Source: Amia ocellicauda
Taxonomy: Eukaryota > Chordata > Actinopteri > Amiiformes > Amiidae
NCBI RefSeq assembly: GCF_036373705.1
Contig: NC_089863.1
Location: forward strand, 24,052,917 to 24,116,916
Length of the DNA: 64,000 nucleotides
Direction: 5' to 3'
The notes beneath the pieces were generated by a model. That model made no database searches. It had not been told where the DNA came from and worked only from the letters and a program-made list of their open reading frames with translations. Made by a program: the position numbers and the translations under genes. Below are positions 1 to 64,000 of this stretch, in pieces; position 1 is the first letter of the stretch; each line of letters starts with the position of its first letter.

Positions 1-930
1 TTCAGGCTGTCGTTTTGTGAATGGTGTGCAGTCTGTTGTATAACAGCCCCACAGAGAGAGTCAGTAGGAAGGCGAACACGATTGAGTTAACGTGTGCCCA
101 TTTACAAGTTCAATTAATCAATAAATAAATACAGCAGATCTGGGTTTCATTAAGGACTGGTTTAATAAATGCACCCATAAACGCCACGAGTGAAACGTGC
201 ACACTTTAGTTCAACTATAACCTGCTATATTGCAGTTGCTGTTACTGTATGATTAATCGTGAAACGTGTGTATTTTGTTTCAACTGTAACTTGCCCTGGT
301 TAAGGACGTCTGCTAAGTAAATAAAAAAATAATAGGGCAAAAAGTGTCGTTTGCAGTTACAAATCTGTAGTAAGAGTAATAAGTTAAGGGAGTCAAGTTA
401 CAAACTTGTAAAATACACATCTAATAGCACATATCTTGATGATGATTATAATAACAATAATAAATAGCAAATAAATATTTTATTGTTGCACATGGAAAAG
501 TTTTCTTATGTGTTCTAAACGTGCATTTATTACGTGGTCTCCAATCACGTAAAGCATAAAGAATAAAATAGACACAAAACTCCTTTCCACATCAGGCTCT
601 ATTGCTCGTAGTGTACTGTACTGTACGTAGCCTATTGTACGTTATTAAATACACTAATCTGTAAAGAAATCACAGATAATGCATTCTTATTGAAACTATT
701 ACCACAGTATTAATTACAAAATGCCACCATTCATACAGATCTGAGGTAAAATAGACTACCTCCGTTGCAGGAAAGAAATGTATTGGATTTGTAGACGGGT
801 TTCCCTTTGCATAACTTTAATTTCTAAAAAATAAAACTATCTATATAACTATGCATCCCTAATATGATCAATGACCTGAAGCAGACTGTGAAAGAACCCA
901 AGACTGTTTTAAAGTGAAGAAGTGGAATAT
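1..930. other. AT-rich intergenic stretch, nothing recognised
   Basis: No open reading frame, RNA gene or known repeat could be supported here. The sequence is AT-rich with many stop codons in all frames. The last part (from about 870) merges into a Tc1-like relic. Confidence 0.5.
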
Positions 931-1410
931 TCTGCAATGGTCAAGTCAGTCACCTGACCTGAATCCAACTGAGCAGCATTTCATTGCTGAAGGCAAAACT
1001 GAAGGCCAAACAGCAAGAACAAGCAGGAACTAAAGACACTGCAGTGCAGGCCTGTAGAGCATCACCAGGGAAGAAACCCAGCATCTGCTGATGTCTATGG
1101 GCTCCAGACTTCAGGCAGTCATTGACTGCAAAGGATTTGCCACCAAGTATTGAAACTCTCAATTTAATTCATGATTATGTTAGTTTGTCCAAATACTTTG
1201 AGCCCCTAAAATTGGGGGGACCACCTATAGAAATGGGTGTAATTCCTGCACTGTTCACCCAGTTTGGATGTAACTACCTCAAATTAAAGATGAAAGTCTA
1301 CACTTAAAGCACATCTTGATTGTTTCCTTTCAAATCCATTGTGGTGGTGTACAGAGCAAAAATGATGACAATTGTGTCACTGTCCAAATATTTATGGACC
1401 TAACTGTATA
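870..1410 (+). mobile_element. Tc1/mariner-type transposon relic, 3' end
   Basis: A degenerate plus-strand translation around 930-985 contains the SPDLNPTEH-like motif that surrounds the third catalytic acidic residue of Tc1/mariner transposases. It is followed by the non-coding 3' part and an end reading TATTTATGGACCTAACTGTA. The same element in reverse orientation is found at 29715-30118 and again in the second duplicated unit at 56755-57158, which confirms that it is dispersed. The 5' part and any intact reading frame are missing, so this is a dead fragment. Confidence 0.75.
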
Positions 1411-1439
1411 CTGAACTGCAAAGAGATGTTAAAAAAAGG

Positions 1440-2960
1440 GATTAGGAAAGCAAAGAGGGAAATAAAAAGAAACATAGCTCTTGGAGCTAAAACTAATGCA
1501 ATGAGCTTTTTTCCAATACTATAACAGCAAGAGGGCAGTGAAATTGGTAAAGGCTAAAGGAACAAGATGTGGCAAATGTTCTAAATGAGTATTTTTTTTA
1601 CGAACGAAAAAACAGAAAACATGTCACAGGTTAACAATCAGTCCAGTCAAACCATAAGAGAGATCAGGATGAATGAGGAGGAGGTACTAAAGGGAATTAA
1701 AAACAAACAAATCACCTGGGCAAGATGGTATATTTCCAACAGTACTTAAAGAAATGAGGGAAATGATTTATAGGCCGCTATCTCAAATATTCCAAATGAC
1801 ACTTAGAACAGGGGATGTGCCAACTGACTGGAAGACAGCAAATGTCAAACCAATCCACAAGAAAGGGACAAAACTGAGCCAGGAAATTACAGACCAATTA
1901 CCAATTAGACAGAAAATAGAGGAGCATCTTAATGAAAACCATATTCTTGGAGATAGTCAACATGGGTTTAGACGAGGCAGATCATGTCTTACTAATCTAT
2001 TAGACTTTTTTGAACATGCAACTGCAGCTGTAGATCATGTGAAAGCATATGATATGATATGATATACTTAGATTTCCAGAAAGCTTTTGATAAGGTTCCA
2101 CACCAAAGACTGATCCTCAGATTGGAAGCTGTAGGCATTCAGGGTAATGTAAGTAGATGGATTATGAACTGGTTGATGTATAGCAGGGGTAGATGTTGAC
2201 TTTTTTTTTTTCCATTTGCCAGCAGGACTAGTGGCTCGCAAGTTGCACTAACCAGCCAATTCAAATCCAGTCATTATTTTAAATTATTGTCAGAAAAAAA
2301 AATTGTTGAAAATATTGACAAATTGTGTTATTTAAAACGGTAACAAACTTTATTCCACTGAAAGGAATAAAAAAAAATGTAAATATGTAGATAATGATTC
2401 ATCTGATGCTACTTTGTGCTCACAGTTTGTATGATTTTCTGTAGTTAGCAAATTTGCAGTTGATACTAAAATAGGTGTCTCAACAGGCTATTCAGAGGGA
2501 CTTGGATAATATTCAGTTGTGGGCGACACCTGGCAGATGAAATTCAATGGGGATAAGTGCAAGGTATTACATGCAGGTAACCAACAAAAGTTCAAACTCC
2601 CACAGAAACTCCAGCCTGCAAGTGATGTCCATTGTCTGACAAAAGCTGTGAATACATACGTGGATGTGGACCGACATTTTGAATACTGATGCAAAGCGAG
2701 CAGATGTGTCGAAAACACAAGACATATCGACATACGAGACCAGCAGGGACACAAATGGAAACTGGGCTTCAATGCATTCAAGACAGAAAACAGGAGACAC
2801 TTCTTCACACAGAGAGACACCATCTGGACAGACTCCCCAGCGATGTGGCTGAAGGACAATCTGGGATCATTCAAAACCAGACTGGATAGGATCCTCGGAT
2901 CACTTAGTTATTAATGGACACAAAAGGGGGGCGATGGGGCGAAGGGCCTCCTCTCGTTTG
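1440..2960 (+). mobile_element. Non-LTR retrotransposon (CR1/L2-like LINE) reverse-transcriptase remnant
   Basis: Plus-strand translation shows broken pieces of a LINE reverse transcriptase. A segment at 1754-2062 carries DWKTANVKPIHKKG and HGFRRGRSCLTNLLDFFE. A frame-shifted continuation at 2063-2180 carries YLDFQKAFDKVPHQRL. The catalytic box expected near 2450-2470 reads FAVD instead of FADD. The typical 3' tail of such proteins (LGSFKTRLDRILGS) lies near 2865-2905. Frameshifts, stops and the changed catalytic aspartate make it non-functional. The endonuclease-type fragment at 3440-4340 is in the opposite orientation and is probably a separate insertion. Confidence 0.85.
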
Positions 2961-2989
2961 GGCACTTATTTTAAATCCCGTTATTAGTT

Positions 2990-3330
2990 TTGTGGCATGA
3001 AGTGTCCGACACCGACATTCCGCGGTTGAAACAGGTAATGAAATAAACACGGTACCGAGGGCCTCTGTGTCCGTGTCCGCCGCTCCCGGTCCTGCTGCCT
3101 CCGGCTCCACTCCGCTCCGCGCTGCTCTCTCCTCAGAGCCGGGCACAGGCGCTCTCCGGCCGGCTCGCTGAGCAGAGCCGAGTCCGCCGTCTGCGGGACT
3201 GAACACACGTCACCACGTCCCGCACCCAATCAGACGAGTCCTCCCGTTCTGCCCTCCGCGGCCGATTGGTTGCTTGCCTTTAGGAGGCGGGACGTACATC
3301 CCGCGTTTGATTGGCTTACTTACTTCTTCA
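2990..3330. promoter_or_regulatory. CpG-rich promoter-like island with three CCAAT boxes and a GC box
   Basis: A GC- and CpG-rich segment stands out from AT-rich surroundings. It carries a CCAAT at 3226-3230, inverted CCAAT (ATTGG) at 3265-3269 and 3310-3314, and a GC box (GGAGGCGGG) near 3283-3291. The CCAAT elements are roughly 40-45 bp apart, as is common in NF-Y promoters. No TATA box or adjoining coding exon was seen, so the gene it would serve (possibly leftward, beyond the window) is unknown. This is inference from motif composition only. Confidence 0.45.
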
Positions 3331-3439
3331 AGGCCAGATCCAACCCTGTGAACAGAGGAGACCTTTGTATATCTCCATGTAAATTGTGGCTGTGTTACCC
3401 ACATATCTTCTCGTATGCTGATGTGTCCTTGTATGTTAT

Positions 3440-4340
3440 TTCAATACAATAGTATCCCGTGTGCCCCAGTCTAAAAGTGCCGCCTCATACCTTCCAGGTT
3501 TGCTTTTCTGAAATTGTAGACCATTGTTTTAGACTTGGGCCTTGTTTTTTGAAGGAATGCCTCAAAGCGAACCATATTGTGATCACAATTTGCCATTGGT
3601 TCTCTAACTACTGTCCCCCTGACTCTATCCTGGTCATTTGAAAAGATCAAGTCGATGCATGCGCTCTCTCTGGTTGGTTCCCAGACAAACTGAGTTAGAA
3701 AGCAGTCATTTACCATCTCAACCAATTCCATTTCTGCTTGTGTAGTCCCCACTGGGCTTTCCCAGTCTATGTTTGGGAAATTGAAATCCCCCATTATAAC
3801 AGCCACATCCTTGCTACATGCAGTCCTGATTACACTGTACAATGCAGCATCTTTCTGAATATCTGAGTTGGGTGGTCTGTAACACTCCTACCGCTAATCC
3901 TCCAGATCTCTTGTTCAAATGTTTCACCCACAAAGATTTAATTTGAGTTCTTCTGCCTCAATGTCATTTCTGACATATAATGCTACCCCACCCCCTCTTC
4001 AATTTTGCCTGTCTCTCCTAAACTGTGTGTATCCCTTCAACTTGTATTCATCCCCATCATTTTCTGTAAGCCATGTTTCTGTCACTCCTACAACATCATA
4101 GTCATCCGCCAGCACTGTGGCTTCTAGGTCTAACATCTTGTTCCTTATACTCCTGGCATTGAGGTACAAACATTTCAGGACTTTAATACCAGCAGTCTCC
4201 CTTGATTTTCTTTCCTCAGTGGAACATCTCCCATTGTCAGAGCTCCCTGCCCCCTGGTCCCTAGTTTTTCAATGACTCTGCACATACGTTCTCCCAATGC
4301 ATCAGCCCCCCTTCTGTTTAGATGTAGACCGTTATTGTGT
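3440..4340 (-). mobile_element. LINE endonuclease-domain remnant
   Basis: Minus-strand translation of 3471-3842 gives an exonuclease-endonuclease-phosphatase (EEP) type domain with VAVIMGDFNFPNIDWESP, the IDLIFSNDQ block and the CDHNMVRFE block, as in non-LTR retrotransposons. Upstream pieces of the same domain (the NLRSIRNK-, VTETWLTE- and YRRDR-type blocks) can be followed in broken frames to about 4330. It has lost its start and its reverse transcriptase and contains stops and frameshifts. It faces opposite to the reverse-transcriptase relic at 1440-2960. Confidence 0.8.
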
Positions 4341-5099
4341 TGTTTTGTTTACCTCTGTTAATAAAAATTGCATAAAAACAGAAAAAGAGCAGAACAGTGG
4401 CCTGACTTCCTGTGAGAGAGGATCTCACCCCAGTTGGCCACCAATCACGGGCCTGTGTGTCTGAAGGGAGGGGGTGTCAGCGCATCATGCTAAAACACAG
4501 AGGTTCAAAGCACTTCTCAGCTGAAGCAGTTTGCTGATTTCAATCCACACAATGTTTTTTTTAAATTGTAAACTGCTTTACTTTAATATCACACCAAGAC
4601 CCTTGCTCTTCTCAGTCCCAGATAACCCACAATCTCCAGTTTACAAGGCAGGTGTTTCGACCCATTAAGCAACAGCAGCATAAAAGAGTTTCACACAAGA
4701 ATACACAGTCCGGGTCTTCGCCCATCATAGACCAGCAGGTAAACAGCGTTAATGGTGATTTAATTGAATGATCAATAGAGCTGATTGGTAGAAAAGTCAA
4801 CTGTCCCATCCCCCTGGGTCTTGCTGAGCTCGTTATGACCAGGTCATAGGAAAGGACGATTGCCGAGAAGTGGAGAAATGGGCAAGTGCATTCTCTCAAG
4901 ACCATAGATGGGCAGACTGGAACACATCTTTTATTTATTGCTATCCCTATTACAGGGAGCTTCATGGCTTCTCCATTGGCAAGCCTCCCATTGTGGTTTA
5001 GGGTTATTCTATATTTGCATCCATTTTACTTCCATTGCTCCCCTGTATCCCCCTGACATTTCATTAAACATTGATTGATGTACCGGTTGTTCCTCTTGG
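4340..5099. other. Unique left flank of the tandem duplication
   Basis: No gene or known repeat was recognised. The stretch ends at the left breakpoint, where flank sequence ending CCTCTTGG meets the first duplicated unit. Confidence 0.5.
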
Positions 5100-6785
5100 C
5101 ACTGGGAGAGTAGGCAAATGAAGGAACCTAATCTGAAGGTGGTGCCTTCAGTGGTGTAGTATGGCAACAAGAATCAAACCTCTTTAAACCCCACGCCTTT
5201 ACTACACCTCCTGTTAATCGCACTTTCGCACGGCTCACTCCACTGACACTTTCCCCTGTCCCACTCCTCCTCGATCTCACTTTTGATCACTAACTTTCAC
5301 CGACTGGAATTCTCTGAAGAAAGCAAACCAAGAAAAATGCTTGACAAGTCATTACAGTGTGAACAGATTTTATTGACACTAGTCTCTGTGGACAAAGCCC
5401 TAATCAGGACAGACATTGCAACACAATCAGGGAGGGGAGAGGAAATTGTTGATTTAAAAAACGTTCCAGCTAAAGTGAAAAAGGACAGGAATTTGCTACA
5501 GACAGGCACCATGGCATCAGACTCCGAATGCCTGCTTTGTTGCCCACTGGGAATGTGAGGGGACTTTGGTAAAGACAATACAGTATACAGCACTAGCAGT
5601 GGGCCCAGCAATACCAGTCAGAGTCCCTCTTCCTTCTTTAGATAAAATTAATTCCTTATCTTAAAGCTGTGCAAAACGCGGCGTAATCTCCTGTCCCTCT
5701 CACTGGGTATCCTGTACAACTGTGCATATTGAACAGACGCCTCGGACACGGACACACACACACACACAGGAGATGTCAGAAGTTTCACAACTCTGGTAAC
5801 AAAGGCCCAGACACACAGGTCCCATTACCGCTCACTGGGAAAGTGTGAGGGAGACGATGAAGTCATGACTGTATAATCGGTGACAGGAAAGACGTGCGTC
5901 GGACTCACCATAGGGTCCCTGGTCACCTGCAACACGCCAGGAACACACCAGAGAACACGGGGGGAGAGGATCGGACTGTTTGAAAGAGTGAACAGGCGAG
6001 CGTTTGAGGGAGCGAGCGTGTCAGTGCGTCAGTGCGCAGTGTCTCAGTGTGCTGCGGTCAGCGCGTTGAGGAGTCAGTGCGTTGTATTCCAGTGCAATAT
6101 GGCATTGATAACTATGGGAACACAGCCACAATGGAGACCAGTAACAATGTAATTGTGCCCAACAATGACTTTATGTTAGCTGAACTGAAATGGCACAACT
6201 ATGAAGCAAACTGATCCCACAAGGATCCCACAGGTGGGGGCCGTTTGCAGAAGGGCAGTAGCTGGGCGCAGCTCTCGTTCAGACGGGTTTTGCCAGTGAA
6301 GCTCGCCTGTCTGCGCCAATAACAGAAGAACCCGGAAACACAAGCTGTGGGGCCACCTGCTCCGATAGGAATGGACAAGGTCAAAGGTCAAATGCATTAG
6401 TAGTGCGTTAATGTAGTGCATTTTGTAAACGCATCAGACAAATCAAACTACCAAACAATCAAAACAATAACAAATCAAGTGCATTTAAAATCATCTTTTT
6501 ATTTCAAAATACAACAGCTGAAAAGAATAAACGCACTTGGCCCAAAGCATCACAAGATTAGTCGCGTCTTCTCTCGAGAACACACACCCGGCGCTGCTGT
6601 CTGCCATCGTACTGACTGAGCCGCGTTCAGCCCCCCAGACTCCAGCGCGCGCTCTTGCCCTTTCAGCAACGGCTGCTTTACCCCCAGACTGTGTGCCGGG
6701 CGTCAATAAAGGCTGTCACAGCCCCTCTATTGAAACAAGACAGTCAGCCCCACCTATTAACATCGGGACTTCCGTCTTACCCGAA
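5100..6785. other. Intergenic stretch at the start of unit 1
   Basis: No exon could be supported. Several short open frames exist and are conserved in unit 2 only because the whole unit is duplicated. It contains a short CA run near 5750-5770 and a run of loosely repeated GTCAGTGCG-type words near 6015-6085. A minus-strand AATAAA at about 6497-6502 could serve leftward transcripts. Confidence 0.4.
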
Positions 6786-7700
6786 GCAGTGCATTATGGG
6801 AGTCGCACAGAGTTCCTGTGGCGCTTTTCTCCCCATCTCTGTCATGGCAAACCTGCCTCATTTCATATTCAAAGCTTTCTTTTTAAAAAACAATTGCATT
6901 TTTAACAGGATGCACCTGGATTGTATTAGACACTTCTTAACACATACGAGTTATTATTTAACCAGCAGTGTTTTCACCCGGCCTGACGAGCGCTGTATCA
7001 GCGAAGTGCTCTCTCTAGTAGCCGGTCATGAATATCCATGAGCACATCAAGCCTGAGGCCTGGTTTGGTTGTTATAGACGGGTGACAGATCGGCGGCAAT
7101 TCAAAACATACGAGAGCCTGTGGGTAATTATTATTATTTATATATTAGAAAATCAGTAATACTAATGTCTCGGAAATGTTCGGTATTTTTTGTATTATAT
7201 ATGAAGTAAAATGTACAGAATATCATCCAGCGGAAAATGGAGAAGAGATTCTTATTGGTTGTGTTGCCACAATTAAATACCGAACACCTTCATGGCATCA
7301 GAATTACGACTTCTACTACTACTGACAGTAATAATAATGATCCACACGCTGACTATTCGTTTTGAATCGCCGCCAATCCGTCACTTGTCTCCGATAACAA
7401 ACCCCGCCTCCTAGATCGAGGATCTGCCTCAGCAGTCTTGTGCTCATGAATATTCATGACCGGCGAATAGAGACAGCACTTCGGCCATAAAGCGCTCGTC
7501 AGGACAGGTGAACACACTGCTGGTTAGATAATAACTTGCATGTCTTCAGAAGGGGCGTCTCTAATACAAGCCAGGTGCATCATGTATAAAAATGCAAGTG
7601 TTTTATAAAAAGAAATCATTGAATATTAAAGAGGCTGGTTTTCCATTGCATAGAAGAAAAGCCTCACCGGAACTCTGTGTGACTCCCATAATGCATTGCA
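6786..7700. repeat. Long inverted repeat (about 0.9 kb palindromic element), unit 1
   Basis: The two halves are reverse complements with scattered mismatches. The outer ends read GCATTATGGGAGTC and GACTCCCATAATGC. Inside them lie matching blocks around GCACCTGGATTGTATTAGA / TCTAATACAAGCCAGGTGC, AACCAGCAGTGTTTTCACC / GTGAACACACTGCTGGTT and CCGGTCATGAATATCCATG / CATGAATATTCATGACCGG, and near the centre TTCGGTATTT / AAATACCGAA. The centre is near 7240. It could be a foldback or non-autonomous DNA transposon. No coding sequence is seen. The copy in unit 2 is at 35129-36051. Confidence 0.85.
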
Positions 7701-7839
7701 GCTCAAAGACAGAAGAAAAGGGGGAGCTGACCATCTCGTTTAAATAGAGGACCTTCAGCTGTGTTGTTGCCCACTCTGAGCCAGACCCCCCTGTTTGAAT
7801 CCAGGTCTCTGTGTCTCTGTTTCCTGGTCTGTCTCTGTG

Positions 7840-8655
7840 CGTCTCAGTATATAGTGTGTCTATATAGTGCGTCTCAGTATACAGTGTGTCTATATAGCGC
7901 GTCTCAGTATATAGTGCGTCTGTATAGTGCGTCTCAGTATACAGTGCATCTATATAGTGCGTCTCAGTATATAGTGTCTATATAGTGCGTCTCAGTATAT
8001 AGTGCATCTATATAGTGCGTCTCAGTATACAGTGCATCTATATAGTGTGTCTCAGTATATAGTGCATCTATATAGTGCGTCTCAGTATACAGTGCATCTA
8101 TATAGTGCGTCTCAGTATACAGAGCATCTATATAGTGCGTCTCAGTATATAGTGCATCTATATAGTGCGTCTCAGTATACAGTGCATCTATATAGTGCGT
8201 CTCAGTATACAGAGCATCTATATAGTGCGTCTCAGTACACAGAGTATCTATATAGTGCGTCTCAGTACACAGAGTATCTATATAGTTCGTCTCAGTATAC
8301 AGTGCATCTATATAGTGTGTCTCAGTATATAGTGCATCTATATAGTGCGTCTCAGTATACAGTGCATCTATATAGTGCGTCTCAGTATACAGAGCATCTA
8401 TATAGTGCGTCTCAGTATATAGTGCATCTATATAGTGCGTCTCAGTATACAGTGCATCTATATAGTGCGTCTCAGTATACAGAGCATCTATATAGTGCGT
8501 CTCAGTACACAGAGTATCTATATAGTGCGTCTCAGTACACAGAGTATCTATATAGTTCGTCTCAGTATATAGTGTGTCTATATAGTGCGTCTATATAGTG
8601 CGTCTCAGAATATAGTGTGTCTATATAGTGCGTCTATATAGTGCGTCTCAGTATT
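7840..8655. repeat. 30-bp minisatellite beside the MROH stop codon, unit 1
   Basis: Tandem repeats of a 30-bp unit of the form GTCTCAGTATAYAGWGCATC plus TATATAGTGC run up to the MROH stop codon at 8663-8665. The downstream (minus-strand) position makes it likely 3' UTR or immediate 3' flank. Because 30 is a multiple of 3, the plus strand stays open as a 10-residue repeat, which is not evidence of a protein. Shorter truncated units occur at both ends. Confidence 0.9.
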
Positions 8656-8662
8656 GTGTCCC

Positions 8663-11600
8663 TCATGGCACCTCATTAGCGAGCGGGGGCTCAGGCACAC
8701 AGTCATTCATCTCAGACGGCAGAGTGCGACCTAATCTCCTCCCGTCTCCTTGTGTGCTGAAGAGCCTCTTCCACACGGGCTGCGTCGCTGCGCTCTGGCA
8801 CTGGGAGGCGGAGCAGTTCTCCAGGGCCTGGGCAGTGCAGCTCTTAGCCAGGGCGTCGCTCTCCTCCTGCTTGGCCCGCGTCAGAGCACGGACCACCTCC
8901 TGCCACTGTCGGCGTCCCAGGAGGTTCTTATTAATCAGGGACTCTGTGGACAAGAGAGAGCAACACCGAGTCACAACTCAACACAGAGGTCTAGAGCAGC
9001 AAGACAATGTCACCCTGGCTGCCATCAGATCCACAGAAACATTTCAGCTCCACGGGTTCCTCAGTGGCGTTACAGAATCGATACCAATCGCCTGTGCGCT
9101 CCATCATGGGCCCACATCCTCCCCCGGCGTCTCATCTCCTCACCTGTGAATACGGCGGCGTTGGCTCTGACTGCAGGAGAGCGGCTGTTCAAACAGTCCA
9201 GGACGCAGCTGAAGGCCCCGCCCAGCGCCTCGGGGAAATCAGATGCCTGGAAAAGACAAGGAGTCAGATTCGGGGACTCTCAGCAGACCTGTAACTCAAG
9301 AGCCACAAACATCTCTGTGCATCTCTGTCCTTCATACACAACGTCACACGTGTGTGCCTCGGCCCTGCGTGTTGCAGGAGCCAAACTCATGTGAGACAAT
9401 GGGATTGGCTGAACTGGTCCTCACCAAGAACGCGGCCAGGTCCTCCAGAAAGCCGTCTACGAACAGCGCCCCTCTGTCCTGGTTCCTGGAGATCAGCGTC
9501 CTGACAATGTTCAGATCTAGAACCCAGATGCTGTTGTTCAGGGTCCAGAGGCAGGCCTGCACAAACACACGAGCTGAGACTCAACACTGGGCACTGATGC
9601 CAGGACACAGCGGCACAATCCGACAGCAGGACGTCTGTAACTCTTCTGATATTCTTAAAAGCCCCTGCAGCCCCTCCTGGGTTTGCTGCCCGGGTGGTGT
9701 CTGATCTGCTCTTACCTGGGTCACCTCAGGGTTGGGGTCTCGCAGGTGAAGCGCCAGCTGCACCAGGGCCACCTGCAGTTCACGTTTGAGGTGGGCTGTC
9801 ACTGCCGGGCACCTGCACAGGTTCCCCAGCACGGTGGCGCAGGCACAGTGCAGCTCTGCATCATCCTGAAAACAAGCAGAGAAGGTCAGGCACAGAGTGG
9901 CGACAGCACAGCCTGTGAAACACTGAGCACGACAGCCTGCACGGACACCGCAGCCTTAAACAGCGACTCACTTTTTCCCAGAGCGCAGTGATCCTTCGCA
10001 GGACATCTGCAGCGACATCCCGGCTGACGCTGTGCCGTCTCAGGTGGGGCAGAACGTGTGAGAGGGCGGACAGAGCTGCCAGGACCGCCTGCCTGTCCGC
10101 CATGTCCGTGTCCTGCAGGCCAGAGCGGAGGATGGCGAGCAGCTCCCGGCCGTGTTCTGTCACCTGCACACAGAGTGGTGGCTTTGGAATTGAAACATGC
10201 ATCTCTCTCTTCACTGTTTAACACACAGACAGAGCGGCTTCATCCCCACGTCCCCGTCCGCACTGGGCATCCAGCACAAGTCCTTACCTGGGCAGCTGTG
10301 GATCTCTCTATGCCTTGGAAAAGCAGCAGCCTGACGCGCACACAGGGGTCCTGGGCTCGGCGCTTCAAACTCTTCAGTAGTGGCTTCTCCGAGCCGCCCA
10401 GCAGCTGCAAGACAGCAGAGCGAGGCGCAGTGAGAGCAGCCCTCAGCCACATACTCACCTCGGAGAAGAAGGCAGTGGCCGTCACTCTGTGCTGCTCCCG
10501 GTCAGAGCTCAGGGAAGGGACGAGGACCTCCATGATGCCAGGGAGCTGCGGGCCGGCGTGCTCAACCATGGCCCTGGAGGATAAAGGGACAGCCGTAATG
10601 AGACAATAGATAACCGATCTCGGGAACGGAGTAGACAAAGGGAAGCCCCGAATGACAGGCTGGTTTGGAGACCCGTACCTGGCCAGGAGACGGACGCCCT
10701 CGGGGTGGCTGTCAGGGCTCTGCAGTTTCGCCCAGGCCGCCTCCTGCTTTAGCTGATCGGTCGCCTTCCTCAGCTTGGCCCGGGCCAGAAGGGCCTTCAG
10801 TGCCAGTACGATCTCTCTGTGGAGAGAGGAGAGGACAGTGCTGTAGACAGGGAATAAAATTAACACCCGCCAAATGTGGGTAGATTTAGCCCGTGGCGGG
10901 TAAATGTCAATTTTACCAGCCACTTTGGCGGGCTGCCAACAAGTGTACGGGGACTCAACTTTTAGTCGGCATGTTTCAAATGCCAGGAGAACGCTGCCTG
11001 CACGAATGCATAGACCAACTGTAAAGTTTGGAGGAGGAATAATGGTCTCAGGGCTCGGCCCCTTTGTCCCACTGAAGGGAAATCGTAACGCTACAGCCTA
11101 CAGTGACATTCTGGGTGAATTTGCACCTCCAAATTTGTGGCAACAGTTTGGGGAAGCCCTTTCCTGTTTCAGCATGACAAGCCGTGCACAAAGTGAGGTC
11201 CTGACAGAAATAGTTTGTCGAGATTGGTGTGGAAGAACTTGAGTGACCTGCACAGAGCCCCGACCTCAACCCCATCCCACCTTTGGGATGAATGGAAAAG
11301 CCGACTGTGAGCCAGGCCTGATCGCCCAACATCGGCGCCCGACCTCACTAATGCTCTTGTGTCTGAAATCCCCTCAACAATGTTCCAGCATCTAGTGGAA
11401 AGTCTTCCCAGAAGAGTGGAGGCAGTTATTGCATCAAAGGGGGGACCAACTCCATATTCATGCCCATGATTTTGGAATGAGATGTCTGAGGAGCATGTCC
11501 ACATACTTTTGTGGTTGACATTTCGCATCCCCCCCTCCCCCCCACCAGGGGTCCAGTATTTTCGTATCTTAAAAGTGGCAAACAAGGTGCAGGGGGCATG

Positions 11601-12799
11601 ACTCTGCATGTGACCTTAACTCCCTGGCAACCAACTTCTGGACAAACTAGTCAGGACATTTCAGATAACAGACGGCTATAAAATGAGGTTAATTTAGGCA
11701 GATGAAGAATTTGCTTGGAATAAAATAATTAAAACTTTACAGTTAAAATGGACTTTACTTCTTTTGCATGAGGTTTATGAGAGATGCCCTGAGATTATAG
11801 CATCACTTCTAGAAAGTGACAGGTGTAAGAAAGTGAAGGTGTCATATAATTACAATTAATAAAAAATAATGTATTATGTACCAATAGCTGGAGTGAGAAC
11901 TGATCTTATTTTATAACCCCCAATACACAACAATACCTATGAAGTTATACATGTTGTTAATTTAAGAAAAGTGGACTTAATATCTGGGTAATGGAAGGGG
12001 GAAGAGTGGAGCAGCTCCGTGACCTCAGCTCCGGCTCCAGAGCGCTCCGATGAGCTCCACACCGGAGCCGGCACACGGCCAACCCTAGTGTATGTATTAA
12101 TTCTGTATTCGCTGGAACTCAAACGCACAGTTATGTTTCTGAGCGCAGAGCAGCAGTCTGAGTGTGTGCTTTGGAGAGTGAAAGTCAATCGTTTAGTCAA
12201 GTACATTGTATAAATTAGCTGGATAGGTCTTATACATTTTGTATTTCGCTGTTGTGACCGGAACACATTGCCACAAGGACGCTAACGTTAAGGCATTTTC
12301 ATCGCAGCTCACATTGCTAAACTGAATGCAACTGAATGAAAATGTATAAAAAATGAAAAAGAAAAACATATTGGTCGGTTAATTACAGCTGTAATTGCAA
12401 AATATTCCCTTATAAAACAAATAGTCACAACCTTTATAGTTAATTTGAATTTGTGACAAATGAACTAAAAGTTGTGCTAATGTCGGGACAACACGAGTCT
12501 GACACGAGGTGTGTGAGAGTTGACAGGTCTGCTGTTCTTATGCCATTTCCATACGTCTTCTAATAATGTATTTTTACGTAGATATTTATTTAACAAAATT
12601 ATTGTGTTAGAAAAGTATTCATCAATTGCATCAATTACACCATATACATTTCTGCTGAAATGATTTGCGATAGAGACATGCATTTTTTCCTGCGTAGTGG
12701 AGATTCTGCTGAAGAGAAACGTGCGGTTTGTTTACATCGCGTCTCTGCTGGCGTGCATCGTATTGACCAATGGAAAGGACGTCACTGTCTGTCTTCATT

Positions 12800-12835
<36 letters not shown>

Positions 12836-15800
12836 ACAGACCGTGACTCTATGAATATCTAGCCAATCCAATGAAATCCTTTTAATGACGTGCAGAAACC
12901 CAGAGAAGGGAGAAGCACTGAAGAAGAAGAGGAGTATGAAGAGCAATAATGTGTCATTAACACCCCTTCTCATGTGTTGGTGTGTTTATACAGATCCCCA
13001 GCAGCTGCCGTGTTATTGCATGTGATTGATTCATTTGAAAACGATGCTCCCGCACAGTCTCTACTAGCAAGTGTTATCACTCAACAGAATGCAATCAAGA
13101 CCTTATAACACTTGCAAGTAGAAACTGTGTGGGAGCATGTTTTCTATCCAGATCCTTTTCCTCATACACACCTGTCTAGTCTATACAGGTGTGCAGTTAG
13201 CTTCTGTTATGGTGATTGATGAATTACCTGAATAAATACCACGTTTTAACATGTTCACTACACATTTACGCACCCTCATGCATTTCTGGTGATGTTTGCC
13301 TTTGGCTGGTAAAAATACCAAGTGGCTGGTAAGTGTTTTCCTTCTACCAGACACAGTGGCTAGTGGCCAAAAAAGTTAATTTTATCCAGTGTCTGCAGAG
13401 CACCAACACTCAGCAGAATCAAGTGCGTCTCTCACTGTGGCCCTCCTGGCCACTCAGGTCACTCACACACAGACCAGCGAGGTACTGACGGCTCCATCAG
13501 GGACCACACTGTGAACAGACACCCTGTGGGTCTGCCCAGCGAGACGGCACTCAGTACGACCTGCTCACCTGGATATACTTGGTTCTCTTGGCGTGTCCTG
13601 GCTGGGGGTGCCGGCCTCCTGTGGGATCTCCTCTCTGCAGTCCGTGTGGAGAAGCAGGGCCCCAAACAGCCGGGGAAAGACCCTCTGAAAGGCCCCCGTC
13701 CTCCCTGCGACGGCCAGCAGTTCTTGCATGGCAGTGGTCACCTGACACCGGGAGAGACACACAGGGTCACAGTCAGAGAAAAGGCACCCCATTCAGAGCC
13801 CCTCTGTACTGCTTTCTGGAGAGTCAGTAGATCACGGACAGGTCAGTGGAAACATCAGTGAATGAAAAGTCCTGCGATGTTCCCGGCCTGGTTTACACAG
13901 TGAGTAAGTGTCTGGGGACTCACAGCGAGGGTCCGGCGCGCAGCGGACACACAGTCCTCAGCCGGGTCCCTGGGCAGCTTCCTCATGAGGAAAGCCAGCA
14001 GCCTGCGGGACATCTTGCTTTCAGATCCCAAGGCCCTCCACAGCACACGGTTGGAGCTGTGGGAGACAGAGACACAGTGAGACAGAGGCACACGGGAGCT
14101 CCTTGACGTGACACACGAGCCAATCAGCACTGCAGACAGTCACTGTGAGAGAGGCGCTTCTGTGGGGCTCACCGGTCCAGCGGCAGGGCTTCGTTCAGCA
14201 GCGCCTTGGTGAGCTCCTCCGGGCACTGGGACACGATGTGGGCGACCACTCTCAGCTGCCGGTCAGTCAGGTGGGGCAGGCAGGGCTGCACAGCGTGCAG
14301 GATCTCAGGGACCTGGAGGACAGAGGAGACATGCACTCAGTCTGCCGCCCAGCGCAGCGAGAGGAAACACAGCGGGCGTGAGAGACTCCAAACTGGCCCT
14401 CACCTGCTCTTTCAGCTGGGCTCGTATCGCCTCCAGGATCTTGCAGAAGATGGTGCTGGAGGGGCCATAGAAGGAGGGCTTACCGGGCCCCCGTGGCGCC
14501 AAGGAATCGGCCTTCCCTGTAACGGATTCGGCAGAATCAGGTTTGGTAATCGGAAAACAACACCACATGGCAGGTTCTCTCGGTATCCGTGGCTGATGTA
14601 ATCGGAATGCGCCGGGTCGGCAGACGTCACTGTGGGTTTTGTTAATATTTTACTTAAGCGGTTATGAAGGCCAATTCAATTTAAAAAGTATTAGATTCAA
14701 GTGCCGGAGCGTCAGAAATGTCCAAAGCACTTAGTCTGGGTACAAGACACACCGGGCTGCTCTGGTGATTCAGTGTGGTGATTCTCCCAATTCAGTGCAG
14801 TTTCATAAAGCTCCCAGTTAAGGTAGTATAATTATGAATTACTGCATTAGAAAACAAAATATTCGTTATAACAACGGCAGGCAATAGAGGCTCATTGATG
14901 AAAATAAATGCTTTGGAAAAGTTGTTTTGAATTTCTACCCGTTTTTAAATAAGTAAACGGAATATATACCAAAATATTTATAGATTTGACAAACTGAACG
15001 AGCCGTCTATAGTGTATTTGAAGTCTTCTGCTCATAATTATGCAAGTCTGTTTATTCTGTCTCCCCGATTATAATTGATATTTCTAATCCGATAGTTGCC
15101 ATAGTTTATTATTTATGTCTGAGCAGATGACCTTACAACGATTTACAACTGTAAACACAATATACACAAAGAATTACAAGACAATAAGAAAGTATGAAAC
15201 AATACATCAAAGTATACAATAAGTTTAGTGCTAGTCAGAGCAAGTATCAGAGACAATTACAACAACTACAGTACAAGCAACAGCAACACGACACCATGGC
15301 ATTCGATTTCCTCACAATAACACGCTATATTACAACGCATGCGTCGTTAAACCGCGTGACCGAGGCCTTGTCTATTAAAATGCTTGTCACGAGTTTCGAT
15401 GACAGCAGGAGGTCAGACAGCAGAGAGCGCTGTAGCGCAGCAGGACAGGACGGGGGAGAGGACGGTACCTGCGGCGCGAAGGAGGTGGGCCAGCATTGCC
15501 GCGGACCCGGCCCGGCCCGGCTCACTGCTGCTCTTCAGCTGCCCAACGATGAATTTGGCCACCTTCTTTGGGAAGGCGTTGGCTGTAGGACAAAGGCAGG
15601 CAGAGCAGTGAGGTCACAACACAGGCCAGCGCACTCTCTCCTGGGACCACAGAGAGAGATGCCCACGAAAGCCTTCATTGCATCAACAGTGGCTCCCAAC
15701 CCACCCTGCTGAGCTCTCAATTACTTAATTGAACCCTTAACTGAACTAATAATTTCCTAAATCAGAGCCTTTCAATTATTTGAAACAGTAGGGGGTTTAA

Positions 15801-18800
15801 ATTAAGTATATAGTTGGATACTAGAACTTATTAAAGACTGAGACGTACCCAGCAGCGTTAGTGATGACAGGACCGCGTTGTCCTCGTCCACGGGCGGCCG
15901 TGTCTCCTGACGGGCGCAGATCTGAAGGAGAAAGACACGGTCACTGCGTACCGAGGGGGAAGCGTCGCTCGGCTGCACGGTAGCCTTGTGTCGGTACGTC
16001 TCGGCTGCTCCGCAGAGCGGGACCTACCTCTTGGTGCAGCGCGCGCAGCAGGCTGTCCACGGAGGAGTAGATGGCCACGTGGTACACAGTGAAGCCCGGC
16101 TCCAAGGCTGCCAGCAGAATTTGCTGCACGTTCTGAATAAGAAAAGTAATAATAATAATAAAGAAACACAGCCGCTGACTCACACTGCACTGTGGGCCGG
16201 TTCACAGACCTGGAATCCGGCTGAGCTGTTAACATGGACTCCAAAACAATAAACCAAACCAACCCCAACCCTGATCCTGATGTTAAACATAAAATCAAGC
16301 CCTTAATCTGGAGCCGGTCTGATCTCACCCACCCCTGTTACCCCAGACAGCAGAGAAAGTCCTACCTGGCCCAGGGCTTCACCGTTGGAGCTGTGCTTGT
16401 ACACCTCCACTGAAGCGGCGACCAGCTGGGTCACATTGGCCTGCAGAGTCTCAGGGCTCAGCAGGGGCGACATGGCAGCCAAGGCACCGACGAGCGTCTC
16501 CTGAAGCCTCAGTGACTACACAGACAGAAGGACATAGGAGCACATACAGGAGTCACAGCGCAGAACAAGTGACTAGATGACTCTAAACATTCTCATGTGT
16601 GGAGCTGGATATTTTGCCAGTCCATATTTAACAACCACCCCCTCCTCCGGACATTTCCCACTGGCCCGTACCTGCAGGTTCCTGCCCTCCAGCACCAGCC
16701 AGCCCTTCAAAATGGTTTTGAAGGCGGAGTCAATGACTGGAGCGAAGTCCTGCTTCTTCACTGTGGGGTCAGCGCTCCCTCCGGGGCCAGAAACATACTC
16801 CTGGAGGCTGGTGCAGGCGCTGGTGAGCACTGGGAGACAAAAAACAGACGCTGGGGTCACTCTCCACTAGACACACGATTCACAGCTCAGCTCCGCTGAA
16901 CTAAACCGTAAACAAAAAGAAGAACAAGGGCGCCCTTTGGGGATCTGTCATTGCAGGAGTCAGCCACCCTCACTCACCTGAGCACAGAGCCATCTGCAGC
17001 TGAGCCCTGGAGTGGGCTTCCACTGAGTGCATCTCCACTGTTTTGGCAGCGTCCAGCTTGGGCAGCAGACCGGTGAGGGTCTTCTCAAGATGGGGCATCG
17101 TGCCGGACCCTGCAAACACAGACAACAGATGGTTAGGGTCGAAAACAGGGCACATCTCAGTTCCCTTACAGCGCACAGATGCTGTCCCAGCATGGGGTGA
17201 AACCCCTTTGACAAAGTGGCTTCAGGAATGGAAGGAGCAGGCAGACTCACCGTTGGCTCGTAACAGATGTGCCAGAGTGTTCAGCCACATGGTCTCTGGC
17301 TGTACATCTTCATCGATGACACAATCCATGGTCTGCAGGACCTCCCCCGGAAACCCACATCCCACGGCCACCAGGACGTCACTGGCTGCCTGCTTCGTGT
17401 CGAGAGGCATGTTCTGGGTCAGGGGAAGACGAGAGGAGGGGCGTGAGTCTGAGAAGGCTTTCTGGGGACAGCAGTGTTCCTGGCACATCTCTGAGTGAGA
17501 AGAATCTTTATACAAAAAACAGGAAGAGCCTGACAGGAGCAAGTGGCTCACCGCATCGCTGCCCATCAGTCTAGCAGCCACAGCAATGACCTTCCTGGCT
17601 GTGGAGGAGCTGATGTCTTCGATCTGGCTGCGCAGAACTTTCTCCACGGCCTGCAGGACGAGGGTCGGATGGGCCAGCTGAGCAGAGGAAGACAGGAGGA
17701 AGAGCTTAGGAGGGATGTGACACAGCACAACTCAGAAGAACTGTTACAATATTGACAAATCAATGTCAATGTCTCTTCTCTGCATAACAGACACCATGTT
17801 ATATCTTGAACCCTTTGTGCACAAGGACACTGAAAGCTGTACAGATTTCCAAAAATCTGGATTTTGTCAAACAGAAAAATGTGCATCACATAGTAACCTC
17901 AACAACAAACTACTCATATAGACACTCATACTTCAGCTGGTTCTTAAAAGGAACTGAATAAAGAAAGAAGATAATTACTATACATTCAAATATACAATCA
18001 CACAATACACACATTTTAGAAGCAATTCCAGAACAAAACCTGGAAGAAACAACTCCGAAGAAAAGCCACACAGTTAAGCACTCTGTCGGGAGACGAAACG
18101 GACGGTCTTGGCATCAACAGACGCTCAATTCTCACCTTGAGGTATTCCAGACACTTCAGGCAAAAGGTGTTTGGGGCCATCATTTGAGAGAGAGACGCTA
18201 AGGTTTCCTGGATGTCCTCCATTATCACCTGCCAGGGATCAACCGTCTCTACAATATCAACACAAATCACAGTTAAATCAGCCAGGATCAAGTCCAGCTC
18301 ATCCTTACAGCAGTGGTTCCCAACGGATTGTATGATTAATTGTTATTACATATAGTCAGTAAAAAGTCCTCCAAACAGACACTCACCCAAACCCTCAGAC
18401 TCGTCCACTGTGTCGTCACACTAAAAGACAACAGGAATTCTGGGTTACATTTCATTCCACTTTACTGATTGTATTATTTTGTGTGAATAAACGCTGACCA
18501 TCAAGTCAAACCATTATGAAGTGTAGTTTTAAACAATAATGTCCGTATTAAAACTAAAACAAGGCAGTGTAATATAGTTTAGTCCGGGCAATTCAAGTAT
18601 GAATCCCAACCCCAAAGACATTTTCCATTGGCAGGTAAGATATGCATGCATATTCACCAGTTTAAACTTTAAACGTATTAAGCAAGCAGTTACAATAGGT
18701 ATCCTTCTCGTATAGCACACGTGTTGGTTCACTTGATTCGCTATGTCTCCTGTGCAATTGTTTATCTAAAATATACACGATCATCATGTGTTATTATTGC

Positions 18801-19005
18801 AATGATTATGAGACGAGCCTCATGAGTAAAATACACACGGAATCAAACGCCTCCCAATCAAAGTATCTGCTTGTGTAGTAGCCTGTATTACATGAAACGG
18901 GTGTTTAATATGATTGCTGGGTGACTACTGCCGACTAGGACTAACATCTAGACAAGGCAGAGTCTTGCAGTGACAGTCAGACACTCACGTCTGTTTCGCC
19001 GCCAT
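8663..19005 (-). CDS. MROH-family (maestro HEAT-like repeat) protein, unit 1 copy, 24 exons
   Basis: Exons, 5' to 3': 18989-19005, 18387-18420, 18136-18248, 17552-17677, 17251-17413, 16978-17109, 16672-16829, 16366-16515, 16028-16132, 15849-15921, 15469-15582, 14404-14516, 14173-14312, 13924-14056, 13569-13741, 13467-13508, 10679-10816, 10459-10573, 10288-10404, 9972-10163, 9716-9865, 9425-9556, 9144-9246, 8663-8943. Exons 3-24 have GT-AG borders and one continuous frame, giving about 1000 aa. The protein is helical with HEAT-type repeats. Blocks such as AMVEHAGPQLPGIMEVL, QAASDVLVAVG and the C-terminal RANAAVFTG resemble vertebrate MROH1, but the length is well below its roughly 1640 aa, so the paralogue is not assigned. 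Family members are thought to act as scaffolds and are poorly characterised. The 5' end is uncertain: the ATG at 19005 joins the frame only if exon 3 starts 2 nt later at an AGAG acceptor; otherwise translation may start inside exon 3. Intron 16 holds a hAT-like element. Confidence 0.85.
10930..11520 (+). mobile_element. Tc1/mariner-like relic nested in the hAT-like element, unit 1
   Basis: Broken plus-strand translation resembles the C-terminal half of a Tc1-type transposase: a KFGGGIMVSGLGPF block, a degraded block around the catalytic aspartate, a degraded PQPHP block where PDLNPIEH is expected, and a FQHLVESLPRRVEAVIASKGG block. The 3' end is followed by GTCCACATACTTTTG, a typical element end. 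Stops and frameshifts show that it is dead. A related end (GTCCACATACCTTTGACCAT) is at 20514-20533. Confidence 0.75.
12802..12832. repeat. (TA)n microsatellite
   Basis: Pure TA run inside the hAT-like element. The equivalent in unit 2 is at 40860-40890. Confidence 0.9.
13036..13143. repeat. Hairpin-forming inverted repeat inside the hAT-like element, unit 1
   Basis: Arms of about 43 nt face each other. GAAAACGATGCTCCCGCACA, TCTCTACTAGCAAGTGTTAT on the left pairs with ATAACACTTGCAAGTAGAAA, CTGTGTGGGAGCATGTTTTC on the right, with only a few mismatches. The loop is about 20 nt. The unit 2 copy is at 41094-41201. Confidence 0.8.
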
Positions 19006-19150
19006 CTTCCACCGACGTCTGAATCTCTAATGGCGCCGAGCGGCGCGGACTGACGGCACAGCGCGCCTGCGCATTGTGACGCGTCACCGCGGCAACCGCG
19101 CCCGAGCGCCCTCAGCGCACGCGACGGGCGCAGCTGCGCAGGCGCGCTGT
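18970..19150 (-). promoter_or_regulatory. CpG-rich TATA-less promoter of the MROH gene, unit 1
   Basis: The sequence around exon 1 is CpG-dense. AAGATGGCGGC (a YY1-type motif) overlaps the putative ATG at 19003-19005. NRF1-like TGCGCAGGCGC occurs at 19063-19073 (minus strand) and 19135-19145. A 12-bp palindrome GTGACGCGTCAC lies at 19076-19087. Overlapping it, GTCACC-GC-GGCAAC at 19083-19096 fits the RFX X-box consensus (GTNRCC, short spacer, RGYAAC). The motifs are read by eye; occupancy is unknown. Confidence 0.6.
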
Positions 19151-19894
19151 TCCGTGATGTCCCGGATGTGCGGCGCGGCTTGTTGAATATATGAATTATG
19201 AATGTTGAAATTAAGAGACGTGGCAACAAAATGATCTGATCTCAGCTCCTGCTGATACAACTAAACCATTCTATATTATTTACTACAGTTCATAGTATTG
19301 TATTATTATCTACTGCAGTGGTGATGTATTGTATTGTGTGGATAACTACAGTATTCTGCAGATACTACACACACTGCAGTGCGCTGTGCTATATTAGAGC
19401 ACCTTCTGAGGTAGGAAAGCACTGCAGTACTACATCCAACACAGACATTACTGCTCCTGCTTCATAGCCATGCAGGTGTCAGTAACTGACAAAACACAGA
19501 CAGCAACACAGGAGAAACGCCGACTGTATTGACAGACACAGTAACTCCTGTATAGTAGACACAAACTGCCTGACAATCCCATACAGACACACAGGCTACT
19601 GTGAACAGGGCTGTGTTCATAAGCCGTTGCTTCAGCTCGACAGATCCACTCCAGTATTTCTCATAGCTGTTGCACTGCAGAATTGGATACAGGTTTACCC
19701 TCTTATTTCCTCCTCGGTTTATAGGACTAGATCTGTTACCAGCTGATTTTGAGTGAGATTCCTGTCCACCATCTTGGATGCTCATAAGAAGATGAGAGTA
19801 CGCAGTGGCAGGCAGGCAACACAGGTGAGATTCACAAAGTACATTCATACTTAACTGGCTTCATATAGACACTGGATGTTTTCCCTCCCAATGC

Positions 19895-20040
19895 AGCTTA
19901 AATGTTATCTGAAATGTCCTGACTTTCGATTGACCGAAAGGGAGTTAAGGTCACATGCTGGCATCATGGGCCCCCTGCACCTGGATTGCCACCCTTGAGG
20001 AGCTATGAAGATACCGGATGCCTGGGGGAGTGCTGGCAAA
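19895..20040. repeat. Dispersed repeat, second copy inverted at 11555-11665
   Basis: The words ATGTTATCTGAAATGTCCTG, GGGAGTTAAGGTCACATGC and CCCCCTGCACCT occur here in order. They occur reverse-complemented at 11555-11665 inside the hAT-like element. The family is unidentified. Confidence 0.65.
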
Positions 20041-21062
20041 TCCAGAACGTCAACTGGGGCGATATTTTCCAAACTGACCAGACGGGGTCAAAGTACATCA
20101 AAATACCAGACAGTGCAGTAACATTTTGAGCAGGATCTCTTGCTCTCGCTCTCTTTCCATCATTGTGTCTCTGTGTCTATCAGTCAGTCCGAATGCCTGC
20201 TTGTCCCTCCCATTCGCTCTCTCTCTCTCCGCCTCTCCAGCAGTTCTGTCAATAGATATTTATGTTCTCCTCTCTTCTCGAAAAAGAGAGAGAGGTAGAG
20301 AAGAAAAGATGAGGGAGCAGAGAGGCTGCTCGTAAACTGAAGTTTTTTTTCATTACTTTTCTTTCTCCAAACATTCGAGCAATTAACAACGGTCCTTCAA
20401 TCAGAAAATGGCACTGCGAAGAGAGGGGGGGGGCAGAGCGGAAGAGAGAGAGGGGAGAGGGTGGAGGAAGAGAAGGAGGGAGAGAGAGAGAAGGGGGTGG
20501 AGGAAGAGAGGGGTGTCCACATACCTTTGACCATGTAGTGTCATCTCCTAATGAGTTCATCTTAATCAAATTCTTCTTCTACCTAAATTCATTTTACAGT
20601 CATATGTGGGGGGGGTTCTTGTGTACTGTGGGGCACTGATTCTTTGAATATAGCTGTGGGAAACCCTGAACCATTGTGGATGGGCAGATGGACTTCATTT
20701 CCCAACAGAACCTCCAAGATTTAAAATGCCTGTTTAAAACACCAGGTCAGAGCTTCCCACATTTTCATAGCAAGGGACTTCTTAGCATGGTCGTTGCTCA
20801 GCCAATTGCTGGGAATGACATCCCACTGTCTGAACCGCACCGACTTCTGACAACGCCAGGTAAACAGACGACAAGTCTGAACCATCAGAAGCTATACAAT
20901 TTTAATTGGTGTATGTTGTTGTTTTCACGCATTCGATAACGGAGCTGCAGAACGAGAGTGAAGTTACAGGTGGATGAAAGGGGGCTAAAAATTGATTTTT
21001 AATGCGTTCCCATAATGTGCGTTTCTCGAAGCCTTTCACTCTCCTGTTTGACGGTAAACACT

Positions 21063-21154
<92 letters not shown>
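21063..21154. repeat. (GT)n microsatellite, unit 1
   Basis: About 46 uninterrupted GT dinucleotides about 470 bp downstream of the EF-hand stop codon. Unit 2 (49121-49202) has about five fewer repeats. Confidence 0.95.
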
Positions 21155-21157
<3 letters not shown>

Positions 21158-21620
21158 CGACACTAAAATGGTCATGACGGGGCGAGGTGGAGGGCCCCCT
21201 GAACAGAGCTTTGATTGGGACCTCAAAACCCACCCCTGATTATTATTATGATTTTGTATTATTATTTAATGATTATGTATTTATTGTGAGACGCCCCTTC
21301 TCCAGGGCAATTAACGCAAGCAATACAAAAGTGCAGTAATACAAATCAATACAAAGTTCAGTTTAAGAATGACAGAAGTTACTACCACTACACCAGTTAT
21401 GTACTGAATTGTTTATTTAAATAATCCCCAAGCAATTAATCAATTTATATAGTGCCCTGAAAGCAACCTCCCCCCTCCCACACTCACACTGATACTGAGA
21501 CATACACACACACACACAGCTATACACTGATTCAGAGACACACTACATATACAGTGGAACACCTTTCCTCCACCCCCACACCTCTCTCTCTCTCACACAC
21601 ACACAGTGTTCAGTGTGTGG

Positions 21621-23126
21621 TCAGTCAGTGATGAAGGTGACTAGACTGCTGTATTCTTCAGGGGTCACACAGCCATCTGCATCCTTGTCAGCATAGTTCC
21701 ACAGCTCCTCAAACAGTGCCAGATTCATTTCCTACAGGGGGAGAGGGAGGGAAAGAGAGAGAGAGGGAGTGTGAGTGTGAGGGGGGTGGTGTGTTAGGGA
21801 GAGAGAGAGAGAGAGAGATGTGAACAGTGAGTGATGGTCAGACACACACAGGCATCAGTCGGACAGAAGGACAGACAGACACAGCCGGTCAGGGGTCAGG
21901 ACTGACCTTGATGTAGTTGCTCATGTCTGTGCGCAGCAGGTTGCGCAGCCCGTCATGGTCGAGACAGGCCTGGTCACTGGAGTGTTGCTCTGAGGACAGC
22001 AGGAAGAGGGCGGGCAGTTACTGCAGTGTTGTGTGCTGTGGTGTGTTGTGCAGTGTGTGTTGTGTGTCTGTTGTGCAGTGTTGTGTGGTATGTTGTGCAG
22101 TGTTGGTTGTGTGCTGTGTGTTGTGCAGTGTTGTGTTTTGTGTGTGCCGTGTGTTGTGCAGTGTTGGTTGTGTGCTGTGTGTTGTGCAGTGTTGGTTGTG
22201 TGCTGTGTGTTGTGCAGTGTTGTGTTTTGTGCAGTGTTGGTTGTGTGCTGTGTGTTGTGCAGTGTTGTGTTTTGTGTGTGCCGTGTGTTGTGCAGTGTTG
22301 GTTGTGTACTGTGTGTTGTGCAGTTTGTTGTGCAGTGTTGGTTGTGTACTGTGTGTTGTGCAGTGTTGTGTTTTGTGTGTGCCGTGTGTTGTGCAGTGTT
22401 GGTTGTGTGCTGTGTGTTGTGCAGTTTGTTGTGCAGTGTTGGTTGTGTGCTGTGTGTTGTGCAGTTTGTTGTGCAGTGTTGGTTGTGTGCTGTGTGTTGT
22501 GCAGTGTTGTGTTTTGTATGTGCCGTGTGTTGTGCAGTGTTGGTTGTGTACTGTGTGTTGTGCAGTGATGTGTTTTGTGTGTGCCGTGTGTTGTGCAGTG
22601 TTGGTTGTGTGCTGTGTGTTGTGCAGTGTTGTGATTTGTGTTGAGCAGTGTTGGTGCAGTGTTATGTAGTGCGGGTTGTGCAGTGTTGTGTGGTGTGTGT
22701 CTGTGTGTTGTGCAGTGCTGTGTTTTGTGTGTTGTGCAGTGTTGGTTGTGTGCCGTGTGTTGTGCAGTGCTGTGTTTTGTGCGTTGCGCAGTGTTGGTTG
22801 TGTGCCGTGTGTTGTGCAGTGTTGGTTGTGTACTGTGTGTTGTGCAGTTTGTTGTGCAGTGTTGTGTTTTGTGTGTGCCGTGTGTTGTGCAGTGTTGGTT
22901 GTGTGCTGTGTGTTGTGCAGTGTTGGTTGTGTGCTGTGTGTTGTGCAGTGTTGTGTTTTGTGTGTGCCGTGTGTTGTGCAGTGTTGGTTGTGTACTGTGT
23001 GTTGTGCAGTGTTGTTGGTTGTGTGTTGTGTAGTGTGGAGCACTGACCAGAGGCTGAAGTGAGGATGAGGCTGAGGGCAACGAGGAGCAGAACCACTGCT
23101 GCCCCCTGCAGGCCAAACAAGGACAT
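21621..23126 (-). CDS. Small secreted or membrane-anchored single EF-hand protein, 90 aa, unit 1
   Basis: Three coding exons: 23048-23126, 21907-21989 and 21621-21731. All introns are GT-AG, and phases fit exactly (79, 83 and 111 bp; 90 codons plus stop). Exon 1 encodes MSLFGLQG followed by a 17-residue hydrophobic stretch (residues 9-23), so a signal peptide or membrane anchor. Exon 2 is hydrophilic with NLLRTDMSNYIK. Exon 3 holds a canonical EF-hand loop, DKDADGCVTPEE (calcium ligands at positions 1, 3, 5 and 12), with helical flanks LFEELWNYA and YSSLVTFI. The linker plus EF-hand recalls the second half of S100 proteins, but S100 proteins normally lack a leader and have two EF-hands, so I do not assign it. 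A likely 5' UTR exon is at 26709-26760 and a polyadenylation signal at 21412-21417. The first and second introns are filled with tandem arrays. Confidence 0.8.
22020..23040. repeat. GT-rich minisatellite filling EF-hand gene intron, unit 1
   Basis: About 1 kb of irregular repeats built from TTGTGCAGTGTTGGTTGTG, TGCTGTGTG and TGTTTTGTGTGTGCCGTG modules. It lies between coding exons 1 and 2 of the EF-hand gene. The plus strand is almost free of A and C except in GCAGTG/GCCG words, so strand asymmetry is strong. Long open frames here are repeat artefacts. Confidence 0.9.
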
Positions 23127-23145
23127 CGCACCCAGGAAAATATGC

Positions 23146-23147
<2 letters not shown>

Positions 23148-23197
<50 letters not shown>
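23148..23197. repeat. (GA)n microsatellite serving as splice-acceptor polypyrimidine tract, unit 1
   Basis: About 25 GA dinucleotides on the plus strand. On the minus strand this is (TC)n ending directly in CCAG, the acceptor of the EF-hand gene's first coding exon (exon boundary 23144/23145). The unit 2 copy is at 51190-51239. Confidence 0.85.
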
Positions 23198-23199
<2 letters not shown>

Positions 23200-23340
23200 A
23201 GAGGGAACTCTATATGGAGGTTGACATGTTGCTCTGCTCTGGGCTCCAGTGTAGTGACTGCACCTTCACTGACATGGACCCCAATCATTAGTGCCTTCAC
23301 TGTCAGACAGCAAACCCCCCGTCAGACCTCTGTCAGTCAC

Positions 23341-23370
23341 TGTCACACACACAGACACACACAGAAACAG

Positions 23371-23401
<31 letters not shown>

Positions 23402-33442: not shown

Positions 33443-35128
33443 CACTGGGAGAGTAGGCAAATGAAGGAACCTAATCTGAAGGTGGTGCCTTCAGTGGTGT
33501 AGTATGGCAACAAGAATCAAACCTCTTTAAACCCCACGCCTTTACTACACCTCCTGTTAATCGCACTTTCGCACGGCTCACTCCACTGACACTTTCCCCT
33601 GTCCCACTCCTCCTCGATCTCACTTTTGATCACTACCTTTCACCGACTGGAATTCTCTGAAGAAAGCAAACCAAGAAAAATGCTTGACAAGTCATTACAG
33701 TGTGAACAGATTTTATTGACACTAGTCTCTGTGGACAAAGCCCTAATCAGGACAGACATTGCAACACAATCAGGGAGGGGAGAGGAAATTGTTGATTTAA
33801 AAAACTTTCCAGCTAAAGTGAAAAAGGACAGGAATTTGCTACAGACAGGCACCATGGCATCAGACTCCGAATGCCTGCTTTGTTGCCCACTGGGAATGTG
33901 AGGGGACTTTGGTAAAGACAATACAGTATACAGCACTAGCAGTGGGCCCAGCAATACCAGTCAGAGTCCCTCTTCCTTCTTTAGATAAAATTAATTCCTT
34001 ATCTTAAAGCTGTGCAAAACGCGGCGTAATCTCCTGTCCCTCTCACTGGGTATCCTGTACAACTGTGCATATTGAACAGACGCCTCGGACACGGACACAC
34101 ACACACACACAGGAGATGTCAGAAGTTTCACAACTCTGGTAACAAAGGCCCAGACACACAGGTCCCATTACCGCTCACTGGGAAAGTGTGAGGGAGACGA
34201 TGAAGTCATGACTGTATAATCGGTGACAGGAAAGACGTGCGTCGGACTCACCGTAGGGTCTCTGGTCACCTGCAACACGCCAGGAACACACCAGAGAACA
34301 CGGGGGGAGAGGATCGGACTGTTTGAAAGAGTGAACAGGCGAGCGTTTGAGGGAGCGAGCGTGTCAGTGCGTCAGTGCGCAGTGTCTCAGTGTGCTGCGG
34401 TCAGCGCGTTGAGGAGTCAGTGCGTTGTATTCCAGTGCAATATGGCATTGATAACTATGGGAACACAGCCACAATGGAGACCAGTAACAATGTAATTGTG
34501 CCCAACAATGACTTTATGTTAGCTGAACTGAAATGGCACAACTATGAAGCAAACTGATCCCACAAGGATCCCACAGGTGGGGGCCGTTTGCAGAAGGGCA
34601 GTAGCTGGGCGCAGCTCTCGTTCAGACGGGTTTTGCCAGTGAAGCTCGCCTGTCTGCGCCAATAACAGAAGAACCCGGAAACACAAGCTGTGGGGCCACC
34701 TGCTCCGATAGGAATGGACAAGGTCAAAGGTCAAATGCATTAGTAGTGCGTTAATGTAGTGCATTTTGTAAACGCATCAGACAAATCAAACTACCAAACA
34801 ATCAAAACAATAACAAATCAAGTGCATTTAAAATCATCTTTTTATTTCAAAATACAACAGCTGAAAAGAATAAACGCACTTGGCCCAAAGCATCACAAGA
34901 TTAGTCGCGTCTTCTCTCGAGAACACACACCCGGCGCTGCTGTCTGCCATCGTACTGACTGAGCCGCGTTCAGCCCCCCAGACTCCAGCGCGCGCTCTTG
35001 CCCTTTCAGCAACGGCTGCTTTACCCCCAGACTGTGTGCCGGGCGTCAATAAAGGCTGTCACAGCCCCTCTATTGAAACAAGACAGTCAGCCCCACCTAT
35101 TAACATCGGGACTTCCGTCTTACCCGAA
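33443..35128. other. Intergenic stretch at the start of unit 2
   Basis: Duplicate of 5100-6785. No exon supported. It lies between the MROH copy 2 3' end and the orphan TRIM46 exons of unit 1. Confidence 0.4.
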
Positions 35129-36051
35129 GCAGTGCATTATGGGAGTCGCACAGAGTTCCTGTGGCGCTTTTCTCCCCATCTCTGTCATGGCAAACCTGCC
35201 TCATTTCATATTCAAAGCTTTCTTTTTAAAAAACAATTGCATTTTTAACAGGATGCACCTGGATTGTATTAGACACTTCTTAACACATACGAGTTATTAT
35301 TTAACCAGCAGTGTTTTCACCCGGCCTGACGAGCGCTGTATCAGCGAAGTGCTCTCTCTAGTAGCCGGTCATGAATATCCATGAGCACATCAAGCCTGAG
35401 GCCTGGTTTGGTTGTTATAGACGGGTGACAGATCGGCGGCAATTCAAAACATACGAGAGCCTGTGGGTAATTATTATTATTTATATATTAGAAAATCAGT
35501 AACACTAATGTCTCGGAAATGTTCGGTATTTTTTGTATTATATATAAAATGTAAAATGTACAGAATATCATCCAGCGGAAAACGGAAAAGAGATTCTTAT
35601 TCTTATTGGTTGTGTTGCCACAATTAAATACCGAACACCTTCATGGCATCAGAATTACGACTTCTACTACTACTGACAGTAATAATAATGATCCACACGC
35701 TGACTATTCGTTTTGAATCGCCGCCAATCCGTCACTTGTCTCCGATAACAAACCCCGCCTCCTAGATCGAGGATCTGCCTCAGCAGTCTTGTGCTCATGA
35801 ATATTCATGACCGGCGAATAGAGACAGCACTTCGGCCATAAAGCGCTCGTCAGGACAGGTGAACACACTGCTGGTTAGATAATAACTTGCATGTCTTCAG
35901 AAGGGGCGTCTCTAATACAAGCCAGGTGCATCATGTATAAAAATGCAAGTGTTTTATAAAAAGAAATCATTGAATATTAAAGAGGCTGGTTTTCCATTGC
36001 ATAGAAGAAAAGCCTCACCGGAACTCTGTGTGACTCCCATAATGCATTGCA
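35129..36051. repeat. Long inverted repeat, unit 2 copy
   Basis: Same structure as the element at 6786-7700, with a few substitutions and small indels near the loop (around 35540-35600). The arms remain complementary. Confidence 0.85.
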
Positions 36052-36190
36052 GCTCAAAGACAGAAGAAAAGGGGGAGCTGACCATCTCGTTTAAATAGAG
36101 GACCTTCAGCTGTGTTGTTGCCCACTCTGAGCCAGACCCCCCTGTTTGAATCCAGGTCTCTGTGTCTCTGTTTCCTGGTCTGTCTCTGTG

Positions 36191-36706
36191 CGTCTCAGTA
36201 TATAGTGTGTCTATATAGTGCGTCTCAGTATACAGTGTGTCTATATAGCGCGTCTCAGTATATAGTGCGTCTGTATAGTGCGTCTCAGTATATAGTGTCT
36301 ATATAGTGCGTCTCAGTATATAGTGCATCTATATAGTGCGTCTCAGTATACAGTGCATCTATATAGTGTGTCTCAGTATATAGTGCATCTATATAGTGCG
36401 CCTCAGTATACAGTGCATCAATATAGTGCGTCTCAGTATACAGAGCATCTATATAGTGCGTCTCAGTATATAGTGCATCTATATAGTGCGTCTCAGTATA
36501 CAGTGCATCTATATAGTGCGTCTCAGTATACAGAGCATCTATATAGTGCGTCTCAGTACACAGAGTATCTATATAGTGCGTCTCAGTACACAGAGTATCT
36601 ATATAGTTCGTCTCAGTATATAGTGTGTCTATATAGTGCGTCTATATAGTGCGTCTCAGAATATAGTGTGTCTATATAGTGCGTCTATATAGTGCGTCTC
36701 AGTATT
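36191..36706. repeat. 30-bp minisatellite beside the MROH stop codon, unit 2
   Basis: Same array as at 7840-8655 but about 300 bp shorter, consistent with loss or gain of roughly ten 30-bp units. The flanking sequence is otherwise nearly identical. Confidence 0.9.
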
Positions 36707-36713
36707 GTGTCCC

Positions 36714-39700
36714 TCATGGCACCTCATTAGCGAGCGGGGGCTCAGGCACACAGTCATTCATCTCAGACGGCAGAGTGCGACCTAATCTCCTCCCGTCTCC
36801 TTGTGGGCTGAAGAGCCTCTTCCACACGGGCTGCGTCGCTGCGCTCTGGCACTGGGAGGCGGAGCAGTTCTCCAGGGCCTGGGCAGTGCAGCTCTTAGCC
36901 AGGGCGTCGCTCTCCTCCTGCTTGGCCCGCGTCAGAGCACGGACCACCTCCTGCCACTGTCGGCGTCCCAGGAGGTTCTTATTAATCAGGGACTCTGTGG
37001 ACAAGAGAGAGCAACACTGAGTCACAACTCAACACAGAGGTCTAGAGCAGCAAGACAATGTCACCCTGGCTGCCATCAGATCCACAGAAACATTTCAGCT
37101 CCACGGGTTCCTCAGTGGCGTTACAGAATCGATACCAATCGCCTGTGCGCTCCATCATGGGCCACATCCTCCCCCGGCGTCTCATCTCCTCACCTGTGAA
37201 TACGGCGGCGTTGGCTCTGACTGCAGGAGAGCGGCTGTTCAAACAGTCCAGGACGCAGCTGAAGGCCCCGCCCAGCGCCTCGGGGAAATCAGATGCCTGG
37301 AAAAGACAAGGAGTCAGATTCGGGGACTCTCAGCAGACCTGTAACTCAAGAGCCACAAACATCTCTGTGCATCTCTGTCCTTCATACACAACGTCACACG
37401 TGTGTGCCTCGGCCCTGCGTGTTGCAGGAGCCAAACTCATGTGAGACAATGGGATTGGCTGAACTGGTCCTCACCAAGAACGCGGCCAGGTCCTCCAGAA
37501 AGCCGTCTACGAACAGCGCCCCTCTGTCCTGGTTCCTGGAGATCAGTGTCCTGACAATGTTCAGATCTAGAACCCAGATGCTGTTGTTCAGGGTCCAGAG
37601 GCAGGCCTGCACAAACACACGAGCTGAGACTCAACACTGGGCACTGATGCCAGGACACAGCGGCACAATCCGACAGCAGGACGCCTGTAACTCTTCTGAT
37701 ATTCTTAAAAGCCCCTGCAGCCCCTCCTGGGTTTGCTGCCCGGGTGGTGTCTGATCTGCTCTTACCTGGGTCACCTCAGGGTTGGGGTCTCGCAGGTGAA
37801 GCGCCAGCTGCACCAGGGCCACCTGCAGTTCACGTTTGAGGTGGGCTGTCACTGCCGGGCACCTGCACAGGTTCCCCAGCACGGTGGCGCAGGCACAGTG
37901 CAGCTCTGCATCATCCTGAAAACAAGCAGAGAAGGTCAGGCACAGAGTGGCGACAGCACAGCCTGTGAAACACTGAGCACGACAGCCTGCACGGACACCG
38001 CAGCCTTAAACAGCGACTCACTTTTTCCCAGAGCGCAGTGATCCTTCGCAGGACATCTGCAGCGACATCCCGGCTGACGCTGTGCCGTCTCAGGTGGGGC
38101 AGAACGTGTGAGAGGGCGGACAGAGCTGCCAGGACCGCCTGCCTGTCCGCCACGTCCGTGTCCTGCAGGCCAGAGCGGAGGATGGCGAGCAGCTCCCGGC
38201 CGTGTTCTGTCACCTGCACACAGAGTGGTGGCTTTGGAATTGAAACATGCATCTCTCTCTTCACTGTTTAACACACAGACAGAGCGGCTTCATCCCCACG
38301 TCCCCGTCCGCACTGGGCATCCAGCACAAGTCCTTACCTGGGCAGCTGTGGATCTCTCTATGCCTTGGAAAAGCAGCAGCCTGACGCGCACACAGGGGTC
38401 CTGGGCTCGGCGCTTCAAACTCTTCAGTAGTGGCTTCTCCGAGCCGCCCAGCAGCTGCAAGACAGCAGAGCGAGGCGCAGTGAGAGCAGCCCTCAGCCAC
38501 ATACTCACCTCGGAGAAGAAGGCAGTGGCCGTCACTCTGTGCTGCTCCCGGTCAGAGCTCAGGGAAGGGACGAGGACCTCCATGATGCCAGGGAGCTGCG
38601 GGCCGGCGTGCTCAACCATGGCCCTGGAGGATAAAGGGACAGCCGTAATGAGACAATAGATAACCGATCTCGGGAACGGAGTAGACAAAGGGAAGCCCCG
38701 AATGACAGGCTGGTTTGGAGACCCGTACCTGGCCAGGAGACGGACGCCCTCGGGGTGGCTGTCAGGGCTCTGCAGTTTCGCCCAGGCCGCCTCCTGCTTT
38801 AGCTGATCGGTCGCCTTCCTCAGCTTGGCCCGGGCCAGAAGGGCCTTCAGTGCCAGTACGATCTCTCTGTGGAGAGAGGAGAGGACAGTGCTGTAGACAG
38901 GGAATAAAATTAACACCCGCCAAATGTGGGTAGATTTAGCCCGTGGCGGGTAAATGTCAATTTTACCAGCCACTTTGGCGGGCTGCCAACAAGTGTACGG
39001 GGACTCAACTTTTAGTCGGCATGTTTCAAATGCCAGGAGAACGCTGCCTGCACGAATGCATAGACCAACTGTAAAGTTTGGAGGAGGAATAATGGTCTCA
39101 GGGCTCGGCCCCTTTGTCCCACTGAAGGGAAATCGTAACGCTACAGCCTACAGTGACATTCTGGGTGAATTTGCACCTCCAAATTTGTGGCAACAGTTTG
39201 GGGAAGCCCTTTCCTGTTTCAGCATGACAAGCCGTGCACAAAGTGAGGTCCTGACAGAAATAGTTTGTCGAGATTGGTGTGGAAGAACTTGAGTGACCTG
39301 CACAGAGCCCCGACCTCAGCCCCATCCCACCTTTGGGATGAATGGAAAAGCCGACTGTGAGCCAGGCCTGATCGCCCAACATCGGCGCCCGACCTCACTA
39401 ATGCTCTTGTGTCTGAAATCCCCTCAACAATGTTCCAGCATCTAGTGGAAAGTCTTCCCAGAAGAGTGGAGGCAGTTATTGCATCAAAGGGGGGACCAAC
39501 TCCATATTCATGCCCATGATTTTGGAATGAGATGTCTGAGGAGCAGGTGTCCACATACTTTTGTGGTTGACATTTCGCATCCCCCCCCCCCCCCCCCCCA
39601 CCAGGGGTCCAGTATTTTCGTATCTTAAAAGTGGCAAACAAGGTGCAGGGGGCATGACTCTGCATGTGACCTTAACTCCCTGGCAACCAACTTCTGGACA

Positions 39701-40857
39701 AACTAGTCAGGACATTTCAAATAACAGACGGCTATAAAATGAGGTTAATTTAGGCAGATGAAGAATTTGCTTGGAATAAAATAATTAAAACTTTACAGTT
39801 AAAATGGACTTTACTTCTTTTGCATGAGGTTTATGAGAGATGCCCTGAGATTATAGCATCACTTCTAGAAAGTGACAGGTGTAAGAAAGTGAAGGTGTCA
39901 TATAATTACAATTAATAAAAAATAATGTATTATGTACCAATAGCTGGAGTGAGAACTGATCTTATTTTATAACCCCCAATACACAACAATACCTATGAAG
40001 TTATACATGTTGTTAATTTAAGAAAAGTGGACTTAATATCTGGGTAATGGAAGGGGGAAGAGTGGAGCAGCTCCGTGACCTCAGCTCCGGCTCCAGAGCG
40101 CTCCGATGAGCTCCACACCGGAGCCGGCACACGGCCAACCCTAGTGTATGTATTAATTCTGTATTCGCTGGAACTCAAACGCACAGTTATGTTTCTGAGC
40201 GCAGAGCAGCAGTCTGAGTGTGTGCTTTGGAGAGTGAAAGTCAATCGTTTAGTCAAGTACATTGTATAAATTAGCTGGATAGGTCTTATACATTTTGTAT
40301 TTCGCTGTTGTGACCGGAACACATTGCCACAAGGACGCTAACGTTAAGGCATTTTCATCGCAGCTCACATTGCTAAACTGAATGCAACTGAATGAAAATG
40401 TATAAAAAATGAAAAAGAAAAACATATTGGTCGGTTAATTACAGCTGTAATTGCAAAATATTCCCTTATAAAACAAATAGTCACAACCTTTATAGTTAAT
40501 TTGAATTTGTGACAAATGAACTAAAAGTTGTGCTAATGTCGGGACAACACAAGACTCTGACACGAGGTGTGTGAGAGTTGACAGGTCTGCTGTTCTTATG
40601 CCATTTCCATACGTCTTCTAATAATGTATTTTTACGTAGATATTTATTTAACAAAATTATTGTGTTAGAAAAGTATTCATCAATTGCATCAATTACACCA
40701 TATACATTTCTGCTGAAATGATTTGCGATAGAGACATGCATTTTTTCCTGCGTAGTGGAGATTCTGCTGAAGAGAAACGTGCGGTTTGTTTACATCGCGT
40801 CTCTGCTGGCGTGCATCGTATTGACCAATGGAAAGGACGTCACTGTCTGTCTTCATT

Positions 40858-40893
<36 letters not shown>

Positions 40894-43800
40894 ACAGACC
40901 GTGACTCTATGAATATCTAGCCAATCCAATGAAATCCTTTTAATGACGTGCAGAAACCCAGAGAAGGGAGAAGCACTGAAGAAGAAGAGGAGTATGAAGA
41001 GCAATAATGTGTCATTAACACCCCTTCTCATGTGTTGGTGTGTTTATACAGATCCCCAGCAGCTGCCGTGTTATTGCATGTGATTGATTCATTTGAAAAC
41101 GATGCTCCCGCACAGTCTCTACTAGCAAGTGTTATCACTCAACAGAAGGCAATCAAGACCTTATAACACTTGCAAGTAGAAACTGTGTGGGAGCATGTTT
41201 TCTATCCAGATCCTTTTCCTCATACACACCTGTCTAGTCTATACAGGTGTGCAGTTAGCTTCTGTTATGGTGATTGATGAATTACCTGAATAAATACCAC
41301 GTTTTAACATGTTCACTACACATTTACGCACCCTCATGCATTTCTGGTGATGTTTGCCTTTGGCTGGTAAAAATACCAAGTGGCTGGTAAGTGTTTTCCT
41401 TCTACCAGACACAGTGGCTAGTGGCCAAAAAAGTTAATTTTATCCAGTGTCTGCAGAGCACCAACACTCAGCAGAATCAAGTGCGTCTCTCACTGTGGCC
41501 CTCCTGGCCGCTCAGGTCACTCACACACAGACCAGCGAGGTACTGACGGCTCCATCAGGGACCACACTGTGAACAGACACCCTGTGGGTCTGCCCAGCGA
41601 GACGGCACTCAGTACGACCTGCTCACCTGGATATACTTGGTTCTCTTGGCGTGTCCTGGCTGGGGGTGCCGGCCTCCTGTGGGATCTCCTCTCTGCAGTC
41701 CGTGTGGAGAAGCAGGGCCCCAAACAGCCGGGGAAAGACCCTCTGAAAGGCCCCCGTCCTCCCTGCGACGGCCAGCAGTTCTTGCATGGCAGTGGTCACC
41801 TGACACCGGGAGAGACACACAGGGTCACAGTCAGAGAAAAGGCACCCCATTCAGAGCCCCTCTGTACTGCTTTCTGGAGAGTCAGTAGATCACGGACAGG
41901 TCAGTGGAAACATCAGTGAATGAAAAGTCCTGCGATGTTCCCGGCCTGGTTTACACAGTGAGTAAGTGTCTGGGGACTCACAGCGAGGGTCCGGCGCGCA
42001 GCGGACACACAGTCCTCAGCCGGGTCCCTGGGCAGCTTCCTCATGAGGAAAGCCAGCAGCCTGCGGGACATCTTGCTTTCAGATCCCAAGGCCCTCCACA
42101 GCACACGGCTGGAGCTGTGGGAGACAGAGACACAGTGAGACAGAGGCACACGGGAGCTCCTTGATGTGACACACGAGCCAATCAGCAATGCAGACAGTCA
42201 CTGTGAGAGAGGCGCTTCTGTGGGGCTCACCGGTCCAGCGGCAGGGCTTCGTTCAGCAGCGCCTTGGTGAGCTCCTCCGGGCACTGGGACACGATGTGGG
42301 CGACCACTCTCAGCTGCCGGTCAGTCAGGTGGGGCAGGCAGGGCTGCACAGCGTGCAGGATCTCAGGGACCTGGAGGACAGAGGAGACATGCACTCAGTC
42401 TGCCGCCCAGCGCAGCGAGAGGAAACACAGCGGGCGTGAGAGACTCCAAACTGGCCCTCACCTGCTCTTTCAGCTGGGCTCGTATCGCCTCCAGGATCTT
42501 GCAGAAGATGGTGCTGGAGGGGCCATAGAAGGAGGGCTTACCGGGCCCCCGTGGCGCCAAGGAATCGGCCTTCCCTGTAACGGATTCGGCAGAATCAGGT
42601 TTGGTAATCGGAAAACAACACCACATGGCAGGTTCTCTCGGTATCCGTGGCTGATGTAATCGGAATGCGCCGGGTCGGTAGACGTCACTGTGGGTTTTGT
42701 TAATATTTTACTTAAGCGGTTATGAAGGCCAATTCAATTTAAAAAGTATTAGATTCAAGTGCCGGAGCGTCAGAAATGTCCAAAGCACTTAGTCTGGGTA
42801 CAAGACACACCGGGCTGCTCTGGTGATTCAGTGTGGTGATTCTCCCAATTCAGTGCAGTTTCATAAAGCTCCCAGTTAAGGTAGTATAATTATGAATTAC
42901 TGCATTAGAAAACAAAATATTCGTTATAACAACGGCAGGCAAAAGAGGCTCATTGATGAAAATAAATGCTTTGGAAAAGTTGTTTTGAATTTCTACCCGT
43001 TTTTAAATAAGTAAACGGAATATATACCAAAATATTTATAGATTTGACAAACTGAACGAGCCGTCTATAGTGTATTTGAAGTCTTCTGCTCATAATTATG
43101 CAAGTCTGTTTATTCTGTCTCCCCGATTATAATTGATATTTCTAATCCGATAGTTGCCATAGTTTATTATTTATGTCTGAGCAGATGACCTTACAACGAT
43201 TTACAACTGTAAACACAATATACACAAAGAATTACAAGACAATAAGAAAGTATGAAACAATACATCAAAGTATACAATAAGTTTAGTGCTAGTCAGAGCA
43301 AGTATCAGAGACAATTACAACAACTACAGTACAAGCAACAGCAACACGACACCATGGCATTCGATTTCCTCACAATAACACGCTATATTACAACGCATGC
43401 GTCGTTAAACCGCGTGACCGAGGCCTTGTCTATTAAAATGCTTGTCACGAGTTTCGATGACAGCAGGAGGTCAGACAGCAGAGAGCGCTGTAGTGCAGCG
43501 GGACAGGACGGGGGAGAGGACGGTACCTGCGGCGCGGAGGAGGTGGGCCAGCATTGCCGCGGACCCGGCCCGGCCCGGCTCACTGCTGCTCTTCAGCTGC
43601 CCAACGATGAATTTGGCCACCTTCTTTGGGAAGGCGTTGGCTGTAGGACAAAGGCAGGCAGAGCAGTGAGGTCACAACACAGGCCAGCGCACTCTCTCCT
43701 GGGACCACAGAGAGAGACGCCCGCGAAAGCCTTCATTGCATCAACAGTGGCTCCCAACCCACCCTGCTGAGCTCTCAATTACTTAATTGAACCCTTAACT

Positions 43801-46800
43801 GAACTAATAATTTCCTAAATCAGAGCCTTTCAATTATTTGAAACAGTAGGGGGTTTAAATTAAGTATATAGTTGGATACTAGAACTTATTAAAGACTGAG
43901 ACGTACCCAGCAGCGTTAGTGATGACAGGACCGCGTTGTCCTCGTCCACAGGCGGCCGTGTCTCCTGACGGGCGCAGATCTGAAGGAGAAAGACACGGTC
44001 ACTGCGTACCGAGGGGGAAGCGTCGCTCGGCTGCACGGTAGCCTTGTGTCGGTGCGTCTCGGCTGCTCCGCAGAGCGGGACCTACCTCTTGGTGCAGCGC
44101 GCGCAGCAGGCTGTCCACGGAGGAGTAGATGGCCACGTGGTACACAGTGAAGCCCGGCTCCAAGGCTGCCAGCAGAATTTGCTGCACGTTCTGAATAAGA
44201 AAAGTAATAATAATAATAAAGAAACACAGCCGCTGACTCACACTGCACTGTGGGCCGGTTCACAGACCTGGAATCCGGCTGAGCTGTTAACATGGACTCC
44301 AAAACAATAAACCAAACCAACCCCAACCCTGATCCTGATGTTAAACATAAAATCAAGCCCTTAATCTGGAGCCGGTCTGATCTCGCCCACCCCTGTTACC
44401 CCAGACAGCAGAGAAAGTCCTACCTGGCCCAGGGCTTCACCGTTGGAGCTGTGCTTGTACACCTCCACTGAAGCGGCGACCAGCTGGGTCACATTGGCCT
44501 GCAGAGTCTCAGGGCTCAGCAGGGGCGACATGGCAGCCAAGGCACCGACGAGCGTCTCCTGAAGCCTCAGTGACTACACAGACAGAAGGACATAGGAGCA
44601 CATACAGGAGTCACAGCGCAGAACAAGTGACTAGATGACTCTAGACATTCTCATGTGTGGAGCTGGATATTTTGCCAGTCCATATTTAACAACCACCCCC
44701 TCCTCCGGACATTTCCCACTGGCCCGTACCTGCAGGTTCCTGCCCTCCAGCACCAGCCAGCCCTTCAAAATGGTTTTGAAGGCGGAGTCAATGACTGGAG
44801 CGAAGTCCTGCTTCTTCACTGTGGGGTCAGCGCTCCCTCCGGGGCCAGAAACATACTCCTGGAGGCTGGTGCAGGCGCTGGTGAGCACTGGGAGACAAAA
44901 AACAGACGCTGGGGTCACTCTCCACTAGACACACGATTCACAGCTCAGCTCCGCTGAACTAAACCGTAAACAAAAAGAAGAACAAGGGCGCCCTTTGGGG
45001 ATCTGTCATTGCAGGAGTCAGCCACCCTCACTCACCTGAGCACAGAGCCATCTGCAGCTGAGCCCTGGAGTGGGCTTCCACTGAGTGCATCTCCACTGTT
45101 TTGGCAGCGTCCAGCTTGGGCAGCAGACCGGTGAGGGTCTTCTCAAGATGGGGCATCGTGCCGGACCCTGCAAACACAGACAACAGATGGTTAGGGTCGA
45201 AAACAGGGCACATCTCAGTTCCCTTACAGCGCACAGATGCTGTCCCAGCATGGGGTGAAACCCCTTTGACAAAGTGGCTTCAGGAATGGAAGGAGCAGGC
45301 AGACTCACCGTTGGCTCGTAACAGATGTGCCAGAGTGTTCAGCCACATGGTCTCTGGCTGTACATCTTCATCGATGACACAATCCATGGTCTGCAGGACC
45401 TCCCCCGGAAACCCACATCCCACGGCCACCAGGACGTCACTGGCTGCCTGCTTCGTGTCGAGAGGCATGTTCTGGGTCAGGGGAAGACGAGAGGAGGGGC
45501 GTGAGTCTGAGAAGGCTTTCTGGGGACAGCAGTGTTCCTGGCACATCTCTGAGTGAGAAGAATCTTTATACAAAAAACAGGAAGAGCCTGACAGGAGCAA
45601 GTGGCTCACCGCATCGCTGCCCATCAGTCTAGCAGCCACAGCAATGACCTTCCTGGCTGTGGAGGAGCTGATGTCTTCGATCTGGCTGCGCAGAACTTTC
45701 TCCACGGCCTGCAGGACGAGGGTCGGATGGGCCAGCTGAGCAGAGGAAGACAGGAGGAAGAGCTTAGGAGGGATGTGACACAGCACAACTCAGAAGAACT
45801 GTTACAATATTGACAAATCAATGTCAATGTCTCTTCTCTGCATAACAGACACCATGTTATATCTTGAACCCTTTGTGCACAAGGACACTGAAAGCTGTAC
45901 AGATTTCCAAAAATCTGGATTTTGTCAAACAGAAAAATGTGCATCACATAGTAACCTCAACAACAAACTACTCATATAGACACTCATACTTCAGCTGGTT
46001 CTTAAAAGGAACTGAATAAAGAAAGAAGATAATTACTATACATTCAAATATACAATCACACAATACACACATTTTAGAAGCAATTCCAGAACAAAACCTG
46101 GAAGAAACAACTCCGAAGAAAAGCCACACAGTTAAGCACTCTGTCGGGAGACGAAACGGACGGTCTTGGCATCAACAGACGCTCAATTCTCACCTTGAGG
46201 TATTCCAGACACTTCAGGCAAAAGGTGTTTGGGGCCATCATTTGAGAGAGAGACGCTAAGGTTTCCTGGATGTCCTCCATTATCACCTGCCAGGGATCAA
46301 CCGTCTCTACAATATCAACACAAATCACAGTTAAATCAGCCAGGATCAAGTCCAGCTCATCCTTACAGCAGTGGTTCCCAACGGATTGTATGATTAATTG
46401 TTATTACATATAGTCAGTAAAAAGTCCTCCAAACAGACACTCACCCAAACCCTCAGACTCGTCCACTGTGTCGTCACACTAAAAGACAACAGGAATTCTG
46501 GGTTACATTTCATTCCACTTTACTGATTGTATTATTTTGTGTGAATAAACGCTGACCATCAAGTCAAACCATTATGAAGTGTAGTTTTAAACAATAATGT
46601 CCGTATTAAAACTAAAACAAGGCAGTGTAATATAGTTTAGTCCGGGCAATTCAAGTATGAATCCCAACCCCAAAGACATTTTCCATTGGCAGGTAAGATA
46701 TGCATGCATATTCACCAGTTTAAACTTTAAACGTATTAAGCAAGCAGTTACAATAGGTATCCTTCTCGTATAGCACACGTGTTGGTTCACTTGATTCGCT

Positions 46801-47063
46801 ATGTCTCCTGTGCAATTGTTTATCTAAAATATACACGATCATCATGTGTTATTATTGCAATGATTATGAGACGAGCCTCATGAGTAAAATACACACGGAA
46901 TCAAACGCCTCCCAATCAAAGTATCTGCTTGTGTAGTAGCCTGTATTACATGAAACGGGTGTTTAATATGATTGCTGGGTGACTACTGCCGACTAGGACT
47001 AACATCTAGACAAGGCAGAGTCTTGCAGTGACAGTCAGACACTCACGTCTGTTTCGCCGCCAT
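36714..47063 (-). CDS. MROH-family HEAT-repeat protein, unit 2 copy, 24 exons
   Basis: Complete second copy of the gene at 8663-19005. Exon positions follow from the unit-1 exons by adding 28051 (last exon, 36714-36994), 28050 (exons 17-23, for example 37194-37296 and 38729-38866) or 28058 (exons 1-16, for example 41525-41566 and 47047-47063). All splice sites and the frame are preserved. I saw three amino-acid differences from copy 1: Met to Val in exon 20 (DTDMADR to DTDVADR), Asn to Ser at the start of exon 14, and Thr to Pro in the last exon (FSTQG to FSPQG). A few synonymous changes also occur, for example in exons 10 and 11. Both copies look coding-competent. Downstream of this copy lie the orphan TRIM46 exons of unit 1. 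Confidence 0.85.
38980..39572 (+). mobile_element. Tc1/mariner-like relic nested in the hAT-like element, unit 2
   Basis: Duplicate of the relic at 10930-11520, equally degraded. It keeps two extra bases in the end sequence (GAGCAGGTGTCCACATAC). Confidence 0.75.
41094..41201. repeat. Hairpin-forming inverted repeat, unit 2
   Basis: Same hairpin as at 13036-13143, with one loop substitution (CAGAATG to CAGAAGG); the stem is preserved. Confidence 0.8.
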
Positions 47064-47208
47064 CTTCCACCGACGTCTGAATCTCTAATGGCGCCGAGCG
47101 GCGCGGACTGACGGCACAGCGCGCCTGCGCATTGTGACGCGTCACCGCGGCAACCGCGCCCGAGCGCCCTCAGCGCACGCGACGGGCGCAGCTGCGCAGG
47201 CGCGCTGT
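47028..47208 (-). promoter_or_regulatory. CpG-rich promoter of the MROH gene, unit 2
   Basis: Same sequence as at 18970-19150, with the YY1-like, NRF1-like and X-box-like motifs all retained (X-box at 47141-47154). Confidence 0.6.
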
Positions 47209-49120
47209 TCCGTGATGTCCCGGATGTGCGGCGCGGCTTGTTGAATATATGAATTATGAATGTTGAAATTAAGAGACGTGGCAACAAAATGATCTGATCT
47301 CAGCTCCTGCTGATACAACTAAACCATTCTATATTATTTACTACAGTTCATAGTATTGTATTATTATCTACTGCAGTGGTGATGTATTGTATTGTGTGGA
47401 TAACTACAGTATTCTGCAGATACTACACACACTGCAGTGCGCTGTGCTATATTAGAGCACCTTCTGAGGTAGGAAAGCACTGCAGTACTACATCCAACAC
47501 AGACATTACTGCTCCTGCTTCATAGCCATGCAGGTGTCAGTAACTGACAAAACACAGACAGCAACACAGGAGAAACGCCGACTGTATTGACAGACACAGT
47601 AACTCCTGTATAGTAGACACAAACTGCCTGACAATCCCATACAGACACACAGGCTACTGTGAACAGGGCTGTGTTCATAAGCCGTTGCTTCAGCTCGACA
47701 GATCCACTCCAGTATTTCTCATAGCTGTTGCACTGCAGAATTGGATACAGGTTTACCCTCTTATTTCCTCCTCGGTTTATAGGACTAGATCTGTTACCAG
47801 CTGATTTTGAGTGAGATTCCTGTCCACCATCTTGGATGCTCATAAGAAGATGAGAGTACGCAGTGGCAGGCAGGCAACACAGGTGAGATTCACAAAGTAC
47901 ATTCATACTTAACTGGCTTCATATAGACACTGGATGTTTTCCCTCCCAATGCAGCTTAAATGTTATCTGAAATGTCCTGACTTTCGATTGACCGAAAGGG
48001 AGTTAAGGTCACATGCTGGCATCATGGGCCCCCTGCACCTGGATTGCCACCCTTGAGGAGCTATGAAGATACCGGATGCCTGGGGGAGTGCTGGCAAATC
48101 CAGAACGTCAACTGGGGCGATATTTTCCAAACTGACCAGACGGGGTCAAAGTACATCAAAATACCAGACAGTGCAGTAACATTTTGAGCAGGATCTCTTG
48201 CTCTCGCTCTCTTTCCATCATTGTGTCTCTGTGTCTATCAGTCAGTCCGAATGCCTGCTTGTCCCTCCCATTCGCTCTCTCTCTCTCCGCCTCTCCAGCA
48301 GTTCTGTCAATAGATATTTATGTTCTCCTCTCTTCTCGAAAAAGAGAGAGAGGTAGAGAAGAAAAGATGAGGGAGCAGAGAGGCTGCTCGTAAACTGAAG
48401 TTTTTTTTCATTACTTTTCTTTCTCCAAACATTCGAGCAATTAACAACGGTCCTTCAATCAGAAAATGGCACTGCGAAGAGAGGGGGGGGGCAGAGCGGA
48501 AGAGAGAGAGGGGAGAGGGTGGAGGAAGAGAAGGAGGGAGAGAGAGAGAAGGGGGTGGAGGAAGAGAGGGGTGTCCACATACCTTTGACCATGTAGTGTC
48601 ATCTCCTAATGAGTTCATCTTAATCAAATTCTTCTTCTACCTAAATTCATTTTACAGTCATATGTGGGGGGGGTTCTTGTGTACTGTGGGGCACCGATTC
48701 TTTGAATATAGCTGTGGGAAACCCTGAACCATTGTGGATGGGCAGATGGACTTCATTTCCCAACAGAACCTCCAAGATTTAAAATGCCTGTTTAAAACAC
48801 CAGGTCAGAGCTTCCCACATTTTCATAGCAAGGGACTTCTTAGCATGGTCGTTGCTCAGCCAATTGCTGGGAATGACATCCCACTGTCTGAACCGCACCG
48901 ACTTCTGACAACGCCAGGTAAACAGACGACAAGTCTGAACCATCAGAAGCTATACAATTTTAATTGGTGTATGTTGTTGTTTTCACGCATTCGATAACGG
49001 AGCTGCAGAACGAGAGTGAAGTTACAGGTGGATGAAAGGGGGCTAAAAATTGATTTTTAATGCGTTCCAATAATGTGCGTTTCTCGAAGCCTTTCACTCT
49101 CCTGTTTGACGGTAAACACT

Positions 49121-49202
<82 letters not shown>
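49121..49202. repeat. (GT)n microsatellite, unit 2
   Basis: Shorter version of the GT run at 21063-21154, in the same context. Confidence 0.95.
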
Positions 49203-49204
<2 letters not shown>

Positions 49205-49666
49205 GACACTAAAATGGTCATGACGGGGCGAGGTGGAGGGCCCCCTGAACAGAGCTTTGATTGGGACCTCAAAACCCACCCCTGATTATTATTATGATTT
49301 TGTATTATTATTTAATGATTATGTATTTATTGTGAGACGCCCCTTCTCCAGGGCAATTAACGCAAGCAATACAAAAGTGCAGTAATACAAATCAATACAA
49401 AGTTCAGTTTAAGAATGACAGAAGTTACTACCACTACACCAGTTATGTACTGAATTGTTTATTTAAATAATCCCCAAGCAATTAATCAATTTATATAGTG
49501 CCCTGAAAGCAACCTCCCCCCTCCCACACTCACACTGATACTGAGACATACACACACACACACAGCTATACACTGATTCAGAGACACACTACATATACAG
49601 TGGAACACCTTTCCTCCACCCCCACACCTCTCTCTCTCTCACACACACACAGTGTTCAGTGTGTGG

Positions 49667-51168
49667 TCAGCCAGTGATGAAGGTGACTAGACTGCTGTAT
49701 TCTTCAGGGGTCACACAGCCATCTGCATCCTTGTCAGCATAGTTCCACAGCTCCTCAAACAGTGCCAGATTCATTTCCTACAGGGGGAGAGGGAGGGAAA
49801 GAGAGAGAGAGGGAGTGTGAGTGTGAGGGGGGTGGTGTGTTAGGGAGAGAAAGAGAGAGATGTGAGCAGTGAGTGATGGTCAGACACACACAGGCATCAG
49901 TCGGACAGAAGGACAGACAGACACAGCCGGTCAGGGGTCAGGACTGACCTTGATGTAGTTGCTCATGTCTGTGCGCAGCAGGTTGCGCAGCCCGTCATGG
50001 TCGAGACAGGCCTGGTCACTGGAGTGTTGCTCTGAGGACAGCAGGAAGAGGGCGGGCAGTTACTGCAGTGTTGTGTGCTGTGGTGTGTTGTGCAGTGTGT
50101 GTTGTGTGTCTGTTGTGCAGTGTTGTGTGGTATGTTGTGCAGTGTTGGTTGTGTGCTGTGTGTTGTGCAGTGTTGTGTTTTGTGTGTGCCGTGTGTTGTG
50201 CAGTGTTGGTTGTGTGCTGTGTGTTGTGCAGTGTTGGTTGTGTGCTGTGTGTTGTGCAGTGTTGTGTTTTGTGCAGTGTTGGTTGTGTGCTGTGTGTTGT
50301 GCAGTGTTGTGTTTTGTGTGTGCCGTGTGTTGTGCAGTGTTGGTTGTGTACTGTGTGTTGTGCAGTTTGTTGTGCAGTGTTGGTTGTGTACTGTGTGTTG
50401 TGCAGTGTTGTGTTTTGTGTGTGCCGTGTGTTGTGCAGTGTTGGTTGTGTGCTGTGTGTTGTGCAGTTTGTTGTGCAGTGTTGGTTGTGTGCTGTGTGTT
50501 GTGCAGTTTGTTGTGCAGTGTTGGTTGTGTGCTGTGTGTTGTGCAGTGTTGTGTTTTGTATGTGCCGTGTGTTGTGCAGTGTTGGTTGTGTACTGTGTGT
50601 TGTGCAGTGATGTGTTTTGTGTGTGCCGTGTGTTGTGCAGTGTTGGTTGTGTGCTGTGTGTTGTGCAGTGTTGTGATTTGTGTTGAGCAGTGTTGGTGCA
50701 GTGTTATGTAGTGCGGGTTGTGCAGTGTTGTGTGGTGTGTGTCTGTGTGTTGTGCAGTGCTGTGTTTTGTGTGTTGTGCAGTGTTGGTTGTGTGCCGTGT
50801 GTTGTGCAGTGCTGTGTTTTGTGCGTTGCGCAGTGTTGGTTGTGTGCCGTGTGTTGTGCAGTGTTGGTTGTGTACTGTGTGTTGTGCAGTTTGTTGTGCA
50901 GTGTTGTGTTTTGTGTGTGCCGTGTGTTGTGCAGTGTTGGTTGTGTGCTGTGTGTTGTGCAGTGTTGGTTGTGTGCTGTGTGTTGTGCAGTGTTGTGTTT
51001 TGTGTGTGCCGTGTGTTGTGCAGTGTTGGTTGTGTACTGTGTGTTGTGCAGTGTTGTTGGTTGTGTGTTGTGTAGTGTGGAGCACTGACCAGAGGCTGAA
51101 GTGAGGATGAGGCTGAGGGCAACGAGGAGCAGAACCACTGCTGCCCCCTGCAGGCCAAACAAGGACAT
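49667..51168 (-). CDS. Small single EF-hand protein, 90 aa, unit 2 copy
   Basis: Exons 51090-51168, 49949-50031 and 49667-49777. Splice sites, signal-like N terminus and the EF-hand loop DKDADGCVTPEE are unchanged. The only coding difference seen is in the last residue (TCAGTCAGTG to TCAGCCAGTG on the plus strand), which changes the C-terminal Asp to Gly; the stop codon is kept. The matching 5' UTR exon lies near 54322-54373. Confidence 0.8.
50062..51082. repeat. GT-rich minisatellite filling EF-hand gene intron, unit 2
   Basis: Same array as at 22020-23040. Unlike the other arrays in the unit it has the same length in both copies. Confidence 0.9.
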
Positions 51169-51187
51169 CGCACCCAGGAAAATATGC

Positions 51188-51241
<54 letters not shown>

Positions 51242-51382
51242 AGAGGGAACTCTATATGGAGGTTGACATGTTGCTCTGCTCTGGGCTCCAGTGTAGTGAC
51301 TGCACCTTCACTGACATGGACCCCAATCATTAGTGCCTTCACTGTCAGACAGCAAACCCCCCGTCAGACCTCTGTCAGTCAC

Positions 51383-53572
51383 TGTCACACACACAGACAC
51401 ACACAGAAACAGCACACACACACACACACACAGACACACACAGAAACAGCACACACACACACACAGACACACAGACACACACACACACAGAAATAGCACA
51501 GAAACACACAAACACAGACACACACAGAAACAGCACACACACACACACACACACAGAAACACAAAGAAACACACAGACACACACACAGACACACAGAAAT
51601 AGCACAGAAACAGCACAGACACACACACACACACACAGACACACAGAAACAACACACACACACATAGAAACACAGACACACACAGAAACACAGACACACA
51701 CAGAAACACACAGACACACAGAAACACACACACACACACACACAGAAACACAGACACACAAACAGCACAGAAACACACAGAAATAGCACAGAAACAGCAC
51801 AGACACACACACACACACAGAAACAGCACAGACACACACACACACACAGAAACAGCACAGACACACACACACACACACACAGAAACAACACACACACAGA
51901 AACACACACACACACAGAAACACACACACACACAGAAACACACAGACACACACAGAAACACACAGACACAGTACAGACACACAGAAACATACACACACAG
52001 AGAAACAGCACAGACACACACAGAAACACACACACACACACAAACAGCACAGACACACACAGAAACAGCACAGAAACACACAGACACACACAGAAATAGC
52101 ACAGAAACACACAGACACACACAGAAATAGCACAGAAACACACAGACACACACGGAAACACATACACACACACAGAAACACAGACACACACACAGCACAG
52201 AAACACACACACACAGAAACAGCACAGACACACACAGAAACACACACACACACACACAGAAACAGCACAGACACACACAGACAAACAGAGAAACAGCACA
52301 GAAACACACAGACACACACAGAAACAGCACAGACACACACGGAAACACATACACACACACAGAAACACAGACACACACACAGAAACAGCACAGACACACA
52401 GAAACACACACACACACAGAAACAGCACAGACACACACAGAAACACAGACACACACACACAGCACAGAAACACACAGACACACACACACACAGAAACAGC
52501 ACAGACACACACAGAAACACACAGACACACACAGAAACACACAGACACACACAGAAACAGCACAGACACACACGGAAACACATACACACACACACAGAAA
52601 CACAGACACACACACACAGCACAGAAACACACAGACACACACACACACAGAAACAGCACAGACACACACAGAAACACACAGACACACACAGAAACAGCAC
52701 AGACACACACAGAAACAGCACAGACACACACAGAAACACACAGACACACACAGAAACAGCACAGACACACACAGAAACACACACACACACAGAAACAGCA
52801 CAGACACACACAGAAACACACAGACACACACAGAAACAGCACAGACACACACAGAAACAGCACAGACACACACAGAAACAGCACAGACACACACGGAAAC
52901 ACACACACACACAGCACAGAAACACACAGACACACACAGAAACACACAGACACACACACACACAGAAACAGCACAGAAACAGCACAGACACACACACACA
53001 CACACACAGAAACAACACACACACAGAAACACACACACACACAGAAACACACACACACACAGAAACACACAGACACAGTACAGACACACAGAAACATACA
53101 CACACAGAGAAACAGCACAGACACACACAGAAACACACACACACACACAAACCGCACAGACACACACAGAAACAGCACAGACACACACGGAAACACATAC
53201 ACACACACACAGAAACACAGACACACACACACAGCACAGAAACACACAGACACACACACACACAGAAACAGCACAGACACACACAGAAACACACAGACAC
53301 ACACAGAAACAGCACAGACACACACAGAAACACACAGACACACACAGAAACAGCACAGACACACACAGAAACAGCACAGACACACACAGAAACACACAGA
53401 CACACACAGAAACAGCACAGACACACACAGAAACAGCACAGACACACACGGAAACACACACACACACAGCACAGAAACACACAGACACACACAGAAACAC
53501 ACAGACACACACACACACAGAAACAGCACAGACACACACACACACACAGAAACAGCACAGACACACACACAG
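51383..53572. repeat. CA-rich complex satellite in the EF-hand gene 5' intron, unit 2
   Basis: Same kind of array as 23341-25960 but about 430 bp shorter. The GACAAACAGAG marker occurs only once (near 52280), so the higher-order structure differs from unit 1. Confidence 0.92.
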
Positions 53573-54321
53573 CCCTGCGACAGTGCGAGACACAGCCTGA
53601 GTCAGTCATACAGATGGGCTCCAAACGGAGCGGACCAATTCTCCAGTGCAATCAATTCCCTTAAAATACACAAACCAGCACTTAAACAGAAACAACTAAA
53701 ACACAAAACACTCACAGATATTGAAAAATCTATCGACCAAATCCAATTCTGGGCAATGTGGAATAATTTCACCGCGGGAACTATTGTTGCTGGGTGTGCG
53801 GACAGGCAGGTTGGGTGAGTGTGTTGTGTTGCTGTGAGGGTGTGTCAGTGAATCAGTGTGTTGTTGTGAGGGTGAGTCAGTGAATCAGTGTGCAATAGAA
53901 CGCTACACTGCTTTCCATATGCCGCACACAGCAACACACGTGAAAACAGGCCAATCCAAGACACAAATAAACACACCCACTCACACACAAAACCACACTC
54001 ACTCACTCACACAGACAAATTCACGCACTTACATAAACAAACTAACACACAGACAGTCCCCACACACAGTGGACAGTGCAGTGGACTGTTCAGTTTGGGT
54101 TCTTCGTTGTGTGTTAGTTTGTTTGTGTAAGTGCGTGAATTTGTCTGTGTGTGTGTAGAAACCTGTGACTGTTCTGAGCTGACAGCGATGACAGAAGCAG
54201 TCTTGCACTACACTCCAATATAACACCCAGTAACGTAGTGTAGTATACTACAGCATAGTATAGTACAGTAGAGTGTAGTATAGTTTAGTGATCCTACCTG
54301 CAACCCCCTCCCTGTTCTTAC

Positions 54322-54403
54322 CTGTGCAGTGAAGGAGAGATCATCTTGTGTCAGGAAGAAGGGATGACGGAGGAGTGTTCACTGCTGTTTAAATATCCCC
54401 CCC
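54322..54403 (-). promoter_or_regulatory. Putative 5' UTR exon and TATA-like promoter of the EF-hand gene, unit 2
   Basis: Same donor and TATA-like sequence as at 26709-26790. Confidence 0.5.
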
Positions 54404-54594
54404 TTCACTGTCCTCGCTGACGGCACACTGGAGAACTGACACACCCTGGTAAACACTGGAGACACACACACAGACACACAGTGCACACAACCACACACAT
54501 CTACCGACACACACACAATCACACACATGAATACACACTGACATACAATCACACACTGACACACACATGTGCACAATCACACACACATTGTGTA

Positions 54595-54895
54595 GAGTGG
54601 AGCAGTGAAATTACATAGGGGAGCTGTGCTGTAGTAAGTGTAGTAGAGCAGTGCTATTACACTAGGGGGCTGTGCTGTAGTAACAGTATAGTAGAGCAGT
54701 GCTATTACACTAGGGGGCTGTGCTGTAGTAACAGTATAGTAGAGCAGTGCTATTACACTAGGGGGCTGTGCTGTAGTAACAGTGTAGTAGAGCAGTGCTA
54801 TTACACTAGGGGGCTGTGCTGTAGTAACAGTGTAGTAGAGCAGTGCTATTACACTAGGGGGCTGTGCTGTAACAGTGTAGTAGAGCAGCGCTGTT
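54595..54895. repeat. 48-bp minisatellite, unit 2 (contracted)
   Basis: Only about five units remain, and the GGTGTAATAA variant unit is absent. The flanks match those of 26990-27860. Confidence 0.93.
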
Positions 54896-55203
54896 GCAAT
54901 GGGACCAGTGGAAGTGCACACACACAGGGAGAAACACAACAGACGCAAAAGCACACACTGAGAAGGACACTGCGTTGTGTAGCTGATGTTCTGATCCAGT
55001 TTATTCCAGTCAGGTCCACTCGTGGTGAGTTTTATTCAGGTTTAAAGAGCCGCCAGTGAAATGATTGTTGACAGGCTTTGCAAAGTGCTGCTCCGCCTCT
55101 CCAACAGAAACTAGAAGAATCGATCCATTAAATACATAGATTATCAATTACTATTATTAGTATTATTATTGGAAGTAGCAGTATTATTACCAACATCCGC
55201 AAT

Positions 55204-55243
<40 letters not shown>

Positions 55244-56136
55244 TAGAGCAACAGTAACGATACTAATGATTGTAATAATAATAGTAACAATAAGAAGAAA
55301 ATTAAGAAATTTGGATTATCTATTCAAGCATTACCCCCCCCCCAATAAATAGAAAATGATACTTGAAATGATTAATTAACTATAATGATATAAAGTTGGT
55401 TAAGGTCCACAGAGAAGTTGCTAGTTAGTGTTGGCTCTTTAACGAGGAGGCAACTGCCTACTTTTGGCCTCTGGGACACGAGGGGGAGAGCAGCCAGGGT
55501 GTGAACTCTAAACAGATACTGTGTGTGTGTTTGTGTGTGTGTGTGTGTAGGAGTGTGTGTTTGTGTGTGAGCATGTTAGGTGTGTTGTGTAGGTGTGTTA
55601 CTCTTTATCTTTTTGTACCTGTCAGTCATTCCCCCAATTAACCAATTATCAAGGTCAAGGTCAAGGGAGTGAATGAATGCTTAATGAAATCGTGTTGAAC
55701 TATTTACTCCTATTTATTTATTTATTTATTTATGGTTTTCGAGTGATGCCACCCCCCACCCCCCACCCCACGCCACGGCCTCTGTGTGATATGTGGGGAG
55801 AGCAGTACAGTCTCCCTCCCCACCCCTGGTCATGTCCCCCTGCAAAAAACGTTATTTAAAAAAGCATCAAAGCATAAAAGCATAACCAGTCAATCCACTG
55901 GGAGGCACCGAGATTACATTGGTTTCGGTCGGAGAATGTTCTGGCACAAAGTCAGGGAGAGATACCAGGTCTGTCTGTCTGTTCGTTTCTTTGGGTCTCT
56001 CGGGGCCTCCCTCCCTGCCCACCCCCTCTTCTCTCTCTCCCTCCCTCCCTCCATCCATCTATCCCTCCTCCTCCTCTACTCCTCTCTCCACCTCTTCTTC
56101 CTCTCTCGGTCTCTCTTCTCTCTCTTCTCCAGCCCT

Positions 56137-57173
56137 TCAGTTGTTCAGATTCGTGACGCGCGATTGGATTGTGACCCTCCTGGGCGGGGGCAGCTCGGCG
56201 CTCCGGTTGGCCACCAGCTCCTGCACCTGCAGGGCCCCGCCCCCGATGAAGCAGAAGGCGGGGCACACGGGGGCGGAGCAGTCCACGGCTCCCTCCCACA
56301 GGGGGCGCAGGGAGACGGCGTCGTAGAAGGAGACGCGCCCCTTCTCGAAGTCCAGGCACACGCCCAGGCGGGGGGGCAGCGGGGCGGTGAGTGCGGGGGG
56401 GCTGTGGGGCGGGGCGGGGGCTTGCTGCTGCGTCAGGGGGCCGGGCTGCGAGGCTGGGGGGTCGCGGGGGCTGGTGGCGTTGCTGGGGCAGGCGTTCACC
56501 CCCGGCTGGGGCAGCAGGACCTTCCCCATGCCCACGGTCAGGAAGCAGAAGGCGGGCGGAGCGTCCAGGGCAGAGTCTTCGGCCCCGCTGTCATGACCGC
56601 TGTCCGGGTCATAGCTGGAGGGAGGGAGGGACAAATTTAGTATTTTGTCATTTACCATTTATTTAAGTATTTAACACTAGAAGCACTTTTTATTCATAAA
56701 TAAAAAGATATTGCAGACTCATGCAGGGTAATTCTGTTAGCAGTCTAAGATTTGATGCAGTTAGGTCCATAAATATTTGGACAGTGACACAATTGTCATC
56801 ATTTTGGCTCTGTATGTCACCACAATGGATTGGAAAGGAAACAAGATGTGCTTTAAGTGTAGACTTTCATCTTTAATTTGAGGGTAGATACATCCAAACT
56901 GGGTGAACGGTGTAGGAATTACACCCATTTTTATATGTTGGCCTCTCAATTTTAGGGGCTCAAAAGTATTTGGACAGACTAACATAATCATGAATTAAAT
57001 TGTGAGTTTCAATACTTGGTGGCAAATCCTTTGCAGTCAATGACTGCCTGAAGTCTGGAGCCCATAGACATCAGCAGATGCTGGGTTTCTTCCCTGGTGA
57101 TGCTCTACAGGCCTGCACTGCAGTGTCTTTAGTTCCTGCTTGTTCTTGGGGTATGCAAAGGATTTACAATATA

Positions 57174-57220
<47 letters not shown>

Positions 57221-58437
57221 TCACCTAAAGGATTATTAGGAACACCATACTAATACTGTGTTTGACCCCCTTTCGCCTTCAGAACTGCCTTAATTCTACG
57301 TGGCATTGATTCAACAAGGTGCTGAAAGCATTCTTTAGAAATGTTGGCCCATATTGATAGGATAGCATCTTGCAGTTGATGGAGATTTGTGGGATGCACA
57401 TCCAGGGCACGAAGCTCCCGTTCCACCACATCCCAAAGATGCTCTATTGGGTTGAGATCTGGTGACTGTGGGGGCCAGTTTAGTACAGTGAACTCATTGT
57501 CATGTTCAAGAAACCAATTTGAAATGATTGGACCTTTGTGACATGGTGCATTATCCTGCTGGAAGAAGCCATCAGAGGATGGGTACATGGTGGTCATAAA
57601 GGGATGGACATGGTCAGAAACAATGCTCAGGTAGGCCGTGGCATTTAAACGATGCCCAGTTGGCACTAAGGGGCCTAAAGTGTGCCAAGAAAACATCCCC
57701 CACACCATTACACCACCACCACCAGCCTGCAAAGTGGTAACAAGGCATGATGGATCCATGTTCTCATTCTGTTTACGCCAAATTCTGACTCTACCATCTG
57801 AATGTCTCAACAGAAATCGAGACTCATCAGACCAGGCAACATTTTTCCAGTCTTCAACTGTCCAATTTTGGCGAGCTTGTGCAAATTGTAGCCTCATTTT
57901 CCTATTTGTAGTGGAGATGAGTGGTACCCGGTGGGGTCTTCTGCTGTTGTAGCCCATCCGCCTCAAGGTTGTACGTGTTGTGGCTTCACAAATGCTTTGC
58001 TGCATACCTCGGTTGTAACGAGTGGTTATTTCAGTCAAAGTTGCTCTTCTATCAGCTTGAATCAGTCGGCCCATTCTCCTCTGACCTCTAGCATCAACAA
58101 GGCATTTTCGCCCCCACAGGACTGCCGCATACTGGATGTTTTTCCCTTTTCACACCATTCTTTGTAAACCCTAGAAATGGTTGTGCGTGAAAATCCCAGT
58201 AACTGAGCAGATTGTGAAAGACTCAGACCGGCCCGTCTGGCACCAACAACCATGCCACGCTCAAAATTGCTTAAATCACCTTTCTTTCCCATTCAGACAT
58301 TCAGTTTGGAGTTCAGGAGATTGTCTTGACCAGGACCACACCCCTAAATGCACTGAAGCAACTGCCATGTGATTGGTTGGTTAGATAATTGCATTAATGA
58401 GAAATTGAACAGGTGTTCCTAATAATCCTTTAGGTGA

Positions 58438-58494
<57 letters not shown>

Positions 58495-60021
58495 AAGTGA
58501 GAAATAAATTAATAAAAACACACTTGATGGTGTTTTTTTAATTAATATATGATATATATATTTACTGAAAACAAGAAAGATGCATAACCCTGCATTTATT
58601 AGAGACCGCCTTTTTTTTCCATGATTATGCAAATGTCCCCACAGAGCCCTGATCTCAACATCATCGAGTCTGTCTGGGATTACATGAAGAGAGAGAAGCA
58701 ACTGAGGTGCCTAAATCCACAGAACAACTGTGGTTAGTTCTCCAAGATGTTGGGGCCAACCTACCTGCCGAGTTCCTTCAAAAACTGTGTGCAAGTGAAC
58801 CTAGAAGAACTGATGCTGTTTTGAAGGCAAAGGGTGGTCACACCAAATATGGATTTGATTCAGATTTTTCTTCTGTTCACTCACTTTGCATTTAGTTAAT
58901 TGATAAATATAATTTATTCACATGTCTATTTTTGAAAGCATTCTTACTTCACAGCATTTTTTCACACCTGCCTAAAACTTTTGCACAGTACTGTTCCTAC
59001 GGTGTTTTAGCTGCATAAACACAAAAAAAATTAGTTATAAAAAAGTTATAAACACATTTACCTATAATAGCCAAAATCAGTTATTTTGATATCGAGTAGA
59101 AAGCTGCCAGGAATGCAGACTAAATCTATAGTAAAAAGTTTATTGAAATACAAAGCTACATTGAATACGAACACTATGTTGAAAAAAGTTTACACGGTCT
59201 TGAAAATGTTTACTATTTAATGTTTTTGATAAATGCAATAGTTATTTTTGAACAATAAAATAAAGCATTTGAGCATTATTCCAATATTCATGTTTTTGTT
59301 TCATTTGCTAACTGTATATAGTTATTCATGTTTTGACTGTGCAGTATTGGCGTTTAGAAAAAATGCGCTTTGATGTTATTTATACCAATAATTGTAATAT
59401 TGTATGTTCATATTCCCATTTAAATACTTCATTTGTGTTATGTAAATGTTGGAATTGAAGTTCATGATTAAATCTTCTGAGTTTTATAGGATCGTTTGAT
59501 CACACCACAGCTGTTAAAGAGCTATCGGTTAAAATTACAATTTTTGGCTCTTATATATAGTTTGAAATGTCTGCGCTTCTAGTGTTAAAAAAAGCAATAT
59601 TTATAAATGAAGAAAAAACTAAAGATTTAAGTAAAAAAAAAAGGTGCAAAACATATGTGTTGTTTTACATTTGGTACTCCCTACCTCTTCCACCCAATTT
59701 CTCTCTCTTCCTCCCTTTCCTTCTACCCCTCCCCCCCTCTCTCTCTCTCTCTCTCCCTCTCTCCCTCCCTCCCTCTCCTTTTCTCTCTCACCGTGGGCTG
59801 GCCATGTCCTGGGGCAAATGGAACCACTCCTGTAGTCGCGCCTCCAGCCCCACCCCCACCTGGAACACAAACAGATAGCATGTGAGTGTCTGTGTGAGTG
59901 TCTGTGTGAGTGTCTGTGTCTATGTGTGTGTCTATGTGTGTGTGCGTGTGTGTGAGTGTGTGTGTGTGTGTTTGAGAATGTGAGTGTCTGTGTGTGTGTG
60001 TGTGTGGGTTTGACAGTGTGA

Positions 60022-60063
<42 letters not shown>

Positions 60064-62282
60064 TTGACAGTGTGACAGTATGTGTGTGTGTGTGTGTGTG
60101 TGAACCCTCTCGCCCCTCACCTTCACCAGGTAGGAGCCGGGATCCACGGAGCATGCCCAGTAGTGACGGCCCTGGGTCACGGCCACATCCCCGATCAGGA
60201 GGTCGGAGGTCAGGTGACAGGACGTGAGGGCACGGTCTGCGGCCTGCAGGAGGGGCACGCCGGGCACACTGCGGGCGCCACGCTGGTCCTTACTGAGCAC
60301 CAGCCTCTCGCCATGGAATCCCCAGCGAGAATCCAGGAAGAAATTAAGCACTGAGAGAGGAGGGGGGGCGGGTTGGGCAAGGGAGAGAGGAGAGAGTGGG
60401 AGGGAAGGAGAGGGGGAGAAGGAGGTATAGAGAGGAGAAAGGGGTGAGGAGGGCAGAGAGGGTCATTTGATCAGAAGGGAGTCAGGAGGGAGGGAGGTAT
60501 AGGAGATATTGAAAAATTAGGAAAACTGGAAAAACAACAGGAGTCTGGGTTGGGGGGGGAGAGAGAGAGAGAGGGGCGCGGGAGGGGAGAACTTGCAAAA
60601 CTGCAACACACTGAAAACATTTGCGGAGAGAGGGGGAGACGCAGGGAGATATTACTCGGAAGAGGAAGGAGCAGACAGCTGCACAATCAAGGTCTTTTTC
60701 CTTTTCAGCCCAGCTAATTAACATGCGTTCGTTAAGACAGGGGTCAGATGAATCACTCTGACCAGTGAAATATTCATGGAGTGATTATCTCACAGGGTAC
60801 AGACCAGGGAGGAGAGTTGGAGAGAGAGAGACTCAGACAGAGAGAGAGATAGAGATGCAAGGAGAGGTGGAGGGAGGGAGAGAGGGATGCATGGGTGGGC
60901 GGGGGGACAGCTGCGATCCAGAGGGTGGAGGGGATGAGATGGGTGGAGAGAGAGAAAGAGAGAGAGAGATTTGAGTTATTTAGATTAGATTGATGTTTGC
61001 AGGTGTTTCCAACACAGTCCAGAAGGTGCTATATATATATATATATATATATCAGTGCTCCTGGGCCAGAGGGGATTCTGTTTTTCATTCTTAATTAGTT
61101 AACTGCAATTACAGCATTGTGTTTGGGTCTGAATTGCAGTTACAGTGATGTTGTAGAGTATCACAGAGCAGTGTATACAGGTGTGTGACAGGTGTGCTGT
61201 AATGAGCAGTATAGGTGTGTAGACAGGTGTATACAGGTGTGTAGTCGGGTGTGCTATAATGAGCAGTACAGGTGTGTAGACAGTTTTATAGGCAGGTGTG
61301 CTGTAATGAGCAGTACAGGTGTGTAGACAGGTGTGTGACAGGTGTGCTGTAATGAGCAGTACAGGTGTGTAGACAGATGTATGACAGGTGTGCTGTAATG
61401 AGCAATGCTGGTGTGTAGGCAGGTGTGTCACAGGTGTATACAGGTGTGTAGACGGGTGTGCTGTAATGAGCAGTATGTGTGTAGACAGGTGTGTGACAGG
61501 TGTATACTGGTGTGTAGACGGGTGTGGAGTGGAGTAATAGCTGTAACTGGGCTGTAGTATGATTTAAAAATGAAATACACACCTGGAATGGAACCCAGGT
61601 GCCCTTAATTGGAGTCATGTGTGAGAGTGCATGAGTGTGAGAGTGCCACAGTGTCACAGTGTGAGTGTGTGTGTCAGCAGCCGTACCTGGCGCAGGCGGG
61701 GTGTGCAGGTACACCTCCTCGCTGTACTCCCCGAAGCCGGCCTTGTTGCAGCCCTTGACCCGCAACACATACAGACAGTCCACCTGCAGCCGGTCAATCA
61801 CGGCGCTCGTGCCCACCACCTCCTCCAGCCGCTGCCAGCCCCCCGCGCCGCCCCCGCGCCCCCCCGCCGCCCTGGCCCGGCCCTCACGGCAGCGGTACTC
61901 CACGGTGAAGTGCCAGGCGGGGGCGGAGTCCTGGGGCAGACGCCAGCACAGGTACAACTGGTCATAGGCCAGAGTGCGCTGAGTGTCAATCACCGGAGCC
62001 AGGGGGGCTGAGGGAGAGAGAGATGGGGGGGATGGGATAGAAGAGAGAAAGAAAGAGAAAGATTGAAAATATATATATTTTTTTTACTTGTATCCCTCTC
62101 TCTCCCCTCTCTTGCTCTCTCCCCCCTCTCTCCCCCCCTCTCCCTCATTCGCTCTCTCACCTCTGATGAAGTCCAGGCCGTTCAGCAGTTTCAGCTCCCG
62201 CGACACGTCCAGCTGGAAGTGACGGAATGAGGGATCAGCGGAGAGAGAGAAGCACTGCAGGGACTCGATCGCCCTCACTAGC
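56137..62282 (-). CDS. trim46: TRIM46 (tripartite motif protein), 3' part of gene; 5' exons lie beyond the window
   Basis: Five exons seen: 62161-62282 (COS box, [20 protein letters not shown]), 61687-62007 (FN3 domain, [20 protein letters not shown] to [19 protein letters not shown]), 60121-60350, 59792-59859 and 56137-56614 (PRY/SPRY, ending in a stop at 56137-56139). All junctions are GT-AG and phases agree throughout. TRIM46 is a C-I subfamily TRIM protein that binds and bundles microtubules at the axon initial segment and supports neuronal polarity. Compared with the human protein as I recall it, the FN3 domain has a glycine/alanine-rich insertion ([11 protein letters not shown]) and the SPRY domain a proline-rich one. 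RING, B-boxes and the main coiled coil are not in the window. The intron between FN3 and SPRY contains the right duplication breakpoint at 60529. Confidence 0.92.
57218..58440 (-). mobile_element. Tc1 element, unit 2
   Basis: 1223-bp copy of the element at 30176-31396 with the same terminal inverted repeats. The flanking TA run on the right is much longer (to about 58490). Confidence 0.95.
57250..58292 (-). pseudogene. Tc1-family transposase, frameshifted, unit 2
   Basis: Relative to the intact unit 1 gene, a C run near 58110-58116 has two extra bases (TTCGCCCACAGG becomes TTCGCCCCCACAGG). This shifts the frame near residue 62 and separates the N-terminal DNA-binding part (58062-58292) from the catalytic part (57250-58074). 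Several amino-acid substitutions also differ (for example NRKKRL to NRKMRL, DGYFQQ to DGFFQQ, ATLPEI to ATLTEI). The catalytic motifs themselves are retained. Confidence 0.93.
58625..58995 (+). mobile_element. Third Tc1-type relic, unit 2
   Basis: Counterpart of 31540-31925. A frame at 58707-58895 gives [19 protein letters not shown] and [20 protein letters not shown], typical of a Tc1 C terminus. The upstream part is missing. Confidence 0.8.
59880..60102. repeat. GT-rich microsatellite cluster in TRIM46 intron, unit 2
   Basis: As at 32820-33016, with length differences. Confidence 0.85.
60530..61686. other. Unique right flank: TRIM46 intron between FN3 and PRY/SPRY exons
   Basis: No exon here. 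It contains GA-rich tracts (60550-60970), a short TA run (61031-61052), and a loose minisatellite at about 61160-61530. Confidence 0.6.
61160..61530. repeat. Irregular minisatellite in TRIM46 intron
   Basis: Repeats of GTGCTGTAATGAGCAGTACA followed by GGTGTGTAGACAGGTGTGTG with unit-length variation. It lies outside the duplication and so is present once. Confidence 0.8.
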
Positions 62283-64000
62283 CTGAGAGAGAGAGGGAAA
62301 GAGATTGCAACATTAGTATCGCAAATAGTGTGCGTGTGAGTGTGTGCGTGTGCGTGTGTGTGGGTGTGTCTGTGTGTGGGTGTGTGCACGTGTGTCTCTG
62401 TGCGATCCCGTCTTTTCATCACACACTTCTCATCATCAGCGACAATTCGTCAGCCATTTGCATATTCACTTACAAATTACATACGCACTGTCACTTTTGA
62501 GTTCGATCGAATATTGCTTAATATCCTACGATTCCAAAACAGACTTTTATTAAATGTTTTTCAGCGGTTTTCATTTGTTATTAGTTTGCTTGGTTTTGTT
62601 CTCAAAAAGAAATGCATTTCTATATTTGTTTATTTTGTTGGTATTATTAAGTTTGCTGCTCACCGCGCATTCCAAAAACTTGCATATCAGGACATTAGTC
62701 TGGTGATCGACAGATTAGGCAAGTCGTTTTTATATCAGCTTGTAGTCAGTGGCTTCTACAGTAGTTTATATTTTCAGCGCACCCGTCCCGTTGTTCTTCC
62801 TTTCATGGCTCAGTGGTCCATTCCTTGAAACGCTCCATCTTTATTTTAGCAAACGTCACTTGTAATCCATCCGTACAATCCGTAATTCATTGTGATGTAT
62901 TCGTAGAAAACATAAATAAACATATAAATAAAGATAAGGGGAGTAGGAGAAGGAGGAGCAGGGTAGAGTTTTAGAGTAGGTGACAAGAGGTTGAAAACTG
63001 TGTAGCTTCCACTACCGCTAGGACTGCCCTGTCCCACTTCGCCCCATTACTTCCTCATATGGGCTTGGCTTCCCAATCTCTAAATTATTATCTGGACACT
63101 AGCTACTAATCAAAATATGGGAAGCAAAAGCCCATCAAACTATATTTCACAACAAAATATATACACACAATTATTTTTGAACATAATTCAAAAGGCACTT
63201 GTCTCCTACACAGCTGATACATTCTTGCATCTGCACTTTGCTACAGTTGCCTTGTATGTAAATTACGATCTTGTATCCTACCAACCCAGTGTTTTTGTTA
63301 AACATTTTTTAATGTTATTGTCTGCTCGTTTTATGTGACCTATTTATGAATTGTATTCTATTGTGTGAATAAGCGTCAATAATCTTCCTTTAGCCGAAGG
63401 GGACCTGTGTGGGGTGGTTTCAGTATTTGTTAAATACTCCATTTCCCTTATACACAACTAGGAATAAGGGTGGCGTAGTCTATTTAGAGTCTGGGATATT
63501 AGATCAGATCACACAGTCTGGTATAATTTGACTGAGTCTTGGCACGGGTTGCATTTGGCTTTCAAGTCAGTGACCGGGTTTTATTTATGGAGGGTAATTT
63601 GGGCCAAAATTAATAAATACATAAATACATAAAATACTAAATAAAATAAAAAATGTGAAATAAATACATTAAAAGCATAAGCAAATTGGTGATGAAATGT
63701 CCATGATGAAACATTATTGCAAGGAGTGTGTGTGTGTGACTGTGCGTGTTAGTGTGCATGTGTGTGTGAGGAGGGTCGGACTGGCCGTTGGGAGAATTGG
63801 CCTGAATACCATACAACCGTTGTACTGGAGTGAGCCCGGTGAAAACTTGTGCATTTGTACATCCGTTTTACAGACTTGGTGCTTGGTGCTTGGTGCTCGC
63901 ATGAGAAAGGTACCATGCAATGTCCCTGTCACGGCTATCCCTGCCAGAAATCAGACATCAGTTCATTCTGATTTTATCCATGAGAACTGAATGAGGATTG
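62283..64000. other. Probable TRIM46 intron, no exon recognised
   Basis: Upstream of the COS-box exon on the minus strand. Apart from GT-rich tracts at 62325-62400 and 63725-63770 the sequence is AT-rich and I see no conserved coding block. The remaining 5' TRIM46 exons should lie further right. Confidence 0.5.

Follow-up and report, generated by a model that had tools for sequence, protein, structure and literature searches.

Copy-number variants in the form of simple tandem duplications whose join shows microhomology, attributed to MMEJ, NHEJ or replication-based template switching, are among the closest described systems to the locus studied here. In the breakpoint table of a Drosophila study, 2 bp or more of microhomology were found at 262 of 644 CNV breakpoints (41%); the table also gives 50% for a human set restricted to deletions and 39% for a second human set, and tandem duplications make up 2 of the 50 insertions reported there (PMC4056370). 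The present locus resembles these variants in having one novel join with three shared bases, no insert and no long flanking repeat, but at 28 kb it is far larger than the median sizes of 211 and 432 bp given in that study (PMC4056370), and at the present locus no unduplicated allele was seen. Recent vertebrate segmental duplications, which are described as tandem-biased, are likewise near-identical, on the same chromosome and close together; their description is one of general trends, and its main text has 0 occurrences of MROH (PMC13431229). Heterotype false duplications, as described by Ko et al. 2022 (PMC9516828), also consist of adjacent near-identical copies with allele-like differences and are widespread in some assemblies, and the same account mentions a genuine tandem duplication, specific to one allele and contained in one contig, at haploid-level depth.

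We analysed a 64,000-base stretch of Amia ocellicauda DNA (hereafter the window). Self-BLAST and alignment showed two collinear direct copies placed head to tail, unit 1 at 5100–33442 (28,343 bases) and unit 2 at 33443–60529 (27,087 bases), with direct matches of 5097–8358 to 33440–36705, 8135–25468 to 36188–53567, 27553–31416 to 54592–58460 and 31397–33442 to 58471–60529. Hence the tandem duplication of about 28 kb proposed in a first-pass annotation holds, and the window contains 0 N bases, including at the join. Outside tandem repeats the units differ by 55 substitutions in 21,642 aligned columns (0.25%), so that the statement that they have almost all bases in common is correct for these columns but not within the variable repeats. 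The length difference comes mostly from minisatellites, with 27.5 copies of a 30-bp minisatellite in unit 1 against 17.5 in unit 2 and 18.3 copies of a 48-bp minisatellite against 6.3; a CA-rich array measures 2615 bases in unit 1 and 2186 in unit 2.

The edge sequences (the slash marks the edge) are, as had been read before, TTGG/CACTGG on the left, ACTGG/CACTGG at the join (33440–33445) and ACTGG/AAAAAC on the right, and the join shares with the left flank only the TGG at 33440–33442 and 5097–5099, with no inserted bases. The single novel adjacency, between 33442 and 33443, connects a point in an intron of a TRIM46/36-type gene to a point ∼28 kb leftward inside a dispersed repeat. In whole-genome DNA searches this repeat (∼4938–5206) extends over the left edge between 5099 and 5100; it is whole there, from 33443 onward the right part alone is found, and elsewhere in the genome it runs unbroken across the position of 5100, for example at C5:19195409–19195676 (query 448–707). 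Moreover, the piece covering 4994–5177 is found in line, at 77% identity, beside 9 array copies. Because the repeat is whole across 5100 in other places and cut at 33443, the left edge is the older state and the 33442–33443 adjacency the new one. We calculated that microhomology of at least three bases is expected in ∼5% of random joins with equal base frequencies, and thus microhomology alone is weak evidence. Of the features of a microhomology-mediated tandem duplication, the locus shows adjacent head-to-tail copies with one novel join, and at least two shared bases in the absence of long homology. Unequal crossing-over between repeats (non-allelic homologous recombination) might be expected from the repeat-rich region and from a left edge lying inside a dispersed repeat; however, exact direct matches between the outer edges reach 11 bases at most when sequence up to 500 bases from each is compared, and the join shares three. 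Between the 1.4-kb stretches around both outer edges there were 49 short matches, of which 13 were direct, at 9–11 bases, and a separate comparison listed 15 matches, all inverted CA/GT-type runs of 16–18 bases. Recombination between edge repeats is thereby largely refuted, in agreement with the earlier argument against long repeats, and we regard it as hardly credible.

On this sequence evidence, one 28-kb segment in the window has most probably undergone a genuine head-to-tail duplication, fixed or heterozygous, formed by end joining or by a replication-based process, and the gap-free, base-exact join argues for it. The double copying of the segment would go back to a break mended by end joining or to a backward template switch of a replication fork. 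With it, MROH would have gained a second complete-looking gene and the EF-hand exon a second copy, probably along with its gene; the copies would have come to differ by 0.25% later, or from the start if they derive from two different haplotypes. Such a duplication is an ordinary type of recent event. If real, it would present an early step of gene amplification resolved to the base, with one join and both copies nearly unchanged, and since the chromosome also carries larger clusters of this segment, early and later stages of amplification could be compared.

Two haplotypes of one fish could also differ by 0.25%, a value within the plausible range of heterozygosity. An assembly artefact, in which a single-copy locus was assembled as its two haplotypes in succession, would further account for the alternation of identical and differing stretches between the units and for minisatellite lengths that differ as alleles would. 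Against this, there is no assembly gap at the join, in which the pair departs from the heterotype false duplications of Ko et al. (PMC9516828) as these are described there, and a join made from overlaps would presumably need far more than three bases in common, unless it came from a chimeric read or from faulty gap filling. We consider the artefact unlikely; if it were nonetheless the answer, the locus would illustrate an assembly duplication that has no gap and so would escape gap-based checks. A sub-case of the preferred reading is a real duplication that segregates as a copy-number variant, carried by one haplotype only or by only some individuals. Low divergence with patchy, allele-like differences fits this sub-case, and the allele-specific tandem duplication in one contig cited above provides a precedent (PMC9516828); we put its chances a little short of even. 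The depth test proposed in the first-pass annotation has three outcomes rather than two, for by our arithmetic the expected depth per copy relative to the flanks is ∼1.0 if both haplotypes are duplicated, 0.75 if one is, and 0.5 if the duplication is false.

The spacing of the differences between the units suggests exchange. A uniform molecular clock was rejected over all unmasked columns (variance-to-mean ratio 1.6–2.8), and two runs of 3913 and 3536 unmasked columns show no difference, P for the longest being ∼0.001, or 0.002–0.004 without the repeat-rich parts. The ratio fell to 1.37–1.57 (P 0.04–0.06) without the Tc1 and dispersed-element stretches and to 1.28–1.76 (P 0.02–0.09) without 30.2–33.4 kb, so the variance evidence against a uniform clock weakens after repeats are excluded, but the long identical runs stay unusual. 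This patchy pattern is equally expected of alleles and of converted paralogues. An excess of differences, 12 of the 55, falls at 31.4–32.6 kb, where 8 of 12 are transversions against 10 of 43 elsewhere (Fisher P 0.012); part of the excess lies in a high-copy dispersed element at 31564–31919, which may have exchanged sequence with other copies or been misassembled and so account for it. Using array copies as outgroups, 17 of 31 differences were assigned to unit 1, 12 to unit 2 and 2 were unclear, a polarisation weakened by the outgroups being mosaics themselves.

Copy number was studied by whole-genome DNA searches of the 988-Mb assembly. Of each of three tested pieces lying outside the MROH segment, the assembly contains exactly two full-length copies: the SPRY stretch 29100–29560 (2 of 2 matches full-length at 100%), 19180–22000 (two at 99–100%, the remaining 58 matches being partial) and 31400–32620 (two at 99–100%, the remaining 41 being the dispersed element inside the stretch). 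The MROH part (∼5.8–19.2 kb) occurs, whole or in part, at least 10 more times, in two clusters of mirror orientation at C20:22.96–23.06 and 23.37–23.50 Mb, 0.5–1.1 Mb from the unit pair on the same chromosome. The pair is not isolated, its MROH segment being a member of a larger same-chromosome family. Other recent copies of the segment are 0.2–0.4% apart among the three compared, and two compared copies are mosaics whose distance from the pair is ∼0.2% along one stretch and ∼2% along another, suggesting gene conversion. In that case 0.25% is a poor clock, and the description of the duplication as very recent depends on a measure that exchange within the family makes unreliable; more generally, substitution dates such pairs badly when relatives exchange sequence. 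A broader and tentative idea, to which we give rather less than even weight, is that the chromosome is a hub of MROH amplification, with the two clusters and the pair exchanging sequence by gene conversion, and that the 28-kb duplication would be the founding step of a further array, bringing in the EF-hand exon with its surroundings as a new passenger absent from the older clusters. Among the matches listed in literature on MROH duplication, expansion, copy number and fish, these clusters were not the topic of any title or abstract start.

The duplicated MROH (maestro heat-like) gene named in the first-pass annotation is supported by a complete-looking copy in each unit, on the minus strand, modelled in part at 9365–18201 in unit 1 and transferred through the alignment to 37415–46259 in unit 2. 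The model is rough, as its exon 17251–17677 probably includes an intron and 14.3–15.4 kb is left out. A 503-residue part of it matched HEAT_Maestro (PF21047) at 35.9 bits (cut-off 27.4), a 379-residue part matched no Pfam family, and scans of single exons gave no family above cut-off. The modelled copies differ at 4 coding positions (2 protein-changing) in 922 codons, and the unit alignment lists no indels in their exons.

The EF-hand exon frames lie on the minus strand at 21624–21731 (Pfam EF-hand_1, 21.8 bits, under the curated 25.4) and 49670–49777 (same profile search), and thus one EF-hand exon per unit is the confirmed part of what had been called two full EF-hand genes. In the right flank, outside the duplication, the FN3 and COS frames of the TRIM gene (61688–62449, minus strand, from Pfam) are single copy, one copy being found for 61700–62260. 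All Pfam scores of this gene are under the curated cut-offs (COS 23.7 against 27.1, fn3 24.4 against 25.0, SPRY 20.3 against 26.3), with the domains in the COS-FN3-SPRY order of class C-I TRIM proteins such as TRIM46. Its sole PDB sequence match was HAPRIN-a2 (Haprin is TRIM36), and on this evidence the gene may be of TRIM46 or TRIM36 type. The gene would stay continuous through unit 2, where its first SPRY exon (60117–60350, lower boundary approximate, offset 27087 from unit 1) and its last SPRY exon stretch (56140–56600, from the genome search) are in line with the COS/FN3 exons on the minus strand. Unit 1 keeps an orphan 3′ part without upstream exons, with the first SPRY exon at 33030–33263 (lower boundary approximate) and the last SPRY frame, which gave the SPRY score, at 29100–29618, both on the minus strand. 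The acceptor at 33264 needs 2 bases and fits the phase-1 FN3 donor at 61687. It could also be thought to serve a working chimeric gene in which the unit 2 MROH reads into the orphan SPRY exons, both being in line on the minus strand; however, all six MROH exon ends tested, in the 3′ part of the partial model, are phase 0 or 2, and the intervening sequence has AATAAA signals at 34846 and 33717. An in-frame fusion at these six ends is rejected, and we find the chimera very improbable. Unit 1 also carries a Tc1-type transposon (30172–31400, minus strand) with an open 346-codon transposase frame at 30211–31248, and its second copy is at 57214–58444 within unit 2.

Self-comparison of the window by BLAST showed that two units, unit 1 (5100–33442) and unit 2 (33443–60529), are collinear and on the same strand, which bears out the head-to-tail duplication proposed in the first-pass annotation. 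Outside tandem repeats the units differ at 55 of 21,642 aligned columns (0.25%; 37 transitions and 18 transversions), and these differences are unevenly spread, with two runs of identity 3913 and 3536 columns long, while the difference in unit length of 1,256 bases lies mostly in minisatellites and a CA-rich array. The stretch 31454–32519, partly within a high-copy dispersed element of ∼355 bases, holds 12 of the 55 differences, 8 of them transversions. A Tc1-type transposon with an open transposase frame of 346 codons lies at 30211–31248 and a second at 57214–58444, and three related copies (98.5–99.6%) are present in the 200 kb of other C20 (NC_089863.1) sequence compared.

With a slash marking each breakpoint, the sequences read TTGG/CACTGG at the left edge (between 5099 and 5100), ACTGG/CACTGG at the join (33442 and 33443) and ACTGG/AAAAAC at the right edge (60529 and 60530); the bases shared at the join are TGG, in agreement with the 3-bp microhomology claimed earlier, and at least 3 shared bases are expected by chance at ∼5% of random joins. 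Comparison of the 1.4 kb around one outer edge with the 1.4 kb around the other gave 49 short matches, of which 36 are inverted and 13 direct. Because the direct ones are only 9–11 bases long, repeat-mediated crossing-over is an unlikely origin, and the annotation's case against recombination between long repeats holds; the edge sequences do not discriminate between blunt end joining, microhomology-mediated joining and template switching. The dispersed repeat at ∼4938–5206 is uninterrupted elsewhere in the genome across the equivalent of the left edge (genome search with 4500–5900), and the right edge is intronic, with matching donor and acceptor phases for that intron. Thus both outer edges preserve the older arrangement, and the only new adjacency is the join. 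At 33443 the dispersed repeat begins mid-element, and its piece 4994–5177 lies in line (77%) beside nine copies of the neighbouring MROH segment in two clusters elsewhere on C20. A Drosophila study (PMC4056370, part available) found 2 bp or more of microhomology at 262 of its 644 breakpoints, and the TGG join fits the commonest breakpoint class there; the adjacency of the units fits the bias towards tandem copies among vertebrate segmental duplications, as described in the part available of PMC13431229. The type of event is already known and this instance is new.

An assembly artefact could give the same arrangement: the divergence between units is allele-like, and the choice between a real and a false duplication is judged here from the assembled sequence. 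However, the join is base-exact without overlap, only a single new adjacency exists, and the same segment was recently duplicated elsewhere on C20. The accessible text of Ko et al. 2022 (PMC9516828) names as marks of false duplication a gap between copies, half depth, discordant read pairs and one-copy k-mers, and also mentions a tandem duplication that was real and allele-specific, with depth at the haploid level; of these marks we looked for the gap between the units and it was absent, the window having 0 N throughout. We consider it quite probable that the duplication is real, fixed or heterozygous, and an artefact is the weaker explanation. The assembly (988 Mb, 385 contigs), in which the window occupies C20:24052917–24116916, was searched with very common words skipped and only the best candidates scored. 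The SPRY stretch 29100–29560 had exactly two genome matches, both 100%; 19180–22000 had two copies at 99–100% (the other 58 matches were partial, at 68–89%); 31400–32620 had two full-length matches (the other 41 being a dispersed element within it); and the COS/FN3 stretch 61700–62260 matched once in full, alongside 28 short matches to repeats. Neither a third copy nor a separate haplotig of these four pieces was found among the best-scored candidates.

Each unit carries an MROH gene on the minus strand, for which a rough partial exon model of 922 codons in three pieces was made; one piece matched HEAT_Maestro of Pfam (35.9 bits, cut-off 27.4) and another matched no Pfam family. The models of the two units show 4 differences, 2 of them protein-changing, and no indels in the modelled exons were listed in the unit alignment. 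As for the two full EF-hand genes annotated earlier, one minus-strand EF-hand exon is indeed present per unit, with a single difference (last residue D/G), and on our reading there is an upstream exon at ∼23.1–23.2 kb whose start is hydrophobic; completeness of this putative gene is likely, which is less than was claimed. The TRIM46/36-type gene, also on the minus strand, has its COS and FN3 frames in the flank to the right of unit 2 and SPRY exons in both units, and is continuous through unit 2, leaving an orphan 3′ part in unit 1. A chimeric MROH-SPRY protein is unlikely, because all six MROH exon ends tested are out of phase with the SPRY acceptor.

Besides the pair, a 2-kb MROH probe (16500–18500) matched at least five full-length places at 99% and at least five partial ones at 92–100%, all on C20, these counts being lower bounds from the best 40 of 52 candidates. 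The genome search placed matches at 22.967, 22.990, 23.032 and 23.061 Mb on the plus strand and at 23.375, 23.389, 23.433, 23.456, 23.479 and 23.502 Mb on the minus strand. These near-identical MROH-bearing segments form two mirror-oriented clusters (22957262–23063494 and 23375192–23514893) ∼0.5–1.1 Mb from the window, with at least four plus-strand and at least six minus-strand places, several spaced 21.5–23 kb. Of the ten places, four were compared with their surroundings and one in part, and five are known from search matches alone. The region 5772–19179 of the pair is common to the four, albeit with gaps and rearrangements, and 19180–22000 is absent from them. Over 14836–19043, divergence is 0.24% within the pair, 0.22–0.38% among three array copies and 1.4–1.7% between the groups. 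When array copies were compared with unit 1 in 500-base bins, those at 22.990 and 23.061 Mb differed by ∼0.2% at 9500–13000 (7/3494 and 7/3194, introns included) and by ∼2% at 14000–17500 (74 and 80 of 3377). The 22.967-Mb and 23.032-Mb copies lack this mosaic, with 49/980 differences over 9.5–10.5 kb, and most of 11–13 kb does not align to unit 1. The mosaic identity points to gene conversion, or else to partial duplications in succession. Because of this mosaic and the uneven unit-to-unit differences, 0.25% is no simple clock for the duplication, which is young insofar as the two units have hardly changed.

More distantly related to the probe are a 427-base match (90%) at 24.773 Mb of C20 and weaker matches, mostly 66–85%, on contigs C2, C5, C20, C25, C47 and elsewhere. 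A more distant MROH family (72–73%) is repeated at 53–64-kb spacing on C47 (3687, 56932, 113613 and 166848) and on C20 (24930903 and 24994504). To the left of the first MROH cluster, tandem repeats form an array at least 17 kb long (C20:22930001–22947385), and differences between match spacings suggest a repeat unit of ∼29 bases.
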